A DNA stretch of 64,000 bases from Pseudodesulfovibrio cashew (GTDB lineage Bacteria > Desulfobacterota > Desulfovibrionia > Desulfovibrionales > Desulfovibrionaceae), in NCBI RefSeq assembly GCF_009762795.1, contig NZ_CP046400.1:2767501-2831500 (forward strand), written 5' to 3'. Under the pieces are notes generated by a model that searched no databases, was not told where the DNA came from, and saw nothing but the letters and a program-made list of their open reading frames with translations. Below are positions 1 through 64,000 of this stretch, in pieces. Both the position numbers and the translations under genes were made by a program. Each line of letters opens with the position of its first letter. The stretch's first letter is position 1.

Positions 1-1641
1 GCTCTTTGTAATATGCTCGCCTTTTATTCGGGGCGAGATCCAGATCAGATGGAACGCCTCTTTAACTCTTCACAATTGTGTCGGTCAAAATGGGTAAATA
101 GGCCAGACTATCGCGAACGTACCATCTCTATGGCTATCCGTTCGTGTTTGTCAGTCTTTGGTCCTCAGGTATCTCCTGAGGATGAATTTGAGGATTTACC
201 CCCAGTAATTGGAGTCAATGATAGTTCCTATGAACTTCCGAACGAACCAGAATTCCCTCTCGATGCTTTGCCCAAGGTAATTTCTGCTTATATCAAGGAT
301 ACCTCTACTCGTGCGGGGTGTCCCCCCGAAATGATTGCCGTCCCTGTTTTGGTTACTCTTGCGGGGTGTATTGGTAGAAAGCCTCGAATTGTCCCAAAGA
401 GATTCGATTTGGATTGGGATGAGGGTGCTTGTCTGTGGGGAATGGTCGTAGCCCATAAGGGGAGTAGGAAGTCCTCAACACAGAGGAAGGCCCTCGAGCC
501 TTTGTCTGCGATAAATAATCGGTGTCGTAATCGATACAAGCATGAGATGGCTGATTGGAAGCGTGCAGAGGAGGTTCTCAAGACTTCTGCCAAGCATGGA
601 AAGATGAGTTTGGGTGACGATGAAGAAACCTATTTTGATATTGAAGGGGATCTTTCTGAACCTGTAAGGATTCAGCCTATTGTCGAAGATGTAACCATTG
701 AGGCCGTAGCTGAACTTATGCAGCACAACGATCGTTTGACCCTTGGAGCCGATGAGCTCTCAGGATTTTTGAGAAATATGGGGAGATATAACAGGGGCAA
801 TGACCGCCATTTTTGGCTTAAGGCGCATACTGGTGGACATTTTTCCAGCAATAGGAAGGGGGGAGGAAATGTTTATGTCGAAGAAGCTTATGTAAATATT
901 ATCGGAGGAATCCAGCCCGCAGTCTTGAAAGATCTTTTTTTGGGTAAGAATGGGGTTGATGATGGGTTATTTGAGCGGTTTGGTTTGTTGGCCTATCCCG
1001 ACAAGCCAATTTTGAAGGGAGATGACAATCACCGAGATGAGATTATTCGAAGTCACTATGCGTCAATTTGCAACAAGCTCTTTGAAACGGATTGGGAAAG
1101 TGAGTTGGGACGTAGCAATTCATTTTCGGAGGAGCAGCGTTGTAATCCTGTACGCTTCGAATTGGATGCCCAAGATCTTTTTGATCGATGGTTAGATGAG
1201 TATACTGAAAGAATCGCTCGGCTTGGGGATAGCCCCGTTATAGGTTTTATCAGTAAGTCTAGTGGCTTGGTTTGTAGGCTTGCTCTGGTATTGAATCTTA
1301 CTGCTTGGGCTTCAGGGGAAGTTTCACGCCCTAGAAAGGTGTCGATTGCAGTCCTTCGTGGGGCAATTCGATTAGTCGATGAGTACTTTTTTTATATGTG
1401 GCATCGTGCCGTACTGGGACCGCAGGTTGATTGGGTTGCAGGACTTTATCATCGTCTTAAGACGAAAGGTATCGATCGTTTTACTCGTAGAGAGCTTGTT
1501 CGGCTGGGCTGGGGGGAACTCAAGGGAGAGGCCATTGATAGGTTTATTGAGGTACTTCTCGTGAAGCGCATGGCAAACAAGGAAGAAAGGAACAGCGGAT
1601 CAAAGGGAGGACGTCCTACTGTCGTATATCATTTGATTTAG
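1..1641 (+). CDS. DUF3987 primase/helicase-like mobile-element protein (5' end outside window)
   Basis: The frame is open from base 1, so the N-terminus lies upstream. The visible part starts with a helical region resembling the domain that links the primase-polymerase and DUF3987 parts of phage and plasmid replication proteins (LAFYSGRDPDQMERLF followed by SQLCRSKW). The DUF3987 part follows with its degenerate P-loop (VVAHKGSRKSS). The last 60 or so residues (FTRRELVRLGWGELKG to GRPTVVYHL) look like a winged helix. Such proteins unwind or prime DNA in integrated plasmids, phages and satellites. The gene is AT-rich compared with the core chromosome and is followed by an AT-rich repeat-bounded spacer. 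Family assignment is by pattern recognition; the replication role is inferred. Confidence 0.8.
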   Translation, partial: ALCNMLAFYSGRDPDQMERLFNSSQLCRSKWVNRPDYRERTISMAIRSCLSVFGPQVSPEDEFEDLPPVIGVNDSSYELPNEPEFPLDALPKVISAYIKDTSTRAGCPPEMIAVPVLVTLAGCIGRKPRIVPKRFDLDWDEGACLWGMVVAHKGSRKSSTQRKALEPLSAINNRCRNRYKHEMADWKRAEEVLKTSAKHGKMSLGDDEETYFDIEGDLSEPVRIQPIVEDVTIEAVAELMQHNDRLTLGADELSGFLRNMGRYNRGNDRHFWLKAHTGGHFSSNRKGGGNVYVEEAYVNIIGGIQPAVLKDLFLGKNGVDDGLFERFGLLAYPDKPILKGDDNHRDEIIRSHYASICNKLFETDWESELGRSNSFSEEQRCNPVRFELDAQDLFDRWLDEYTERIARLGDSPVIGFISKSSGLVCRLALVLNLTAWASGEVSRPRKVSIAVLRGAIRLVDEYFFYMWHRAVLGPQVDWVAGLYHRLKTKGIDRFTRRELVRLGWGELKGEAIDRFIEVLLVKRMANKEERNSGSKGGRPTVVYHLI

Positions 1642-1655
1642 AATACCAGAATTGG

Positions 1656-1824
1656 TTTTGTCAGTTTTGTCAGTTCGTTTGTTGTGAGTTCGCGTCATGT
1701 TTTAGAAATGACACAAATTAAAAAAGCTGTTTTATTGATATTTAATACATTGAATTAATAGCTTAATTTTAATGAAATGTGTTGTTGTTCATTCGTGAAA
1801 AGTTAGCTGTCAAAACTGACAAAA
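1656..1824. repeat. AT-rich spacer bounded by inverted 18-base repeats (tandem 9-mers)
   Basis: TTTTGTCAGTTTTGTCAG (two copies of TTTTGTCAG) lies at 1656-1673. At 1807-1824, CTGTCAAAACTGACAAAA is its reverse complement with one mismatch (17 of 18). The 133 bases between them are strongly AT-rich and contain no gene. Tandem short repeats beside an AT-rich stretch, directly after a primase-like gene, resemble an iteron-type origin. They could equally be operator sites. The repeat itself is certain; the function is inferred. Confidence 0.6.
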
Positions 1825-1924
1825 TACAGATGGGGATCTGAAGAAGGGCAGACCGCTTACGATCGCAAAACAACGCGATATGCATTGAACTGGAGTGGCT
1901 ACAATAGCAAACCAGGAGATGCAC

Positions 1925-2227
1925 ATGCGATATGTATTAGATACTTCGTTTTGCGAAGGATTGGAGAATGGGAAGGCTGAAATCACGAGTCTTCTGATAG
2001 AGGTCAATTCGTTTGCCGGCGTAGCTGAGGTAGGAGGGCATACGTATCAGTTCTCATTGTCTTACGGTGTCATGGAGACCGATTGCCCTCGTTCGTTCCG
2101 ACAAGACCTCGTAGAATTGATTTATATATGTGGGCTCCAATCCCTTCCGAGGGCAATATTTGATCAAATGGACATGTTAATTCCTCCTAGAGGAGGGATG
2201 TTTTTTAGAAATTTACCTGGAGCATGA
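1925..2227 (+). CDS. hypothetical protein, 100 aa
   Basis: Unrecognised small protein. The ATG at 1925 is preferred over the GTG at 1895 and the ATG at 1919, because AGGAG lies seven bases upstream of it. It has no signal peptide, and the sequence mixes short acidic and hydrophobic stretches (RYVLDTSFCEGLENGK near the start, IPPRGGMFF near the end). It follows the repeat-bounded spacer on the same strand as the primase-like gene and shares its AT-rich composition, so it probably belongs to the mobile element. No function can be given. Confidence 0.5.
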   Translation: MRYVLDTSFCEGLENGKAEITSLLIEVNSFAGVAEVGGHTYQFSLSYGVMETDCPRSFRQDLVELIYICGLQSLPRAIFDQMDMLIPPRGGMFFRNLPGA

Positions 2228-2255
2228 ATCTGACAGCTTAACGCGCGCGTGCGAG

Positions 2256-2271
2256 GCTCTTGTACAAGAGC
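2256..2271. promoter_or_regulatory. 16-base perfect palindrome
   Basis: GCTCTTGTACAAGAGC is a perfect palindrome 28 bases after the stop of the preceding gene. No T-run follows it, so it suits a dimeric regulator's binding site better than a terminator. The stretch 2228-2601 otherwise holds only a second inverted repeat and one possible small ORF. Confidence 0.4.
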
Positions 2272-2330
2272 AAGGGATTAACAATCATCCCAGTGTGCGT
2301 CTTAATAGCTAGGAATTGCTAATAGACTGG

Positions 2331-2347
2331 TATTACGTATAGTAATA
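2331..2347. promoter_or_regulatory. inverted repeat TATTAC-N5-GTAATA
   Basis: Six-base arms are separated by five bases, 63 bases upstream of the possible small ORF at 2411. It may be an operator for that ORF. Evidence is symmetry only. Confidence 0.3.
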
Positions 2348-2410
2348 AGCCTGTTTAGGGACCTGTTTTGATGATCGTTTTGTCCTTATGGAAGAGAAAA
2401 GAATCAGAAC

Positions 2411-2554
2411 GTGGAGAAAATAGAGAAGGCAGACGTCGTGTTTAATGATGACGGTGCATCAAAGCACAGTCATGTGCACAGAATTGCTGTCCTCGGGCTA
2501 TCTATGAGTGTTTCGGTGGCAGTCGTAGGCATGTATTCGATCGCGGCTACCTAA
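2411..2554 (+). CDS. possible small single-span membrane protein, 47 aa
   Basis: A GTG-initiated ORF encodes a short charged N-terminus (MEKIEKADVVFNDDG) followed by one hydrophobic segment (IAVLGLSMSVSVAVVGMYSI) near the C-terminus, a typical small membrane-protein layout. The ribosome binding site is weak (a purine-rich run upstream), which lowers confidence. It sits in a 374-base gap between larger genes. No family recognised. Confidence 0.35.
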   Translation: MEKIEKADVVFNDDGASKHSHVHRIAVLGLSMSVSVAVVGMYSIAAT

Positions 2555-2601
2555 ACGGTCTTCGGCCGAAATCGATAGAATTTGGAGTGGTGATATTCCC
2601 G

Positions 2602-3096
2602 CTAGGCTACACTTACACCGAGTTTAGCCAATCTTGCTGTGAATTCGTCCTGGCTCATAGAGTTTCGTTCGGTTTTCCCTTTGAACGCTCCCACCTTGCA
2701 AACCGCATACATTGTTGCAAAACCTTTGCGGTTGTGAATATCAAGCATTTCTTCGGCTTTGGTGTATGAAATGCCGTCGACTAAATACAGTCTGCTCAAA
2801 TTGATTTCTTCCTGCGTGAGTTTGACTCCGTATCCGCTTTTCTGCATGAAATTCTGTGTGGGGGATACATCAAAGAGGCTTTCTTGGGCGCTATGTCCTT
2901 TCGATCTGACATAATCCAAAAAGCTGTTTAAAGTCATTGATCCCTTAGCTTGGGCATCCATAAAACTTAAATCTCGACATGCTTTCATGCTGGCATATCC
3001 ATTCTTGCCAAAATGACCACAGGCAGTTTCAGCCGCTGGGTAAGATACTCCATCAACTACGTAAAATTTAGCCATCAGCAATTCGTCAAATTTCAT
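2602..3096 (-). CDS. hypothetical protein with internal duplication, 164 aa
   Basis: The protein contains two related units: FYVVDGVSYPAAETACGHFG near residue 11 and LYLVDGISYTKAEEMLDIHN near residue 103. Each is followed by a similar continuation (GYASMKACRDL and GFATMYAVCKV). The repeated (F/L)Y(V/L)VDG(V/I)SY...A pattern suggests two small helical DNA-binding-like units from a tandem duplication, but no named family is recognised. An internal Met at residue 8 is an alternative start. It lies in the AT-rich part of the island, on the same strand as the GIY-YIG-like gene. Confidence 0.5.
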   Translation of the reverse strand: MKFDELLMAKFYVVDGVSYPAAETACGHFGKNGYASMKACRDLSFMDAQAKGSMTLNSFLDYVRSKGHSAQESLFDVSPTQNFMQKSGYGVKLTQEEINLSRLYLVDGISYTKAEEMLDIHNRKGFATMYAVCKVGAFKGKTERNSMSQDEFTARLAKLGVSVA

Positions 3097-3181
3097 ATAA
3101 ATACCTTGCTTAGGTTGATTATGATGTGGGGCGATCTAGTAAAAGCAATTTTTGGCCTAGTCGGATAACATAGCGCTGTTA

Positions 3182-3781
3182 TCACTTTTTAATATTCCAG
3201 GGGGGCGACAACAGCTCTATTAGCTCCTGTTCCTTTTGGCAGATGATTTCTCTGTCTTCCATTTCGTGTAACCAAAGAGTGACATTGCTCGTAGCTAGCC
3301 TGACTAGATTGTTAATCCGACAATTCGTAGATTGCCCATCCTTATAGCAGTTTTTGGGGGCAATTCTGCCGTATCCGTTATTGACTCGCGTTCTCATATT
3401 GTCTGTACATCTACCGATGTATTTCACCTCATCTCCAACGAAATAGGCGTACACACCTTTCTTATTATGAAACTCTTTGTCGACAATGGCAAAGGAGGTG
3501 TATTCAAGGTCTCCATAGTCATTGAGAAATAATGTGTAGGAGTTATCTCCATCGTTTTTCAAGTTCATCAAGAATTCACCTAGTGGTGCATTTAGTTCCT
3601 CTTGTGAGAGGTTGGAGAAATTTTCTAGCTCTGCAATTTTTTTATAGCGTTTTGCTTGAAGCGTTTTTCCTAACGTGCTGTTGTTTTTTCTAGAGAAGAC
3701 ATCGCTGAATATTTCTTTACTGAATTTTAAAGGGATTCCAGAAAAAATCAAATTGTCGATCTGTCTTTTTTTGTTACTCAT
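3182..3781 (-). CDS. GIY-YIG nuclease superfamily-like protein
   Basis: The C-terminal half carries a GIY-YIG-like core: GVYAYFVGDEVKYIGRCTDN, with GVY and YIG spaced as in the family. The Arg of the first helix (MRTRVNNGYG) follows, and near the end is Glu with LLSPPWN, the conserved E...PxxN ending. The first 100 or so residues are unassigned. ATG at 3781 is chosen because AGGAGG sits just upstream; a longer ORF runs to 3823. It is transcribed away from the helicase-methyltransferase operon, sharing a 273-base intergenic region with it. It may be a homing-type or host-defence nuclease; the role is unknown. Confidence 0.6.
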   Translation of the reverse strand: MSNKKRQIDNLIFSGIPLKFSKEIFSDVFSRKNNSTLGKTLQAKRYKKIAELENFSNLSQEELNAPLGEFLMNLKNDGDNSYTLFLNDYGDLEYTSFAIVDKEFHNKKGVYAYFVGDEVKYIGRCTDNMRTRVNNGYGRIAPKNCYKDGQSTNCRINNLVRLATSNVTLWLHEMEDREIICQKEQELIELLSPPWNIKK

Positions 3782-3960
3782 ACCCCCTCCTACCCCCGTT
3801 CGACTTACACGTAAATGAATCAATAGTATGAGATTATTTGTTGGCCAGTATAGGAGGTGGTTTTCAGGGCCAGTCCGTTGGATTTGTGATCAATACTGTT
3901 TTTTTTAGAAAGTTGGACGTTGTTTGGGTGGGGATTTGCTGCCACAATCTTTTCAATTTA

Positions 3961-3989
3961 TTGACCCAAGGCTTCGCGTTGGCTATAAA
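3961..3989 (+). promoter_or_regulatory. sigma-70 promoter of the defence operon
   Basis: TTGACC at 3961-3966, a 17-base spacer and TATAAA at 3984-3989 form a near-consensus promoter. It lies 65 bases before the ATG at 4055. It is the best promoter seen ahead of the gene series ending at 19346, and no terminator is visible within that series. Confidence 0.65.
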
Positions 3990-4054
3990 CACCTCAAAAC
4001 AATTGTTTTAGCGTTTCTGTTCCGATCGAAATAATCGTCGTCTTGAGGGCCTCC

Positions 4055-7000
4055 ATGGAAAATCTATTTTTTGAACATCCTATTCTGAATTCTCCTTACG
4101 ACTACCCTGAACAACATTGGGAACTCGATAAACAGGGACAGCCTACTCAAAAAGTCATAAATCGACGCCGTCAGGCAGACTTCATAACGCCAATTCCCAA
4201 GCCCAAGAAGCGGAAGGCCAAAGCCGAACAGGCCAAGATGGTCTTTGACGAGGGCAAGGGGCTCTCCACACAAGAGCAGCAGTATACGGCAACAGCTCGG
4301 ACCATCAACGCTCTTCGAGAACACGTGGACGCTTGGAGGAAGATTCCTGATCCTGGCGGGTGGAAAGTAACGCCAGAAACCGCCCGCCTGCTCCAGCATT
4401 GGAGACACCATAAGTTCAGCGGCATTCGTCCTTTTTTCTGTCAGGTTGAAGCTGTTGAAGTAGCCATTTGGCTTACCGAGGTAGCTCCTAAGCTGGGTAA
4501 GAAAGGGAAAGCCTTTCTGGAGGTACTTGCTAACGCCAACAATGACGCGAATCCCGAGTTGATGCGACTGGCTCTCAAACTGGCGACAGGTGCTGGCAAG
4601 ACGACTGTCATGGCGATGCTCATCATCTGGCAGACCATCAACGCCGTCCGTCATCCGACAAGCAACAAGTTCACTCGTGGATTTCTCATCGTCGCTCCCG
4701 GGTTGACCATCAAGGATCGGCTGAGGGTGCTCCAGCCCAATGATCCAGACAGCTATTATGCTAGCCGAGAACTGGTTCCCAATGACATGATGGCGGACCT
4801 CGAACGGGCCAAAATCGTTATCACCAACTACCATGCCTTCAAACTCCGTGAACGCATGGACTTGTCAAAGGGGAGCCGATCCTTGCTTCAAGGACGCGGG
4901 GAGGAGCTGAATACTCTTGAAACCGAAGGGCAGATGATCCAGCGCGTCATGCCTGACTTGATGGGCATGAAAAACATCCTGGCGATCAACGATGAAGCAC
5001 ACCACTGCTACCGGGAGAGGCCCGATAGTACGGATGTTGAAGACTCCAAGGGGGATGAGAAGGACGAAGCCAAGAAGAACAACGAAGCCGCACGGCTCTG
5101 GATTTCAGGGCTTGAGGCGGTAAATCGAAAACTCGGTCTCACCTGTGTCATTGATCTTTCGGCGACTCCCTTCTTCTTGCGAGGCTCAGGCTATGCCGAG
5201 GGAACACTCTTTCCCTGGACCATGAGCGACTTTTCGCTGATGGACGCCATTGAATGCGGTATCGTCAAATTGCCCCGCGTTCCTGTGGCGGACAATCTTA
5301 TCGACAGAAGCGAAATGCCAAGGTTCAGGAATTTGTGGGAGCATATCGGCAAGAAGATGCCTAAGAAGGGCCGGGGCAAAGCTAAAAACCTTGACCCCTT
5401 GGCTATTCCTACAGAACTCCAGACGGCGTTGGAGGCGCTGTATGGGCACTACGCCAAGACCTTTGATTTGTGGAATGAGAGCGGCATCACTGTGCCGCCT
5501 TGCTTCATCGTAGTGTGCAACAACACCTCTACGTCCAAGCTTGTTTACGAGTATATTTCCGGGTTCACTAGAGAGAACGACGACGGATCGATGACGCCAG
5601 TTCCGGGCCGGTTGGAGTTGTTCAGGAATACAGACGAACATGGCAACCCGCTTCCTAGGCCTAGAACCCTCTTGATTGACAGCGAGCAGCTGGAGTCTGG
5701 AGAGGCTGTGGATAAGAATTTCAGGGAAATATACAGCGAAGAAATTGATCGTTTCCGCAGAGAAATTATCGAACGAACCGGGAGCAGGGAACAGGCGGAG
5801 AACATCACCGACCAGGACCTGCTACGCGAAGTCATGAACACGGTGGGAAAGAAAGATCGCCTCGGAGAATCCATCCGCTGCGTTGTCTCTGTCTCCATGC
5901 TGACGGAAGGCTGGGACGCCAATACCGTGACCCATGTACTCGGTGTTCGGGCTTTCGGAACGCAGCTCCTCTGTGAACAGGTCATTGGTCGCGCCTTGCG
6001 TAGGCAGTCTTATGATCTGAACGAGGAAGGACTGTTCAATGTCGAATATGCAGATGTTCTGGGCATCCCCTTTGACTTCACAGCCAAGCCCGTGGTGGCT
6101 CCTCCTCAGCCTCCCAGAGAGACGATTCAGGTCAAGGCTGTGAGGCCCGAGCGTGACCATCTGGAAATTCGCTTTCCAAGGGTTGAGGGTTATCGCGTTG
6201 AACTGCCGGAAGAACGCCTTGAAGCCGAATTCAATGACGATTCCATCCTGGAGCTGACACCGACCCTAGTAGGACCTTCCATCACCAAGAACCAAGGTAT
6301 CATCGGCGAGGATGTTGATCTCAGCCTAGAGCATCTTGGAGACATGCGCAGGTCAACATTGCTCTTCCATGTGACCAAACGGTTGCTCTACACTAAATGG
6401 CGTGATCCTGGGGAAGAGCCCAAAATGCACCTGTTCGGCCAGCTCAAACGGATCACCAAGCAATGGCTGGACAACTGCCTGGAGTGTAAGGGTGGAACCT
6501 ATCCGGCGCAGCTGATGTATCAGGAGTTGGCGGATATGGCCTGTGAGCGGATCACTGCCGGGATTACCCGCAAGCTGGTGGGCAAGAGTCCGGTCAAGGC
6601 GGTGCTTGACTCGTTCAACCCGGTGGGCTCGACCATGCACGTCAACTTTAACACTTCCAAGCGGAATCGTTGGCAGACGGATTCGCGCCGATGTCATGTG
6701 AACTGGGCCATTTTGGACAGCGATTGGGAAGGAGAGTTCTGTCGTGTGGTGGAGTCGCACCCCAAGGTCAAGGCGTATGTCAAGAATCATAACCTGGGGC
6801 TTTTTGTTCCCTATCGCTATGGTTCGATCATGCGAACCTACATCCCAGATTTTATTGTCCAGGTCGAAGACAGGCACGAAGACCTTCTCAACCTGATCGT
6901 GGAGATCAAAGGCTACCGGGGTGAGGACGCCAAGGAAAAGAAATCGACCATGGAGAACTACTGGATTCCCGGTGTGAACAACCACAAGCAATTTGGGCGA

Positions 7001-7120
7001 TGGGCGTTTGCAGAACTAACGGAAGTTTTTAAAATCGAATCGGATTTTGCAGCCAAGGTGGAATCCGTCTTCAATGATATGATCCTCGGCGTAAGTGAAG
7101 CCAGAGACGAACAGGAATAG
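4055..7120 (+). CDS. type III restriction Res-like helicase-nuclease
   Basis: DEAD/DEAH superfamily 2 helicase fused to a nuclease domain, as in type III restriction subunits. Visible motifs: Walker A LATGAGKTT (about residue 176), DEAH in NDEAHH (about 313), motif III DLSATPFF (about 367), and motif VI QVIGRALRR (about 640). A C-terminal PD-(D/E)XK signature is present: IPDFIV near 930 and VEIKGYRG near 950. It is about 1021 aa, the usual Res size. The ATG at 4055 follows GAGGG and is preferred over the TTG at 4043. The methyltransferase starts five bases downstream, the reverse of the common mod-res order. Expected role: ATP-driven translocation and cleavage of unmodified DNA, with the methyltransferase as partner. 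Confidence 0.85.
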   Translation: MENLFFEHPILNSPYDYPEQHWELDKQGQPTQKVINRRRQADFITPIPKPKKRKAKAEQAKMVFDEGKGLSTQEQQYTATARTINALREHVDAWRKIPDPGGWKVTPETARLLQHWRHHKFSGIRPFFCQVEAVEVAIWLTEVAPKLGKKGKAFLEVLANANNDANPELMRLALKLATGAGKTTVMAMLIIWQTINAVRHPTSNKFTRGFLIVAPGLTIKDRLRVLQPNDPDSYYASRELVPNDMMADLERAKIVITNYHAFKLRERMDLSKGSRSLLQGRGEELNTLETEGQMIQRVMPDLMGMKNILAINDEAHHCYRERPDSTDVEDSKGDEKDEAKKNNEAARLWISGLEAVNRKLGLTCVIDLSATPFFLRGSGYAEGTLFPWTMSDFSLMDAIECGIVKLPRVPVADNLIDRSEMPRFRNLWEHIGKKMPKKGRGKAKNLDPLAIPTELQTALEALYGHYAKTFDLWNESGITVPPCFIVVCNNTSTSKLVYEYISGFTRENDDGSMTPVPGRLELFRNTDEHGNPLPRPRTLLIDSEQLESGEAVDKNFREIYSEEIDRFRREIIERTGSREQAENITDQDLLREVMNTVGKKDRLGESIRCVVSVSMLTEGWDANTVTHVLGVRAFGTQLLCEQVIGRALRRQSYDLNEEGLFNVEYADVLGIPFDFTAKPVVAPPQPPRETIQVKAVRPERDHLEIRFPRVEGYRVELPEERLEAEFNDDSILELTPTLVGPSITKNQGIIGEDVDLSLEHLGDMRRSTLLFHVTKRLLYTKWRDPGEEPKMHLFGQLKRITKQWLDNCLECKGGTYPAQLMYQELADMACERITAGITRKLVGKSPVKAVLDSFNPVGSTMHVNFNTSKRNRWQTDSRRCHVNWAILDSDWEGEFCRVVESHPKVKAYVKNHNLGLFVPYRYGSIMRTYIPDFIVQVEDRHEDLLNLIVEIKGYRGEDAKEKKSTMENYWIPGVNNHKQFGRWAFAELTEVFKIESDFAAKVESVFNDMILGVSEARDEQE

Positions 7121-7125
7121 ATACC

Positions 7126-9951
7126 ATGGCAAAGAAGAAAAATCTCAAATCCGTTGAAACCATCACGCACGAAGACGCTTCCAGAAAGCATATTCCCACT
7201 GCCGAATGCCAGTCCATCTTGCGTAAGGAGCACCAGGACCCCATCCGAGTGGCGTATGAACGGCGCAACCGCGATCTTGATCCCCAGCTTGTTTGGCGCG
7301 GCAAAGATGAACAGGACTGGTCCGACCTGGTGGTCAGTGCGCCGCCGTTGTTCATCCAAGAAAAAGTCCATCCGAAAGTACTCATAGACGAACTGACCGA
7401 GCGGACCAGGAAGCAGGGAGGGGCCAAGGTCCCCCAGCAGATGAGCCTCTTTGACGACTTCAATGGTCTTCCTGATGAAAACGCCAAGACGGAATTCTAC
7501 CAGCATGATTCCAACTGGTCGAACCGGATGATCCTTGGTGACAGCCTTCAGGTCATGGCTTCACTTGCAGAGAGAGAGGGCATGCGGGGAAAAGTGCAGT
7601 GTGTCTATTTTGATCCTCCCTATGGTATTAAATTTAATTCCAATTTTCAGTGGTCGACTTTCAACAGAGATGTGACAGACGGGAAAAAGGAACATATCAC
7701 GCGTGAGCCTGAGCAGGTTAAGGCTTTTAGAGATACATGGAGGGATGGAATTCATTCATACATGACATACATGCGTGATAGGCTAACTGTAGCAAGAGAC
7801 CTTCTTGCAGATTCTGGATCTCTTTTTGTGCAGATTGGCGATGAAAATGTTCATAGAGTTAGAACGCTTCTTGATGAAATCTTTGGTCAAGACAATTATG
7901 TCTCAACGATTGTATTTGTTAAAACATCAAGTTCAACAAGTGATTATCTCGGACCAACATTTGACTATATTTTATGGTACGCAAAGAACAGGCCATCAGT
8001 AAAATATAGAAAGATATTGCTAAAAAAAGAGCCCGGTAAAAAAGGTGGAACAGGATATAAAAGTGTACAACTAAAAAATCTAACTCGTCGTTCTTTAACA
8101 AAAGAAGAGTTGCTGGCTCCTGGTATACTGCCTGAAGGATCGAAGATATATTTTCGTGATAATCTAACCAGTCAGAGCATCGGCAGGGCAAAAGGGGAAG
8201 GCGCTTCATCTTGGTTTGGTGTTAAGTTTGAAGGAAAGACAATTACTCCATCAAATACGGTACGCTGGAAGACCAACGAACAAGGTTTTGATAGACTTCT
8301 TAAGGCATATCGGGTTGATGCGAGTTCTAATAATAAACTGGGTTATATTCGTTTTTTAGATGACTACCCTGCTTATGAGCTCACTGATGTTTGGCATGAT
8401 ACCTTAGGGCAGAATCAATTTGGAGGATCAAAAATATATGTGGTCCAAACAGCTCTATCTGCTGTAACAAGATGTATTCTAATGGCATCGGACCCTGGTG
8501 ATTTGATCCTTGATCCTACATGCGGTTCTGGGACAACTGCTTACGTAGCCGAACAGTGGGGAAGAAGGTGGGTTACGATAGACACGTCAAGAGTCTCTCT
8601 GGCTTTATCTAGAGCTAGAGTTATGGGGGCTCGGTATCCATACTATATACTTTCTGACAGCAAAGAGGGACAAATTAAAGAAGCCGAACTATCACGTACT
8701 GAACCTTCATTGAAATCAACGCATGGCTTCGTTCGGCAGGGGTTTGTCTATGAAAGGGTCCCTCATATTACGCTTAAATCAATAGCTCATAACTCTGAGA
8801 TTGATGTAGTCTGGGACAAATACAAAAACCGCCTTGAGCCAATATTGAATAATCTTAACGAGATCCTAAATACCGACTGGGAAGATTGGCAAATTCCCGT
8901 TTCTGCGAAAGAAGAATGGCCCCAAAAAGCAAAAGAGTTGCACGGTGATTGGTGGAAGCATCGAATCGCTCGACAGGAAGAAATTGACGCCTCAATTGCA
9001 GCCAAAGCTGATTTTGAATACCTCTACGACAACCCCTACGAGGACAACAAAAAGGCCCGTGTAGCCGGCCCTTTCACCGTCGAAAGCCTCTCTCCTCATC
9101 GCGTGTTGACAGTAGATGAAAACGACGAGCTTGTTGATGAACTTGCCAAGCCCGATCAGCAGGTAGAAACGCAGGACTTCGCGCAAATGGTCCTGGAGAA
9201 TCTCAAGACCGCAGGTGTCCAGCAGGCGCATAAGGAAGACAAGATCGTCTTTTCCACCATCAAGCCCTGGCCAGGGTACTATGTCTGCGCCGAAGGGGTG
9301 TACTACGAGGGCGAGGAAGACTCCGGCGTGGAGAAACGGGCAGCTATTTTCATCGGGCCCGAGTTCGGCACAGTCTCCCGTCCAGACCTCGTAGCGGCAG
9401 CACGGGAGGCTGGCGACGCAGGGTTTGACGCCTTGATAGCCTGTGCTTTCAACTATGACGCACATTCTTCGGAGTTCAATAGTCTGGGGCGGATACCTGT
9501 GCTCAAAGCGCGGATGAACGCCGACCTGCACATGGCGGACGACCTCAAGAACACCGGGAAGGGCAATCTCTTCGTCATCTTCGGCGAACCGGACATCGAC
9601 ATTTTAGAAGCCAAGAACAGTCAGGTACAGGTCAAGATCAACGGCGTGGACGTTTTCCACCCCAATACCGGCGAGGTCCGTAGCGATGGAGCCGAAGGCA
9701 TTGCCTGCTGGTTCATCGATACAGACTACAACGAGGAGAGCTTCTTTGTCCGCCACGCCTATTTCCTCGGTGCGAATGATCCCTACAAGGCCCTGAAGAC
9801 AACGCTCAAAGCGGAGATCAACAAGGAGTCCTGGGATACCCTCAATAGCGACATCTCCCGCCCATTCGACAAGCCTGAGTCGGGCCGCATAGCAGTCAAA
9901 GTCATCAACCATCTTGGCGATGAAGTCATGAAAGTCTACCGGGTGGGTTGA
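7126..9951 (+). CDS. type III Mod-like beta-class adenine DNA methyltransferase with long C-terminal extension
   Basis: Site-specific DNA methyltransferase (N6-adenine or N4-cytosine). The catalytic DPPY lies near residue 163 and the AdoMet-binding LDPTCGSGTT near 462, the IV-before-I order of the beta class. A recognition region should lie between them. The protein is 941 aa; residues after about 500 form an extension of some 400 aa that I cannot assign. Base composition is mosaic: bases about 7600-8990 are AT-rich, while both flanks are GC-richer (21 G/C in the 60 bases at 7981 against 41 in the 60 at 9361). It is sandwiched between the Res-like gene and a small membrane protein gene. It likely marks self DNA and supplies sequence specificity to the Res-like protein. 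Confidence 0.85.
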   Translation: MAKKKNLKSVETITHEDASRKHIPTAECQSILRKEHQDPIRVAYERRNRDLDPQLVWRGKDEQDWSDLVVSAPPLFIQEKVHPKVLIDELTERTRKQGGAKVPQQMSLFDDFNGLPDENAKTEFYQHDSNWSNRMILGDSLQVMASLAEREGMRGKVQCVYFDPPYGIKFNSNFQWSTFNRDVTDGKKEHITREPEQVKAFRDTWRDGIHSYMTYMRDRLTVARDLLADSGSLFVQIGDENVHRVRTLLDEIFGQDNYVSTIVFVKTSSSTSDYLGPTFDYILWYAKNRPSVKYRKILLKKEPGKKGGTGYKSVQLKNLTRRSLTKEELLAPGILPEGSKIYFRDNLTSQSIGRAKGEGASSWFGVKFEGKTITPSNTVRWKTNEQGFDRLLKAYRVDASSNNKLGYIRFLDDYPAYELTDVWHDTLGQNQFGGSKIYVVQTALSAVTRCILMASDPGDLILDPTCGSGTTAYVAEQWGRRWVTIDTSRVSLALSRARVMGARYPYYILSDSKEGQIKEAELSRTEPSLKSTHGFVRQGFVYERVPHITLKSIAHNSEIDVVWDKYKNRLEPILNNLNEILNTDWEDWQIPVSAKEEWPQKAKELHGDWWKHRIARQEEIDASIAAKADFEYLYDNPYEDNKKARVAGPFTVESLSPHRVLTVDENDELVDELAKPDQQVETQDFAQMVLENLKTAGVQQAHKEDKIVFSTIKPWPGYYVCAEGVYYEGEEDSGVEKRAAIFIGPEFGTVSRPDLVAAAREAGDAGFDALIACAFNYDAHSSEFNSLGRIPVLKARMNADLHMADDLKNTGKGNLFVIFGEPDIDILEAKNSQVQVKINGVDVFHPNTGEVRSDGAEGIACWFIDTDYNEESFFVRHAYFLGANDPYKALKTTLKAEINKESWDTLNSDISRPFDKPESGRIAVKVINHLGDEVMKVYRVG

Positions 9952-9952
9952 T

Positions 9953-10564
9953 GTGATTGAGAGCATATCTACAGCCTTCAATTCGCTAACTGCGGCAGAC
10001 ATTGCAAGCCTTCTTGTCTCTGTTGCACTTGTCGTCTTGACGGCTGTTTTGGCTCGATACACACGCACGCTAGCGATTGAGGCTAAAAAGGCCAGAGAAC
10101 TGCAAACAAGTCCAAATGTCATAGTGACTGCGGTTCACGACGAGAGCAGGCCGACAATTATTATGTTGGTCGTACAAAATATCGGCAATGGAATGGCATT
10201 GGATGTTTCATTCATGAGTTCTGTGCCGCTTCAAAAAGCGTATGGCATTTCAGAAGATACAAAGAGAGAACCACAGCCTATTGATCGAGGCCCCTTGGTT
10301 ACGGGGATTCCTGCGCTCGGCCCAGGCGAGAGCAGAAAGATGGACTGGGGACAACCTGGGGGACTTTTTAAGCTGGTTGGCAGTGAGGCTGTGACAATAG
10401 AGTGTAAGTATACTTCACAGGAAGGGCAAAATTATTCAGGCATGTTCAAGGTGGATATTGAATCGTTCATGATGACAAATGCAAATGAAAGCATGCCGTT
10501 GAGGACGGTCAAGGCGCTCGAAGATATTGCCGACAACACTAAAAAGGCTTTGAGTAAGTTATGA
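9953..10564 (+). CDS. membrane-anchored hypothetical protein, 203 aa
   Basis: Begins with GTG directly after the methyltransferase stop and ends in an ATGA overlap with the next gene, so it is translationally embedded in the operon. One membrane span near the N-terminus (IASLLVSVALVVLTAVLARY) precedes a basic helix and then a soluble, probably beta-rich domain (NVIVTAVHDESRPTIIMLVV and NIGNGMALDVSF). The region resembles small domains common in proteins of unknown function with an N-terminal anchor. The position suggests a membrane-associated accessory factor of the defence system. No enzymatic motif is visible. Confidence 0.6.
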   Translation: MIESISTAFNSLTAADIASLLVSVALVVLTAVLARYTRTLAIEAKKARELQTSPNVIVTAVHDESRPTIIMLVVQNIGNGMALDVSFMSSVPLQKAYGISEDTKREPQPIDRGPLVTGIPALGPGESRKMDWGQPGGLFKLVGSEAVTIECKYTSQEGQNYSGMFKVDIESFMMTNANESMPLRTVKALEDIADNTKKALSKL

Positions 10565-12627
10565 TATTCCGAATAGCCGACACATTCACCGATAGTCTTG
10601 GCAAGCTCACGGTCCAAGAGCAGAAAGCGGTCAAAACGTCTGCCTTTGATTTGCAAATGAATCCTGCAAATCCAGGGATTCGTTTCCATAAATTGGACAA
10701 GGCAAAAGACCCGAATTTTTGGTCCGCCAGTGTCAGTATGGACATCCGGATCATCGTCCACCGCACCGAAAACAGCCTTTTGCTTTGCTACGTGGATCAC
10801 CACGACAAAGCCTACCAATGGGCTGAACGAAGAAAGCTGGAAACTCATCCGAAGACTGGCGCGGCTCAGATTGTCGAAATCCGGGAGACAGTGAAAGAAA
10901 TCACCGTGCCCGTGTATGTCGATACCATCAAAAAGGCCCCCGCGAAACCAACATTGTTTGCTGACACGTCAGATGAGGAGTTGTTGAGCTATGGCGTCCC
11001 TGTTGACTGGCTTGAAGACGTAAAGCAAGCCACTGAGGACTCTCTGCTTGAGCTGGCTGACCATCTGCCCCGTGAAGCAGCAGAAGCTCTTCTTGATCTA
11101 GCTACAGGCACTCAGCCTGTGATGTACAAGATGGCCCTTGGCAGCGATCCTTTCGAGCATCCCGATGCTCAACGCCGATTCCGTTTGATGACGGATGTGG
11201 AAGAACTCGAACGAGCCTTGGATTATCCTTGGGAGAAGTGGACCGTTTTTCTTCATCCAGCACAGAAGAAACTCGTGGATCGAGACTATTCCGGCCCTGC
11301 CAGGGTGTCAGGCTCTGCCGGAACAGGAAAGACCATCGTTGCCCTTCATCGAGCAGCACACTTGGCTCGCAGCAATGAAAATGCTCGCGTATTACTGACC
11401 ACCTTTTCCGATCCCTTGGCATATTCTCTTCAAAATAAACTGGCCCGCCTCCTAGGCAAGGAGCCCAGGCTTGGAGAACGGCTAGAAGTGCAATCCATGA
11501 ACTCCGTGGGTGTGCGTCTTTATAAGGCAAATCTGGGAGCATTGAAGGTCGCGCCCAAGGAAGCTGTTAACGAACTACTGGAACAAGCGTCTGCTCAGGT
11601 CGAAGATCACAAATTCAGCTCTTACTTCTTGCGAACCGAGTGGGAAGAGGTTGTGGATGCCTGGCAGCTCGACACTTGGGACAAGTATCGTGACGTTGTT
11701 CGCCTTGGTCGGAAGACAAGACTTCCCGAGAAGCAGCGAAAAGTTCTTTGGGAAATATTTGAAATCGTTCGCTCTGGTTTGGAAAGTAAGGGAATGAAAA
11801 CCCTTTCGCAGATGTTTAGCGAACTTGCCGTTCATTTAGAAGGAAGCGCGAACCCGCCATTTGATTACGCCATTGTGGACGAGGCTCAGGACATAAGCAT
11901 TGCTCAGCTTAAATTTTTAGCGGCTCTTTCATCCAGACCTGATAGCTTGTTTTTTTCTGGCGATCTTGGACAAAGGATCTTTCAGCAGCCATTTTCCTGG
12001 AAATCGTTAGGAGTTGATATTCGAGGACGGTCAAACACGCTTCGGATCAACTACAGAACATCCCACCAGATTAGACAACAGGCTGACAGGTTGCTTGCCC
12101 CGGAATTAGCAGACGTTGACGGTGTCATAGAAGATCGTCGTGCAACACAATCTGTCTTCAATGGCCCAAAACCAATCATTCAAGTCACTGATAGCCAGGA
12201 AGAAGAGCAGCAAATCGTCGCAGAATGGCTGAAAGACTTGTTGGGGGATGGATACACTCCTGCTGAAATCGGAGTGTTTGTCCGCTCTGACAATGAAATC
12301 CCAAGAGCACAACAGGCCGTCCAAAATTCAGGGTCTCCCTTCGTTGTCTTGGATGAAAAACTTCTTCCAGCGACGGAACAAGTTTCCATCTGTTCTATGC
12401 ATCTAGCTAAGGGGCTTGAATTCCGAGCTGTAGCGGTTATGGCATGTGATGATGAAATTATTCCTTTACAAGATCGTATTGATACCGTGGTCGATGATTC
12501 TGACCTGGAAGAGGTCTACAATACCGAACGACATCTACTCTATGTTGCCTGCACACGCGCAAGAGATCATTTGTTCGTGACCAGCGTTGATCCTGAGTCA
12601 GAGTTCATTGACGACTTGAAGATGTAA
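10561..12627 (+). CDS. RelE/ParE-fold domain fused to UvrD-like superfamily 1 helicase
   Basis: The first 95 or so residues match the RelE/ParE toxin fold (FWSASVSMDIRIIVHR, then DHHDKAYQWAERRK). After a linker comes a UvrD/Rep-type helicase: Walker A SGSAGTGKT near residue 252, DEAQD near 439, motif IV INYRTSHQIR, motif V MHLAKGLEF and motif VI YVACTRARDH. This fusion occurs as a recognisable family in bacteria; whether the RelE-like part is an active nuclease is unknown. The start overlaps the preceding stop by four bases. It probably acts as a DNA translocase in the defence locus. Confidence 0.8.
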   Translation: MIFRIADTFTDSLGKLTVQEQKAVKTSAFDLQMNPANPGIRFHKLDKAKDPNFWSASVSMDIRIIVHRTENSLLLCYVDHHDKAYQWAERRKLETHPKTGAAQIVEIRETVKEITVPVYVDTIKKAPAKPTLFADTSDEELLSYGVPVDWLEDVKQATEDSLLELADHLPREAAEALLDLATGTQPVMYKMALGSDPFEHPDAQRRFRLMTDVEELERALDYPWEKWTVFLHPAQKKLVDRDYSGPARVSGSAGTGKTIVALHRAAHLARSNENARVLLTTFSDPLAYSLQNKLARLLGKEPRLGERLEVQSMNSVGVRLYKANLGALKVAPKEAVNELLEQASAQVEDHKFSSYFLRTEWEEVVDAWQLDTWDKYRDVVRLGRKTRLPEKQRKVLWEIFEIVRSGLESKGMKTLSQMFSELAVHLEGSANPPFDYAIVDEAQDISIAQLKFLAALSSRPDSLFFSGDLGQRIFQQPFSWKSLGVDIRGRSNTLRINYRTSHQIRQQADRLLAPELADVDGVIEDRRATQSVFNGPKPIIQVTDSQEEEQQIVAEWLKDLLGDGYTPAEIGVFVRSDNEIPRAQQAVQNSGSPFVVLDEKLLPATEQVSICSMHLAKGLEFRAVAVMACDDEIIPLQDRIDTVVDDSDLEEVYNTERHLLYVACTRARDHLFVTSVDPESEFIDDLKM

Positions 12628-12648
12628 TCCACAATATCCGAGGTTGCT

Positions 12649-15600
12649 ATGGTGCCGCCGATTGAACCGAATACTCGCGTAAGGCTAGTTAATGATCCAG
12701 AACGGACAGGGATCACAACTACTAGGTTCAAAGAAACGAGTCGGGGCCTTAAATACCAAATCCGATTCGACGACAACGGGCAGCACGGTTATCAACCAGA
12801 GTACGAGCTGGAAGTAATTAAGGACGACAATGAAGATTGGGATGACCTCCTAAAACGTAAACGTTTTGGGAAGCTGTCTGCAATGCGACGCCACCTTACA
12901 CATATCCATCTGAATGGGCGTCTAGCTAATGTCGTCTACAGTATGGAAACAACAAACACCAAGTATTACCCCCACCAGTACAAACCCCTCTTATCCTTTT
13001 TGGAATCGCCATCAGGCGGCCTACTGATTGCAGATGAAGTTGGCCTTGGTAAAACCATTGAAGCCGGTCTTATTTGGACAGAATTACGCGCCAGAAGGGA
13101 TGCTCGGCGCTTGCTTGTCATTTGCCCGGCGATGCTCTGTGATAAGTGGCGCGACGAACTTCAATTTCGTTTTGGAGTCGAAACAACCAAAATGGGGGCT
13201 CAAGAGTTACTCACTGAACTCAGGCGCGACAAGGGAGTAGTACCTGACGGGAAAGGGATAGTGTGTAGTCTGGAAGGGATTCGCCCTCCGTCGGCAACTA
13301 AACGCAAAGAAAATCCTAATTCAACTAAAGCAAAGTTGGTTGATCTACTTGAAAGCAAAGCCGACGAAGATTCTCTTATTGACCTGTGTATCATTGATGA
13401 AGCGCATTATTTAAGGAATCCTGAATCACGCAGCAATAAGCTCGGTGAGCTAATTAGAAACGTATCGGGTAGCATTGTTCTGTTGTCAGCAACGCCAGTG
13501 AATCTGCATAGCGATGACCTTTTCCACCTTCTTGAGATTGTGGACCCTGACTATTTTCAAGACAAAAGGGATTTTCCAGAAGTCTTAGAAGCAAACGCAC
13601 CTCTTATCAAAGCAAGAGATTTGATTCGAAATTCGAACTCTTCCCTGCAAATGGTTCAGAGTTTATTAGATACAGCTGCGAAACATCGTTTGCTTGTGGA
13701 CAATAGACAACTCGCAACTCTCAGGAGTGAACTCAGGGACAATGATTCTGAACTTAGCATGAAGGATAGGGTCCTAATTGCAGGCCGTATTGAACGAGTT
13801 AATATGTTGGGCCATGTTGTAAATCGAACTCGTAAGCGAGAGATGCCCATTGAGCGGGTAATCAGAAAGCCAAATATATATCACGTCGCTATGGCTGACC
13901 ATGAAGAGGAGTTGTATTGGTTGGTCACATCAGAAATAAGAAAATATGCTGCCATGAAGGATATTTCTGACGGATTTCTTTTGGCTAGTCCCCAGCGGCA
14001 AGTTTCAAGTTGTATGTATGCAGCCATTAAAGGGTGGATCGACAAAGAAACATCTGTAGACGAACTGCTTTATGGTGATTTGGGGGGAGAGGCAGAGAAT
14101 GAAAGGGAGAGTGAAACGAATGAAATTGGCCCCCTAGTGCGGCACATGATTGAAACCGTTTTGCCTGAAGTTAATTTGCAGGATTATTGGGACGTAGATA
14201 GTAAGTTTGAAGAGTTAATTAAGCATCTGACTAATCACTTTAATACGAATCCGAATGAGAAGATTATCATTTTTTCTTACTTCAAGGGGACTATCAACTA
14301 TCTGTCAAAAAGACTTCAAGAGGCTGGTTTTGGGAACATGGTTCTTTATGGTGGAGTCGCTGACGATAAACAAGAATACATAGCAAAATTCCGTAATTCA
14401 GATACTGCAAAAGTCCTTATCGCCTCCGAGGTTGCCAGTGAGGGCGTTGACCTTCAGTTCTGTACAATGCTCATCAATTACGACCTCCCTTGGAATCCAA
14501 TGAAGGTCGAACAACGGATAGGTAGGTTGGACAGAATAGGTCAGGAATCAGAATCAATTTCTATCCTGAATTTATGTCATGAAGGGACCATCGACCATCG
14601 AATTGTTGAACGTCTCCACAAAAGGCTTGGTGTTTTCACAACCTCCATCGGTGAGTTGGAGCCGATATTGGGGCCGGTGATTTACCAGCTTACTAGCGAT
14701 CTCGTTCGTCATGACCTGACCCCTCAAGAGATTGATGCACGTCTTGAGCAAACAGAACAGGCAATAGAACAAGAGAAAAGGAATAATGAAGAGCTAGAAA
14801 AGGAAGCACCAAATCTCCTAGCGCATGGTGACTATATTTTGCAAAAAGTAAAGGCTGCCAGAGATTTTCGCCAAAGAATTAGCCACGACGATCTGATTGC
14901 TTACGTTAAATACTTTTTGGACAATTACGCACAAGGTCACACCTTTAGACAAATCGATCAATCGAAGTCGACCTATGAGATACAGCTCCCAACTGATGTT
15001 GCTGCAGACTATAACGCATACGTTGCTGACAAAAAGAGCTCCGGGGCCACACGTTTACAATCTGGGCAACCCGTAAAATGCCAGTTCGCCAATAAGGTCC
15101 ATCAGTTGACTCGCAACTTAGAGCAAATCAGTCAGTTTCATCCACTTATTCGATACATCTCCTCTAAACTAGATCATGAAAAAGGAATTTTTCATCCACT
15201 AGTATCAGCCCAAATCCCATCCCTAGAGGCTTCTGGAGTGCCACAAGGGTTATATGCATTTGCTTTGTCGAGGTGGACATTTAAAGGCCTTCGAACTGAG
15301 GAGGAAATTAGAGCAAGGGTAAGAAGTCTGCAGTCAGATGAACTATTCCCAGCAGACAGTTCGCTTGAATTGATGAACTCTCTTAGAGCCGTTGGCTGCA
15401 ATTGGACTTCGGCCTCAAATCAAAGTCTGCCTCAGAATATTGAAGACGCCATTTGGGAATGTATTGATGCTTTGGAAGGGGACTACGAGGAATTATCTTC
15501 TGTTAAAATTGACGAAAATTTCGACCGGGTCTCGTTTCAGATTCAGTCCATCGAAAACAATCGTGCAAGGCGTACGAAATCGCTTACTGCTACCATTGAA

Positions 15601-15756
15601 AAATTAGGTCCTGACAGCAAACAGACGCCGGCATTTAGACGACAATTGGAAAATCATCATAGCCGATGCGACGTTCAAGTAGAGACATATGAAAAGAAAA
15701 AGAATCTTGTGCGTTCACAGGATGCAATTTGTTGTGGGATAGTTAAGGTTTCGTGA
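12649..15756 (+). CDS. SNF2/RapA-like helicase, 1035 aa
   Basis: A small N-terminal SH3-like or beta segment (NTRVRLVNDPERTG) precedes a SNF2-family ATPase. Motif I is ADEVGLGKTIEAG (about residue 128), motif II IIDEAHYLRN (about 250), motif III LLSATPVNLH, and motifs V-VI ASEGVDLQF and EQRIGRLDRIGQ (about 620). This is the RapA/HepA branch. The last 350 residues, with a charged coiled-coil region, are unassigned. SNF2 proteins of this branch occur in several defence systems (for example the DrmD subunit of DISARM), but no other DISARM gene is present here. ATG at 12649 follows GAGG. The gene is AT-richer than the upstream Res gene. Confidence 0.8.
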   Translation: MVPPIEPNTRVRLVNDPERTGITTTRFKETSRGLKYQIRFDDNGQHGYQPEYELEVIKDDNEDWDDLLKRKRFGKLSAMRRHLTHIHLNGRLANVVYSMETTNTKYYPHQYKPLLSFLESPSGGLLIADEVGLGKTIEAGLIWTELRARRDARRLLVICPAMLCDKWRDELQFRFGVETTKMGAQELLTELRRDKGVVPDGKGIVCSLEGIRPPSATKRKENPNSTKAKLVDLLESKADEDSLIDLCIIDEAHYLRNPESRSNKLGELIRNVSGSIVLLSATPVNLHSDDLFHLLEIVDPDYFQDKRDFPEVLEANAPLIKARDLIRNSNSSLQMVQSLLDTAAKHRLLVDNRQLATLRSELRDNDSELSMKDRVLIAGRIERVNMLGHVVNRTRKREMPIERVIRKPNIYHVAMADHEEELYWLVTSEIRKYAAMKDISDGFLLASPQRQVSSCMYAAIKGWIDKETSVDELLYGDLGGEAENERESETNEIGPLVRHMIETVLPEVNLQDYWDVDSKFEELIKHLTNHFNTNPNEKIIIFSYFKGTINYLSKRLQEAGFGNMVLYGGVADDKQEYIAKFRNSDTAKVLIASEVASEGVDLQFCTMLINYDLPWNPMKVEQRIGRLDRIGQESESISILNLCHEGTIDHRIVERLHKRLGVFTTSIGELEPILGPVIYQLTSDLVRHDLTPQEIDARLEQTEQAIEQEKRNNEELEKEAPNLLAHGDYILQKVKAARDFRQRISHDDLIAYVKYFLDNYAQGHTFRQIDQSKSTYEIQLPTDVAADYNAYVADKKSSGATRLQSGQPVKCQFANKVHQLTRNLEQISQFHPLIRYISSKLDHEKGIFHPLVSAQIPSLEASGVPQGLYAFALSRWTFKGLRTEEEIRARVRSLQSDELFPADSSLELMNSLRAVGCNWTSASNQSLPQNIEDAIWECIDALEGDYEELSSVKIDENFDRVSFQIQSIENNRARRTKSLTATIEKLGPDSKQTPAFRRQLENHHSRCDVQVETYEKKKNLVRSQDAICCGIVKVS

Positions 15757-15763
15757 GGGACAC

Positions 15764-17056
15764 ATGCCGATCAATCTGCAAGCAACTCAATACCAGGGTG
15801 TAAATCAGGATTCTTTTCCAAGGCGGCGGATTGTTATCGGGTTAGATTTTGGAACCGCGTATACTAAGTGTGTGGTGCACATAACAGGTGAGAGGCGGCA
15901 GGCTATCCAGTTCAACGAATCAAAAGAGGGGATTAGTAGGTATCTTGTAAGAGGGCTTGTCTCAATCGATGAAAAACGCCATTTTCATTTGGGGGGAAAA
16001 TATGCGCGTTCATTTGATGATTTAAAGTCTGCTCTTCTGAACAAGTCGATGCAAGGCCAAAAGCTTGCCTGTGCTATGGGGTTGATGAGCGCGTTCTTGG
16101 CTTTGGTGTTACGGCATGTGCGAGAGTGGGTTTTGACGAAGCAAAGTGACGTTTTATCGGGGCATTATATTGAGTGGGATTTGAATATTGGGATGCCAAC
16201 TGACAGCTACACCGATAGAATTCTAATGGATCGGATAAAGGTCGCTGCGGCTGCAGCCTGGGACAACAGTTTCGCTTCAGAAGTGACTATACGATCTGTT
16301 AGCGATTCACTAGAAAAGGCCCAAATAAAGCTAAGAAAGAAAAGTCTTCCCGATTACATTTCTATAGTTCCTGAATTTGTCGCTCAAATAACTTCATATG
16401 TGAAGTCTTCATCAAGACAGAATGACTTGCATGCTGTTTTGGATATTGGAGCAGGTACTGTGGATTTTGCCGTTTTTAACGTACATGAAGATGACGGAGA
16501 TGATAAGTATCCTATCTATTCGAAGTCTGTGAAACCATACGGCACTTTTGTTTTGATGAGAGAATGTTTGGGTGCTGGAGAAATCGAACAGCGGTTGATG
16601 TTTGAGATAGAAAATGAGTTTGATTATTCGCAGTACTATCGTCCGATGAGTTTACACAACAAGGCAATGTCTCAGATTAAAAGTGGGTTCAATAGAGCTA
16701 TGACTTGTTATCCCCAAAGCCCTCGCTGGAGATCTGGACTTCCTCTTTTCCTCTGCGGCGGGGGGAAAAACTTAGATTTTTATAAAGAGTTAGTTACTTG
16801 TGTAGTTGATTGCAGAGAATTCATCCCAGGCATGTCAAACAAGGCCATAACGAGAAGTGCGTTTCCAACTCTTGATGGTCTTAATGCTCCAACTCTTTCT
16901 TCTAAAGACCACGACAGACTATCCGTCGCTTACGGGCTGTCGAGGGATATTGATGATTTTGGCTTATTAATAAAGGGAGACAATTGGGGGGAGGTGCAAT
17001 CTTACTCTCGAACGTCATCTCTTAGTGACCGCTTTGTTGATAAGGATCAGGTGTAA
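15764..17056 (+). CDS. Hsp70/actin-fold ATPase-like protein, 430 aa
   Basis: Contains the three nucleotide-binding signatures of the actin/Hsp70/sugar-kinase fold. These are phosphate-1 GLDFGTAYTK (residues 26-35), phosphate-2 VLDIGAGTVDF (about 225-235) and an adenosine motif LFLCGGG (about 328). At 430 residues it lacks the Hsp70 peptide-binding domain, so it is closer in size to ParM/MreB or the ATPase-only Hsp70-like proteins. It starts seven bases after the helicase stop, in the same transcript. It may polymerise or act as an ATP-dependent switch that licenses the downstream nucleases; this is inference from context. Confidence 0.7.
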   Translation: MPINLQATQYQGVNQDSFPRRRIVIGLDFGTAYTKCVVHITGERRQAIQFNESKEGISRYLVRGLVSIDEKRHFHLGGKYARSFDDLKSALLNKSMQGQKLACAMGLMSAFLALVLRHVREWVLTKQSDVLSGHYIEWDLNIGMPTDSYTDRILMDRIKVAAAAAWDNSFASEVTIRSVSDSLEKAQIKLRKKSLPDYISIVPEFVAQITSYVKSSSRQNDLHAVLDIGAGTVDFAVFNVHEDDGDDKYPIYSKSVKPYGTFVLMRECLGAGEIEQRLMFEIENEFDYSQYYRPMSLHNKAMSQIKSGFNRAMTCYPQSPRWRSGLPLFLCGGGKNLDFYKELVTCVVDCREFIPGMSNKAITRSAFPTLDGLNAPTLSSKDHDRLSVAYGLSRDIDDFGLLIKGDNWGEVQSYSRTSSLSDRFVDKDQV

Positions 17057-17117
17057 CTCATATGTTGTCAAACAAAGTGGTCCTACTTTTGGAATCTTTG
17101 GTACGTAAATCAAGGTC

Positions 17118-17300
17118 TTGCCCATGCCGCATCTTTCTCGTGGATGGTCAAAACAGAAGTCTTCTGACGTAGGGCGTCAGCTAAAAGCCTTATGCCAACA
17201 AAATAGTTATTCAGATGTTCCAGAAGGATTTACTGAATCATCTCAAAGCATCATTCGGCAACTCGGTTCGTCTGCCGAGCAGTATTGGTTTTATCCCTGA
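17118..17300 (+). CDS. possible small ORF overlapping the nuclease start, up to 60 aa
   Basis: A short ORF (TTG at 17118 or ATG at 17124, the latter with AAGG eight bases upstream) sits between the ATPase gene and the nuclease-like gene. It overlaps the first 86 bases of the latter in another frame. The peptide is polar (GWSKQKSSDVGRQLKALCQQ) and ends in SAEQYWFYP. It fills an otherwise unusual 158-base gap in a tightly packed operon. It could be a coupling peptide, a small protein or chance. Confidence 0.3.
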   Translation: MPMPHLSRGWSKQKSSDVGRQLKALCQQNSYSDVPEGFTESSQSIIRQLGSSAEQYWFYP

Positions 17301-18093
17301 ACCAAAGGGAACTCTTAATATTCATATTAATAATCCCGACTGTAATATGCAGTCCGATCGGAACGCCTTTGAAGGGTGGGCATTGGCCTCCCGCGTAGCC
17401 GGTTTTGAGCATGTTCGTCTTTCGTGGGCTACAGAGAGCATTAAGGAACCAAAGCACTACAATCGTTTTTTGTATCGAGCTTTCATGTTCTCCAAGTATT
17501 TTAAGTGGTTTTCTTCGGATGTTCTCAATGTGGATCATATAGTCGGAGTTGGTATCGAAAAGTACATCAATCATGGAACTGTCTCTGCCTCTGTCAAAGA
17601 CGATCCGAGATCCGAGTCTGCTTATGAGGATTGCTTGTATCGCTCCCAAGTTTTTAGAGTCGAGCACAATATCGATGAAGGTAGAATTGCTAGGCAACTT
17701 CCGGTTGGAGTCTATACCGAGAATCCTCCCACAGAGAAGAGCGCACTTTTTACGGGAAATGCTTCGGCGATAGATTTGATCGGTTTAGACCGCGATGGCG
17801 TTCTGAAATTGTTTGAGCTCAAGGTGGCAGGTAACAAGAAGGTCGGCGCCCTTTCGGAATTGTTTTTTTATTCGTGTATCCTCAATGACATACGGAGCGG
17901 TTTCATAAAGCCTTCTTCTGACGCGCTCATACGAGACTCTCTCCTGAGTTGGCAAGATGTCATTAATTCCAAGAAAATTGAAAATTATATCATCTCTTCC
18001 GGAGAGCTTCACCCCATAGTCAGAGGCGTGTGTGCTAGTAGCGTACTAGAGAATTTCCCAGTCACCTGCATAGAGGGCTACAAGTGCGAATAA
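17215..18093 (+). CDS. PD-(D/E)XK nuclease-like protein, 292 aa
   Basis: The C-terminal third shows a restriction-endonuclease-fold signature: Asp187 in AIDLIGLDRDG, then Glu201-Leu-Lys203 in LFELKVAGNKK, followed by a helix (ALSELFFYSCILNDI) typical of the fold. The first 180 residues are unassigned. The start is uncertain: ATG at 17215 lacks a clear ribosome binding site, and ATG at 17347 is an alternative. The stop overlaps the start of the metallo-hydrolase gene by ten bases, so the two are translationally coupled. It likely cleaves or binds DNA within the system. The motif is clear but the family is not named. Confidence 0.6.
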   Translation: MFQKDLLNHLKASFGNSVRLPSSIGFIPEPKGTLNIHINNPDCNMQSDRNAFEGWALASRVAGFEHVRLSWATESIKEPKHYNRFLYRAFMFSKYFKWFSSDVLNVDHIVGVGIEKYINHGTVSASVKDDPRSESAYEDCLYRSQVFRVEHNIDEGRIARQLPVGVYTENPPTEKSALFTGNASAIDLIGLDRDGVLKLFELKVAGNKKVGALSELFFYSCILNDIRSGFIKPSSDALIRDSLLSWQDVINSKKIENYIISSGELHPIVRGVCASSVLENFPVTCIEGYKCE

Positions 18094-19346
18094 TCATCCA
18101 TCGTGGGGCTGATGAGATCGGCGCGAGCTGCGTGGAGGTCGCGTATGGCACAACGCGCATTCTTCTGGATGCCGGTACCTCATTAGATGGCTCGGTGACC
18201 GTGTTCCCTGACGATATCAATGACTATTCAGCCGTAATCATTTCACATGGGCATCAGGATCATTATGGACTTCTTGAGAGCTTGCCTGAAAGCGTTGAAT
18301 TGTACATGGGGGATGTCGCTTGGGGTTTTCTGCAAAGCCTCAGGATATTCACTGGTCAACCGCCGTTAGCAGAACGGTCACGTATTTGCTTGAAGGCGGA
18401 GAGGCCTTTCAAAATTGGCGAAATTGTCGTGATGCCATATCTTGTAGATCATTCCGCGCCGGAAGCTTTTGGTTTTCTCCTTTCGGCGGGAGGACGAACA
18501 ATATACTACAGCGGCGATTTTCGAGCGCACGGGAGAAAGGCCAAGACCTTCGATTATCTGTGTGACCGGCTTCCTCGTGAAATGGATGCCGTATTGTTGG
18601 AAGGTACGTTGATCAACCGGGGCAATTCCCATTTCAGCGATGAATCAAAAGTGGAAGAGGGGATAATTGATGCGATTGGCAAGGAAGAGGGACTTGTCTG
18701 TCTCAGTTGTTCAGCACAAAATATCGATAGGATGGTGACGGCTTTCCGGGCTGCCAAGCGAAGTGGCAGGGTTTTAGCCCTTGATATCTATTCCGCTTGG
18801 ATATTGCGAGTTGCTCAGAAGCTGTCAAAGAATATTCCGGATATCCGATGGGACGGTATTCGGGTTCTTTCACACAATAAAGTCGCTTTGGGACAGTATC
18901 GGAAGATAAAACAGAACAGTGGGTTTTTCGGAGACTTCGTTCGTGAACTCTATCACTCAGACAATGAGTTGTGGGAGAAGGATATTGTGGATTCACCGTC
19001 CCGATATCTTCTCAAGCTGAGCGACTTTGGACTAGCGCACATCCTTCAAAAGCTTCGAAAGCCTTCAACCGTTATATACTCACAGTGGTCCGGGTATCTT
19101 GACCATGATTCATCAGCATACAACGAGCCGGCTGGGGCGCTCAAAGCTCTCGCTGGGGAACGGTTTTATGAAATCCATACGAGCGGGCATGCGACCAAAG
19201 AGGATCTTGAACGTTTTGTGTCTCAAATATTGCCGAAAACAGTTATTCCGGTTCATACCAACCATAAGCATATGTTTGGGGCATTGTTTTCCCAAACAAT
19301 CGTATTGGATGATGGGGAAGTTTTTGATTTGGCAGCGACGACGTAA
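18084..19346 (+). CDS. beta-CASP metallo-beta-lactamase-fold nuclease-like protein
   Basis: Metallo-beta-lactamase fold with the metal-binding HGHQDH motif at residues 55-60, a further His in VDHSAPEAFG and the Asp of YYSGDFRAHG. A beta-CASP insertion is suggested by SCSAQNIDRM, HTSGHATKEDL and the terminal PVHTNHKHMFG. This places it with RNase J/CPSF-like nucleases, although at 420 aa it is shorter than RNase J and lacks the C-terminal domain. GTG start at 18084 inside the end of the preceding gene. It is the last gene of the series; the sequence up to the tRNA holds only the tRNA terminator. A role in degrading invader DNA or RNA is inferred. Confidence 0.75.
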   Translation: MRIIIHRGADEIGASCVEVAYGTTRILLDAGTSLDGSVTVFPDDINDYSAVIISHGHQDHYGLLESLPESVELYMGDVAWGFLQSLRIFTGQPPLAERSRICLKAERPFKIGEIVVMPYLVDHSAPEAFGFLLSAGGRTIYYSGDFRAHGRKAKTFDYLCDRLPREMDAVLLEGTLINRGNSHFSDESKVEEGIIDAIGKEEGLVCLSCSAQNIDRMVTAFRAAKRSGRVLALDIYSAWILRVAQKLSKNIPDIRWDGIRVLSHNKVALGQYRKIKQNSGFFGDFVRELYHSDNELWEKDIVDSPSRYLLKLSDFGLAHILQKLRKPSTVIYSQWSGYLDHDSSAYNEPAGALKALAGERFYEIHTSGHATKEDLERFVSQILPKTVIPVHTNHKHMFGALFSQTIVLDDGEVFDLAATT

Positions 19347-19422
19347 GCTTTGTTATCTTGATTCAGGTTTGTGTTTTTGAGGCAAAACAGGTCTAAAACG
19401 GGTTTTGTCTTAGCCAATTAAA

Positions 19423-19456
19423 AAGCAGTTAGGCCAGATTACTGTCCTAACTGCTT
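19423..19456 (-). terminator. rho-independent terminator of tRNA-Leu (possibly bidirectional)
   Basis: Perfect 11-base stem (AAGCAGTTAGG / CCTAACTGCTT) with a 12-base loop. On the minus strand a run of T follows, directly after the tRNA 3' end. On the plus strand it could also stop read-through from the defence operon. Confidence 0.7.
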
Positions 19457-19464
19457 ATAATTAT

Positions 19465-19551
19465 TGGTACCCGGGGCGGGATTTGAACCCGCACGGAGCA
19501 AGCTCCAAGGGATTTTAAGTCCCTGGTGTCTACCAATTCCACCACCCAGGC
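19465..19551 (-). tRNA. tRNA-Leu (UAA)
   Basis: An 87-base cloverleaf with a long variable arm. The acceptor stem pairs GCCTGGG with CCCGGGT, the anticodon stem-loop is AGGGA-CTTAAAA-TCCCT (anticodon UAA), the T-arm carries GGTTCAAATCC and CCA is encoded. Its 3' end faces the island, the orientation expected when an integrase uses the 3' end of a tRNA gene as attachment site. No integrase and no second copy of the tRNA 3' end is visible in the window. Confidence 0.95.
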
Positions 19552-19563
19552 GTGGGAGTTTTC

Positions 19564-19591
19564 CTTATCGCGCGAGGCGCTGCCGCGTCAA
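19564..19591 (-). promoter_or_regulatory. promoter of tRNA-Leu
   Basis: On the minus strand: TTGACG (19591-19586), a 16-base spacer and GATAAG (19569-19564), 12 bases before the tRNA 5' end. GC-rich bases follow the -10 region. Confidence 0.5.
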
Positions 19592-19601
19592 TGGCTTTCC
19601 C

Positions 19602-21287
19602 CTATTTGAACATGGTCAGATAGTTGCGGAACAGCCGTGGACTGACGCGGGAATAGTGATCGAAGTCCGATATGATCTCCAGGCCGGGGACGATGGCGCG
19701 GGTGACCGGGATGTTCAGGTCCTTGCGGGTCAGGTCGGCATAGGCCGGGGTATAGCCGTTGGTCATGAGCGTCTTTTCCAGGACCATGACGTCGCCCTCG
19801 GCGCTACCTGTAGAGTAGTCGGGGAGGTATTCCAGCCGCCGGACCGGCAGGCCCTCGGGAGCGGGGCCGGACTTGGGGCCGGGGTAGGGGTATGCCGTTT
19901 CCGTCATGGCTGAGACCAGGGCCGACTTGCCGTTCAGGCCGCAGCCGCCACCCTTGTTCACGTCGCCGTGGCGGCCCAGAACCACCGATTTGTAGCAGGG
20001 CACGCCCAGTTCCGTGGTGACGTCCAGGAACCAGACGTCAATGCCATCCTCCTTGTAGCCCGCGAGCAGCGGCGCGATAGCCGGGTCGTCGGTCTCGACG
20101 CGGAAGCACCGTTCGGGATCGAACAGGACCGTGGCGTCGCTGTCACGCTCGATGACTTCGGTCAGTGCCGATACTTTGGCCTCGGCCATGGTGTTGCCAG
20201 AGGCCAGGCCCGTGGACCCAAGGGCCGAGAACAGGCTCGGCTCGTCCAGGTTGCAGAAAAGAAAAACGAACTGGGCCGGGATCAGGATGGGCTTGATTCC
20301 GCCCTTGCCGTCCGGGGCGTGCCCCTCGAACCAGTGCAGTTTCTGTCCGGCGTAGGGGACTTCCAGCCGCACGTCCGCCGGGTTGATCGCCTCGGCATCC
20401 AATTCGTCGTAGCTGGCGTGGATGAGCGGGTAGTCCCGGGCGTACCCGACTATGCCCTTCTTGCCGAAGGAGGCGTAGGACGAGAATCGTTCCGCCATCT
20501 CCATGGAGCAGGAGGCGTCGGCCTGGGCGCGGGAAAGGCCTCGCCCATAGCTGGTCTGGATGCCTTCCAGCGAATTGCCCATGCTTCCGGACACGGTCCG
20601 GGTCTTGACCATCCAGTGGCGCAGGCTGGCGATAGGCGAGAGGGACGCCTTGTGCTCCATGACCGGCCCAAGAAAGGCGTCGGCCTTGTCCAGGGCGGCA
20701 AAGGCGTGGGCGATGGTTTCCTCAAGCGGCCTGCGCGCTTTGGGCGGCGGCAGTTCCCCGTCCAGGGACTGGCGGATTGTGCTTGCGTCCACGGCCTCAG
20801 GCAAGGCGAGCTCCTCTTCGGAGATCACTGCTTCCAGGCCTGCGTCTTCGGGGCGGGGCAACGCCTTCATGGCGAAAATGTTTTTGCCGAACAGTCTGAT
20901 CCAGGCGGTGTGTCTGGCCTGATCCTCTCGCAGTCTGGAACGGATGTGGATGGCCGGGGTGTGCTCGAGCAGGGTGGCCGGATCAAGGCCGTCGAACAGG
21001 GGAAGCAATTGGCGCTGCCGGTCATGGCAGATGCATGCCTCGTACATGACAGCTGTGAGCACCGGGTCGGATTGTCCCTTGTCCTTCATGACTTCGTTGA
21101 TGAGCTTCTGGAGCTTGCGCGTGCGGAAGTCCTTGAATCCCTGGAGCACGAATTCGTGCATGTAGTCGTCCATGGGATGCTTGCGGAGATGGTCGGCCAT
21201 CTCGTTGAAGCTCAGGTTGACGTCGGGCATGGCCGCGAACATGCCGACCCCGAAATCCGTGTCCATCATTTGCAGCTTGTAGCGCAT
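19602..21287 (-). CDS. YcaO-domain protein
   Basis: YcaO-family ATP-dependent cyclodehydratase or thioamidation-type enzyme, about 561 aa. The family core is recognisable in LTEVIERDSDATVLFDPERC and in the later segment LGVPCYKSVVLGR. The N-terminal 200 residues are an unassigned helical region (DPVLTAVMYEACICHDRQRQ). ATG at 21287 is chosen because AAGGA precedes it at the right distance; the ORF opens further up to 21362. No TfuA, precursor peptide or oxidase gene lies nearby, so it appears to be a stand-alone housekeeping YcaO and not part of a thiazole/oxazole peptide cluster. Its substrate is unknown. Confidence 0.75.
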   Translation of the reverse strand: MRYKLQMMDTDFGVGMFAAMPDVNLSFNEMADHLRKHPMDDYMHEFVLQGFKDFRTRKLQKLINEVMKDKGQSDPVLTAVMYEACICHDRQRQLLPLFDGLDPATLLEHTPAIHIRSRLREDQARHTAWIRLFGKNIFAMKALPRPEDAGLEAVISEEELALPEAVDASTIRQSLDGELPPPKARRPLEETIAHAFAALDKADAFLGPVMEHKASLSPIASLRHWMVKTRTVSGSMGNSLEGIQTSYGRGLSRAQADASCSMEMAERFSSYASFGKKGIVGYARDYPLIHASYDELDAEAINPADVRLEVPYAGQKLHWFEGHAPDGKGGIKPILIPAQFVFLFCNLDEPSLFSALGSTGLASGNTMAEAKVSALTEVIERDSDATVLFDPERCFRVETDDPAIAPLLAGYKEDGIDVWFLDVTTELGVPCYKSVVLGRHGDVNKGGGCGLNGKSALVSAMTETAYPYPGPKSGPAPEGLPVRRLEYLPDYSTGSAEGDVMVLEKTLMTNGYTPAYADLTRKDLNIPVTRAIVPGLEIISDFDHYSRVSPRLFRNYLTMFK

Positions 21288-21422
21288 CAGGCTTCCTTGT
21301 CTTGGGTCTGAATCAACTGGAATTGCTTGAATATGTAGGCATATGAATCGGTTATGCCACAAAGTGATACGCTAGGGCATTCCGGGCTTGAACACAAGCC
21401 CTGTTTGGGCGAGGATGCCTTC

Positions 21423-22112
21423 ATGGAAAAGTCCGCCACTCGCGCCGTGTGGAGGCGCTCCGCAAGGATTCTGCTGCTGTTCGCCGTGGCCGGTTTGCTC
21501 ATCTATGTCTTTGAGCACTGGGGCGACCGTTACATGACTCGTCTGACAGCCTATGTTGCGTCCCAGGGACGGCTCGGGGTGGTCATCTACATTGCGGCTA
21601 ACGCGCTTGGGACCATGCTCCTGGTGCCGCAGGGGTTTTTCACCGTGCCAGCCGGGATGCTCTTCGGCTGGAAGTTGGGTGCGCTGTGGGCGTCCATCGG
21701 CATGACTTTAGGAGCGGTCGGGGCATTTTTTCTCGCCCGTTATGGCGTGCGCGACCATATCCACCGCATGTATAAAGGGAATCGGGTGTTTGTTCGTCTG
21801 CAGCAACTCAGCCGACTGCACCCGCTTCACGTCATTTCTTTGTCGCGCATTATCCCTGTCATTCCGTTCCCCGTGGCCAGCTATCTACTGGGCGTAACCG
21901 AGGTCCGATCCCTGCCGTACGCGTTGCTGACCTGGCTGGCCATGTTGCCGGAGACGGTCTTTCTTGCCTCGGGCGGGCATTTGCTCCACACGGGATTATC
22001 GGGAAAAACGTCGCTGGAGGCCGGAGTGGCCTTGGCCGTGGGCGGGTTGGCCCTGGCCGTAGTTGTTCATCGGATGAAGCGGAAGTTTTTGAACGGCGGG
22101 GAAGGCCTTTAA
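21423..22112 (+). CDS. TVP38/TMEM64 (DedA-like) inner membrane protein
   Basis: Integral membrane protein with about six hydrophobic segments and the family's central signature: VPQGFFTVPAGMLFGWKLG, then GALWASIGMTLGAVGAFFLARYG, and SLSRIIPVIPFPVASYLLG. The family is thought to act in membrane-lipid or ion homeostasis. ATG at 21423 follows GAGG; the ORF extends to 21354 without support. Divergent from ycaO, and its stop overlaps the convergent esterase gene by four bases. Confidence 0.85.
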   Translation: MEKSATRAVWRRSARILLLFAVAGLLIYVFEHWGDRYMTRLTAYVASQGRLGVVIYIAANALGTMLLVPQGFFTVPAGMLFGWKLGALWASIGMTLGAVGAFFLARYGVRDHIHRMYKGNRVFVRLQQLSRLHPLHVISLSRIIPVIPFPVASYLLGVTEVRSLPYALLTWLAMLPETVFLASGGHLLHTGLSGKTSLEAGVALAVGGLALAVVVHRMKRKFLNGGEGL

Positions 22113-22675
22113 CCCAGAGAGCGGACCAGCTTTTCAACCATGGGGTAGAGTTCACGCGCTATGGCCTCTACGCCCTGCTCGTTGGGGTGCATGCCGTCCA
22201 TGAGAGTCAGGGCATTGTCGCCGAAATAGCAGGACAGGATATCCGGGAAGAGGGGGACTCCGTGCTCTTCAGCCAATTCGGCAAAGATGGGATCGAACCC
22301 GGCCTTGTACTCGTCATCCATGACCGTCAGGGCGGTGATGCCCACGAGCAGGAGCGGGATATCTCGTTGCTTGAAGGCCGAAATCAGGGCGGTCAGGTTC
22401 GCCTTTACCACCGGCACGGGGTCGCCCACGAAGCAGTCGTTGGCTCCGAATTCGAGAACCGCGCAGTGGGGCTCGGCCATCAGCACCGAGTCCAGCCGCT
22501 CCAGGCCGTCCTCCGCCGTGTCGCCTGACACTCCGAAATTGAGACATGTTACCCGTATGCCGTCATCTCGGAGCAGTCGCTCCAGGACCACGGGCAGGGC
22601 TTCGTCTGGATGAAGGCCGTATCCCTCGGTCAGGCTGTCCCCGAAACAGGCGATGCGTACCGGCTGGCTGGACAT
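22109..22675 (-). CDS. SGNH/GDSL-type esterase (arylesterase/TesA-like)
   Basis: Block I FGDSLTEGYG with the nucleophile Ser, block III GANDC and block V DGMHPNEQG (catalytic Asp and His) identify a GDSL/SGNH hydrolase of the lysophospholipase L1/arylesterase type, 188 aa. No signal peptide is evident, so it is likely cytoplasmic. It starts three bases after the end of the neighbouring minus-strand gene upstream and may be co-transcribed with the RdgC-like pair. Confidence 0.85.
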   Translation of the reverse strand: MSSQPVRIACFGDSLTEGYGLHPDEALPVVLERLLRDDGIRVTCLNFGVSGDTAEDGLERLDSVLMAEPHCAVLEFGANDCFVGDPVPVVKANLTALISAFKQRDIPLLLVGITALTVMDDEYKAGFDPIFAELAEEHGVPLFPDILSCYFGDNALTLMDGMHPNEQGVEAIARELYPMVEKLVRSLG

Positions 22676-22678
22676 GGT

Positions 22679-23200
22679 CTATCCGCCGATCCAGAGCTTG
22701 ACCCTGGCTGCTTCTTCCTTCCATTCCTTGGACATGCGGAGGGTGAGGAATTGGGTGAAGACGATGTCGAGCATCTCCAGGCAGCGTTCCACCAGAAACA
22801 TTTTTTCCAGAAATTTGGCGTCCGGATCGTCGCCTTCCTCGTCCTTGGACGAGACCTTGGGCGTCTTGAGGCCGGAGAGGCCGAAGTCCGATGAGGTGAC
22901 CGTGACCAGCCAGTCGTCCTGGTCCATGGCGAAGAGCAGTTGGGCCTTGGAGACCTTTTTGCCGATGCCCAGGCCGGTCTTGGCTTCGGTCAGTTCGCCG
23001 CCGGGGTTGGACACCGTTGTGGTGGACTTGGTTTCGCCTTCACCGCCCTGGACCGAGACCTTCTGCTCCATGTGCAGGGTGAAGGTTCGTTTGTCCGGGA
23101 GTTGGAAGAGGATGGTTTCGTTGTCGGTCTTGTACCAGAGCCAGGTCAGGAAATCCTGGCCGAGCAGGGTGTTCTCGCGTTCGACGAGGGAAAGATCCAT
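22679..23200 (-). CDS. hypothetical protein linked to RdgC-like gene
   Basis: Unrecognised 173-aa soluble protein (LGQDFLTWLWYKTDNETILF near the start, FLEKMFLVERCLEMLDIVF near the end). It lies nine bases downstream of the RdgC-like gene on the same strand. The tight linkage suggests a functional partner of that protein. Its C-terminal helix is rich in Trp, Lys and Arg. No enzymatic motif is visible. Confidence 0.65.
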   Translation of the reverse strand: MDLSLVERENTLLGQDFLTWLWYKTDNETILFQLPDKRTFTLHMEQKVSVQGGEGETKSTTTVSNPGGELTEAKTGLGIGKKVSKAQLLFAMDQDDWLVTVTSSDFGLSGLKTPKVSSKDEEGDDPDAKFLEKMFLVERCLEMLDIVFTQFLTLRMSKEWKEEAARVKLWIGG

Positions 23201-23209
23201 GACGGCTCC

Positions 23210-23824
23210 TTACACGAAGAGGGTGGGTTCGAGGGATTCCAGCCTGGGGGCGGCTTCTTCGCCTAGGATTTCCATGGCCATGAAAAACGGGGTCAGCGGC
23301 TCCAGGTGCAGGTCGAAGGTCAGGGTGAAGTAGTCTTCGAACAGGGCGCGGACCTTGGCGTTGGTGGTGGACAGGTAGACGCGGTTGGCCGACGGGTTCC
23401 AGATAATGTCGAACATGGCCGGGATGGGAAAGGTCCTGGCACGCAGTCGGAGGGTGACCTGTTCCTTGAGTTCCCGTTTGCGGTCCCGTGAGACGAAATT
23501 CTTGCCTTGCTCCTTGTTGTGCTCCAGCTCCTTGTTCAGGGCGATGGTGCAATGCTTCTTGAGCACGGCGGGCGGGATGCGCCGGGTGTCCAGACGCAGG
23601 CCGAAAGCGAAGTAGTCGGCCTTTTCCGGCGGGGACTGGACCCAGTTCATATCCAGCATGTCGTCGATGTTGGTCCAGCCGAAGGATCGCTCGTCGGCGG
23701 TGCCGTCGATGTCCACGAAGCAGAACTGCTTCAGTTTTTCGGGCACCTGTTGGAGAAGTTCCCGGGGGACCTCTTCAATGATCCGGTAACGTGTCAGCCC
23801 GAGGCTGGCGGATTGGATGCTCAA
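23210..23824 (-). CDS. RdgC-like recombination-associated protein (TTG start)
   Basis: The C-terminal half resembles RdgC, a ring-shaped DNA-binding protein that restrains RecA: RKRELKEQVTLRLRARTFPIP, then FDIIWNP and FDLHLEPLTPFF. At 204 aa it is about two thirds of E. coli RdgC. The open frame runs to 23983, but that region is the promoter of the divergent gene. A TTG at 23824 preceded by GAGGAG at a six-base distance is the likely start. Role: DNA binding, possibly modulating recombination. Family call by conserved C-terminal pattern. Confidence 0.65.
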   Translation of the reverse strand: MSIQSASLGLTRYRIIEEVPRELLQQVPEKLKQFCFVDIDGTADERSFGWTNIDDMLDMNWVQSPPEKADYFAFGLRLDTRRIPPAVLKKHCTIALNKELEHNKEQGKNFVSRDRKRELKEQVTLRLRARTFPIPAMFDIIWNPSANRVYLSTTNAKVRALFEDYFTLTFDLHLEPLTPFFMAMEILGEEAAPRLESLEPTLFV

Positions 23825-23981
23825 CTGCGTCTCCTCATGTGCACAGGGTTTAAAAGCAGTCCCTGAGGTAAAATCTATCTCTCCGCTTGTAAAGGCCAAA
23901 GCGCTTGGGGAGTGGATTGTTTCCGGCCTCGGCTTGTTTTTGTCCGCCGGGGAAGGCATAGTCCGACGCAAAGGAGAGATC

Positions 23982-24353
23982 ATGCAAAAACAAGCACTTA
24001 CCGAATTGATATCCTATCTTGAAGACGTGGCCGCCAAGGTTCGCAGGCTGGAAGAGGAAGGCGATGCCGTTATCGAGACCGAAGGGCAGCTCGCCTTCCA
24101 GGCCAAACTGGAGGAGAAGGCCGAGCTGTTGGCGGCGCTGGGGGAAAAGGCGTGGAAGTTGACTGAGGCCGTAGGCGGGGAGCTGGGCAAGGAAATCGCG
24201 GCCCGGCTAGAACAGTTTTCCATGAGTGCCAGCACGTCCCTGCGCATCGGCAGCGTCTTTTTCATGACCGCGCTGCTCTATCCCGAAGATCACCAACCGG
24301 GCGAACCCAACGATCTGGAAACTTTCATAACCGATTTGAAAGGGAAGCTGTAG
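23982..24353 (+). CDS. hypothetical protein, 123 aa
   Basis: Starts at ATG 23982 after AAGGAGA. The first 90 residues are helical and charged (LISYLEDVAAKVRRLEEEGD, KLEEKAELLAALGEKAWKL), probably coiled coil. A short conserved-looking tail follows (SVFFMTALLYPEDHQPGEPN). No family recognised. It faces the PilZ gene, whose 3' end lies one base away in the opposite direction. Confidence 0.65.
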   Translation: MQKQALTELISYLEDVAAKVRRLEEEGDAVIETEGQLAFQAKLEEKAELLAALGEKAWKLTEAVGGELGKEIAARLEQFSMSASTSLRIGSVFFMTALLYPEDHQPGEPNDLETFITDLKGKL

Positions 24354-24354
24354 G

Positions 24355-24969
24355 CTAGTCCGGCAGGTTGAAGGCTTCGTCCTTTTTCCTGCTTTTGCGC
24401 TCGGCCTGCTGCTTTTGTCCAAGCAGGACGAGCGCGTGGATGGTATCATCTTGGGCACGGTCCGGGTCGACGTAGGTGCAGCCGACCGTACCGCGTTCAT
24501 GGCGCATGACCTTGCATAATACGTTCTGGGCTTTGACCTCTCCATTCAGGATCAGGTCCATGTCCAACTCGACGCCTCCCTTGAAGCGCGGTTTTTCAAA
24601 GGCGAACCCGAGTCCCGTGGCACTGATGTCCATGACGGGGAATCGTTTTTTCAGGCGGTGGATGTGCACCTCCAGTCCCTTCAGCCGAATGCGGATGGCG
24701 TGGCGTTTCTTGGAGAGTTCGTCGTCCTTCTTGATGGAAATGCTGAAGCCCAGGGCTTCCTCATCGATGGGGGCAGCGGAGACGCGTTCCGCTTTTTTTC
24801 GCTTTTTCCCGGCGTTGTCGTCCAATTTGACCATGGTGCCTTTGGGGACTGGTGTGGGCCTTGTCCCGTTTTGAGCACCCCCGGTTGTCGACGCGGCTCC
24901 TTTGCCGCCGCCTTTTCCGGTCTTGCCGGAACGCGAAAAGAGATTGCTGAAAATATCGATTAAACCCAT
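24355..24969 (-). CDS. PilZ-domain protein (putative c-di-GMP receptor)
   Basis: A low-complexity basic N-terminus (GKTGKGGGKGAAS) and linker precede a PilZ domain of about 100 aa: KKRHAIRIRLKGL supplies the Arg of the RxxxR element, and MDISATGLGF is the (D/N)xSxxG motif. It probably binds cyclic di-GMP and adjusts motility or surface behaviour. The N-terminal 90 residues are unassigned. Confidence 0.75.
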   Translation of the reverse strand: MGLIDIFSNLFSRSGKTGKGGGKGAASTTGGAQNGTRPTPVPKGTMVKLDDNAGKKRKKAERVSAAPIDEEALGFSISIKKDDELSKKRHAIRIRLKGLEVHIHRLKKRFPVMDISATGLGFAFEKPRFKGGVELDMDLILNGEVKAQNVLCKVMRHERGTVGCTYVDPDRAQDDTIHALVLLGQKQQAERKSRKKDEAFNLPD

Positions 24970-25163
24970 GTGTACCGCCAGGTAAAATAGAACGTATCCG
25001 TTGACATTTCCTTGATAATTCCGCTCCTATTTGCTGTCAAGTTAATGATTCTCAAGACGAGGTGAGAATGGGCCTTCCGTGCTTGGGGGGTTGACAATTT
25101 GTGGCGGACGGGACAAAGAACATACATCATTTCAAGGACAAGTTGGGTTGTAGGAGGACAATT

Positions 25164-25307
25164 ATGATTGGCGAACTGCTTTCCGGAATGGCTCACAGCT
25201 CCGGTCCCGGTTTTGTGGGCGTATCCCTGATTTTCATTTATCTCGCATGGATTCTCACCATCGGCATCATTCGCGTAAGGGAAGCGATGCAAGAGGACCA
25301 TCACTAG
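25164..25307 (+). CDS. small single-span membrane protein, 47 aa
   Basis: ATG at 25164 sits behind TAGGAGG, a strong ribosome binding site. The peptide has one membrane segment (GFVGVSLIFIYLAWILTIGI) and a charged tail (RVREAMQEDHH). A TTGACA at 25091-25096 may be the -35 element of its promoter, although a good -10 is not evident. A hairpin terminator follows directly, so it is a monocistronic small gene. Function unknown. Confidence 0.65.
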   Translation: MIGELLSGMAHSSGPGFVGVSLIFIYLAWILTIGIIRVREAMQEDHH

Positions 25308-25313
25308 GGATTA

Positions 25314-25350
25314 AAAAAACCGCGCTGCCTGGCAGTGCGGTTTCCTTTTC
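25314..25350. terminator. bidirectional hairpin terminator
   Basis: AAACCGC-G-CTGCC pairs with GGCAG-T-GCGGTTT, with an A-run on the left and a T-rich end on the right. It can terminate both the small membrane gene and rmlA. Confidence 0.75.
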
Positions 25351-25396
25351 GCCGAGGTCGTTCCTTCTTAGGAAGGGGCGGCCTCTTGTCTTTTCT

Positions 25397-26287
25397 CTAC
25401 ATAGCGCAACTGCCCGGGGGCTCTTCGAGAACCACCTCAAGAAGATATTTGCCGTAGCTGTTCTTGCTCATTTCGCAGGCCAGCTTTCTGAGTTGGGCAT
25501 CGTCTATGAAACCCATGCGGTAGGCGATTTCTTCCGGGCTGGCGATGACGTAACCCTGCCGTTCCTGCACTGCCTGGACGAAGTTGGCTGCGCCCAGCAG
25601 GGACTCGTGGGTGCCCATGTCGAGCCAGGCGTAGCCCCGCCCCAGGGTTTCCACCGTCAGGTCGCCCCGTTCGAGATACGCCTTGTTGATGTCCGTGATT
25701 TCCAGTTCGCCTCTTGCCGAGGGCTTCAGGGACCTGGCAATCTCGATGACGTCGTTGTCGTAGAAGTAGAGGCCCGTGACCGCGTATTTCGATTTGGGCT
25801 TTTGCGGCTTTTCCTCAATGGAGAGCGCCCGGTATTCCTTATCGAATTCCACCACTCCGTAGCGTTCGGGGTCTTTGACCAGGTAGGCGAAGACTATGCC
25901 GCCTTTTTCCAGGTTGCCCGCCTGCTTGAGGATGGCACCCAGGCCGTGGCCGTAGAAGATGTTGTCGCCAAGGACCAGGCAGACCGAATCCTTGCCGATG
26001 AATTCCTCACCGATGAGGAACGCCTGGGCCAGGCCATCCGGACTTGGCTGGACTTGGTATTGCAAATTGATTCCCAGTTGAGAGCCATCGCCCAGCAGCA
26101 TTCGGAAGTGCGGCAGATCGTGTGGCGTGGAGATGATCAGGATGTCCCGGATGCCAGCCAGCAGGAGCGTGGACAGAGGATAATAGATCATGGGCTTGTC
26201 GTATACGGGAAGGAGCTGCTTGCTGACCACGCGTGTCAGGGGATGCAGTCGGGTGCCGGAACCGCCGGCCAGGATTATGCCTTTCAT
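25397..26287 (-). CDS. rmlA: glucose-1-phosphate thymidylyltransferase
   Basis: First enzyme of dTDP-L-rhamnose synthesis: glucose-1-phosphate plus dTTP to dTDP-glucose. The nucleotide-binding [11 protein letters not shown] is at the N-terminus, with [20 protein letters not shown] after it and [10 protein letters not shown] in mid-protein. At 296 aa it has the normal RmlA length. It is transcribed alone; rmlB and rmlD lie about 35 kb away and rmlC is not in the window. Confidence 0.95.
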
Positions 26288-26413
26288 AAAACGTCTCGTC
26301 GGGCCTGTGATTTACTTCGGGTTTGAGTTAGGATAGGTCCAGTCCTGAAGTCGCGCACAGTATAGTGTCGTGATAAAACAAAAAGCAACCCGCATCTGTG
26401 CGGGCGAGAGAGC

Positions 26414-27148
26414 ATGCAGAATCCCTATTTCCAATTTTCCGGCGGCATCTTCGCGGCGCTCCTGTTCCTCGTTGCGCTGTTCTTTCTGTTCGTCTTCCTG
26501 CCGGTTTCCATTATTACCGAGGCCTTTTCCAAACTCGGGCTGACCCCGGCGCAGGGCGTACTCATGCTCATCGCCATCGTTGTTGGCCGCTTCGTGAATG
26601 TGCCCGTGCACACCAGCGAGCGGTTGGTTATGGTATCCCGCCCGGGTTCCATGCGTTTCTCAATGGATGCAATGGGGCGCGGCGTTCGCATAGAAGAAGA
26701 GACCGCCAATGAACTCAAGAAGCAGGTGTTCGCTGTGAACTTAGGCGGGTGCGTCATGCCGCTTCTGCTGAGCATTACCTTTCTGATCAGCCTGCATATG
26801 GAGGGTCGAGCGGGAGGCGCTTACGGCTGGATCGGTTTCGCAATGCTCATGGTGGCTGGCGGATGCTACGCCCTGACCAAAGCGGACTCTTTCACCGGAT
26901 TGCGCGTTCCTCTGGTCCTGCCCGCGCTGATAACCTTCGTGACCGTGTACTTTTTCGTGCCGCGCGAGTTCCGCCCTGTGGCCGCTTACGTGGCGGGCAC
27001 TCTTGGCACCGTCATCGGCGGCAATTTGATCCCGTTGTTGACCCCTCGTATCCGCAACAGCGTTGCCGCGCCCGTCGTCTCCATCGGCGGGGCAGGGACT
27101 TTCGGCGGCGTGTTTGTCGCGGGCATTCTTGCGGTATTGCTGGCCTGA
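26414..27148 (+). CDS. DUF1614 multi-span membrane protein
   Basis: Integral membrane protein with about seven hydrophobic segments. The pattern IIVGRFVNVPVH-like (IAIVVGRFVNVPVHTS) followed by EETANELKKQVFAVNLGGCV matches DUF1614. No biochemical role is established. It lies 20 bases upstream of the MogA-like gene on the same strand. Confidence 0.75.
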   Translation: MQNPYFQFSGGIFAALLFLVALFFLFVFLPVSIITEAFSKLGLTPAQGVLMLIAIVVGRFVNVPVHTSERLVMVSRPGSMRFSMDAMGRGVRIEEETANELKKQVFAVNLGGCVMPLLLSITFLISLHMEGRAGGAYGWIGFAMLMVAGGCYALTKADSFTGLRVPLVLPALITFVTVYFFVPREFRPVAAYVAGTLGTVIGGNLIPLLTPRIRNSVAAPVVSIGGAGTFGGVFVAGILAVLLA

Positions 27149-27168
27149 TTTCATTGTAAGGAGTCGTC

Positions 27169-27951
27169 ATGAGTGAAGTATCCCTGTCGTTGACCCTGAA
27201 CGGCCCGGTGAAAGCCGGGGAGAGGGTGCACCTGTGCAGCGCCGAGGCGGGCATGGGCAGACTGGTGACCGAAGCGCCGCTCACGGGGCTGCGGGCGGGT
27301 GACCGCCTGACTGCCGGGGAGGGCGGTTTTCTGGTTGTTTCCGTAGGCTGGTTGCCCGGAGGGGCGGAACATGCCTCTACTCCGCTGTTACTGGCCGAGG
27401 CCCTGGCCGAGGCGGAGTCCGGCATTATGGAGTGCCGTCTAGAACGGACCGGCTACGCACTGGCTTGGGTGACCCTGAGTGACAAGGGGGCGGCGGGAAA
27501 GCGCACCGACGAATCCGGGCCGCTCATCGGTCGGATGGTCGGTGAAACTCTCGATCTTTCGCTGGTACAGGGCTTTATCATTCCGGACGAGCCGCTTCGC
27601 CTGAAAGGGCTTTTGGCCGATCTCTCGCTGGTTCAGCGATTCGACCTGGTCATGACAACGGGTGGCACCGGAGTGGGGCCCCGCGACATCACGCCGGAGT
27701 CAACCCTTGCCGTCATCGAGAAGCGGTTGCCCGGCTACGAGCGGGCCATGACCGCAGCGAGCCTGCGCAAGACTCCGCACGGAGCCATTTCCAGAGCGGT
27801 TGCCGGGACGTTGGGCGAGACGCTCATAGTCAACATGCCGGGTAGCCCCAAAGCTGTGGCCGAGTGCCTGGAGCCTTTGCTGCCGACCCTGCGGCACACC
27901 CTGGAAAAACTACAGGGCGACCCCTCGGATTGCGCCGTGTTGCATAGGTGA
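27169..27951 (+). CDS. MogA/MoaB-type molybdenum cofactor protein with N-terminal extension
   Basis: The C-terminal 160 residues form a MoCF-biosynthesis domain: ALAWVTLSDKGAAGKRTDES, then MTTGGTGVGPRDITPE and VNMPGSPKAVAECL, the molybdopterin adenylyltransferase signature. About 95 extra residues precede it (GPVKAGERVHLCSAEAGMGR) and look like a small beta domain. Role: adenylation of molybdopterin before Mo/W insertion, fitting an organism with many Mo/W enzymes. GGAG lies before the ATG at 27169. Confidence 0.85.
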   Translation: MSEVSLSLTLNGPVKAGERVHLCSAEAGMGRLVTEAPLTGLRAGDRLTAGEGGFLVVSVGWLPGGAEHASTPLLLAEALAEAESGIMECRLERTGYALAWVTLSDKGAAGKRTDESGPLIGRMVGETLDLSLVQGFIIPDEPLRLKGLLADLSLVQRFDLVMTTGGTGVGPRDITPESTLAVIEKRLPGYERAMTAASLRKTPHGAISRAVAGTLGETLIVNMPGSPKAVAECLEPLLPTLRHTLEKLQGDPSDCAVLHR

Positions 27952-28057
27952 TCGTCCCTTTGTGGTTGCGGGGTCTCTAAAGATTTGTTAGAAACATCAT
28001 GTTCAATTGTTGCAAGTTCAACTTTACTCTCAAAAAAGTGAAGCAGGATACCTAATT

Positions 28058-29422
28058 ATGTATCTCAAACGGTCTTTGGCTGTTTTTCTGGCGTTCATGG
28101 CTCTGCTGGCCTTTTCGTCCATGGCGCTCGCCCAGGATGCCGACCCCGCACCCGGTTCCGAAATGGCTGCCTCGGAGGATTTCTCCGGGCCTTTTGACCT
28201 GGCCCGTTGCGTCAAGCGCGCCTTGGAGGTCAACCCGAGTATGACCGCTATCAGAGCGCAACTCACCGGCTCCCAGTTCGGCACAAAGTCATCCTTCGGA
28301 AACTTTCTGCCTACTGTGACCGGCACATACGGTTACAAGTATTATGATCGGAAGAACACGTATTCCAACGACAAGGACAACTGGGCCGCAGGTTTGAACC
28401 TGAGTCAGCCCGTGTTCAAGGGCTTCAATCTGCTGGCTTCCTGGCAGAAGGCCAAGTTGACGGAAGAGTCCAACATGGCCTCCCTGACCGATGTCGAACT
28501 GACCTTGGTTTCCAACGTGCAGTCCACTTTCCTGTCGCTGCTCAAGGCGCGCATGGACGTGAAGAGCGCCGAGGACTCCGTGGCCCGTCTGGAATCCCAG
28601 CTCAAGGTCATCAGCGCATTTTATGAAGTCGGTCTGCGGCCCAAGGCCGAGGTCCTGGATGCCGAGGTCGATCTGGCTTCCGCCCAGCAGGATCTGCTGA
28701 CCGCCAAGAACGGTGTCTCCACGCAGGAGGCGCAGCTCAACACCTTGCTGAATATCCCGCTTGAGACTCAGGTCGACTACGTCGGCGAGCTCAAGTACAT
28801 CCCTTTTGGCCTGACCCTGCAGCAGTGCCTGACCCGGGCCTATGCATCCCGTCCCGATCTGGTCATCGGTGAGAAGAGCGTGGAAATGGCCAAGAAGGAC
28901 GTGACCATGGCCGCCAGCAGCTTCTACCCGCAGGTGGACGCTGATATGGACTACGTCAATCAGGGTACTGACCCTGGCTTCAGCAAGGGCGGCTACGCCT
29001 ATCGCCAGAAGGAATACTGGACCGCCGGCGTCTCCGCATCCCTGAACCTGTTCCAGGGCGGCGCCGACTACTATGACTACAAGAAGGTGCAGGAGAGCGT
29101 GAAGCAGGTTCAGGCCCAGCTCGAAGACACTCGCCTGAGCGCCGGTTTCGAAGTCAAGACCGCCTTGCTGAATATCTCCGAGGCCGCTGATCGCATCACC
29201 GTGGCCAAGAAGTCCGTGACAGCGGCCCAGGAAGCCTACCGTATGGCCGTGGCCCGCTACCAGGCTCAGGTCGGAACCAACACCGACGTGCTCAACGCGC
29301 AGTCCCGCCTGACCACCAGCGAGGCTCAGCTCTCGCAGGCTTTGGCCGACTACGGCACTGCCATCTCCTCTCTGTACGTCGCCATGGGCGAAAAAAACCT
29401 GGGTTTGACCAAGGCAGAGTAA
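28058..29422 (+). CDS. TolC-family outer membrane efflux protein
   Basis: The signal peptide (LAVFLAFMALLAFSSMALAQ) ends in an Ala-x-Ala-type site. Two outer-membrane-efflux repeats follow (FDLARCVKRALEVNPSMTAI near residue 50 and LTLQQCLTRAYASRPDLVIG near 255), with long coiled-coil helices between. ATG at 28058 is chosen because it begins the signal peptide. Periplasmic adaptor and inner-membrane pump genes are absent nearby, so it is an orphan exit duct for an RND, ABC or type I system. Confidence 0.9.
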   Translation: MYLKRSLAVFLAFMALLAFSSMALAQDADPAPGSEMAASEDFSGPFDLARCVKRALEVNPSMTAIRAQLTGSQFGTKSSFGNFLPTVTGTYGYKYYDRKNTYSNDKDNWAAGLNLSQPVFKGFNLLASWQKAKLTEESNMASLTDVELTLVSNVQSTFLSLLKARMDVKSAEDSVARLESQLKVISAFYEVGLRPKAEVLDAEVDLASAQQDLLTAKNGVSTQEAQLNTLLNIPLETQVDYVGELKYIPFGLTLQQCLTRAYASRPDLVIGEKSVEMAKKDVTMAASSFYPQVDADMDYVNQGTDPGFSKGGYAYRQKEYWTAGVSASLNLFQGGADYYDYKKVQESVKQVQAQLEDTRLSAGFEVKTALLNISEAADRITVAKKSVTAAQEAYRMAVARYQAQVGTNTDVLNAQSRLTTSEAQLSQALADYGTAISSLYVAMGEKNLGLTKAE

Positions 29423-29427
29423 ACGCC

Positions 29428-29634
29428 ATGTTCACCCAGCGCAAACGTTCCTGGCAGGCCCGGGGCATGGAGTGCGAAAAGTGCGGGCTGGATCTGACCG
29501 CCTATCGGGGGTGCAGGGAAGTGACCCTGCGCTGTCCCAAGTGCGGCAAGATATACGACCTGCGCGCCTATGCCGAAGCGATGGATGACGAATTCGAGGA
29601 GGAAATGGGTTTTGTTCCCATGGACAGGATCTGA
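29428..29634 (+). CDS. zinc-ribbon small protein, 68 aa
   Basis: Two Cys pairs, CEKCG and CPKCG, separated by about 20 residues, form a zinc ribbon. The C-terminus is acidic (AMDDEFEEEMGF). It starts five bases after the TolC stop and its end overlaps the likely start of the transglycosylase gene in another frame, so the three are probably one operon. Function unknown. Confidence 0.75.
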   Translation: MFTQRKRSWQARGMECEKCGLDLTAYRGCREVTLRCPKCGKIYDLRAYAEAMDDEFEEEMGFVPMDRI

Positions 29635-30559
29635 TCTCTCCGCCAAGCGTATTAAGGTGGCGGCCATCGTTTTTGCGTTGGCCGCCATTTTCATTTGCGC
29701 CATGGTGAAAACCTCCCCCGCGGGGGAGAACGTCTGGGCTCCGCTGACCGACCGTCTGGTTGCGGATGGCTTTGACCGCGCTTACATCACCCCTCTCTTT
29801 TCCAATACCAAGCCCACCTTTTCGCCGGAAATCATGGCCCGCAAGATGAATGCGTTGCTGAAAAGCAAGCTTTCGGCGGCAAAACCGGCCAAGCGTGAAA
29901 AGCCCAAGGCAATGCAGCGCTACCTCAACCCTATCCTCATTGCAGGGGCCTACAGCTTTTATCGGGAAAATCGGGATGAATTGGCTCGAATCGAAAAGCG
30001 GTACCAGGTGCCGGGAGACCTGCTGACAGCGCTCATGCTGGTGGAGACCAAACTGGGCAGGCAGGTGGGCGACCACAACGCGCTAGGGATTCTGGCCAAT
30101 ATGGCCATAGCCAGTGATTTCGAATTGATCCGACCGCATATCCGCAGGGATGTGCCCGAAGAGTTGCAGGGGTGGCTGGAGCGTCGTACAGGGCAGAAGG
30201 CCTCTTGGGGATATGGGGAGCTCAAGTCGCTGCTTACCTACGCGCGCAAAAATGGGGCGGACCCGCTGACTATTCCCAGCTCCATGTATGGGGCCATCGG
30301 GTTGTGCCAGTTCATTCCCTCATCCGCCCTGGCTTACGGCGTGGACGGCTCCGGTGACGGCAAAGTGGACCTTTTCGATACGCGGGACGCATTGTACAGC
30401 ATGGCCAATTTCATCAGGAAGCACGGCTGGAAGCCGGGGCTTGACCATGAGGCACAGGTCAAGATCGTTTATCGGTACAATCATTCCGAGAGCTACGCCC
30501 TGACCATCCTGGAAGTAGCAGATCGGATTCGAAAGACCGACGAATTTTTCGGCGACTAA
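29612..30559 (+). CDS. MltB-type lytic murein transglycosylase
   Basis: SLT_2/MltB-like fold: the catalytic Glu is in LMLVETKLGRQVGDHNALG, with SMYGAIGLCQFIPSSALAYG and DALYSMANFIRKHGW further on. It cleaves peptidoglycan glycan strands. An N-terminal membrane segment (VAAIVFALAAIFICAMV) acts as a signal or anchor. The start is uncertain: TTG at 29612, nine bases after GAGGAGG inside the zinc-ribbon gene, is the best supported; ATG at 29570 and a later GTG are alternatives. Confidence 0.8.
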   Translation: MFPWTGSDLSAKRIKVAAIVFALAAIFICAMVKTSPAGENVWAPLTDRLVADGFDRAYITPLFSNTKPTFSPEIMARKMNALLKSKLSAAKPAKREKPKAMQRYLNPILIAGAYSFYRENRDELARIEKRYQVPGDLLTALMLVETKLGRQVGDHNALGILANMAIASDFELIRPHIRRDVPEELQGWLERRTGQKASWGYGELKSLLTYARKNGADPLTIPSSMYGAIGLCQFIPSSALAYGVDGSGDGKVDLFDTRDALYSMANFIRKHGWKPGLDHEAQVKIVYRYNHSESYALTILEVADRIRKTDEFFGD

Positions 30560-31665
30560 CGCCCGTCCAGCAGGCTTTGATAGAGGGTCAGGCTCCGCTT
30601 CAGGAACTCCTCAAGAGTGAGTTGAGACAGGGTTCGCTTTTGCGCCGTCAGAGCCTGCTCCCGCAGGGCCTGATCTGTCACAATCTTTTCCAGGGTATGT
30701 GCAAGTGACGCGGCGTCGCCCGGTTCCACCAGCATGGGCGGGGTGACCAGGTCCGGCATGACTCCGACGGAGGTGGAGACCAGTGGTCTTTCGGCCGCCA
30801 TTATCTCCAGGGCGGAGCGGGCGATGGCCTCGGACCAGAGGGAGGATACCACGCCTATGTCCGTTGCCGAAATACAGGCGGCAATGTCGTCGCGCTTGCC
30901 GCTTATCCGGGTGACGTCCTCCAGGCCGTTGGCCTCTATCCATCCCCGTATCTCGGCTTCGGTCATGGCCGTATCGAATCCCATCAGGAAGAGCCGGACG
31001 TTCTCCAGGCCCTTTTTGCGCAGACGGGCCACGGCTTCAATGGTTTCCTTCTGACCCTTGACCCGGTCGAAGCGGCCCAGCAGTCCGATCACTACGTCCT
31101 GATCGGAAAAGCCGAATTCCTCGCGCACCCGATTGCGGCCTTCCGGGTCGAAGCGGAAGCGTTCCGTGTCCACGCCACCGTGGATGAGCCAGAGGCCGTC
31201 GCTGGGCGTCCGCATGGAATCAAGAAAGTAGTTGGCCATACGTCGGTTGGTAACGACCACCGCGTCAGCTATATGGGAATGAAGCCAGCGGTTGAGGGGG
31301 TCGCTCTTGGGGGGGCGCTGGTCGCCCCGGGTACGCACGAGCTTGTAAGGGAAGCCGAGGTACTTGAGCAGTCCCCAGAGAAAGAACCCTTCTCCCCGGT
31401 GGCAGTTGACGATATCAGGCCGGTGCGTCCTGAGAAGTTTTATGACGTGTCGCGCCGCAGCGGCGAAACGGACCGGGCTGACCGTGTTCAGATCAACGGC
31501 CACGGTATTCAGGCCCATTTCCCGCGCCTTTTTCTCGGGCGGGGTGCCCGCCTGGGTGAGCACGGTCACCTCATGTCCGGCATCTGCGAGGAGCCGGCTC
31601 AGGGTGATGGCGTACCAGGCGGTGGCGTTGTACCATCGGACGTTGATCACTTGGAATATTTTCAT
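30556..31665 (-). CDS. family 4 glycosyltransferase
   Basis: GT-B fold: the N-terminal domain begins FQVINVRWYNATAWY. The C-terminal donor-binding part has VIGLLGRFDRVKGQKETIEA and an E-x7-E element in SEAIARSALEIMAAERP, then STSVGVMPDLV. The ATG at 31665 opens the conserved domain and has GAGCGA upstream; the frame extends to 31836 without support. Divergent from the GT2 gene 78 bases away, suggesting a small surface-glycan locus. Acceptor unknown. Confidence 0.85.
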   Translation of the reverse strand: MKIFQVINVRWYNATAWYAITLSRLLADAGHEVTVLTQAGTPPEKKAREMGLNTVAVDLNTVSPVRFAAAARHVIKLLRTHRPDIVNCHRGEGFFLWGLLKYLGFPYKLVRTRGDQRPPKSDPLNRWLHSHIADAVVVTNRRMANYFLDSMRTPSDGLWLIHGGVDTERFRFDPEGRNRVREEFGFSDQDVVIGLLGRFDRVKGQKETIEAVARLRKKGLENVRLFLMGFDTAMTEAEIRGWIEANGLEDVTRISGKRDDIAACISATDIGVVSSLWSEAIARSALEIMAAERPLVSTSVGVMPDLVTPPMLVEPGDAASLAHTLEKIVTDQALREQALTAQKRTLSQLTLEEFLKRSLTLYQSLLDGR

Positions 31666-31743
31666 TAACTGTCGCTCGGGAGTAGTCGGTTGGAATGTTT
31701 GTCCAACATGACAGGTCGTGAACCCGAAGGCAAGAGAGTGCAT

Positions 31744-32604
31744 ATGGACGACATCCTCATTTCCATCATCCTTCCCACCTATAACCGGGCCAGGTTTTTG
31801 CCCCGAGCCCTGGACTCGGTGCTTAAGCAGACCCATGAGCGCTGGGAGGTCATCCTGGTTGACGACGGGTCCACCGATGAAACCGCCGAGGTCTTGCGTA
31901 ACTTTCCTGATCCGCGGATTCGCTGTTACTTTCAGGAGAACAGGGGTGTTTCAGCAGCCAGAAACATGGGGTACACCCAGTGCTCAGGCGAGATGATGGC
32001 TCTGCTTGATTCTGACGACGAGTGGATGCCCACCAAGCTGGAGATCCAGCTGCGCTATATGCGGGAGAACGGTTTCGAGATATCTCAGACCAACGAGATA
32101 TGGTACCGTGGCGGCAAACGGGTCAACCAGCCCGCAAAGTACGCCAAGCCTGAGGGATGGTTCTTCGAGGCAGCGCTTTCCATGTGTCTGATCAGCCCGG
32201 CATGTACCATGTTTACCCGTGCGGCGTGGGAGACCATAGGGCCTTTCGACGAGTCCATGCCCTCTTGTGAAGACTACGATATGTGGCTCAGGGCGTGCCT
32301 CGCCTTTCCCGTTGGCCTGGTCAGGGAGCCGTTGACCATCAAGCACGGCGGACGGGCCGACCAGCTTTCCAACTGCGTGCCCTGCGCAGACCTTTATCGA
32401 ATCCGCGCGCTGGTAAAAATCCTGCAATGTGGAAAACTTGACGCTTCCCAGAGGGCACTGGCCATGAGGGAGTTGGAGAACAAGGTTGCCATTTACCGCC
32501 AAGGGTGTGAAAAAAGAGGAAAAACAGATGAGGCGGAAAAGGTCTGGAACCTGTTTTGCATGGTGCGTGAGGGGAAAGAAGTTCCCTTGAAAGCGCTGTG
32601 TTAG
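31744..32604 (+). CDS. family 2 glycosyltransferase
   Basis: GT-A fold: ISIILPTYNRARFLPRAL at the N-terminus, VDDGSTDETAEV and the DxD-type ALLDSDDEW. About 286 aa from ATG 31744. Earlier in-frame starts (31690, 31708) lack ribosome binding sites. Acts in polysaccharide or lipopolysaccharide synthesis; donor and acceptor are unknown. Confidence 0.85.
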   Translation: MDDILISIILPTYNRARFLPRALDSVLKQTHERWEVILVDDGSTDETAEVLRNFPDPRIRCYFQENRGVSAARNMGYTQCSGEMMALLDSDDEWMPTKLEIQLRYMRENGFEISQTNEIWYRGGKRVNQPAKYAKPEGWFFEAALSMCLISPACTMFTRAAWETIGPFDESMPSCEDYDMWLRACLAFPVGLVREPLTIKHGGRADQLSNCVPCADLYRIRALVKILQCGKLDASQRALAMRELENKVAIYRQGCEKRGKTDEAEKVWNLFCMVREGKEVPLKALC

Positions 32605-32672
32605 GATAAATTGAGTCCATTTCCGAAACCTGGCCCGTGTCAGCGGTGAGCATAAGCCGCCGGGAGAGTGTC

Positions 32673-35324
32673 GTGCCGTCCATTGAAAATCTCATAAATG
32701 ACCTGCCGGAGATCAGCCAATCCCGTCTGGTGGCGTCCGGGTACGGCGTCTGGATTGTCTGGAAGGACAAACTCAACAACGCGGTAAAGAACACCCTGAG
32801 GGAATACGGCGCTCTGTGCGTGGCCGAGGAGTTGGACCAGGCCCTCTGGTTTTGCAATACCACTGAGGTGTTCCGTGCACTGGCCAGGCTCTACATATGG
32901 GCCCGCGTCAACCCCATGCCGGTCTCCTGCCAGGTGATCCCGCTGACCTTCCTGGTGGACTACGACATGAACTATTCCGTGTCCCTGTCGCCGGAGCTAG
33001 ATCACCAGGAAGCCTCTTCGCCCGGCGACCTTGAGATACTGATTCATCCCAAGCTCAAGAACACGGTAAACGACATCCTCGGCCTGTCGCTCCAGATTCG
33101 TGGAGGCATCCCGGGCCTGGCTCCCGTTGAATGGTTCACCATGGTGGCCGACCAGGGTCTGGACTACGAAACCTTCTGCAAGTGGTATTACATCATAAAG
33201 CCCCTGGGGAGCCTGTCGGAAAAGGAAGCCAACAAGGGGTGGAGGGAACTTGTCCTTGAGATCGTCGAGCTGTTGAGGAGGCTTGGGCTCCGCTACATCT
33301 CAGACATGGAGAAGGGCGCCCTTATTCTGCCTCTTGAGAGCTTCCAATTGCTCAGATCCTTTTGCAGCGAGATGTTGAAGTTGATCAAGCGGCTCAAGGA
33401 GGATCCGGAAGGGGGCTACTGGCCTGTGGTTATGGCCGCCGTTCCGCAGCAGGAGTACGAGTTCACCTCGGACCTGCCTCAGAAGATCGGCCTGGATTGG
33501 AACAGGCTTTCGCCCGATTACCCCCATGTGCGCTTGGTAGATGGCTTTCTCCTCTCCGAGTGGTTCTATATGAGCGAGACCCGCTACGGGGTCGATGCGG
33601 TTTCCCTGGACTCGTGGTGCACCTTGGCTCTGCGTGAGGACGGGGGACGGCTGGATCATGGGACCATGCAGGTGGCCTTGGCCCACACTTTGGTGAACGG
33701 CGAGAATTCCCATTGTTTCTATTGCGGTCAGACAGGGCACAAGCCAAGGGATTGCCCGTCCAAGCAGTTGGAAAAGCCCCATCCCAAGGTCTGGCAGGAG
33801 CTTGCCAAGACCGACGTGAAGGATTTCACCAAGGGGTTCAGCGGAGTCGACGCCGCCGTGGCGGAAGAGGACGGGAGCGGGTCCATGCTCAAGCTGCTCA
33901 GTTCCCACAAGGGGCTGGAAAGCCTCATGCTCCGTGCGGTGTATGAAATCAACGCGCCGGCCCAGTTGCGCTTTCTGCGGATCGTCTGGCGTACGAGGGC
34001 CAAGGATTGGGTGGAAGGCATGCGCCAATTGGCGCCCCAGGAAGGAGATTTCGTCTGGGACGCTCTCCAGAGGATCGAGAGCGGGGACCTCGAGAACGCC
34101 GAGGTACAGATCAAGGAGGCCCAGCTCAAGTACCCACGGAGCTACCAGCCTCATTCCCTCTGGGGATTCTGGACTATGGAGAGCGGTGATACGAATCAGG
34201 CGCTCTTTCATTGGCAGGAAGCCGAGCGCATGAGCTACACGCCGTTGCAGCAAGGTTATTTTTCCTATCTTCAGGCGCGGTTACTCGAGGTTGACGGCAA
34301 CTTGAAGGACGCCATCAACACGTATAAGCACGCCAATACCTATTCCCCCACCTGGGTCGATCCGGTCTACCGCCAGGGCGTGTGCATGGTAAAGATGGGG
34401 TTCACCGGCCAGGCCATGGACGTTTTCTCCGATCTCATCGAGCGAGACCCGCATATCTTCAACCGGATCCTCGTTGATCCCGAGTTGGACCGGGGCCGGG
34501 TCCAGCTCATGAGCGCGCTTTGGGAACGCTGGGCCGAGGCGGATGAAATGGTCTCCGCCGCAAAAGGGCGGGTCAGCGAGCTTCGGGACGATATTGCCCG
34601 GAGGTTCGACGAGAATCACAGTTATTACGAGCTGGGCCTGGAGGAGTTGGACCGGCTGGAGAAACTGGCCGTAACCAACAATTACGTGGCCTACCGGCAG
34701 TTGCTCCGGGGCACGGACAAATTCAAGCAGAATCTGGACGGTGAAGTCAGGCGTGAGATCAAACGGATCGACTCAAATCTGGATTACCAGGCTGAGCGAA
34801 TCCGGGACATCCAGCATGAGGCCGCCTGGTTCCCGTTTCCCAAGTTGTTGTTGGAGTTCAACAAGGACTTCAACTTCTGTGTGGACAAGATCAACTGGAT
34901 CAAAACGCAGCAGCTCAAGGAGCCCGACAAGTTCCGCAAGGCCCTCAAGTTCATTGACGAGATCGAGGAACACATAGAGTCCCTCCAGGGACGTCTGGTG
35001 ACCCTGCGCATCGTCCGCGACAGCACGCTGTTCGTTCTCATGCTGGGGCGCAATTTCATTTGGTTCGAACTGTTGGGCCTGGGCCTTGCCCTGGCCGCCA
35101 TCCCTGCGACCCTCTATTTCACCCAGGGGATGGAGGGGATATGGCTGCTGGACGCCATCCGAGAGCAGCGATGGGAGTTCTCCAAGGGTTTGGTGATCAT
35201 TATTAGCGTCCTTTGCCTGGTCCTGGCCGTACTCAAGAGCGGCATCACCTTCGATAAGCGAAAGCGTGAATTGTTCGACCAGATCGAAAAGGAGATGAGC
35301 AAGTCCGCGCCCAAGCGATACTGA
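32673..35324 (+). CDS. large TPR-containing membrane protein with CCHC zinc knuckle
   Basis: About 883 aa from GTG 32673, which follows GGGAGAG. In mid-protein is a retroviral-type zinc knuckle, C348-x2-C-x4-H-x4-C361 (HCFYCGQTGHKPRDCPSK). TPR-like helices follow (LWGFWTMESGDTNQALFHWQ, DAINTYKHANTYSPTWVDPV, GQAMDVFSDLIERDPHIF), then coiled coil, then two membrane segments near the C-terminus (FELLGLGLALAAIPATLYFT and GLVIIISVLCLVLAVL) and a basic end. CCHC knuckles normally bind single-stranded nucleic acid and are rare in bacteria. It stands alone between a GT2 gene and gpmA. Function unknown. Confidence 0.7.
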   Translation: MPSIENLINDLPEISQSRLVASGYGVWIVWKDKLNNAVKNTLREYGALCVAEELDQALWFCNTTEVFRALARLYIWARVNPMPVSCQVIPLTFLVDYDMNYSVSLSPELDHQEASSPGDLEILIHPKLKNTVNDILGLSLQIRGGIPGLAPVEWFTMVADQGLDYETFCKWYYIIKPLGSLSEKEANKGWRELVLEIVELLRRLGLRYISDMEKGALILPLESFQLLRSFCSEMLKLIKRLKEDPEGGYWPVVMAAVPQQEYEFTSDLPQKIGLDWNRLSPDYPHVRLVDGFLLSEWFYMSETRYGVDAVSLDSWCTLALREDGGRLDHGTMQVALAHTLVNGENSHCFYCGQTGHKPRDCPSKQLEKPHPKVWQELAKTDVKDFTKGFSGVDAAVAEEDGSGSMLKLLSSHKGLESLMLRAVYEINAPAQLRFLRIVWRTRAKDWVEGMRQLAPQEGDFVWDALQRIESGDLENAEVQIKEAQLKYPRSYQPHSLWGFWTMESGDTNQALFHWQEAERMSYTPLQQGYFSYLQARLLEVDGNLKDAINTYKHANTYSPTWVDPVYRQGVCMVKMGFTGQAMDVFSDLIERDPHIFNRILVDPELDRGRVQLMSALWERWAEADEMVSAAKGRVSELRDDIARRFDENHSYYELGLEELDRLEKLAVTNNYVAYRQLLRGTDKFKQNLDGEVRREIKRIDSNLDYQAERIRDIQHEAAWFPFPKLLLEFNKDFNFCVDKINWIKTQQLKEPDKFRKALKFIDEIEEHIESLQGRLVTLRIVRDSTLFVLMLGRNFIWFELLGLGLALAAIPATLYFTQGMEGIWLLDAIREQRWEFSKGLVIIISVLCLVLAVLKSGITFDKRKRELFDQIEKEMSKSAPKRY

Positions 35325-35401
35325 GCAGGGCTTCTCCTTCACATTGCCGCGCTTTGTGATATGTTGGCTCCATTAACAGGAAACAGGCATCGGAGGGCGG
35401 C

Positions 35402-36148
35402 ATGCACAAATTGGTACTTGTCCGGCACGGGCAGAGCGAGTGGAATCTATCCAACCGGTTCACAGGCTGGACCGACGTGGACCTCACCGAACAGGGTATC
35501 GGCGAGGCCGTTTCCGGCGGGAAGCTTTTGCGCGAGGCCGGTTTCAGCTTCGATGTGGCCCACACCTCTTTTTTGAAGCGAGCCATCCGCACCCTCTGGC
35601 TGATTCAGGATGAGATGGACCTGCTTTGGCTTCCGGTGCAAAAGACATGGCGGCTCAACGAGCGCCACTATGGCGCGCTGCAAGGGTTGAACAAGGCGGA
35701 GACCGCCGCCAAATATGGCGACGAACAGGTCTTTGTCTGGCGTCGCAGTTTCGACGTGCCTCCGCCGGAGCTCGACCCTTCAGATGAACGTTCGCCCGCC
35801 AACGACCCTCGCTATGCAACCCTCGCTCCTGAAGAAATTCCGTTGAGCGAATCCCTCAAAAAGACCATCGACCGGACAATGCCCTACTGGTTCAAGGTCA
35901 TCGAGCCGCAGATTCGGGCGGACCGTCGGGTGCTGATCGTGGCTCATGGCAACTCCCTGCGCGGCTTGGTAAAATACCTTGACGGCATGAGCGATGAGGA
36001 GATTACCCAACTGAATATACCCACCGGTGTGCCCCTGGTTTACGAGCTGGATGAGAACCTCAGGCCGCTTACCCATTACTACCTGGGCGATCCCGAAGCC
36101 GTGGCCAAGGCCGCCGAAGCGGTTGCCAATCAGGCCAAGGGAGGGTAA
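35402..36148 (+). CDS. gpmA: 2,3-bisphosphoglycerate-dependent phosphoglycerate mutase
   Basis: Interconverts 3- and 2-phosphoglycerate in glycolysis. The catalytic phosphohistidine is in [10 protein letters not shown], with [14 protein letters not shown], the [16 protein letters not shown] segment and the second His in [19 protein letters not shown]. At 248 aa it has the standard length. It is followed 12 bases later by mutY. Confidence 0.95.
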
Positions 36149-36160
36149 TTCCCAACCGTC

Positions 36161-37261
36161 ATGGACGGAACACGATTCACCCGAAACCTGCTCGATTGGT
36201 ACGACGCCAATCGTCGCGATCTGCCTTGGCGCGACGACCCTGGTCCCTATCCCGTCTGGATTTCCGAGATAATGGCCCAGCAGACTCAGATGGACCGAGT
36301 GGTGGAATATCACCGGCGCTGGATGCGTCATTATCCCGACCCGGAAGCCTTGGCCAAGGCTCCGGAGGAAGCTGTGCTCAAGTCCTGGGAAGGGCTGGGT
36401 TACTACAACCGTGCCAGGAATATTCGCAAGGCTGCCGCACGCATCGTCGATGAGTTCGGCGGTGAGTTCCCTTCAGATCCGGCGGTCATCCGTTCTCTCC
36501 CTGGCATCGGCGAATACACGGCCGGTGCCATCGCCAGCATCGCCTTTGGTCAGCCCGTCCCTGCCATTGACGCCAACGTGCTACGTGTTTTCGCTCGCGT
36601 TTTGGATATCGATACTCCCATCCGGGAGAAGGCGGGCAGGGGGCAGGTCGAAGCGTGCGTGCGAGAACTGTTGCCCGAGGACCGGCCCGGCGACTTCAAC
36701 CAGGCGCTCATGGAGCTTGGGGCGCTGGTCTGCTCCCGGCTTCCCGATTGTCCGGTCTGCCCGGTCAAGGAACATTGTCTTGCCCATGCGCGGGGCACCA
36801 TCGGCGCGCGTCCCGTCCTGCCCCCGGGCAAGGACATCATCCGTATTAACATGGCCACAGGCGTGCTTGTTCACGAGGGACAGGCGCTCATACAGAAGCG
36901 CAGGCCCGACGACGTTTGGCCCGGACTGTGGGAATTTCCCGGTGGTTGCCTCGAACAGGGAGAAACCCCTGAGGAGGCGCTCGTGCGGGAATACCGTGAA
37001 GAGGTGGAGCTGGACGTGGTCCCCGAGGAGAAGATCACGGTGGTGGCTTATTCCTACACGCGTTATCGGGTGACCATGCATTGCTACCTGTGCCGTCCGG
37101 CCAACGGGGATGTTCCGGCTCCGGTTTTCAACGCGGCGGTGGAAGGTGGGTTTGTGCAACCTGCGTCCCTGGCGGATTATGCCTTCCCCTCCGGGCATCG
37201 TCGGCTCATCGATTTCATGCGCAACGATTTGCGTTTCGCTGAATTGTTCCGTCTCTCCTGA
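36161..37261 (+). CDS. mutY: A/G-specific adenine glycosylase with C-terminal NUDIX domain
   Basis: Removes adenine mispaired with 8-oxoguanine. The N-terminal HhH-GPD domain has LPWRDDPGPYPVWISEIMAQ, the LPGIGEYTAGAIASIAFG hairpin with the catalytic Asp in PAIDANVLRV, and a 4Fe-4S cluster loop (CSRLPDCPVCPVKEHC). The C-terminal NUDIX part recognises 8-oxoG (GLWEFPGGCLEQGETPEEAL). 366 aa. Confidence 0.95.
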   Translation: MDGTRFTRNLLDWYDANRRDLPWRDDPGPYPVWISEIMAQQTQMDRVVEYHRRWMRHYPDPEALAKAPEEAVLKSWEGLGYYNRARNIRKAAARIVDEFGGEFPSDPAVIRSLPGIGEYTAGAIASIAFGQPVPAIDANVLRVFARVLDIDTPIREKAGRGQVEACVRELLPEDRPGDFNQALMELGALVCSRLPDCPVCPVKEHCLAHARGTIGARPVLPPGKDIIRINMATGVLVHEGQALIQKRRPDDVWPGLWEFPGGCLEQGETPEEALVREYREEVELDVVPEEKITVVAYSYTRYRVTMHCYLCRPANGDVPAPVFNAAVEGGFVQPASLADYAFPSGHRRLIDFMRNDLRFAELFRLS

Positions 37262-37363
37262 TATCATCCCGTCATGCTTGGAGGTGTGGCCGTAGGCACG
37301 CCCCTTGCTTGTTTCCCTGCGCAGGCGTGTGTCCAGCCAAAACTTTGACGCAGGAGAAGCGAC

Positions 37364-38341
37364 ATGTCTTTCGGGCCAATCGAACAATATAACGCCCTGG
37401 CCGCCATGCAGTCAGGCAAGGGCGGCGGTAATCCCGTCCGCAACGTTCAATTGCAGGCGGCTTTCGATACTCAGATGCGCACGGCACAGAGTCTTTTCGG
37501 AGAAGGGTCTACAGAATACGGGGAGGGGAGCGCTTCCCGCGGGTTCGATATGGGCATCCTCAACGACGCCATGATGTTCGAAGCCCTGTCCACCATCTCC
37601 CGGCTGATGCGCGACGAGGCGGGGCTGCCGCGTCAGGTCGCCGTCTCTCGCAAGATGGCCGGGACCACGCAGGCCCCTGTTGCCGCGCCACTGCCTGAAG
37701 CCCCTAATGTCGGTAGCCTGTCGGCTCGTTTCGAGTCCGGTAGCGACGGCGTTGCCACCATAGGCTACGACCGCGTTGGTGGCACCTCCTACGGCAAGTA
37801 TCAGATTGCGTCCAAGCCCGGCAGTATGGACCGTTTCCTGACTTATCTCGACGCGGAAGCGCCGGAGCTCGCCACCCGCTTGCGTCAGGCCGGTCCAACC
37901 GACACCGGTTCCAAGGAAGGCGGCATGCCTGAGGCCTGGAAGGAGATTGCCGCGCAGCAGCCCGAGCGGTTTGAAAAATTACAGCATGATTTCATAGCCA
38001 CCGAGACCTATGATCCGGCCCGCAACATGATTTTCAAGCAGACCGGACTGGATTTCGACAATGCACCGCCCGCCCTGCGCGAGGTCCTCTGGTCCACGGC
38101 TGTCCAGCATGGCCCCACGGGCGCGGCCCGCATTTTCAACAAAGTCATAGATCGGTTCGTCGGACAGGTAAGCGAAGGCAAGTTCGACGCCAAGCTTATT
38201 GAGGGCGTCTACGATACGCGCAAGACCCAGTTCGGTTCCTCTACGCAACGGGTGCGCAGGGCCGTGGCCAATCGCCTGAATGAGGAAAAACAGATCGCCC
38301 TGAACATGCTGGGCGAGACCAGCCTCAACCGGATCGTGTAG
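37364..38341 (+). CDS. VgrG3-like C-terminal-domain peptidoglycan hydrolase-like protein
   Basis: The N-terminal 120 residues are low in hydrophobic content, Gly/Ala-rich and without signal peptide. The rest resembles the C-terminal lysozyme-like domain of VgrG3 and related phage or secretion-system hydrolases: LSARFESGSDGVATIGYD, GGTSYGKYQIASKPGSM, and WSTAVQHGPTGAARIF. The Glu of RFESG is the likely catalytic acid. No VgrG spike or type VI genes are nearby. ATG at 37364 follows AGGAG. It might be exported by a flagellar-type route, or be a cytoplasmic chaperone-dependent hydrolase. A terminator follows. Confidence 0.65.
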   Translation: MSFGPIEQYNALAAMQSGKGGGNPVRNVQLQAAFDTQMRTAQSLFGEGSTEYGEGSASRGFDMGILNDAMMFEALSTISRLMRDEAGLPRQVAVSRKMAGTTQAPVAAPLPEAPNVGSLSARFESGSDGVATIGYDRVGGTSYGKYQIASKPGSMDRFLTYLDAEAPELATRLRQAGPTDTGSKEGGMPEAWKEIAAQQPERFEKLQHDFIATETYDPARNMIFKQTGLDFDNAPPALREVLWSTAVQHGPTGAARIFNKVIDRFVGQVSEGKFDAKLIEGVYDTRKTQFGSSTQRVRRAVANRLNEEKQIALNMLGETSLNRIV

Positions 38342-38365
38342 GGCGTTTCCAAGAACAGTTTTTTC

Positions 38366-38393
38366 AGGCCGGGTATGTTGCCCGGCCTTTTTT
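38366..38393 (+). terminator. rho-independent terminator
   Basis: AGGCCGGG-N8-CCCGGCCT followed by six T, after the hydrolase gene and at the end of the convergent NFACT gene. Confidence 0.85.
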
Positions 38394-39910
38394 CATGCCA
38401 GCTTTTCTTCGAGGGACGGGTCCAGGTCCACGCGCAGGGAGCCCTGCTTGGCGTCGACCATGACCTGGCCCTGAGCGAACCCCTTGACCTTGCGCACGTC
38501 CTTGACCAGGGCGTACATGATCTCAGCCTTGCCGTCGTCCCGGCGATAGCTCTTCAGGCCGCAGAGGATGGCCGCCTCGGCCAGGGTGGATTCCGGCACC
38601 TCGTGGCCGGGGTGATCCCGCTTGAGGATTACGTGCGAGCTGGGGCCGTCCGCAATGTGAAACCAGTAGTCGAAGGGCGAGGCCGCCTTGCTCAACATCT
38701 GGTGGTTGGCCTGCTTGTTCTTGCCCCTGATGATTGTGAAACCGTCTGACGATCGGAACAGGGACACGGCCAGACCCTTGTAGCGCTTTGGCAGCGGCGG
38801 TGGGCCATCCGGTCCGCGTTCCTCTTTTGACGGGAGTTGGAACTCAGGCAGGGTGCCGTCCTCCAGCCGCTTCAGTTCGGCCAGCAGCTCCTTGCGTCGA
38901 CGTCGAATATGCGGAAAGCCTCGTTCCGCCTTGTCCGCCATCCTGAAGTAGCGTTCCATGTTTTCGGTGGGGGTCAGGTGGGGGTTGAGCTCCACAGTCA
39001 TTTCACCGAGTTCCGGATGGGTAACCGTGACCGTTTCCAGCCCTTCCTTGTCCTTGAATCGGTAAAGCTCCGCCTGCATGGCTTCGGCCTTGCGCTTTTC
39101 GGCGGCCAGCTTCTGCAGTCGAGCCTCTTCTTCGTCCAGCCGGGCGAGGTTTCGCCGGACTTTTTTGCGCGCCCGCTTCAGCAGGGTCTGGGCGGGTTTT
39201 TCCTCTTCCATTTCCATCAGCGGAAACAGAGTTCGTTCGCCATGGGCGTTGGCTGCATCCAGAGCCGAGGAAAAGCAATCCTCCTCCTTGGCGCCCGTGG
39301 ACCAGGCAAGGGGCGGTTGCCAGCCTCGAGCCGTCTGCGCCAGATAAAAGTTCTGCGTGGTGCCGCTCGCCACGGAAAGATAGAGCCCCAGCGCTTCGTT
39401 GTGGTCCAGTTTGGTCAAGGCCTTGCGCAGGGGAGGGGAGATGTGGGGATACTCGCGCCAGATTTCCTCGTCGGCCAGGACGTCCTCCAAAGCGGGCCAT
39501 TCTGGCTGAGCGTCGAATTCAGGGGGGAGTTCGTCGGCGAGTTCCATGCCGTTTCGCGCGTCCAGGATGAGGAACGGGCCGCACGGAGGATCGGAGCGCG
39601 GAGACAGCTCCAAGGCGAGGCGGAGATTGGGCCAGTCCGTGTGGAATCCGAGGATGCGGCGATTGCGCAACCTCTTCCGGAACCACATGGCCATGGCCGG
39701 AACCTGCTGTGGATTGACCGGTTTGATGGGGGAAATAAAAAGATGGCCCGCCGGTTTGGCGGGCCTAAAGAGCAGGTGCATGGGCTCGCCCGGATTCTGG
39801 ATTTTAATGGTCCAGACGCCAGGAGCCGGGCCGAATACCTTGTCTATCCGGCGGTCTGTCAGCAGGGTGCCCAACTCGGCTGCGAGGAAGCGGAAAAAAT
39901 TTGCCTCCAT
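38393..39910 (-). CDS. NFACT-family (RqcH-like) protein
   Basis: The N-terminal NFACT-N domain (MEANFFRFLAAELGTLLTDR, GEPMHLLFRPAKPAGHLFIS) is followed by a long coiled coil (KVRRNLARLDEEEARLQKLA) and a C-terminal NFACT-R domain (FDYWFHIADGPSSHVILKRD, then ILCGLKSYRRDDGKAEIMYA). RqcH relatives bind stalled large ribosomal subunits and recruit alanyl-tRNA. At 505 aa it is a little shorter than RqcH. It lies 33 bases downstream of dksA on the same strand. Confidence 0.85.
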   Translation of the reverse strand: MEANFFRFLAAELGTLLTDRRIDKVFGPAPGVWTIKIQNPGEPMHLLFRPAKPAGHLFISPIKPVNPQQVPAMAMWFRKRLRNRRILGFHTDWPNLRLALELSPRSDPPCGPFLILDARNGMELADELPPEFDAQPEWPALEDVLADEEIWREYPHISPPLRKALTKLDHNEALGLYLSVASGTTQNFYLAQTARGWQPPLAWSTGAKEEDCFSSALDAANAHGERTLFPLMEMEEEKPAQTLLKRARKKVRRNLARLDEEEARLQKLAAEKRKAEAMQAELYRFKDKEGLETVTVTHPELGEMTVELNPHLTPTENMERYFRMADKAERGFPHIRRRRKELLAELKRLEDGTLPEFQLPSKEERGPDGPPPLPKRYKGLAVSLFRSSDGFTIIRGKNKQANHQMLSKAASPFDYWFHIADGPSSHVILKRDHPGHEVPESTLAEAAILCGLKSYRRDDGKAEIMYALVKDVRKVKGFAQGQVMVDAKQGSLRVDLDPSLEEKLA

Positions 39911-39943
39911 GGCGGTTCGGGCACAGGCGGTGCGGTCGGGCGG

Positions 39944-40306
39944 CTAGTCGCCGCGAACGGCTTCGTCCGCTTCCTGCTTGCTTTTACAGTTGATGCACAG
40001 CGTAGTCATGGGGCGGGCCTTGAGGCGCGCGATGGAGATATCGTCGCCGCACTCCTGGCAGATGCCGTATTCCCCGTCCTCGATGCGCTCCACTGCCTTC
40101 TGGATTTTCTTTACCAGCTTGCGCTCGCGGTCACGCAGACGCAGTGTAAAGGCGCGGTCGGATTCCGCGGTGGCGCGATCCGCCGGATCGGCGTAGACCT
40201 CGCCGGACTCGGTCATGTCTTCAATGGTCTCCTCGCTCTTCCTGAGCGTATCGTCCAGCATGCCGGTAAGCATGTCCTTGAAAAACTGCAGATCTTTCTG
40301 TTCCAT
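39944..40306 (-). CDS. DksA/TraR-family RNA-polymerase-binding protein
   Basis: 120 aa from ATG 40306, which follows GGGAG. The coiled-coil N-terminus carries an acidic tip (DPADRATAESDR), and the C-terminus a four-Cys zinc finger (CQECG and CINCK). It modulates rRNA promoters with ppGpp. A short inverted repeat, GGTGG-N5-CCACC (40335-40349), lies in its leader. The upstream region 40307-40523 also contains a 13-base palindrome. Confidence 0.85.
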   Translation of the reverse strand: MEQKDLQFFKDMLTGMLDDTLRKSEETIEDMTESGEVYADPADRATAESDRAFTLRLRDRERKLVKKIQKAVERIEDGEYGICQECGDDISIARLKARPMTTLCINCKSKQEADEAVRGD

Positions 40307-40400
40307 ATTTTGCTCCCTTTGGGTGCAACCAGTCGGTGGGAGTACCACCAATTGAAATTACTAAATTAAAGCGCGTAGGTATACCAAAAACGCACTAAAA

Positions 40401-40413
40401 GTAAAGTCTTTAC
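40401..40413. promoter_or_regulatory. 13-base palindrome between dksA and the tRNA cluster
   Basis: GTAAAG-T-CTTTAC is a perfect inverted repeat in the AT-rich divergent region. It may be a regulator site for dksA or the tRNA transcript. Evidence is symmetry only. Confidence 0.35.
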
Positions 40414-40477
40414 ATTAGGTGAAAAATTCCAGGTGGTTCTTTATTGTATATATGAGAGGAAAAAAGAAAAAATACCC

Positions 40478-40506
40478 TTGACACCTACTGGAGGCGCGGG
40501 TAAACA
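40478..40506 (+). promoter_or_regulatory. promoter of the tRNA-Gly/Cys cluster
   Basis: TTGACA at 40478-40483 is a consensus -35. After 17 bases TAAACA (40501-40506) is a moderate -10, 18 bases before the first tRNA. Confidence 0.5.
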
Positions 40507-40523
40507 GTGGTTCGCTTTTGAGC

Positions 40524-40598
<75 letters not shown>

Positions 40599-40603
40599 AA
40601 AGA

Positions 40604-40678
<75 letters not shown>

Positions 40679-40682
40679 TTTA

Positions 40683-40757
<75 letters not shown>

Positions 40758-40765
40758 GACATACC

Positions 40766-40790
40766 GGCCGGTCCTTCGGGACCGGCCTTT
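40766..40790 (+). terminator. hairpin terminator with UUCG loop
   Basis: GGCCGGTCC-TTCG-GGACCGGCC followed by TTT, between tRNA-Gly copies 2 and 3. The T-run is short, so read-through or processing is possible. Confidence 0.6.
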
Positions 40791-40795
40791 CCCAG

Positions 40796-40870
<75 letters not shown>

Positions 40871-40878
40871 GAAATTTC

Positions 40879-40907
40879 AAGCCGGCCCTTCGTGGGCCGG
40901 CTTTTTT
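40879..40907 (+). terminator. rho-independent terminator of tRNA cluster
   Basis: AAGCCGGCCC-N5-GGGCCGGCTT followed by a T-run. Confidence 0.85.
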
Positions 40908-40986
40908 CATTTTCTTTCAGGTCGGTTGAGTCCTGTTTTGGGCGAAGTGCTTTTTTTTGTCCGGAAAAGGGGTGGTCCGGTATGGT

Positions 40987-41037
40987 CCCTGCAAATCGCA
41001 GGGAAACGGAAAACATTTCCCCTACCGGCGTGAGCCG
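40987..41037 (+). promoter_or_regulatory. leader with mutually exclusive hairpins
   Basis: CCCTGC (40987-40992) pairs with GCAGGG (40998-41003). The same GGG also opens GGGAAA (41001-41006), which pairs with TTTCCC (41016-41021). A third stem, CGGC-GTGA-GCCG, follows at 41026-41037, ten bases before the next ATG. Overlapping alternative stems in front of a gene suggest an attenuator or an unassigned riboswitch. I do not recognise a known class. Confidence 0.35.
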
Positions 41038-41047
41038 CTGAAAGCTT

Positions 41048-42073
41048 ATGAAGAATACAGATTCATCCCCTGTCTCCGCGTCGCGGACTGGCCAGTTTGA
41101 TGGCTTGTACCTCAATGGTTCCCCGCTTGTTTCGGTGGGTATGCAGGCCCGCAATTTCACCGCTTCAATTTGTGGTTCCGAACTCGGCATCGCTCCGGAG
41201 TTCTATTCGTCGGAGAGTCTGGCCGATGACATTGAGCGGCTGTGCGACCCTGACCAACCGCTGGATGACGCCCGTTTTCTCAACGTGGCAGTGAAGTATT
41301 TCTTTGCCTACGTACATGACGGCGCACACCTGGAGCGGGTGGAGTACGGCGATATCGCATCGCTTTTCGAGCGGTTCTCCCGCCATCTATCCCTGAACGA
41401 GCCTGGTGACGACGTGGAGCTCATGAACCTGATGCGCCAGTGGTCGCCGGTTCTTCGGGTGCTGGCGGATGCGCCGCGTGCGGCCCACATCATGCGTGCG
41501 GTGGCCGGGCAGGTCGACGCGCCCCGTGCCATGGGCGGCCCGTATGTGGGCGTGGACATTGGCGCGGGTACGGGCATCATGCTTCTGGCCCAGCAGATTC
41601 AGGCCCGCCGCAACGGCTTCGCTGACATCAGGACGTTGGGGTTTCAGTCAGATCCTCTCTCGGGTGAGCGGACCCACGATCTGGTGCACTCCCTGGGTAT
41701 GGGCGGCGTCATGCTTGCGGACCCGGCAAGGGAAGGCGCTTACGGCATGCTGCGTGGGCGTCCTGTCAGTCACGTCGCCAACGAAATGGCGGCGGGCATC
41801 CAGCAGACTCTGGATCACGGTAATTTCTTCGGCAAGTATGAGGCGTTTTTTACCGCCGTGGGCGACGCGTCGGATCGGGCGATCTTTTTCCCGGAAGGAA
41901 TTATTGCCCACAGCGGGGCCGAGGGTATGTCGGTCATCCTGACAAGGGAGAATGGATTCAGTGCGCCTGCCGGTTGCGGCCGGACCGGGCTGGTCCCCCA
42001 GGCGCTGATCCTCGGGGGTGAGGTCGTGCCAGTGCATAAGCTTGGGCAGGATTTCTACGCTTACCTGACCTGA
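41048..42073 (+). CDS. hypothetical protein with Rossmann/methyltransferase-like motif
   Basis: 341 aa, no signal peptide. The centre holds YVGVDIGAGTGIMLLAQQ, which looks like motif I of class I AdoMet-dependent methyltransferases (V-D-x-G-x-G-x-G). The N-terminal 130 residues are helical (DIERLCDPDQPLDDARFLNV). The rest is Gly/Ala-rich without further family motifs I can name. The ribosome binding site is weak and may be masked in the upstream hairpins. Methyltransferase function is only a suggestion. Confidence 0.6.
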   Translation: MKNTDSSPVSASRTGQFDGLYLNGSPLVSVGMQARNFTASICGSELGIAPEFYSSESLADDIERLCDPDQPLDDARFLNVAVKYFFAYVHDGAHLERVEYGDIASLFERFSRHLSLNEPGDDVELMNLMRQWSPVLRVLADAPRAAHIMRAVAGQVDAPRAMGGPYVGVDIGAGTGIMLLAQQIQARRNGFADIRTLGFQSDPLSGERTHDLVHSLGMGGVMLADPAREGAYGMLRGRPVSHVANEMAAGIQQTLDHGNFFGKYEAFFTAVGDASDRAIFFPEGIIAHSGAEGMSVILTRENGFSAPAGCGRTGLVPQALILGGEVVPVHKLGQDFYAYLT

Positions 42074-42076
42074 TCT

Positions 42077-42093
42077 GCCCGGTTTGGGCTTTT
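42077..42093 (+). terminator. weak hairpin terminator
   Basis: GCCC-GGTTT-GGGC followed by TTTTCC, between two convergent genes. The stem is only four pairs. Confidence 0.35.
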
Positions 42094-42094
42094 C

Positions 42095-42961
42095 CTACCC
42101 GTAGATGACGATGGCGGCTGCTCCGGCGGTCATGATCAGTGTGCCTGCCAGGCGGTAGCTGATGCCGCGCTCCTTGAACAGAACCCTGCCATAGATAACC
42201 GAAAAGATGCCTGCCATCCTTTTTATGGTGATCATGTAAGCTGCGGCGGCCATGGACATGGCCATGTTGTGGCTGAGGACCTCGCAGAACAGGATAAGAC
42301 CGGAGCCCATGGCGAGCAGCGGTTTGCGCGTCACGGCTCTGGCCGACGCCTTGCCCGTGCCGATGAGTACCAGAGGGATGAGCAGACCCAGCAGGCTGAA
42401 GAGCAGCATGGACGTGTACATCGGCGAGGAGTGGATGATCATCACCTTGCCGCCTACCGAGGTCAGGGCGTAGATGGCGGCCACGATCAGCATCAGCAGT
42501 GAGCCCGGTTCCCTGAAAATCGCCTTGATCGGGCCGAGAATGCCGAATCGGGCGCTGTCCAGATTGATCACGTAGCCACCGGCGACCACCAGTAACATTC
42601 CCGCCATGCCGGGCAGGCTGAGCGTCTCATGCAGGATCAGGTCTCCAGAGACCAGCACGAAGACAGGCGTGAAGCTGAGAAAGGGCAGGGTAAGCGATAG
42701 AGGCGAAAGGTGGATGGCGCGGTAGTGCAGGATGAAGCCGACCATGGTCAACGGTAGGACCCACGCCATGGCCGGGTAGAAGCCCGGGCCGATCTCGGGC
42801 TTGTCAACGAACAGCAGCCCTATGGCGCAAAGGGGCGCGGCATAGAGAAAAGGTATGATGCTCATCTCCCACGGCGAGACGTCCGAGAAGAACCGTTTCA
42901 GATAGGCGGAGTTGGACGCCATGCAGAATGCCGCCGAAAGAGAGAGGAAGAACCAAGTCAT
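42095..42961 (-). CDS. DMT-superfamily (EamA-like) transporter
   Basis: 288 aa with about ten hydrophobic segments in two halves, the EamA/DMT layout: FFLSLSAAFCMASNSAYLKR at the start, then PLSLTLPFLSFTPVFVLVSG and GMAGMLLVVAGGYVINLDSA at the end of the first half. A metabolite exporter or importer of the inner membrane; the substrate is unknown. Divergent from psd. Confidence 0.8.
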   Translation of the reverse strand: MTWFFLSLSAAFCMASNSAYLKRFFSDVSPWEMSIIPFLYAAPLCAIGLLFVDKPEIGPGFYPAMAWVLPLTMVGFILHYRAIHLSPLSLTLPFLSFTPVFVLVSGDLILHETLSLPGMAGMLLVVAGGYVINLDSARFGILGPIKAIFREPGSLLMLIVAAIYALTSVGGKVMIIHSSPMYTSMLLFSLLGLLIPLVLIGTGKASARAVTRKPLLAMGSGLILFCEVLSHNMAMSMAAAAYMITIKRMAGIFSVIYGRVLFKERGISYRLAGTLIMTAGAAAIVIYG

Positions 42962-42969
42962 GGGCAGGG

Positions 42970-42991
42970 TATACGTTCAGACGTATATAAT
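42970..42991 (+). promoter_or_regulatory. promoter/operator region upstream of psd
   Basis: TATACGT-TCAG-ACGTATA (42970-42987) is an inverted repeat with 7-base arms. It overlaps a consensus -10 TATAAT at 42986-42991, a typical place for a repressor. No good -35 is seen. Confidence 0.45.
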
Positions 42992-43066
42992 GTAAAAACA
43001 AACTTGCCTATCGGCCCTGTGACGGGTAAGGACGGGGAAATTCGGAAAATAAGGAGCGAGACGACC

Positions 43067-43714
43067 ATGCACAAACCGTCCGTCGGCGTTGCCCTGGAAG
43101 GGCTGCCCTACATCATCATCTCCGCCTTTGCGACCCTGCTTTTCGCCGTACTGGACTGTTGGTTCATGGCGCTTCTGCTTTTGGGCCTGACCTGCTTCAT
43201 CGGCCACTTCTTCCGCGATCCCGAGCGCGTGGGCCCGGAAAACGCCGATGCCGTGTGTTCCCCTGCGGATGGCCGTGTGATCAAGGTCGCCAGGGAAACC
43301 GATCCGGTCTCCGGCGAGTCCCGTCAGGTCATCGCCATATTCATGAACGTCTTCAACGTGCACGTGAACCGCATGCCGGTCTCGGGCAAGATCGAACTCA
43401 TTCGCTACATCCCCGGCAAATTTTTCAATGCCTCCTTCGACAAGGCGAGCGAGGACAACGAACGGAACGTCGTGGTCGTCACGGGCAAAGGTAACCAGCG
43501 GTTTACCATGGTCCAGATCGCGGGCCTCATCGCCCGGCGTATCGTCTGCTGGGCCGAACCTCAGGATAAACTCAAGCGCGGAGAGCGGTTTGGTTTGATT
43601 AAGTTTGGTTCCAGAGTTGACCTTTACATCCCGGATGGCTATGAACCAACTGTCACCATCGGCCAGAAGGTCGTTGCCGGCGAGACCGCAGTGGCGGACA
43701 AGCGTAAGGCGTAA
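43067..43714 (+). CDS. psd: phosphatidylserine decarboxylase (short type)
   Basis: Converts phosphatidylserine to phosphatidylethanolamine. The autocleavage site is FGSRVDLYIP (Gly-Ser, giving the pyruvoyl group). VCSPADGRVIKV and the FMNVFNVHVNRMPVSG core match the short, archaeal-type Psd, 215 aa. ATG at 43067 follows AAGGAG. Two N-terminal membrane segments (IIISAFATLLFAVLDCWFMA) anchor it. pssA follows 33 bases later. Confidence 0.93.
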   Translation: MHKPSVGVALEGLPYIIISAFATLLFAVLDCWFMALLLLGLTCFIGHFFRDPERVGPENADAVCSPADGRVIKVARETDPVSGESRQVIAIFMNVFNVHVNRMPVSGKIELIRYIPGKFFNASFDKASEDNERNVVVVTGKGNQRFTMVQIAGLIARRIVCWAEPQDKLKRGERFGLIKFGSRVDLYIPDGYEPTVTIGQKVVAGETAVADKRKA

Positions 43715-43747
43715 AACGGGATAAGCTAAGTTAAACAAATAGTTATT

Positions 43748-44518
43748 ATGGCCAAGGAAAAGAAATTGCCGCGCCACAAGAGCGTCTACCTCCTTCCGAA
43801 CCTGCTGACTACGGCCAGCTTGTTTCTCGGCTTTTTGGGATTGACCTGGGCAATCAAGGGGGACTACGCCTCCTGCGCCCTGTGCATCCTGTCGAGTTGC
43901 GTGTTCGACGGACTGGACGGCAAAGTGGCCCGCCTGACCGGCACCACCAGCGAGTTCGGGGTCCAGTTGGACTCCCTGGCTGACTTGGTGGCCTTCGGCG
44001 TGGTCCCGGCAACCATGGCCTATCTCTGGATGCTCAACGACTTTGGCCGGCTGGGGCTCATGGCAGCGTTTCTGTTCATGGCCTGCGGTGCTTTGCGCCT
44101 GGCCCGATTCAACGTCCAGGCGGCCACCAGTTCCAAGAAGCACTTCGTGGGCTTGCCTATTCCTGCGGCGGCCTGCACCCTGGCCACCTTGGTCCTCTTC
44201 ACCGAGTATGTGCCCGAGCAGTATATGCACTCCGTGCTGCCCATCTTCACGCTCGGCTTGGTCTATGTGTTGTCCTTCTTCATGGTCAGCACCGTCCGCT
44301 TTTATTCCTTCAAGGAAATCAGTGCCTTCAAGGCGCATGCCTTCAGTTGGATGGTCACCGCCGTCCTGCTCTTCTCCCTGATTGCCTCGCGCCCCAAGGT
44401 GCTGGGCTTCGTCTTCTTCATGGGCTACCTCATCTCCGGCCCGATCTACACCCTCGTTCTACTATCCCGCTACGGCAAACGACTACTACGGGATAGCTCC
44501 AGCGAAGAGCTAGGTTAG
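43748..44518 (+). CDS. pssA: CDP-diacylglycerol--serine O-phosphatidyltransferase
   Basis: Makes phosphatidylserine from CDP-diacylglycerol and serine, feeding Psd. It contains an exact CDP-alcohol phosphotransferase motif D-G-x2-A-R-x8-G-x3-D-x3-D within residues starting DGKVARLTG. About six to eight membrane segments. 256 aa. Confidence 0.93.
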   Translation: MAKEKKLPRHKSVYLLPNLLTTASLFLGFLGLTWAIKGDYASCALCILSSCVFDGLDGKVARLTGTTSEFGVQLDSLADLVAFGVVPATMAYLWMLNDFGRLGLMAAFLFMACGALRLARFNVQAATSSKKHFVGLPIPAAACTLATLVLFTEYVPEQYMHSVLPIFTLGLVYVLSFFMVSTVRFYSFKEISAFKAHAFSWMVTAVLLFSLIASRPKVLGFVFFMGYLISGPIYTLVLLSRYGKRLLRDSSSEELG

Positions 44519-44537
44519 CTCTCACTCATCCCATATT

Positions 44538-44550
44538 AGTACGTCGTACT
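44538..44550. promoter_or_regulatory. 13-base palindrome upstream of leuA
   Basis: AGTACG-T-CGTACT lies 102 bases before the leuA ATG in an otherwise featureless 133-base gap after pssA. It may be an operator for the leucine operon. Confidence 0.35.
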
Positions 44551-44651
44551 GACCACGAGTTGCCACGCGCGGGTGCGTGTTGGCGCTTGCATACCCATAC
44601 GCAAACAATTATGAACATACCCCCGGAAGGGGCAAAGTATCGGAGGATACC

Positions 44652-46187
44652 ATGGCAGACAGAGTGTACGTATTCGACACCACCTTGCGTGACGGCGAAC
44701 AATCTCCGGGCGCAACCATGAACCTGGACGAGAAAATCCGCATGGCCCGCCAATTGGAAACCCTGGGCGTGGACATTATAGAAGCCGGTTTTCCCATCGC
44801 CAGCGAAGGTGACTTCGAAGCGGTCCGGGCCATCGCCAAGGCCGTTGACAACGTCCAGGTCGCGGGCCTGTGCCGTGCAGTCAAGGGCGACATCGATCGC
44901 TGCTGGGAAGCGGTGAAGGAAGCCAAGCATCCGCGTATTCATACCTTCCTCGCCACCAGTGAAATTCATATGAAACACAAGCTGGGCAAGACCGCCGATC
45001 AGGTGCTGGTCATGGCCGAGAACGCGGTCAAACACGCCCGGCAGTACACGGACAACGTGGAGTTTTCCGCCGAGGACGCTTCTCGTTCCGACTGGGACTT
45101 TCTGGTCAAGGTCACCGAGACCGTTATTGCGGCCGGGGCCAAGGTGGTCAATATCCCGGATACCGTGGGCTACACCCAGCCGTTTGAGTACTATGAATTG
45201 ATCAAGTACCTGATGGACAACGTGAAGAACATCGACGACGCTATCATTTCCGTCCATTGCCATAACGATCTGGGGTCTGCAGTGGCCAACAGCCTGGCCG
45301 CCATCCGCGCCGGAGCCCGCCAGGTGGAGTGCACCGTACTCGGCATCGGCGAGCGCGCTGGCAACGCCGCCCTGGAAGATTTGGTCATGGCGCTGAACAC
45401 CCGCAAGGAGCTCTACAATGTGGAGACCGGCATCGTCACCGAGCAGATCTTCCCCTCCTGCCGTCGTCTCTCCCAGATCATAGGCATGCCGATCCCGCCC
45501 AACAAGGCCATCGTGGGCGCCAACGCCTTTGCTCACGAGTCCGGCGTGCACCAGGACGGCGTCATCAAGAATCGCCTGACCTACGAGATCATGACTCCGG
45601 CCTCCATCGGACGGACTTCCAATGACATCGTCATCGGCAAGCATTCCGGCTCCCACGCGGTCAAGAACAAGGCCGAGGAGCTGGGATACGAATTGGATGA
45701 CGAGCAGGTCCAGGTGCTCTTCAAGGCGGTCAAGGATTTGGCCGACAAGAAGGAGCAGGTCTTTGACGAGGACGTGGAGGCGCTCATTCTGGAGAAAGTC
45801 TACCGCCGTCTGGACAAGTTCCGGTTGGTGGACATGTCGGTCTTTTCCGGCACCGGCGACGTACCCCCGCATGCGGCGGTGGTTATGGAGTTCGGGGAAG
45901 AGGGCGGCGAGACTGAGGTCCGCAAGACCAGCTCCTTTGGCGAAGGTTCCATTGACGCCGTGTTCCAGTCCATCTACAGCTTGGTGGGGGTTGCCCCGAA
46001 ACTCGAAGTCTACTCGGTCAACGCCGTTACCGAAGGGTCCGACGCCCTGGCCGGTGTTGCCGTGCGCATAGAAGATTCAGGCGTCAAGGCCGTGGGCCGC
46101 GCCAACGACGGCGATGTCGTCAAGGCCAGCGCCTTGGCCATGATCAACGCCCTGAACAGAATGGATAAAGCCAAAGAGGAGAAATAG
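44652..46187 (+). CDS. leuA: 2-isopropylmalate synthase
   Basis: First step of leucine synthesis: acetyl-CoA plus 2-oxoisovalerate. TTLRDGEQSPGATMN at the N-terminus, VHCHNDLGSAVANSLAAI in the TIM barrel, and a C-terminal regulatory domain (VEALILEKVYRRLDKFRLVD onward) that binds leucine for feedback inhibition. 511 aa from ATG 44652 (GGAGGATACC before it). leuC starts three bases after its stop. Confidence 0.95.
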   Translation: MADRVYVFDTTLRDGEQSPGATMNLDEKIRMARQLETLGVDIIEAGFPIASEGDFEAVRAIAKAVDNVQVAGLCRAVKGDIDRCWEAVKEAKHPRIHTFLATSEIHMKHKLGKTADQVLVMAENAVKHARQYTDNVEFSAEDASRSDWDFLVKVTETVIAAGAKVVNIPDTVGYTQPFEYYELIKYLMDNVKNIDDAIISVHCHNDLGSAVANSLAAIRAGARQVECTVLGIGERAGNAALEDLVMALNTRKELYNVETGIVTEQIFPSCRRLSQIIGMPIPPNKAIVGANAFAHESGVHQDGVIKNRLTYEIMTPASIGRTSNDIVIGKHSGSHAVKNKAEELGYELDDEQVQVLFKAVKDLADKKEQVFDEDVEALILEKVYRRLDKFRLVDMSVFSGTGDVPPHAAVVMEFGEEGGETEVRKTSSFGEGSIDAVFQSIYSLVGVAPKLEVYSVNAVTEGSDALAGVAVRIEDSGVKAVGRANDGDVVKASALAMINALNRMDKAKEEK

Positions 46188-46190
46188 ACC

Positions 46191-47450
46191 ATGGGTCAGA
46201 CGTTAGCTGAAAAAATCCTGCAGAATCATACGGACCAGGAGATCACCGAGGCCGGACAGATCGTCCAGTGTTCGGTGGACATGGTCCTGGCCAACGACAT
46301 TACCGCCCCCCTGGCCATCAAGTCGTTCAAGGCCATGGGCGCGAAGAAAGTGTTCGACAAGGACAAGATTTCCCTGGTCTGCGATCACTTCACCCCGAAC
46401 AAGGACATTGACTCCGCCGAGCAGGTCAAGGTCGTCCGAGAGTTCGCCGAGGAAATGGGAGTGACCCATTACTATGAATGCGGCGAGGTCGGCGTGGAAC
46501 ACGCGCTGCTGCCCGAGAAGGGCATCGTTGGTCCCGGTGACATCGTTGTGGGCGCTGACTCCCACACCTGCACCTACGGCGGTCTGGGCGCTTTCGCCAC
46601 GGGCATGGGCTCCACCGACATCGGCGCGGCCATGGCTCTGGGCGAGACCTGGTTCAAGGTGCCGCCGACCATCCGCGTGAACCTGACTGGTACGCCCAAG
46701 GAGTACGTGGGCGCCAAGGACTTCGTCCTCAACCAGATCGGTCGCCTGGGCGTCTCCGGCGCGCTGTACAAGGCTCTGGAATACGGCGGCGAGGTAGTCG
46801 ACAACATGTCCATGGAAGGGCGGATGACCATCGCCAACATGGCCATCGAGGCAGGCGGCAAGGTCGGCCTGTTCCCGGTGGACGCCAAGACCCTTGAGTA
46901 CGCGAAGCAGGCCGGTTTCTCCGGGGGCGTGGCCATGACCGCCGACGCCGACGCCGTGTACGAGCAGGTCCTGAATATCGACGTTACCGACATGGACCCG
47001 CAGGTTGCCTGCCCGCACTTGCCGGACAACGTCAAGCCTGTTGACGAGACCGCCGGTCTCAACATCCACCAGGCCGTTATCGGCTCCTGCACCAACGGTC
47101 GCATCGAGGACATGCGCGAGGCTGCTGCCATCCTCAAGGGCCGCAAGGTTGACCCCAAGGTCCGCTGCATCATTCTGCCCGCCACTCCCTCCATCTGGAA
47201 GGCGTGCATGAGCGAAGGGCTGATGGAAATCTTCATGGACGCCGGTTGCATCGTGGGCCCGCCCACCTGCGGCCCGTGCCTGGGTGGTCACATGGGCATC
47301 CTGGCGGGCGGCGAGCGCGCCATTGCCACCACCAACCGCAACTTCAAGGGCCGCATGGGCTCCCTGGAGTCCGAGGTCTTCCTGTCCAACCCCGCCGTGG
47401 CCGCTGCCAGTGCCGTGGCCGGTGAGATCATCAACCCCGCCAAGCTGTAG
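46191..47450 (+). CDS. leuC: 3-isopropylmalate dehydratase large subunit
   Basis: Isomerises isopropylmalate with LeuD, using a 4Fe-4S cluster. Cluster Cys in GSCTNGRIEDM and GPPTCGPCLGGH; ADSHTCTYGGLGAFATGMG is the aconitase motif. 419 aa, the short LeuC type common in anaerobes and archaea. leuD starts nine bases later. Confidence 0.95.
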   Translation: MGQTLAEKILQNHTDQEITEAGQIVQCSVDMVLANDITAPLAIKSFKAMGAKKVFDKDKISLVCDHFTPNKDIDSAEQVKVVREFAEEMGVTHYYECGEVGVEHALLPEKGIVGPGDIVVGADSHTCTYGGLGAFATGMGSTDIGAAMALGETWFKVPPTIRVNLTGTPKEYVGAKDFVLNQIGRLGVSGALYKALEYGGEVVDNMSMEGRMTIANMAIEAGGKVGLFPVDAKTLEYAKQAGFSGGVAMTADADAVYEQVLNIDVTDMDPQVACPHLPDNVKPVDETAGLNIHQAVIGSCTNGRIEDMREAAAILKGRKVDPKVRCIILPATPSIWKACMSEGLMEIFMDAGCIVGPPTCGPCLGGHMGILAGGERAIATTNRNFKGRMGSLESEVFLSNPAVAAASAVAGEIINPAKL

Positions 47451-47459
47451 GAGGCGACA

Positions 47460-47951
47460 ATGAACGTTACCGGAACCGCCCATAAAGTGGGCGATCATAT
47501 CGATACGGACGCCATCATCCCGGCTCGTTTCCTGGTCACCACTGATGCCAAGGAGCTGGGTGCCAACTGCATGGAAGGCCTGGAGGCCGGATGGGTGGAA
47601 CGCGTCAAGGAGAACGACGTAATGGTCGGCGGTGTTAACTTCGGCTGCGGCTCTTCCCGCGAGCACGCGCCCATCTCCATCCTCGGTGCGGGCATCCCCG
47701 TGGTCATCGCCCACAGTTTTGCGCGCATCTTCTACCGCAACGGCTTCAATATGGGCCTGGTGCTGCTGGAGATCGGCGATGATATCGACAAGTTCAGCGA
47801 CAAGGACGAGATCGAGGTGGATACCGCCACTGGCGCGATCAAGAATCTGACCACCGGCGTGACCGTCCAGGCCGCCGCTGTTCCCCCGTTCATGCAGGAA
47901 ATCCTGAATGCGGGCGGACTGGTCGAATACGCCAAGAAGAAGCTGGCGTAG
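47460..47951 (+). CDS. leuD: 3-isopropylmalate dehydratase small subunit
   Basis: 163-aa swivelling-domain subunit with [10 protein letters not shown] near residue 61 and the [10 protein letters not shown] start. Works with LeuC. Confidence 0.95.
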
Positions 47952-48038
47952 AGTTTGAATGGAGCCGCCTTCGGCGGAAATGAAGGGTGGTTTCGCCTCT
48001 GGCGGCCAATGGGGTGCGCCCCCTTTGGAAACCCTATA

Positions 48039-48176
48039 TGCGCCTTTGGCGCAGGTGAATATTAAGTTTTGCCGTTAAGCACCCGCGAAGCGGCGACAAA
48101 AAGTTTAGGAGAGTCCGGAGAACCCTTTTCAAAGGGTTCTCTGGTCCCGCCAAAGGCGCCCCCCGGAGGGGTGCCG
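48039..48176. repeat. hairpin-rich intergenic repeat between leuD and leuB
   Basis: Contains TGCGCC-TTT-GGCGCA (48039-48053), an 11-base perfect stem GAGAACCCTTT-TC-AAAGGGTTCTC (48118-48141) and a GC-rich imperfect hairpin (about 48155-48175). It breaks the otherwise tight leu operon with 255 gene-free bases. The style matches the interspersed intergenic repeats of Desulfovibrio-type genomes. It may lower or tune leuB expression or stabilise mRNA. Confidence 0.55.
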
Positions 48177-48206
48177 GAGGCATCCATACCAAGGAGATAG
48201 TCAATC

Positions 48207-49274
48207 ATGAAGATTTGTGTACTGCCCGGTGACGGGATCGGCCCGGAGATCGTGGCCCAGGGCCTACGCGTACTGGACGCGGTGGGCGAGAAGTTCGGCC
48301 GCACTTTCGAGACCACCGAGGCCCTGATCGGCGGCGCGGCCATCGACGCCGCTGGCGAGCCCCTGCCCGCCGAGACCGTGGCCAAGTGCAAGGACGCTGA
48401 CGCCGTGCTGCTCGGTGCGGTGGGCGGCCCCAAGTGGGATACCATCGACCCGGCCATTCGTCCGGAGAAAGGACTGCTTGGCATCCGCAAGGCGCTGGGC
48501 CTGTTCGCCAACCTTCGCCCCGCCAAGCTGTTCCCGCAGTTGGCCGACGCCTGCTACCTGCGCCCGGACATCGTGGCCCGCGGCCTGGATGTCATGGTCG
48601 TTCGCGAGCTGACCGGCGGCATCTACTTCGGCGAGCCGCGTTTTGACGGCGAGAAGGACGGCGAGCGTTTCGGTTACAATACCATGACCTACTACGAGCA
48701 CGAAATCCGCCGCATCGCCAAGCTGGCCTTCGAGGCCGCTCGCAAGCGTTCCGGCCGGGTCTGCTCCGTGGACAAGGCCAACGTCCTGGACGTCTCCCGC
48801 GTCTGGCGCGAGATCGTCATCGACGAGCACAAGAATTACGCCGACGTCGAGCTGGAGCACCTGTACGTGGACAACGCAGCCATGCAGTTGGTGCGCGACC
48901 CCTCTCAGTTCGACGTGATCGTCACCGGCAACCTGTTCGGTGACATCCTGTCCGACGAGGCCGCGGCCATCACCGGTTCTATCGGTATGCTGCCGTCCGC
49001 CTCTCTCGGAGCGGAAAATCCGGGTCTGTACGAGCCTATCCACGGCTCCGCCCCGGACATTGCGGGCCAGGACAAGGCCAACCCGCTGGCCACCATTCTG
49101 TCCGTGTCCATGATGCTGCGCCACGCCTTTGACATGGCCGAGGAAGCGGACTGCATGGAGCAGGCCGTGGAGAAGACCCTGGAGCAGGGCTACCGTACCG
49201 GCGACATCTGGCAGGAAGGCGGCAAGTCCGTGGGCTGCACGGCAATGGCCGACGCCGTTCTCGCCAATCTGTAG
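48207..49274 (+). CDS. leuB: 3-isopropylmalate dehydrogenase
   Basis: Third step of leucine synthesis. [15 protein letters not shown] at the start, the [14 protein letters not shown] substrate loop, and the [17 protein letters not shown] signature. 355 aa. Separated from leuD by a 255-base hairpin-rich repeat and closed by a strong terminator. Confidence 0.95.
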
Positions 49275-49295
49275 TCGACAGCTGAAACATAATTG

Positions 49296-49330
49296 AAAGG
49301 GCCGTCCTCCAGAGGAGGACGGCCCTTTTT
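49296..49330. terminator. rho-independent terminator of leu operon
   Basis: AAGGGCCGTCCTCC-AGA-GGAGGACGGCCCTT with a T-run on the right and A-rich bases on the left. It can also stop the convergent gene. Confidence 0.9.
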
Positions 49331-50026
49331 CTATTGCTGGGCGTCCAGTATCTCCTGCAACCGTTGTTTCAACTTGGGCGATGCCTCGGGCAGAGCTTCC
49401 CGGATTGTTTCAACCACGATGGGGTGCTGCTTGGCGTTGACCGTCAAGGACCAGCGAGCGGTGGCCTGGACCAGGGTTATCTTTCCATCGGGTTCGCCGC
49501 CGTCCAGGGCGGTGATGATTTTTTTGATGGGCCACTTCTCGCCCGTTGCGCCGAAGATGGCCCAGAAGCAGTCCAGGTGAAATGGGTTCGGGCGGGAAAT
49601 TGCCTTGAGGTTAGGCTTGCGGGCTTTCAGCAGCCGGGCGGCATGAGTGCTCCCTTTGGCCGCCATTTTCGTCAGGTACTTGTGTCCGTATTCGTCATGC
49701 ATCAGCCAGGCGGCTGCAATAGCCACCTGTTGGCGCTGCGGCGGGAAGCCTTCGGCCTTGGCAAGGGTCTCTGGAGCGTATTGCGGAGCTCCGTCCAGAG
49801 CAGTGGCCAGGAACAGGGCCGCCAGGTTCAGAGTGTCTGAGTCTTTGGGCGGGTGATTAGTCCAGAAAGCGAGATAGGCGGGTAGCAGCTCCGGGGTGGG
49901 ATGAAGGTAGTAATGCATCTCGTCCAGTGGCGAAGACGCCGCATCGGTTCCCGTTTGGGCCAACGCCGGAGGAATGACGAGACAGGTGAGAAGAAGCAGG
50001 GTGGCTAAGTGGGAGAGTCTGGACAT
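49331..50026 (-). CDS. exported hypothetical protein, 231 aa
   Basis: A signal peptide (HLATLLLLTCLVIPPALAQ) directs export. The mature part is helical (AYLAFWTNHPPKDSDTLNL, IAAAWLMHDEYGHKYLTKMA), with no enzymatic motif. ATG at 50026 opens the signal peptide; an earlier start at 50047 would overlap the upstream gene. Last of three unknown minus-strand genes. Confidence 0.65.
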   Translation of the reverse strand: MSRLSHLATLLLLTCLVIPPALAQTGTDAASSPLDEMHYYLHPTPELLPAYLAFWTNHPPKDSDTLNLAALFLATALDGAPQYAPETLAKAEGFPPQRQQVAIAAAWLMHDEYGHKYLTKMAAKGSTHAARLLKARKPNLKAISRPNPFHLDCFWAIFGATGEKWPIKKIITALDGGEPDGKITLVQATARWSLTVNAKQHPIVVETIREALPEASPKLKQRLQEILDAQQ

Positions 50027-50043
50027 GGAAGGCTGAAGTCGAA

Positions 50044-50514
50044 TCAATCGTTGAGCCCTGTCGCCTTGGATTTGATCTTGTTGACTTTCATGGCCTTTTG
50101 GGCCGTCTTTAGGTCGATGTAGCCCAAGGCCAGGCAGGAGCCGAGAAAGTCCATCTTGAGCACGCTCATCTTTTGCATGACCTTCTCGTTCTGCTCTAGA
50201 GATATCTTGCCCTCCTGAAGCAGGTAGCGGCTGACCTTCTGGTCCTCGTTCTCATCCTCTATGCCCAAGTCTCCGGCTGAGACGGTTTTGATGCCGTCCT
50301 GGCTGTTTTTCAGGGTGGAGAGCTTTCTTTCCTTGTCCTCCAGCTCCTTCCGCAGCTCCTTGCGTTGCTTCAGCATGAACTCGAGTCTGTGCTCCATGGA
50401 TCGTTTCTGGGAGTCCAATGCGTTGACCTCCCTGACTCTCTGAGCAGAGATCTTGTTTATGGCCAGGAACAGGAGAACCGCGCTGACCAGGAGAATAAGG
50501 AAGAGGGTAATCAT
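50044..50514 (-). CDS. membrane-anchored coiled-coil protein, 156 aa
   Basis: N-terminal membrane segment (LFLILLVSAVLLFLAINKI), then a coiled coil (SMEHRLEFMLKQRKELRKEL) and a short C-terminal unit (ISLEQNEKVMQKMSVLKMDF). Unrecognised. The gene is eight bases after the small coiled-coil gene at 50523, with the same design, and the two may form a complex. Confidence 0.65.
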   Translation of the reverse strand: MITLFLILLVSAVLLFLAINKISAQRVREVNALDSQKRSMEHRLEFMLKQRKELRKELEDKERKLSTLKNSQDGIKTVSAGDLGIEDENEDQKVSRYLLQEGKISLEQNEKVMQKMSVLKMDFLGSCLALGYIDLKTAQKAMKVNKIKSKATGLND

Positions 50515-50522
50515 AGTGTCGG

Positions 50523-50756
50523 TTAGTTGCTCAGGATGTCGATCTCTTCATCCAAGGTTTCGATCTTGACTTTGAGGTCGATGATTTCTTTTTCAACCAC
50601 GTCGATTTTCTGGGAAAGCTTTTGGGAATACGAGGCCACTTCGTTCTTCTTGCGTCGGACCTGGTCCGAATTGCTGTGGTAATGGACCATGATCATCGCC
50701 ACGCAGATGAAAACGACCATTACGATAAGAAGCGATAGTGTGCTGATGTCCAACAT
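50523..50756 (-). CDS. small membrane-anchored coiled-coil protein, 77 aa
   Basis: One membrane segment at the N-terminus (LSLLIVMVVFICVAMIMVHY), then a coiled coil (KIDVVEKEIIDLKVKIETLD). Resembles FtsB/FtsL-style bitopic proteins in layout only. First of three tightly spaced unknown genes. Confidence 0.6.
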   Translation of the reverse strand: MLDISTLSLLIVMVVFICVAMIMVHYHSNSDQVRRKKNEVASYSQKLSQKIDVVEKEIIDLKVKIETLDEEIDILSN

Positions 50757-50875
50757 GTAAACAATCCGTTGCGGTTTGGTTGTTTGTTTAATTTCTAGGT
50801 ATCGACTTTACTTTTACATTGAAGTCAAAGGTTTGACAAGGTGTGCAAATGTAGGGGGTTTGGGGAGCCGACGAG

Positions 50876-51130
50876 TTACGCCATATGCTCGAGCAGAAAG
50901 TTTATCTTTTTGTATCTTGGCTGTTTCTTTACTTTTATTTCGAGTCGGAGGGCATCGCTCCGGCTTTTCGTACTTACGCAGGCCTCAAGGGAAACCGGTG
51001 TCCTGCTCCGGGTGTATTTTGCGCCGGTGCCCGAGTTGTGCTGATCGATGCGGCGTTTTACGTCCGTGGTCACGCCGCAGTAAAGAGTGTCGTCGGCGCA
51101 GCGGAGGAGATAGACGTACCAGGTGGGCAT
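50876..51130 (-). CDS. GIY-YIG family protein (UPF0213-like)
   Basis: 84 aa that consist of a single GIY-YIG domain: WYVYLLRCADDTLYCGVTTD, then the helix Arg in KRRIDQHNSG and RSDALRLEIKVK. The small YhbQ-like proteins act on DNA or are of unknown role. It lies between the coiled-coil genes and the ABC-F gene, opposite to the latter; the stretch 50757-51210 holds no other gene. Confidence 0.85.
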   Translation of the reverse strand: MPTWYVYLLRCADDTLYCGVTTDVKRRIDQHNSGTGAKYTRSRTPVSLEACVSTKSRSDALRLEIKVKKQPRYKKINFLLEHMA

Positions 51131-51210
51131 GGGGCGGTTGTAGCCAATGGGCGCGGGGCGGTAAAGAGGGCGCTTGCATATTGCCCGTGACCATTATATT
51201 CCCTTCACCC

Positions 51211-53184
51211 ATGTCACGAATTACAGTTCAGGGTCTCGGCAAGTCCTATGGGGGCGAGGCCGTTTTTGCAGACGTTTCCTTCGAAGTCACGCCGGGCATG
51301 CGTCTTGCCCTGGCCGGTCCCAACGGGTGCGGCAAGAGTACCTTGCTCAAAGTGCTGGCGGGAGACGTGGAGCCTGACGAAGGGCAGGTCTCCGTTTCCG
51401 GTTCGGCGCGGGTCGGGTACGTTGAACAGGAGATGGGCGACGACATCCTTGCGCAGCAGTTGTTGTCCTGGGTCCTTTCCGCGTTGCCGTCCTGGAACGA
51501 GTTCTGGGAGCAGTGGGAACAGGCCGTGGCCGATGGAGACGACGCCCGCATTGAGCGGCTCGCCCACCGGCAGGCCGAGTTCGAGGAACTATACGGCTAC
51601 AACCCGGACCACAAGGCGCGCGCCATTTTGTCAGGACTCGGGTTCGCTGACGGTGACCTGCACAAGAATCTCGGGGAACTCTCCGGCGGTTGGCGTGAGC
51701 GAGCCAAGCTCGCCCGCGTTCTGCTTCAGGGGGCGGATATCCTGCTGCTGGACGAACCTACCAACCACCTTGATCTGGAGGCGGTGGAGTGGCTGGAGGA
51801 GTACCTCCTGTCCTTCCGTGGGGCTCTAGCCTTTGTGGTACATGATCGGATTTTTCTCAACCGCGTGGGAACCCATGTGTTGTTCCTGGGCGGGGGCAAG
51901 CCTGTTCTGCGTAAGGGCTCTTTTGACGAGTATCTGGCCTGGGACGCGGAAAACGCGGACCAGCGGGCCAAGGAAGCGGCCAAGCTCTCGGCGCGCATCG
52001 ACAACGAATACAAGTATATCAACAAGTTTCGCGTCAAGGCGCGCAAGGCTGCTCAGGCCCAGTCCAAGCTCAAGAAGGTGGAGAAGCTGGAGCGGGAGCT
52101 GAGTCAGATCAAGGAGTCGCAGGCCAGTCAGCATAGGGGCAGAAGCCTTAGCTTCCGGTTGCCGGAGCCCAAGCGCGGCGACAAGGTAGCCGTGTCGGTG
52201 GTCGATCTCGAATTTCACTACGAGGGCGGCGGCTCGGTCTGGCCCAAGCTTGATTTTCAGCTTTTCCGAGGCAAGAAGGTGGCTCTGGTCGCGCCCAATG
52301 GCGCGGGTAAGTCGACCCTGCTCAAGCTCATTGTGGGCCGCCTGGAGCCTTCCGCCGGACACACCAAGATCGGCCCAGGAACGGACGTGGGCTATTTCAG
52401 CCAGCACCAGCAGGAAATCCTGAATTTGGATAATTCGGTTCTCGGAGAGATACGACGACTTTCGGACCCCAATCTGACCGAAGAGCAGGTCATGTCCGTC
52501 CTCGGCCTGTTCCTGCTTGGCGAACCCTATTTCGATCGCAAGGTCAAGGGATTGTCCGGTGGCGAGAAATCCCGCCTGTTGCTGGCGACCCTGTTTCTGG
52601 CCCGTTCCAATTTCCTGATTCTCGACGAACCCACCAACCATCTGGACTTCGAAACCCGTGAAGGCCTTATCCGGGCCTTGAAGGATTACGAGGGCACGCT
52701 CCTGTTCGTGGCTCACGACCGGTACCTGCTGGGTGAGGTTGCTGAGGAGGTCTGGGCCCTGGACGAAAATGGAATCACTCCCTATCTGGGCGGATTCAAG
52801 GCATATCGGGAAAAGCTCAAGGAAGAAGAGTGCCTCAGAGAGCAGGCCGAATGTGTCCAGGAGCAGGCCAAGGAAAAGCGCAAGCTCACCAAGGAGGAGA
52901 AGCGCCGTCAGGCCGAGGAACGCAACCGTCTCTACCGCCAACTCAAGCCGTTGAAGAAAGAGTATGAAAAACTTGAAGTTCAGCTTGAAAAAGCGTTGGA
53001 CGAGCAGGCGACAATCGAAGAGAAGATGAATGATCCCGCAAGTTATGAGAAGCCTGAAGAGGCGCTCAAACTCAACGCCTCCTACAAGGACGTTTCAGAC
53101 TGGGCCGAGGAACTCATGCTCAAGATGAGCGAGATCGAGGAGCGCATGGAGGTCGTCACGGCCGAGGTGGGGGAAATCGAGTGA
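51211..53184 (+). CDS. ABC-F family ATPase
   Basis: Two nucleotide-binding domains: Walker A GPNGCGKSTLL with LSGGWRERAKLARVLLQ and LLLDEPTNHLD, and APNGAGKSTLL with LSGGEKSRLLLATLFLA and LILDEPTNHLD. No membrane domain, and a C-terminal coiled coil (KEEKRRQAEERNRLYRQLKP), as in Uup. About 657 aa from ATG 51211; the frame is open to 50776 but has no support. It likely works on the ribosome. The NUDIX gene overlaps its stop by four bases (GTGA). Confidence 0.9.
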   Translation: MSRITVQGLGKSYGGEAVFADVSFEVTPGMRLALAGPNGCGKSTLLKVLAGDVEPDEGQVSVSGSARVGYVEQEMGDDILAQQLLSWVLSALPSWNEFWEQWEQAVADGDDARIERLAHRQAEFEELYGYNPDHKARAILSGLGFADGDLHKNLGELSGGWRERAKLARVLLQGADILLLDEPTNHLDLEAVEWLEEYLLSFRGALAFVVHDRIFLNRVGTHVLFLGGGKPVLRKGSFDEYLAWDAENADQRAKEAAKLSARIDNEYKYINKFRVKARKAAQAQSKLKKVEKLERELSQIKESQASQHRGRSLSFRLPEPKRGDKVAVSVVDLEFHYEGGGSVWPKLDFQLFRGKKVALVAPNGAGKSTLLKLIVGRLEPSAGHTKIGPGTDVGYFSQHQQEILNLDNSVLGEIRRLSDPNLTEEQVMSVLGLFLLGEPYFDRKVKGLSGGEKSRLLLATLFLARSNFLILDEPTNHLDFETREGLIRALKDYEGTLLFVAHDRYLLGEVAEEVWALDENGITPYLGGFKAYREKLKEEECLREQAECVQEQAKEKRKLTKEEKRRQAEERNRLYRQLKPLKKEYEKLEVQLEKALDEQATIEEKMNDPASYEKPEEALKLNASYKDVSDWAEELMLKMSEIEERMEVVTAEVGEIE

Positions 53185-53567
53185 AGCCGACTATTCATGT
53201 GGTTGCGGGCATCATCTGGCAGGATGGGCGTTACCTGGCGGTGGAGCGTCCGGAAGGCTTTCCCATGGCCGGATGGTGGGAGTTCCCAGGCGGCAAGATC
53301 GAACTGGGCGAGTCCCAAGAGGACGCGTTGGTCCGCGAACTGCGTGAGGAGTTGGACATTACGGCCACGGAGCTCTCTTTCTGGCGGGAACTCGAACACG
53401 AGTACGACCGGTATTTCGTACGGCTGTATTTCTTTCATGTCACCGGCTTCGACGGCGAGTTGAAGTGCCTGGAAAATCAGCGCATGGAGTGGGTCGATCC
53501 GGGCGAACCGCCTGTCCTTGAGTTCCTTCCGGCGGACGTCGCCGTGGTCGAAGCCCTTCACTCCTGA
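53181..53567 (+). CDS. NUDIX hydrolase (MutT-like)
   Basis: 128 aa with the NUDIX box GGKIELGESQEDALVRELREEL. The layout resembles 8-oxo-dGTP diphosphatase MutT. GTG start overlaps the ABC-F stop, so it is translationally coupled. Confidence 0.88.
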   Translation: MKPTIHVVAGIIWQDGRYLAVERPEGFPMAGWWEFPGGKIELGESQEDALVRELREELDITATELSFWRELEHEYDRYFVRLYFFHVTGFDGELKCLENQRMEWVDPGEPPVLEFLPADVAVVEALHS

Positions 53568-53667
53568 TCTTTCTTCGGTCTGAAAGGATTTCCCGGCATT
53601 TCTCCATTGAAGGTTGCGCCAAGAAAGCGTATGTAATTTCTCTTTCCCGCATCCCGGCGGGACAAGG

Positions 53668-54570
53668 ATGAACATCGCCAACCGCAAGGAGTGTGCATTG
53701 CACGTCTGTGATTTGATCGAAGAACACTCTCCGTTTATTTCACTGGAATTCTTTCCGCCCAAGGAGAAGGAAGCGTGGTCGGGCTTTTTCGAGGTCGTTG
53801 AAAAGGTCAAGGCGCTTAATCCCCTGTTCGCTTCGGTGACCTACGGAGCGGGTGGCGGAACCCAGGACAACACGCTTGAGATCGCCTCGCGCATCAAGAA
53901 GGATCATGGCATCGAGCCGGTTACCCACTTGACCAGCGTGGGGGCGTCCTCCGAGAAGCTTGATGGCTTTCTGAAGAGCCTGCGCGAGGCGGACATCCAG
54001 AACGTCCTTGCCTTGCGCGGCGACGCGCCCCAGGGGGTGAAGGATTTCGATTTCGCCACCCAGGAGTTTCAGCACGCCACCGACGTCATCGAGTTCATCC
54101 GCACGCGATACCCGGAAATCTGCGTGGGCGGGGCCGCCTATCCGGAGCCCCACCCCGAGTCTCCCTCCATTCAGTCGGACCTGGAAATGGTCCGCCTCAA
54201 GGTGGAGAAGGGGGCACGTTTTCTGGTCACCCAGCTCTTCTTCGACAACCGCATGTACTTCGACTACATCGAACGGCTGAAGGAATTGGGTGCGGATGTG
54301 CCTGTCATCCCCGGGGTGCTCCCCATTATGAGTCTGCGCTCGGCCAAGTTCATCCTCGGCCTCTGCGGTGCGGCCATACCCGGTAAATTTTTGAGCGCGC
54401 TGGAAAAGGCGCATGTGGAGGGCGGAGACGAAGCCGTGTATGAACTCGGCATCGCCTACGCTACCAAACAGGCCCAGGAGCTCATAGACGGCGGCGCGCC
54501 CGGCGTGCACCTCTATACGCTCAACCGGGCCGAAGCAGTGTTGGAAATCGGAAAGAATTTAAAGATATGA
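53668..54570 (+). CDS. metF: 5,10-methylenetetrahydrofolate reductase
   Basis: Reduces methylene-THF to methyl-THF for methionine synthesis. ISLEFFPPKEKEAW at the N-terminus, then SVTYGAGGGTQDNTLEIA, LALRGDAPQG and RFLVTQLFFDNRMYFDYIE. 300 aa from ATG 53668 (AAGG precedes it). Followed by asd. In a sulfate reducer it could also serve the reductive acetyl-CoA branch. Confidence 0.93.
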   Translation: MNIANRKECALHVCDLIEEHSPFISLEFFPPKEKEAWSGFFEVVEKVKALNPLFASVTYGAGGGTQDNTLEIASRIKKDHGIEPVTHLTSVGASSEKLDGFLKSLREADIQNVLALRGDAPQGVKDFDFATQEFQHATDVIEFIRTRYPEICVGGAAYPEPHPESPSIQSDLEMVRLKVEKGARFLVTQLFFDNRMYFDYIERLKELGADVPVIPGVLPIMSLRSAKFILGLCGAAIPGKFLSALEKAHVEGGDEAVYELGIAYATKQAQELIDGGAPGVHLYTLNRAEAVLEIGKNLKI

Positions 54571-54586
54571 GGTTTTGGAGAGAGTT

Positions 54587-55612
54587 ATGAGCAAGAATCC
54601 TGTCGTTGCCGTCTGCGGCGCCACCGGCGCCGTGGGCCGTGAAATGTTGAAGGTCCTCGAACAGCGGGACTTCCCGTACAGCGAAATCATCCCTATGGCT
54701 TCCTACCGCAGCGCCGGTAAGAAGGTCCCGTTCAAGGGTGAGGAGCTGACCGTTGTCGAGCTGACCGAGAATTCTTTCGAAGGTGTGGACCTGGCCCTGT
54801 TTTCCGCTGGCGGCTCCACTTCGGAGAAGTTCGCCCCCATCGCGGCCAAGTCCGGTTGCGTCGTGGTCGACAACTCCTCGGCCTGGCGTATGAACGACGA
54901 GTGTCCGCTGGTGGTCCCCGAGGTCAATCCGCATGACCTGGACTGGCACAAGGGCATCATTGCCAACCCCAACTGTTCCACCATCCAGATGATGGTCGCT
55001 CTCAAGCCCATCCATGACGAGGCCAAGATCAAGCGCGTGGTGGTCTCCACCTACCAGGCCGTTTCCGGCACCGGCCAGAAGGCCATTGAGGAACTGGAGA
55101 ACCAGGTCCGCCGCCTGATGTCCGGTCAGCCCGTGGTCGCGGATGTTTACCCGCACCAGATCGCCTTCAACTGTCTGCCCCAGATCGACGTGTTCATGGA
55201 TAATGGTTACACCAAGGAAGAGATGAAGATGGTCAACGAGACCGTCAAGATCATGGGCGATCCGTCCATCAAGGTCACCGCCACCTGCGTGCGCGTGCCG
55301 GTCTTCTACGGCCACAGTGAGTCCATCAACATTGAGACCGAGGAAAAGCTGAGTGCCGATGACGTGCGTTCCCTGCTGTCCAAGGCCCCCGGCATCATCG
55401 TCGAGGACTATCCCGAAAAGAAGGCCTACCCCATGGCCATCAATGCAGCAGGTGAAGACGCCACCTACGTGGGTCGTATCCGCGAGGACGAAACCATCGC
55501 CAACGGCATCAACATGTGGATCGTTTCCGACAATATCCGCAAGGGCGCGGCCCTCAATACCGTCCAGATCGCCGAGACTCTCATTGAGCGTGACCTGGTT
55601 CGGGTGCCTTAA
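54587..55612 (+). CDS. asd: aspartate-semialdehyde dehydrogenase
   Basis: Makes aspartate semialdehyde for lysine, threonine and methionine synthesis. VCGATGAVGREML is the NADP-binding loop and the active-site Cys is in NPNCSTIQMM. 341 aa from ATG 54587, with AGAG just upstream. Lies between metF and a class IV aminotransferase. Confidence 0.95.
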   Translation: MSKNPVVAVCGATGAVGREMLKVLEQRDFPYSEIIPMASYRSAGKKVPFKGEELTVVELTENSFEGVDLALFSAGGSTSEKFAPIAAKSGCVVVDNSSAWRMNDECPLVVPEVNPHDLDWHKGIIANPNCSTIQMMVALKPIHDEAKIKRVVVSTYQAVSGTGQKAIEELENQVRRLMSGQPVVADVYPHQIAFNCLPQIDVFMDNGYTKEEMKMVNETVKIMGDPSIKVTATCVRVPVFYGHSESINIETEEKLSADDVRSLLSKAPGIIVEDYPEKKAYPMAINAAGEDATYVGRIREDETIANGINMWIVSDNIRKGAALNTVQIAETLIERDLVRVP

Positions 55613-55623
55613 AGGACTTTATA

Positions 55624-56565
55624 ATGGTCAAAGTCGCTGACAGGCAGGCCTATCTCGACGCCATGCTCGCCGCTCAAAGGCCGGGCATCGCCGAGATTCA
55701 GGCCTTTTACGAGCATCGCGTGGGCATGATCTGCACGGACCCCTCCGTGATGCTTATGCCGTGGGACGATCATCTGGTCCACCGCGGCGACGGCGTGTTC
55801 GAGGCCATGAAGTTCGTGGAGGGCAGGTTGTACCAGCTTGATCCTCACCTCGAACGCATGAAGCGTTCCTCCTCGGCCATCTACCTGGAGCCGCCGTGCT
55901 CCTGGGAAGAGATTCGAGAGCTGATCCTGGAGGTCTGCCGCGCCGGAGGAAAGGACACGGGCATGTTGCGCGTGTTCCTCGGACGCGGGCCCGGCGGATT
56001 CGGCGTGTTTCCTTCCGAATGCCCTGAATCGAGCCTGTATATCGTGGCGGGCAACCTGCATGTGCCGAAGGAGTCTGTCTACGAGAAGGGGGCTACGGCC
56101 TTCAAGACGTCCATTCCGGCCAAGCAGTCCTATCTTGCGACCATCAAGTCCATCGACTACCTGCCCAATGTGCTCATGAAGCGCGAGGCGCTGGAAAAGG
56201 GCTACGACTATCCGTTCTGTTTCGACAAGAACGAGTATCTGGCCGAAGGCGCCACGGAAAACGTGTGCATCGTCAACCGTGAGGGCAAGCTGGTCATTCC
56301 GGAGTCCACCAACGCCCTGGCAGGGACGACCCTGCTGCGGGCCGTGGATCTGCTCAAGGGCGATTTATCCGTGATCTTCCGAGGTATCACCAAGGAGGAT
56401 ATCCTGGAGGCCCGCGAGGTGATCATTGTGGGCACTACCGGGGACGCCATTCCGGTGGTCCGCTTTAACGGCAAGCCGATTCACGACGTGCAGCCCGGCC
56501 CGGTGGCCAAGCGCATTCGTGCGCTGCTCAGGCAGGACCTGCTGGAGAACGGCACTCCGCTCTAG
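55624..56565 (+). CDS. class IV aminotransferase (IlvE/D-amino-acid type)
   Basis: PLP fold-type IV enzyme: VHRGDGVFEAMKFVEGRLYQ, then the PLP-Lys region ATIKSIDYLPNVLMKREALE and ECLAEG-like YLAEGATENVCIV. 313 aa. Likely a branched-chain aminotransferase given the leu genes nearby, although D-amino-acid aminotransferase or aminodeoxychorismate lyase activity cannot be excluded. Confidence 0.85.
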   Translation: MVKVADRQAYLDAMLAAQRPGIAEIQAFYEHRVGMICTDPSVMLMPWDDHLVHRGDGVFEAMKFVEGRLYQLDPHLERMKRSSSAIYLEPPCSWEEIRELILEVCRAGGKDTGMLRVFLGRGPGGFGVFPSECPESSLYIVAGNLHVPKESVYEKGATAFKTSIPAKQSYLATIKSIDYLPNVLMKREALEKGYDYPFCFDKNEYLAEGATENVCIVNREGKLVIPESTNALAGTTLLRAVDLLKGDLSVIFRGITKEDILEAREVIIVGTTGDAIPVVRFNGKPIHDVQPGPVAKRIRALLRQDLLENGTPL

Positions 56566-56591
56566 TTTGATAAGGGAAAGTGAAATCAATG

Positions 56592-56622
56592 AGGGCCGCC
56601 TTTGGGCGGCCTTCTTTTTTTT
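56592..56622. terminator. rho-independent terminator
   Basis: AGGGCCGCC-TTT-GGGCGGCCTT followed by an uninterrupted T-run after the aminotransferase gene. It reaches the 3' end of the convergent GT2 gene. Confidence 0.85.
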
Positions 56623-57526
56623 ACCGGCTGGCCTGGATAGTGTGGGGTTCCAGATCGAACTGCCGGATGGCCTTCCGGGTCAGGACGTCCGTGCCCATTT
56701 GCTGCATGTGGTATTCATGCATCATGCGGGTCACTTCCATAGCCGTGGGGATGACCATGAAGCTGTAGGCATGTGCCCAGGAGTCGCCGCGCAGATAGGC
56801 GAGAGCCCACTTGACCGTATGGATGTGAAAGCAGGACTGGTTGTTGATGACGATCATCGCCTTGCAGCGGCCGTCCTCGGCACGTTCACGGAAAGACACC
56901 TTGGCATGTTCGCAGGAAGACAGAGGATAGTCCACGTGCAGGAAACCGGCCCCGGCGCCTGCGGCCTGAATCCAGAGATCCCAGTCGCGGTATACCGTGT
57001 TGTCCCGGAAACCGACCGTCGCGTCGAATGTTTCTCGACGCATCATGACGGCGGGGCCGAGGATGTTTCTTGAATGGAGCAGGCCGTCGTCAAAGTCGGG
57101 CAACTGAACCATACCGGGCCGGATGGACTTGTCGTGCTTCGGCGCCAGACGGATGTAGTCGGCGTACATAACGTCCGCCTCGGCCCGGTCCTCAAACACG
57201 GAGATCGCGGTTGTCAGGTACTTCGGGTCCAGCCGATAGTCCGGACGAAGGAAGGCGAGCAGGCTGCCATGGCTTTCCTCCACGGCCCTGTTGCGGGCCG
57301 AGGCCGGAGTGGCGTCTGCGTCCACCCGGAGCAGGGTGACGTTGTCCATGCCGGTAATGGCAGACCAAAGAGATTCGGAAGAAGCTGAGTGGACGTCTCC
57401 ACCTGCCACGATTACCTCGGTGCGTTCCAGTCCGGTGGACTGGCGGGCAACCGATTGCAGCAGGCGCGGCAGGCTCGGGTTTGCTTCCAGGTCGGAAACG
57501 ATGATGGAGACGTAATGCTTGGTCAT
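56621..57526 (-). CDS. family 2 glycosyltransferase-like protein
   Basis: GT-A-type N-terminus (VSIIVSDLEANPSLPRLLQS, EVIVAGGDVHSASSE), ATPASARNRAVEESHGSLLAF with a degenerate DxD position (RPDYRLD), and MRRETFDATVGFRD-YRDWDLWI. 301 aa. The typical DxD has become PDY, so activity is uncertain. It lies alone between terminators; the 266 bases upstream to the SulP gene hold no gene. Confidence 0.75.
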   Translation of the reverse strand: MTKHYVSIIVSDLEANPSLPRLLQSVARQSTGLERTEVIVAGGDVHSASSESLWSAITGMDNVTLLRVDADATPASARNRAVEESHGSLLAFLRPDYRLDPKYLTTAISVFEDRAEADVMYADYIRLAPKHDKSIRPGMVQLPDFDDGLLHSRNILGPAVMMRRETFDATVGFRDNTVYRDWDLWIQAAGAGAGFLHVDYPLSSCEHAKVSFRERAEDGRCKAMIVINNQSCFHIHTVKWALAYLRGDSWAHAYSFMVIPTAMEVTRMMHEYHMQQMGTDVLTRKAIRQFDLEPHTIQASR

Positions 57527-57792
57527 TGTCCTCTGCCCTTCCGTGGGTAAGCGTCAATGCATAAGCGGGACCGGGGACGATCCGTGTACCCATTTATCCT
57601 CACTCGTGCTTTTTTTATCGGCGCGATATGCGATTACTTTAGGGCTCGGATGATATTTTTTTGAAAAAAATTTGCTGGTACGGATTGGGCTCCCGGCTTG
57701 CGCGGGTGCCGCCCTTCACGTATGTATGGTAAAAGTATCAAATAGGTTATGCCTTCGGGCGGGTCGATTTACAATCCATTTGGTGGTGCAGC

Positions 57793-60489
57793 GTGGCAAT
57801 TTTCAAGTGTGACTCCTGCGGGTACGAGCGTGAAGTTCCTGACAAGTTGAAAGGGAAAAAGGCCAAATGCCCTCATTGCGGTCAGGGGGTGAATATTGTC
57901 GCCGGTTCGACCGTTTCGGTGGCAAACGTTGCTGATTTTTCAGGGGAAGCGCTCGGCGGGATGCCGGAAGAGGGTGCACGCATGGAGAGCACGAACCCGG
58001 CGGAGCCGGAAACCGACAGGGGCAGTCAGGAGGATGTTCTCTGCCCTGAGTGTGGTGCGGTCATGGAGGGCGGTTTCGGGGAGTCGGTATGTTCCGAGTG
58101 CGGCCATGAACTCGTGCGCAAGGAAGACTTGAAGGAGTTGGATGAAGCCGATGTGGATGTTGAGGATCTGGCCCGACACAGGCCCCCGGAGGTCTGGGAC
58201 CCCGAATTCGAGGCCGGGCCCGAGAGCCTCTCGGCGTTGGAATCAGGGGATGGTTCCTCCCGCGCAACCGGATTCTTCGGCGCGAGCCTGTTCCAAAATC
58301 TTTTTGCGGGTGTGATCTCGGGCGGCCTTGCTTTCTTTTTCGCCGTGGCCATGGCCATGCTGGCCACCGCCCAGTCGGGTATGCATCAGTTCCTGCCTTT
58401 CGTCCTTTCGGCGACCCTGGCGGCCATGGCCGTGGGCAGCGCCTTCTACTCGCTGCAAAGCCGCATTCCCTTTGGCCTGGCCGGGAGCGGCACCGTGGTC
58501 ACCGCCATGATGTTTTTCTTCCTGGGAGCTGTTTACAGAAACATGGCAGGGCGTTTCGAACCCGATATTATCCTGTCGACGTTGGTTGCGGCCATTGTGC
58601 TCAGTTCCGTTGTCGTCGGCGTGGGTTTGTGGCTCATCGGGATCCTGCGGGCCGGCAAGCTGATCCGTTATGTTCCGGTTCAGATCATCGGCGGCGTCAT
58701 CGGCGGTATAGGCATCTATGTGTTGGCCGGCGCCTTCGACTGGATGGGGGGCCTGGGGCTGCACTGGGGGAACCTTCTCTCAACAGCTCAGGAATGTATC
58801 GAAGGCCCCCTGTCGGGAGGCTGTCTACTGAACATGGTGCCGAGTCTGGTCTTCGGCTTGCTCCTGTTCTTCGGGCTTTCCCGATGCAAGAACTCCCTTT
58901 TTCTCTTTTGCCTTCTGCTGGTGGCCTGTGCTGCCGGATACGGCGTCTCTTTTTGGGGAACGGGCCAGGCTGACGGTCCTTTTTCCACCTCTGTGGCCGA
59001 TCTAGCAAGTGGCGTCCCCCTGTATTCACTGGATGTGTTGAAGATGGGGCTGGGGGATGTGCAGTGGGATATCATCCGTGCGCACGGACTGTATCTCGGT
59101 GCATTGGGATGCATTGCCGCCCTGACAGGCATGTACCGTGTGACCAAGCTGGAGCTGGTGCTGGGCGGCGAGGTGGATTTCAGCAGGGAACTCCGGGCCT
59201 TGGGAGTGGTCAATGTCCTTTCCGGGCTTTGCGGAGGCATGCCTGCCGGAATATCCTTCGGTCGGAGTGCCGGAGCCAAAGCCATCGGTGGAAGCGGTCC
59301 GTTTGCCGGAGTCGTTGCCGGTCTGGTTGTCCTGACAGGTCTTTATTTTGCCAACACCGTCATGTTGTTCATTCCCCGTTTCGTGCCTGAAGGGATGTTG
59401 GTCTTCGCGGGGTTGGCGTTGGTACGCGGGTGGATGTTCAAGGCGCGCACGGCCTTTACCCGGCGGAACGACCTCTGGATGCTTTGGGTGACCTTTTTCG
59501 CTACCGTAGTTTTTGGTCTGCTTATTGGTACGGGCTTCGGAGTGGCCCTGGCCCTGATGGTCACGGTTCGTCGGTCAAGCAAGGGCGGTCCGGTGCGTAA
59601 CGTCCTTTCCGGCGTCGCTCATCGCTCAAGTGTGGACAGGGCTTCCACACAGCAGCGGGTCCTGAGAGAATATGGGGATCACATCCATATCCTCCGGCTT
59701 CATGGATTTCTGTTCCTGGGCTCGATGGAAGAGCTGCTTTTGGCGATAAGGCAACGTCTTGATGACAGGAGCCTTTTGCCTGTGGAATACCTGGTCCTGG
59801 ATTTCAAGATGGTTACCGGCCTGGCGTCGGCTACGGAAATAGGCTTCAGGAAACTTAATCGTCTGGCGGAAGAGTACAGTTTTGAACCGATTATCGCCAG
59901 CGCCCCGTTGGAGTTGGAGCAGCACCTGGAACAGGCCGGCTTTCTCGGTGGCGAGGAGGACGCGTTCAAGGTGTTCTACAATTTGGAGTACGCCATGGAG
60001 TGGTGTGAGAACCGGGTGCTGGATGCCGAAGGGTTCCTGGACATGCATGAGATGGCACTGCCTGATCTGCTTATGCCCGTGTTTCCCGAGCCCAAGTATA
60101 TTCCCGCGTTGATGAAGGTGCTCAAACGGGTGACTTTCAAAAAGGGGGAGACCGTTTTCGCCCAGGGAGATGTCTCGGACGCCATGTATTTCGTGGAGTC
60201 TGGCAAGCTGGACGTGGAATTGTCGGTGGAGGGCGGCCGGGTCATCAGGCTCAAAAAGGTCGGTCCTGGTGCCGTTGTCGGCGAAATGGGCATCTACACT
60301 GCAGCGCCTCGGTCGGCCACGGTGCGTGCAACGGAAAAGTGCGTACTCTACCTGATGACTCTGGACAAACTGGAGGCCGTGGAGAAACGAGCTCCCATGC
60401 TGGTTACGGCCATCCACCGTTTCATGATCAACCTACTTGCCGAGCGGTTGGCCGAGGCCAACTTCAAAGTCCACAAACTGATGGGCTGA
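57793..60489 (+). CDS. zinc-ribbon / SulP / STAS / cyclic-nucleotide-binding fusion transporter
   Basis: 898 aa. Two zinc ribbons come first: C6-x2-C9 with C26-x2-C29, and C84-x2-C87 with C100-x2-C103. An acidic linker leads into a SulP (SLC26) anion transporter core of 10 or more segments (about 165-610), including ITALTGMYRVTKL-like LGCIAALTGMYRVTK. A STAS domain (about 623-735: HILRLHGFLFLGSM, LVLDFKMVTGLASA) and a cyclic-nucleotide-binding domain (about 772-875: GETVFAQGDVSDAMYF, GEMGIYTAAPRSATV) complete it. GTG start. SulP-STAS-CNB proteins are known; the N-terminal zinc ribbons are unusual. Likely a regulated inner-membrane anion carrier. Confidence 0.85.
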   Translation: MAIFKCDSCGYEREVPDKLKGKKAKCPHCGQGVNIVAGSTVSVANVADFSGEALGGMPEEGARMESTNPAEPETDRGSQEDVLCPECGAVMEGGFGESVCSECGHELVRKEDLKELDEADVDVEDLARHRPPEVWDPEFEAGPESLSALESGDGSSRATGFFGASLFQNLFAGVISGGLAFFFAVAMAMLATAQSGMHQFLPFVLSATLAAMAVGSAFYSLQSRIPFGLAGSGTVVTAMMFFFLGAVYRNMAGRFEPDIILSTLVAAIVLSSVVVGVGLWLIGILRAGKLIRYVPVQIIGGVIGGIGIYVLAGAFDWMGGLGLHWGNLLSTAQECIEGPLSGGCLLNMVPSLVFGLLLFFGLSRCKNSLFLFCLLLVACAAGYGVSFWGTGQADGPFSTSVADLASGVPLYSLDVLKMGLGDVQWDIIRAHGLYLGALGCIAALTGMYRVTKLELVLGGEVDFSRELRALGVVNVLSGLCGGMPAGISFGRSAGAKAIGGSGPFAGVVAGLVVLTGLYFANTVMLFIPRFVPEGMLVFAGLALVRGWMFKARTAFTRRNDLWMLWVTFFATVVFGLLIGTGFGVALALMVTVRRSSKGGPVRNVLSGVAHRSSVDRASTQQRVLREYGDHIHILRLHGFLFLGSMEELLLAIRQRLDDRSLLPVEYLVLDFKMVTGLASATEIGFRKLNRLAEEYSFEPIIASAPLELEQHLEQAGFLGGEEDAFKVFYNLEYAMEWCENRVLDAEGFLDMHEMALPDLLMPVFPEPKYIPALMKVLKRVTFKKGETVFAQGDVSDAMYFVESGKLDVELSVEGGRVIRLKKVGPGAVVGEMGIYTAAPRSATVRATEKCVLYLMTLDKLEAVEKRAPMLVTAIHRFMINLLAERLAEANFKVHKLMG

Positions 60490-60492
60490 CGT

Positions 60493-61362
60493 TTAGCTGT
60501 CTTTTTCCTGATTAATATATTCCTTGAGCGCATCCTTCCAATGGCGCGGGGTTTCTCCCGTGGTTTGGATGAATCGCGTCAGGTCGAGGACAGAGTAGGC
60601 GGGGCGCACTGCCGGAGTCGGGTACCCACTGGTGGGAATCGGTTCCACTGTGCAGGGAAGTCCGGCCAGGCGCACCGCTTCGCTGGCCAGGTCGAACCAG
60701 GTGGCGGTTCCTGAGTTGGCCAGGTGGAAGATGCCCGTGGCATCCTTTTCCAGCAGCTTGATTGAGTTGGCGGCAACGTCCGGTGTATAGGAGGGCGAAC
60801 CGGTTTGGTCGTCGACTACCTTGAGAGTGTTTCTCTCCGTGGCCAGCGTGATGATCTTCTTCACAAAATTCATTTTATCCGGGCCGAACAGCCAGGACGT
60901 GCGGATAATTAAAGTGCCGTCGTAGCCGAGGGCGATAAGGTTCTTTTCTCCTTCCGCCTTGCTGATGCCGTAGACGGAGAACGCGCCAGGATTGTCGTAG
61001 ACCGTGTATGGCGTGGTGCGATTGCCGCTGAAGACGAAGTCCGTGGAATAGTGGAGAAAGGGTATGCCTCTCCTGGCAGCTGCGGCCGCAAGCAACGGCG
61101 GTGCTGTGGCATTGAGGGCAAAGGCGACTTCTTCCTGTTCCTCGGCAAGGTCCACCTGAGTGTATGCGGCGGCATTGATCAGCACATCCGGATCGATCTT
61201 GTTCAAGACCCGCTCCACGCTTCCGGGGTCGACAATGTCGCAGTCCTTGCTTGAAAGCGGTTTCGGCTTGGCCTTGGCAGCCGTGAGCGCCTTTACCAGT
61301 GCCTGCCCGAGCAATCCGGTCTTTCCTCCTAGAACGGCGATAGTTTTACCTCGCAATTCCAT
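60493..61362 (-). CDS. rmlD: dTDP-4-dehydrorhamnose reductase
   Basis: Last step of dTDP-L-rhamnose synthesis. GGKTGLLGQALVKAL is the NADPH-binding loop, HYSTDFVFSG follows, and YGISKAEGE holds the catalytic YxxxK. 289 aa. Start overlaps the rmlB stop by one base. Confidence 0.93.
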   Translation of the reverse strand: MELRGKTIAVLGGKTGLLGQALVKALTAAKAKPKPLSSKDCDIVDPGSVERVLNKIDPDVLINAAAYTQVDLAEEQEEVAFALNATAPPLLAAAAARRGIPFLHYSTDFVFSGNRTTPYTVYDNPGAFSVYGISKAEGEKNLIALGYDGTLIIRTSWLFGPDKMNFVKKIITLATERNTLKVVDDQTGSPSYTPDVAANSIKLLEKDATGIFHLANSGTATWFDLASEAVRLAGLPCTVEPIPTSGYPTPAVRPAYSVLDLTRFIQTTGETPRHWKDALKEYINQEKDS

Positions 61363-62378
61363 CAGCGTCTTTCCTCGTACCAGGTGTTCATGAAGATGCG
61401 GTATTCGCCGCTCTGGACCTTTTCAAGCCATGCCGCGTGGTTTTCGTACCATGTCAGGGTGCGCTTCAGGCCGGTGGCGAGGTCGACCGTGGGCGCGAAC
61501 CCGAGTTCTTCGGCAGCCAGAGAGAAGTCCATGGCGTACCTTTTGTCGTGCCCAGGGCGATCCGTGACGTGGGTTATGAGGGATTCTGGCTTGCCGAGCA
61601 GGGAGAGGAGCGTCCTGACCACGTTGATGTTGGCCTCCTCCGCATCGCCCCCGAAGTTGTATGCCCGGCCGGGACGTCCGTGCAGCAGGGTCAACTCAAC
61701 CCCCAGGCAGTGGTCATCCACGTATATCCAGTCCCGCACGTTGAGCCCATCGCCGTAAACCGGCAGGGGCTTGTCCGACTTGGCGTTCAGGAACATGAGC
61801 GGGATGAGCTTCTCCGGGAACTGGTAGGGGCCGTAGTTGTTGGAGCAGCGCGTCACTAGGATGGGAAAGCCGTAGGTCTCGAAGTACGCCCTGGCCAGGA
61901 GGTCCGCGCCTGCTTTGGAGGCAGAGTAGGGCGAATTGGGAGCCAGCGGGGTAGTCTCCGTGAATTTACCCTCGTCGCCCAAGGTGCCATAGACTTCGTC
62001 GGTGGAGATGTGCACGAAGCGCTCCATGCCTCGCTGGCGTGCGCACTCCATGAGATTTTGTGCTCCCAACACGTTTGTTGCCACGAAGGGGGTGGGGTCG
62101 TTGATGGAGCGGTCCACATGGGATTCAGCGGCGAAGTTGACCACCGCATCGAAGGCGTGTCCAGCGAGCAGGTCCATGATTATGTTCCTGTCGCCGATGT
62201 CTCCCTGTACAAAGCGGTATCGGCCGCCGTTCTCCTCAAGGTCCAGCAGGTTGAGCCGGTTGCCTGCGTAGGTAAGCTTGTCCAGATTGGTGATGGACCA
62301 GTCCGGATGCTTTTCCAGCATGAGGCGGATGAAGTTGGTGCCGATGAAGCCGCATCCGCCGGTGACGAGTAGGTGCAT
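61362..62378 (-). CDS. rmlB: dTDP-glucose 4,6-dehydratase
   Basis: Second step of dTDP-rhamnose synthesis. GGCGFIGTNFIR binds NAD, STDEVYGTLGD gives the active-site Asp-Glu, and YSASKAGAD the YxxxK pair. 338 aa. Translationally coupled to rmlD. Confidence 0.95.
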   Translation of the reverse strand: MHLLVTGGCGFIGTNFIRLMLEKHPDWSITNLDKLTYAGNRLNLLDLEENGGRYRFVQGDIGDRNIIMDLLAGHAFDAVVNFAAESHVDRSINDPTPFVATNVLGAQNLMECARQRGMERFVHISTDEVYGTLGDEGKFTETTPLAPNSPYSASKAGADLLARAYFETYGFPILVTRCSNNYGPYQFPEKLIPLMFLNAKSDKPLPVYGDGLNVRDWIYVDDHCLGVELTLLHGRPGRAYNFGGDAEEANINVVRTLLSLLGKPESLITHVTDRPGHDKRYAMDFSLAAEELGFAPTVDLATGLKRTLTWYENHAAWLEKVQSGEYRIFMNTWYEERR

Positions 62379-62471
62379 AGTTTTTGGGGGCTAAGTGTTG
62401 TGCTCGGGGCGTGCCGCGAGAATCTCCCGAAATCTACAGCCGGGAGGGCAAAAAAACAAGGCGGAAGCTGT

Positions 62472-62924
62472 TTAGTCGGGTAACAGGTCGGTCTGCCTCA
62501 TGGCCTCGTACAGCAGGATGCCCGTGGCCGTTGACAGATTCAGGCTGCGTACCTCTCCCCAAATGGGGATACGCACGGCATGAGGCGAGAGGGCCATGAT
62601 CTCCTGCGGCAGGCCTCGTGTCTCCGGGCCCATGACGATGGTGTCTATGGGCTGAAACTGGAAGTTCTGGTGGGCGACAGAAGCCTTGGTCGAGGCCATG
62701 ACCAGCCTGTAGGGCTCCACCGTGCGCACGAAGTGTTCGAAACTCGGGTGGATAGTCAGCTTGACGTGTTCCCAGTAGTCGAGCCCGGCCCGCTTGAGGT
62801 GTTTGTCGTCGGTTTTGAACCCCAGGGGTTCGATGAGGTGGAGCGGGGTCTTGGTGGCCGCGCAGAGGCGGGCAATGTTGCCGGTGTTCGGCGGAATTTC
62901 CGGTTCGAAGAGCACGATGCGCAT
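62472..62924 (-). CDS. trmL: tRNA (cytidine(34)-2'-O)-methyltransferase
   Basis: SPOUT fold, 150 aa: IVLFEPEIPPNTGNIARLCA at the start, MGPETRGLPQEIM in the middle and NLSTATGILLYEAMRQ at the end, all TrmL signatures. Modifies the wobble base of some tRNA-Leu. Confidence 0.92.
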   Translation of the reverse strand: MRIVLFEPEIPPNTGNIARLCAATKTPLHLIEPLGFKTDDKHLKRAGLDYWEHVKLTIHPSFEHFVRTVEPYRLVMASTKASVAHQNFQFQPIDTIVMGPETRGLPQEIMALSPHAVRIPIWGEVRSLNLSTATGILLYEAMRQTDLLPD

Positions 62925-62927
62925 GGA

Positions 62928-63635
62928 TTACACGTCCAGTTTGATGGTTGCCTTGCCGGGGGAATATCCCTTGAGGGTGCGGATCATTTCACGAATCGAG
63001 GCGGAGATTATTTCTTCCACGAAGGGCTTCATGCCCACCGGCGCACCGTTGATGTCCACGGTGATGGAGTTGTGCATGGCCAGGCACGCCTTGGTGGTGA
63101 CCGCGCCCCGCACGATCTCTGCGGCCAGGGTCCGGCAATCCGGGCGGCCGCAGGTTTCGCAATCCATGCCGGGCAGGAAGAAGCCCTTTTCCAGGACGAT
63201 ATCGGCCAGCGTCTCAACCGAGTCGGCGGCCTGGATTCCGTCCAGGGTCTTGTCGCCGTAGGTGGCGATGGCCAGCTCGGGGCCGAGCCAGTCGGTTCCA
63301 TCGGAAAGGTCACCGGACAGGCAGAGGATGCGCGGCAGGAAGCCGAAGGACTTGCCGCCTTCCACTATGAGTACGTCCGCCGTGAGCAGCGGGAGCAGGT
63401 CCGGTAGGTGGCGACGCTTTGTCCAGTGAACAAAGGCTTCTTCAGAGCCGAGTCCGGCAACCGCGTCACAGACCTTGGCGTATTTTGCGGTATCCGTCTC
63501 TACCCAGTCCAGCCCGCTGTGGCTGAACTTGGCGGCCGCTACGGTAAGTCCGCGTGCCTTGAAGGTCTCTGCGAGCCTGATGCCGAGAGTTGTCTTGCCC
63601 GAATTCTTGGGACCTATGATGGAAACTGCCTTCAT
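62928..63635 (-). CDS. MobB-like molybdopterin-guanine dinucleotide protein with Cys-rich insert
   Basis: N-terminal P-loop GPKNSGKTTLGIRL as in MobB, a GTPase aiding molybdopterin-guanine dinucleotide cofactor assembly. The later region contains a C-x2-C-x4-C cluster (DCETCGRPDC) plus further Cys (TTKACLAM), suggesting an Fe-S or zinc site beyond the usual MobB. 235 aa from ATG 63635, preceded by GGAG; a TTG two codons earlier is less likely. It lies 15 bases after the ABC ATPase gene on the same strand. Confidence 0.8.
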   Translation of the reverse strand: MKAVSIIGPKNSGKTTLGIRLAETFKARGLTVAAAKFSHSGLDWVETDTAKYAKVCDAVAGLGSEEAFVHWTKRRHLPDLLPLLTADVLIVEGGKSFGFLPRILCLSGDLSDGTDWLGPELAIATYGDKTLDGIQAADSVETLADIVLEKGFFLPGMDCETCGRPDCRTLAAEIVRGAVTTKACLAMHNSITVDINGAPVGMKPFVEEIISASIREMIRTLKGYSPGKATIKLDV

Positions 63636-63650
63636 GATCAACTCCGCGAA

Positions 63651-64000
63651 TTAGGTTATGTTCGTGATGATGCCGTTTTCCAAGTGGATGGTCTTGTCGC
63701 TCACCTGGTCGAGCCAGGGCAGGTCATGGCTGGCGATGACCAGGCAGGTGCCGTTTTTGTCCCTGGCACGCAATGCTGCCTTGCGTGTCAGTTCGGCGGA
63801 TCTGATGTCGAGGCTGGCTGTGGGTTCATCCATGAGCAGGACGCTCGGCTTGAGCACCAGGCGGGCTGCCAGGGCCACACGCTGGGCTTCACCGCCGGAC
63901 AGTTCGAACCACTGCCGGGGAGAAAACGACTCAGGGTCCAGGCCGACCTCCACGAGGGCGTTGTGCACCTTGGTGGTGATGTCTGATTTTCTTCTCACCC
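63651..64000 (-). CDS. ABC transporter ATP-binding protein, C-terminal part (cut by window end)
   Basis: The visible 115 or so residues hold the ABC signature LSGGEAQRVALAARLVL, Walker B SVLLMDEPTASLD and the switch His in CLVIASHDLPWL. The Walker A half lies beyond the window edge, so this gene is partial. The downstream MobB-like gene makes a tungstate or molybdate importer ATPase likely. Confidence 0.85.
   Translation of the reverse strand, partial: VRRKSDITTKVHNALVEVGLDPESFSPRQWFELSGGEAQRVALAARLVLKPSVLLMDEPTASLDIRSAELTRKAALRARDKNGTCLVIASHDLPWLDQVSDKTIHLENGIITNIT

Follow-up and report, generated by a model that had tools for sequence, protein, structure and literature searches.

We found that the eight-gene locus P1-P8, in a 64,000-nucleotide window of the Pseudodesulfovibrio cashew chromosome, is probably not one system but three modules (A, B and C). 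We favour, with some confidence, a composite locus in which a motor-plus-switch antiviral module, P5-P6, is docked on a restriction cassette within an island at a tRNA-Leu gene. The first-pass annotation had treated the eight genes as a candidate for one system, which we could not sustain, as module A and module B are each found elsewhere in the absence of the other, and the full set is present in no other locus that we compared. It had also matched the locus to no named system, and none covers it in the PADLOC or NCBIfam results; however, a DISARM-named marker is present, as P5 scores 911 bits against the PADLOC DrmD model (PDLC02623) over most of its length. The features are:

13..1641, + strand: DUF3987/NrS-1 primase-polymerase-type protein of a mobile element (Pfam DUF3987 5e-65, NrS1-1_pol-like_HBD 8e-13)
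4043..7120 (alternative ATG 4055), + strand: P1, Res-like SF2 helicase-nuclease (Pfam ResIII, RE_endonuc); module A
7126..9951, + strand: P2, Mod-like N6/N4 DNA methyltransferase (Pfam N6_N4_Mtase 4e-33; PADLOC MTase_III PDLC03632 1606 bits); module A
9953..10564, + strand: P3, small protein, hydrophobic near its N-terminus (hydropathy), between Mod and RelE-UvrD
10561..12627, + strand: P4, GajB-like UvrD helicase with a RelE-like N-terminus read by eye (Pfam UvrD_C, UvrD-helicase); module A
12649..15756, + strand: P5, SNF2/RapA-like DNA translocase (Pfam SNF2-rel_dom, Helicase_C); module B
15764..17056, + strand: P6, Hsp70-fold ATPase, nucleotide-binding domain only plus a C-terminal tail (predicted structure); module B
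17215..18093, + strand: P7, orphan protein whose translation shows, by eye, a PD-(D/E)XK-like motif; module C
18084..19346, + strand: P8, RNase J-like metallo-beta-lactamase/beta-CASP hydrolase (Pfam Lactamase_B_2, RMMBL); module C
19465..19551, - strand: tRNA-Leu(taa), right end of the island (ARAGORN)

Locus organization and island

The eight genes had been described as co-directional and closely spaced, and we found that all eight reading frames are indeed intact, open and on the + strand. The intergenic gaps from P1 to P8 are, in order, 5, 1, –4, 21, 7, 158 and –10 bases; thus, P1-P6 are tightly packed and P7-P8 are set apart. The domain calls of the first-pass annotation agree with profiles for P1, P2, the UvrD part of P4, P5 and P8 and with the predicted structure for the Hsp70 fold of P6; however, two calls are motif readings that Pfam does not find, namely RelE in P4 and PD-(D/E)XK in P7. 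A promoter and terminator scan gave 21 and 17 sites as compared to 19.5 and 16.1 in shuffled sequence, which is not above chance.

The proposal of a defence-type locus within a mobile island that is anchored at a tRNA gene was supported. The tRNA-Leu gene marks the right end, and an integrase and a tRNA-Leu remnant (a degenerate 3'-half copy) adjoin each other approximately 22.4 kb upstream, outside the window. The frame of the DUF3987/NrS-1 protein also starts upstream of the window and is open from L139:19266 in the adjoining stretch of the same chromosome. When we searched the genus for an empty site, the tRNA-Leu side was matched in 35 of 36 genomes. Beyond its own genome, the left flank gave nothing but scattered, partial matches among those listed, so that only the integrase and the remnant of the tRNA place the left boundary of the island.

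The restriction cassette

P1 scores 1393 bits against the NCBIfam restr_BPTD_3080 endonuclease (cut-off 800) and, together with the adjoining Mod, this assigns the cassette to the BPTD_3080 family of type III-like restriction-modification systems. A P2-type Mod follows a P1-type Res in four of the five plasmid loci opened, and module A recurs without module B. The cargo downstream of the Mod is a known anti-phage pair in three loci, SIR2-HerA in L124, IetA-IetS in L126 and GajA-GajB (Gabija) in L127, and in Halomonas cerina (L018) the same region holds PDC-S68 and P5-P6. These sequence comparisons indicate that P1, P2 and P4, with P3 in the usual gap, are a conserved type III-like restriction-modification cassette with exchangeable antiviral cargo. 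The cargo set (SIR2-HerA, IetAS, Gabija and SNF2-Hsp70) suggests a rule, namely to search downstream of the Mod for further systems. In P3, hydropathy peaks in a single strongly hydrophobic stretch from about residue 16, and the protein gave no Pfam, NCBIfam or PADLOC family at the limits applied; other small frames occupy its position in L091-L093, without a significant match to P3.

The nearest locus is that of H. cerina, which has five of the eight genes in a different order and no match to P3, P7 or P8 within its 23 kb. Identity to the window is 76% for Res, 64% for Mod, 62% for RelE-UvrD, 38% for P5 and 28% for P6, and the two P5 proteins are not sisters in the tree. With high identity in module A, low identity in P5 and P6, and P5 proteins that are not sisters, two separate captures are the simplest reading, although the low P5 identity could also reflect fast evolution. 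The GC3 values of P1, P2 and P4 in the window are 0.63, 0.50 and 0.49, and those of P5-P6 are 0.41-0.42; since GC3 of the RelE-UvrD gene is also low in H. cerina (0.52), composition does not cleanly split module A from module B.

The P5 and P6 proteins

The motor motifs of P5 are kept in a 45-row family alignment, and its nearest solved protein is RapA (E 8e-33). The C-terminal third of P5 showed us no conserved signature of a nuclease, and we rejected P5 as a nuclease on these grounds.

By sequence profile, P6 matches DnaK (E 0.004) and, almost as well, ParM (E 0.008). We generated an AlphaFold2 model (pLDDT 87.2, pTM 0.87) and compared it to known structures with Foldseek; the best 50 of 408 matches (E ≤ 0.001) are all Hsp70-family entries or complexes, although with TM-scores of only 0.42-0.52. 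Residues D28, K88, E204 and D227 are invariant in all 32 alignment rows, and presumably correspond to the catalytic residues of Hsc70. P6 is thus predicted to have an Hsp70 nucleotide-binding fold with intact catalytic residues. A peptide-binding domain is absent in both sequence and model, as P6 ends approximately 25-30 residues past the last confident element, in a low-confidence tail. A C-terminal tail pattern, defined after inspection, is present in 22 of 48 complete proteins, and a DnaJ-type zinc-finger pattern ends at least three P6 relatives. The only PADLOC model touched by P6 is the B component of PDC-M61 (E 4.5e-10, residues 196-249), and a search with P6 in phages gained nothing.

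Pairing of P5 and P6

We collected close relatives of P5 from 49 loci (44 genome contigs and five plasmids), 48 of which could be assessed. A P6-family gene directly adjoins the P5 relative in 47 of the 48, lying upstream instead of downstream in three; in the remaining locus (L014), inspection by eye showed a different Hsp70-like frame two genes away. Many of the P5 loci are near-copies, above all in Sphingomonadales, so the 47 pairings are not 47 independent events. Across 45 pairs, P5 and P6 distances are strongly correlated (Mantel r 0.954; maximum of 2000 permutations 0.275), and the Hsp70-paired P5 rows are one clade (SH-aLRT 100). In the reverse search, the P6 family occurs in 8 of the 395 genomes that make up the phylum sample, with a SNF2 gene adjoining in six of the seven other than our own; the 20 kb stretch that holds the P6-family gene of G311 is without a SNF2 gene. 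All six plasmid records that match P6 also match P5 beside it. Taken together, these sequence data suggest that the P5-P6 pair is almost certainly a functional unit.

The SNF2-Hsp70 pair recurs in bacteria of several phyla beside very different restriction systems; its neighbours are McrBC, BREX-like, DISARM, Zac, type IIG or Druantia-like genes, or include no tested marker. At least one of 14 restriction or defence markers is found at 25 of 48 paired loci (22 of the 33 that are at least 17 kb long) as compared to 0 of 17 unpartnered SNF2 loci, but both the count and the control are soft because the markers were chosen from the same loci and the phmmer threshold (E 1e-20) can be reached by shared helicase domains. 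An anti-phage effect of the pair is inferred, and we regard an antiviral role as likely. We found no SNF2-Hsp70 defence pair in the records and passages of the open-licence literature that we covered, and we know of no other such pair in defence.

Sister SNF2 clades have other partners, either a canonical-looking Hsp70 (seven loci; Pfam HSP70 in both of those tested) or a sacsin/Hsp90-type ATPase (eight of nine loci, including one with no more than a short, weak match; the remaining locus is incomplete). Two actinobacterial rows near the paired clade (L043 and L055) have no Hsp70 or sacsin gene nearby.

Is the locus a divergent DISARM or ARMADA system, in which Res replaces the YprA helicase and Mod replaces the PglX of ARMADA type II? 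A RapA-like helicase, a methyltransferase and a UvrD protein, in P4 with a RelE part read by eye, are common to the locus and to ARMADA type II; in a Photobacterium locus (L017), P5 and P6 adjoin RelE-UvrD and a DruE/MZB-type helicase; P5-P6 lie near a DrmA-type gene in L028 and L040; and the NCBIfam DISARM_DrmD model (NF038317) matches most of P5, although at 453 bits, under its cut-off of 610. In contrast, a tblastn search with one representative each of DrmA, DruE, BrxC, PglX and type IIG proteins gave no match in the window, and the identity between P5 and over-cut-off DrmD proteins is 27-33%, across 176-666 residues. An Hsp70 gene is found at none of 13 over-cut-off DrmD loci (within up to 1.5 kb; two were shorter) and in none of 12 longer DrmD stretches, eight of which have DrmA. 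We consider this explanation unlikely. DISARM membership was rejected because P5 is under the DrmD cut-off, DrmA is missing and over-cut-off DrmD loci lack the Hsp70 partner; the PADLOC DrmD label on P5 is misleading and, if P5-P6 is antiviral, would hide the unit in genome surveys.

The add-on genes

No relative of P7 was found on plasmids, in viral contigs or among the other 394 genomes of the phylum sample, and its fold model is of low confidence (pLDDT 34.5). P8 matches the NCBIfam RNase J family at 5e-19, under the cut-off; it has relatives on nine plasmid records, with other neighbours in all five opened, and a search of viral contigs gained nothing. By sequence, P7-P8 is an add-on module, a putative accessory nuclease/hydrolase pair.

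Proposed mechanism and alternatives

We propose that module B is a separate two-gene antiviral unit, made up of a SNF2/RapA-like dsDNA translocase and a near-obligate Hsp70-type ATPase partner. P5 would load onto invading DNA, or onto complexes at work there, and then translocate. P6, which has the nucleotide-binding domain of Hsp70 but lacks the peptide-binding one, would bind P5, and its ATP/ADP state would gate the motor, releasing or locking it when it meets phage replication or transcription complexes; phage nucleoprotein complexes would then be stripped or stalled. In this island, self DNA would be marked by Mod, and motor-exposed DNA would be cut or unwound by Res and RelE-UvrD. The pairing and co-variation of P5 and P6, the Hsp70 fold with its intact catalytic residues, the modularity and the restriction systems as neighbours all come from sequence and prediction, while the physical P5-P6 complex, the gating, the anti-phage effect and the order of action are proposed. 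We lean slightly towards P6 gating P5 as opposed to acting on something else, and the pair raises a sharp question: can an Hsp70-type ATPase gate a DNA translocase?

Eukaryotic SNF2 remodellers have actin-fold subunits. More tentatively, SNF2 motors with a chaperone-fold ATPase (an Hsp70 nucleotide-binding domain, a canonical Hsp70 or Hsp90/sacsin, by clade) may be a new, widespread class of bacterial antiviral machine that is a prokaryotic design counterpart of these remodellers and operates next to six or more kinds of restriction or defence system, and also alone; we put this combined reading at somewhat below even.

P6 might instead serve only to fold the large helicase P5, as a dedicated chaperone, given its Hsp70 fold and full catalytic set, the zinc-finger pattern in its relatives and the other chaperone-type ATPases in sister clades. 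However, P6 has no peptide-binding domain, and clade-wide partner specificity would be unusual for a folding chaperone, which makes this improbable. We give still less weight to a housekeeping or stress pair (RapA-like RNA polymerase recycling with an Hsp70-type helper) merely carried on islands and plasmids: the patchy distribution, the presence on plasmids, the restriction systems as neighbours and the use of the same module A region as SIR2-HerA, IetAS and Gabija argue against it, although RapA is the nearest solved protein and some loci (such as L086 and L087) have none of the 14 markers. A single, integrated defence system of all eight genes is very unlikely: P1-P6 are co-directional with short gaps and all eight genes share an island, but A and B each recur alone, no relative of P7 was found in the searches made, P8 relatives have other neighbours, a 158-base gap precedes P7, GC3 differs between P1/P2/P4 and P5-P6, and P3, P7 and P8 are unmatched in the H. 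cerina locus.

Comparison with known systems

A relation to Hma systems had been raised at first pass and was rejected: P5 scores 166 bits against HmaA, weaker than against DrmD and BrxHI, there is no HmaB among the best 25 matches of P2, and P6 has no HmaC match. The reported absence of BREX PglZ and BrxC was upheld, as neither model matches P1-P8 in PADLOC (best 25 for the longest lists) and the BrxC of L016 is unmatched in the window. The GajA model of Gabija is absent among the PADLOC matches listed for P1-P8; P4 scores up to 78 bits against GajB models. PDC-M61, a PADLOC candidate, has a B component matched by P6, but the match is short and partial, and the last 316 residues of P5 match DrmD PDLC02623 alone among PADLOC models.

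Two known groups share an Hsp70-type domain. CoCoNuT systems with CnuD, as described, are McrBC-centred and have this domain within a restriction-type operon, as here; CnuD has an Hsp70 NBD/SBD unit with degenerate ATPase motifs, whereas P6 is an NBD only, with an invariant catalytic set and a SNF2 partner (PMC11090510). Some operons of GTPase-centred conflict systems have an HSP70 domain without a peptide-binding domain, but the partners named for it are GTPases, tubulin homologues and GrpE and do not include SNF2 (PMC7159879).

Like DISARM class 1 DrmD, P5 is a SNF2 helicase of approximately 1000 residues in restriction-type operons; unlike it, P5 is partnered by an Hsp70-type ATPase, not DrmA. 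P5 alone among P1-P8 touches the DrmA model (170 bits, far below DrmD; best 25 matches), the DrmA of L040 has no tblastn match in the window, and no DrmB or DrmC model is found in the PADLOC matches of P1-P8 (best 25 for P2, P4 and P5).

ARMADA type II, as described, has RapA-like ArmA, methyltransferase ArmB, YprA-like ArmC and RelE-UvrD ArmD (PMC12458937). The locus likewise has a RapA-like helicase, a DNA methyltransferase and a UvrD protein together, and both occur in tRNA-anchored mobile islands; with its RelE part, read by eye, P4 would have the architecture described for ArmD. In contrast, we found no YprA-like helicase (the DruE/YprA-type protein of L017 is unmatched in the window, and Pfam finds no MZB domain in P1-P8) and no PglX-type methyltransferase (the PglX-type protein of L016 is unmatched in the window, and P2 is an N6_N4 methyltransferase of the type III kind), while Res, the Hsp70-type ATPase, P7 and P8 are extra here. 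The closest likeness of module A is to BPTD_3080 type III-like restriction-modification, with a Res over the family cut-off and a P2-type Mod; the cassette here differs in adding RelE-UvrD and a site for exchangeable cargo.

Gene layout and genomic island

In the window, we found eight intact ORFs (P1 to P8) that all lie on the plus strand. P1 to P6 are tightly spaced, with –4 to 21 bases between genes; P7 and P8 overlap by 10 bases and are set off by 158 bases. A tRNA-Leu gene lies 118 bases beyond the end of the locus. The features of the island are as follows, where L139 is the stretch of the same chromosome upstream of the window.

L139:17087–18997, upstream of the window: integrase (Pfam Phage_integrase, Arm-DNA-bind_3) and HTH_17 protein
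Start in L139, continuing into window 1–1641: DUF3987/NrS-1-type primase-polymerase
4043–19346, plus strand: P1 (Res-like), P2 (Mod-like), P3 (small, hydrophobic N-terminus), P4 (RelE-UvrD), P5 (SNF2/RapA-like translocase), P6 (Hsp70-fold ATPase), P7 (PD-(D/E)XK-like motif), P8 (RNase J-like beta-CASP hydrolase)

Immediately ahead of the integrase, also upstream of the window, is a degenerate copy of the tRNA-Leu 3' half, at which ARAGORN called no tRNA. It equals the gene end at 20 of 24 bases, and an identical-base run spans the anticodon region; when we searched 39.5 kb, the next best place had 8 mismatches and shuffles (n = 30) had a mean best of 8.2. Because this remnant sits beside the integrase and the tRNA-Leu gene stands at the other end, we delimit an integrative element of ~22.4 kb, which looks like a satellite-like integrative element. 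G+C content (1 kb steps) is 0.40–0.55 over the element as compared to ~0.59 around it.

P5 is paired with P6 across distant genomes

A P5-only query of 84,980 genomes gave 234 confirmed stretches, and we retained the top 80. Among the 49 loci, 44 from genomes and 5 from plasmids, closest by P5 similarity (at least 371 bits), 48 could be assessed, as the L007 stretch stops 6 bases past P5. In 47 of these 48 loci, a P6-family gene is adjacent (46 by scripted neighbour scan, L033 by separate comparison), and it lies upstream of the P5-type gene in L020, L032 and L083. In L014, we saw by eye another Hsp70-like frame two genes down. A further paired locus, L140, was reached via P6 and is not in this count. 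In the reverse search, the P6 family was present in 8 of the 395 phylum-sample genomes (E ≤ 1e-15) and a SNF2 gene adjoined it in 6 of the 7 besides our own; one genome (G311) has a P6-family gene with no SNF2 gene within 20 kb. Among 98 near relatives, P6 is found only in its own genome and one other. Eight plasmid records match P5, of which seven were opened, and the P5 match lies beside the P6 match in all six records with P6.

In a P5 tree of 69 rows, 48 rows form one clade (SH-aLRT 100), made up of 47 rows labelled Hsp70 and L007; rows shorter than 850 aa (e.g. L003, L041) were omitted, and the labels for the window, L033 and L014 were assigned by hand. Many rows of this clade are MAGs. 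Paired rows span Pseudomonadota, Acidobacteriota, Cyanobacteriota, Thermodesulfobacteriota and Bdellovibrionota, with single rows labelled Bacteroidota (n = 1) and Actinomycetota (n = 1); the Bacteroidota label of L013 may be wrong because L013 is almost identical to L016. P5 and P6 distances correlate with r 0.954 (45 pairs), where the permutation maximum is 0.275 (n = 2000).

P6 is a predicted Hsp70-fold ATPase that ends after the nucleotide-binding domain

The predicted model of P6 (pLDDT 87.2, pTM 0.87) gave 408 Foldseek matches (E ≤ 0.001), and the 50 listed come from the Hsp70 family or from complexes that include a member of it (for 6w6e, a ClpB entry, the title is listed in part); among the matches listed, E values start from 5e-11, TM-scores are 0.42–0.52 (query length) and rmsd is 6–9. 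Sequence profiles match DnaK (E 0.004) and ParM (E 0.008) equally faintly. In an alignment of 32 members, D28, K88, E204 and D227, which we take to correspond to the Hsc70 catalytic set, are invariant, and G332 and R385-x3-A-x-G-L stand near the C-terminus. P6 ends after the nucleotide-binding domain and is without the long variable N-terminal extensions found in relatives. A short C-terminal tail pattern (hydrophobic, hydrophobic, small, K/P/R/S, D/E, any of eleven, V/M/C/T/L/I/A/Q), loose and defined after inspection, is present in 22 of 48 complete members, P6 included. Three of the 48 end in a DnaJ-type two-repeat CxxCxGxG pattern; in L004, CxxCxGxG is visible in the alignment, outside the search pattern used. 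Hsp70-type partners with such terminal zinc-finger repeats occur in L003, L004, L019 and L040.

P5 is related to, and distinct from, DISARM DrmD

The nearest solved protein to P5 is RapA. The SNF2 motor motifs are kept in the P5 family; in the C-terminal third, H831-P832 and W876 are conserved and we saw no nuclease signature in the family alignment. PADLOC names P5 as DrmD (911 bits); against NCBIfam DrmD, with a match that covers most of the protein, it scores 453 bits (cut-off 610). DrmD above this cut-off is found in 13 of 395 phylum-sample genomes, and in none of the 13 loci did we find a gene for an Hsp70-type ATPase, a canonical Hsp70 or a sacsin-type protein up to 1.5 kb away (the stretches of L165 and L167 end sooner). 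In longer stretches of 12 of these loci, we found an Hsp70-type gene in none, DrmA in 8 and a weak sacsin-profile match in one. Because these loci show no Hsp70-type partner in the stretches searched, and because P5 scores below the cut-off and is 27–33% identical, over parts, to above-cut-off DrmD proteins, we conclude that P5 is not the DISARM helicase proper. In L028 and L040, however, a DrmA-type gene lies near the P5-P6 pair, which counts against a clean split between P5 and DrmD.

We checked the partners of sister-clade rows of at least 150 bits; long branches of these clades may be misplaced in the tree. At 256–328 bits to P5, a sacsin/Hsp90-type ATPase adjoins the SNF2 gene in 8 of 9 loci (L044, L045, L047, L048, L052, L054, L088, L089), one by a weak short match; the ninth locus ends early. 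The one tested against Pfam matches SACS, and that of L047, the only one tested with PADLOC, is called TmtA by it. These DrmD-like helicases and their partners may be a separate system. At 221–246 bits, seven mostly actinobacterial loci (L056–L060, L062, L063) have a canonical-looking Hsp70 partner of 419–477 aa (the two tested match Pfam HSP70 at 8e-29 and 6e-35). Neither Hsp70 nor sacsin was found in L043, L055, L061, L064, L065 and 16 rows at 175–189 bits. Since the partner is an Hsp70-fold, canonical Hsp70 or sacsin/Hsp90-type protein depending on the clade, a chaperone-fold ATPase partners several branches of the SNF2 family.

The pair keeps company with defence genes

In 25 of 48 paired loci (22 of 33 for stretches of at least 17 kb), the fetched stretch holds one or more of 14 marker proteins: McrB/McrC and a TM0106-type nuclease, BrxC with a PglX-type methyltransferase, DrmA, ZacB/ZacC, PDC-S68, type IIG, DruE-type helicase, RelE-UvrD and Res/Mod. 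None of the 17 unpartnered SNF2 loci has any of the 14, and some paired loci (e.g. L086, L087) have none near the pair. Because the markers were picked from the paired loci themselves and matched by single sequences, we take this comparison as support, not proof. The PADLOC candidate PDC-S68 (RecD2-like helicase, ~1250 aa) lies beside the pair in L018 and L140 (tested), and in L024, L033 and L046 (by similarity).

The Res-Mod-RelE-UvrD cassette can carry known antiviral pairs as cargo

P1 exceeds the NCBIfam cut-off for BPTD_3080 restriction endonuclease, P2 is a type III-like Mod (PADLOC) and P4 is a GajB-like UvrD with a RelE-like N-terminus judged by eye. P1 relatives are found in 38 plasmid records (E ≤ 1e-60); of the five loci opened, four have the order Res, Mod, RelE-UvrD, three of them with small variable genes between (the Mod match of L092 is two overlapping pieces), and the fifth has Res alone within the 20 kb shown. 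In the phylum sample, P1 is present in 40 of 395 genomes, its own included (E ≤ 1e-100), and loci were fetched from 18. Res is at least 73% identical in 10 of these, 7 of which have at least 2.5 kb past Mod; RelE-UvrD is present in 5 of the 7 (one a fragment) and was not found in the stretches of L127 and L130. Between Mod and RelE-UvrD, L124 has SIR2 and HerA (PADLOC 526 and 870 bits) and L126 has IetA and IetS (243 and 117 bits); L127 has GajA and GajB after Mod (938 and 856 bits). Thus, in 3 of 18 fetched phylum loci, the cassette carries known antiviral pairs as cargo. No gene separates Mod from RelE-UvrD in L123, L125 and L090.

Past RelE-UvrD in the L124 cassette, a frame (L124:3–3644) that is 1214 aa long or longer matches a sacsin-type profile (1.8e-21). 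Mod is split into two frames in L123:9858–14826, around a 504 aa ORF on the same strand, and in L127:8132–12909, around a 458 aa ORF on the opposite strand; these ORFs are possibly inserted elements.

Between the window and Halomonas cerina (L018), P1, P2 and P4 are 62–76% identical, P5 38% and P6 28%. In the P5 tree, the window groups with L019 (support 94) and L018 with L005–L007 (support 98), so the two are not sisters. The pair follows RelE-UvrD in the window; L018 carries it, together with PDC-S68, in the gap from Mod to RelE-UvrD. GC3 of the pair is 0.41–0.42 in the window (Res 0.63, Mod 0.50, RelE-UvrD 0.49) and 0.60 and 0.50 in L018 (Res 0.87, Mod 0.73, RelE-UvrD 0.52); the pair is thus below Res and Mod in both, yet RelE-UvrD is also low. 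The simplest reading of these sequence comparisons is that the cassette would have acquired the SNF2-Hsp70 pair twice; instead, a single pair may have diverged fast.

P7 and P8 have different distributions

P7 is labelled a putative nuclease from an ID...ELK stretch read in translation, and searches of plasmids, viral contigs and the 394 further phylum-sample genomes gave no P7 relatives. P8 relatives occur in 9 plasmid records (E ≤ 1e-20), with differing neighbours in the five opened. In these (L096–L099, L101), the hydrolase gene is often flanked by an unannotated gene of ~320–340 aa (before or after) or a metallophosphatase (after), with which it may form a small separate module.

Interpretation and relation to known systems

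Taken together, the best-supported conclusion is that P5 and P6 form a functional unit of two genes, which behaves as antiviral cargo would. The near-obligate pairing, the intact ATPase residues and the lack of a peptide-binding domain suggest that P6 gates P5; the company of the pair and its place in the Res-Mod-RelE-UvrD cassette suggest that it protects against phages. We are aware of no relative of the pair that has been tested. In passages of PMC12458937, PMC12839542, PMC11090510, PMC3710099, PMC7159879 and PMC10853773, we did not see a SNF2-Hsp70 pair; the same passages describe Hsp70 in McrBC-type systems (PMC11090510) and in GTPase-centred systems (PMC7159879), and RelE-UvrD as part of ARMADA type II (PMC12458937).
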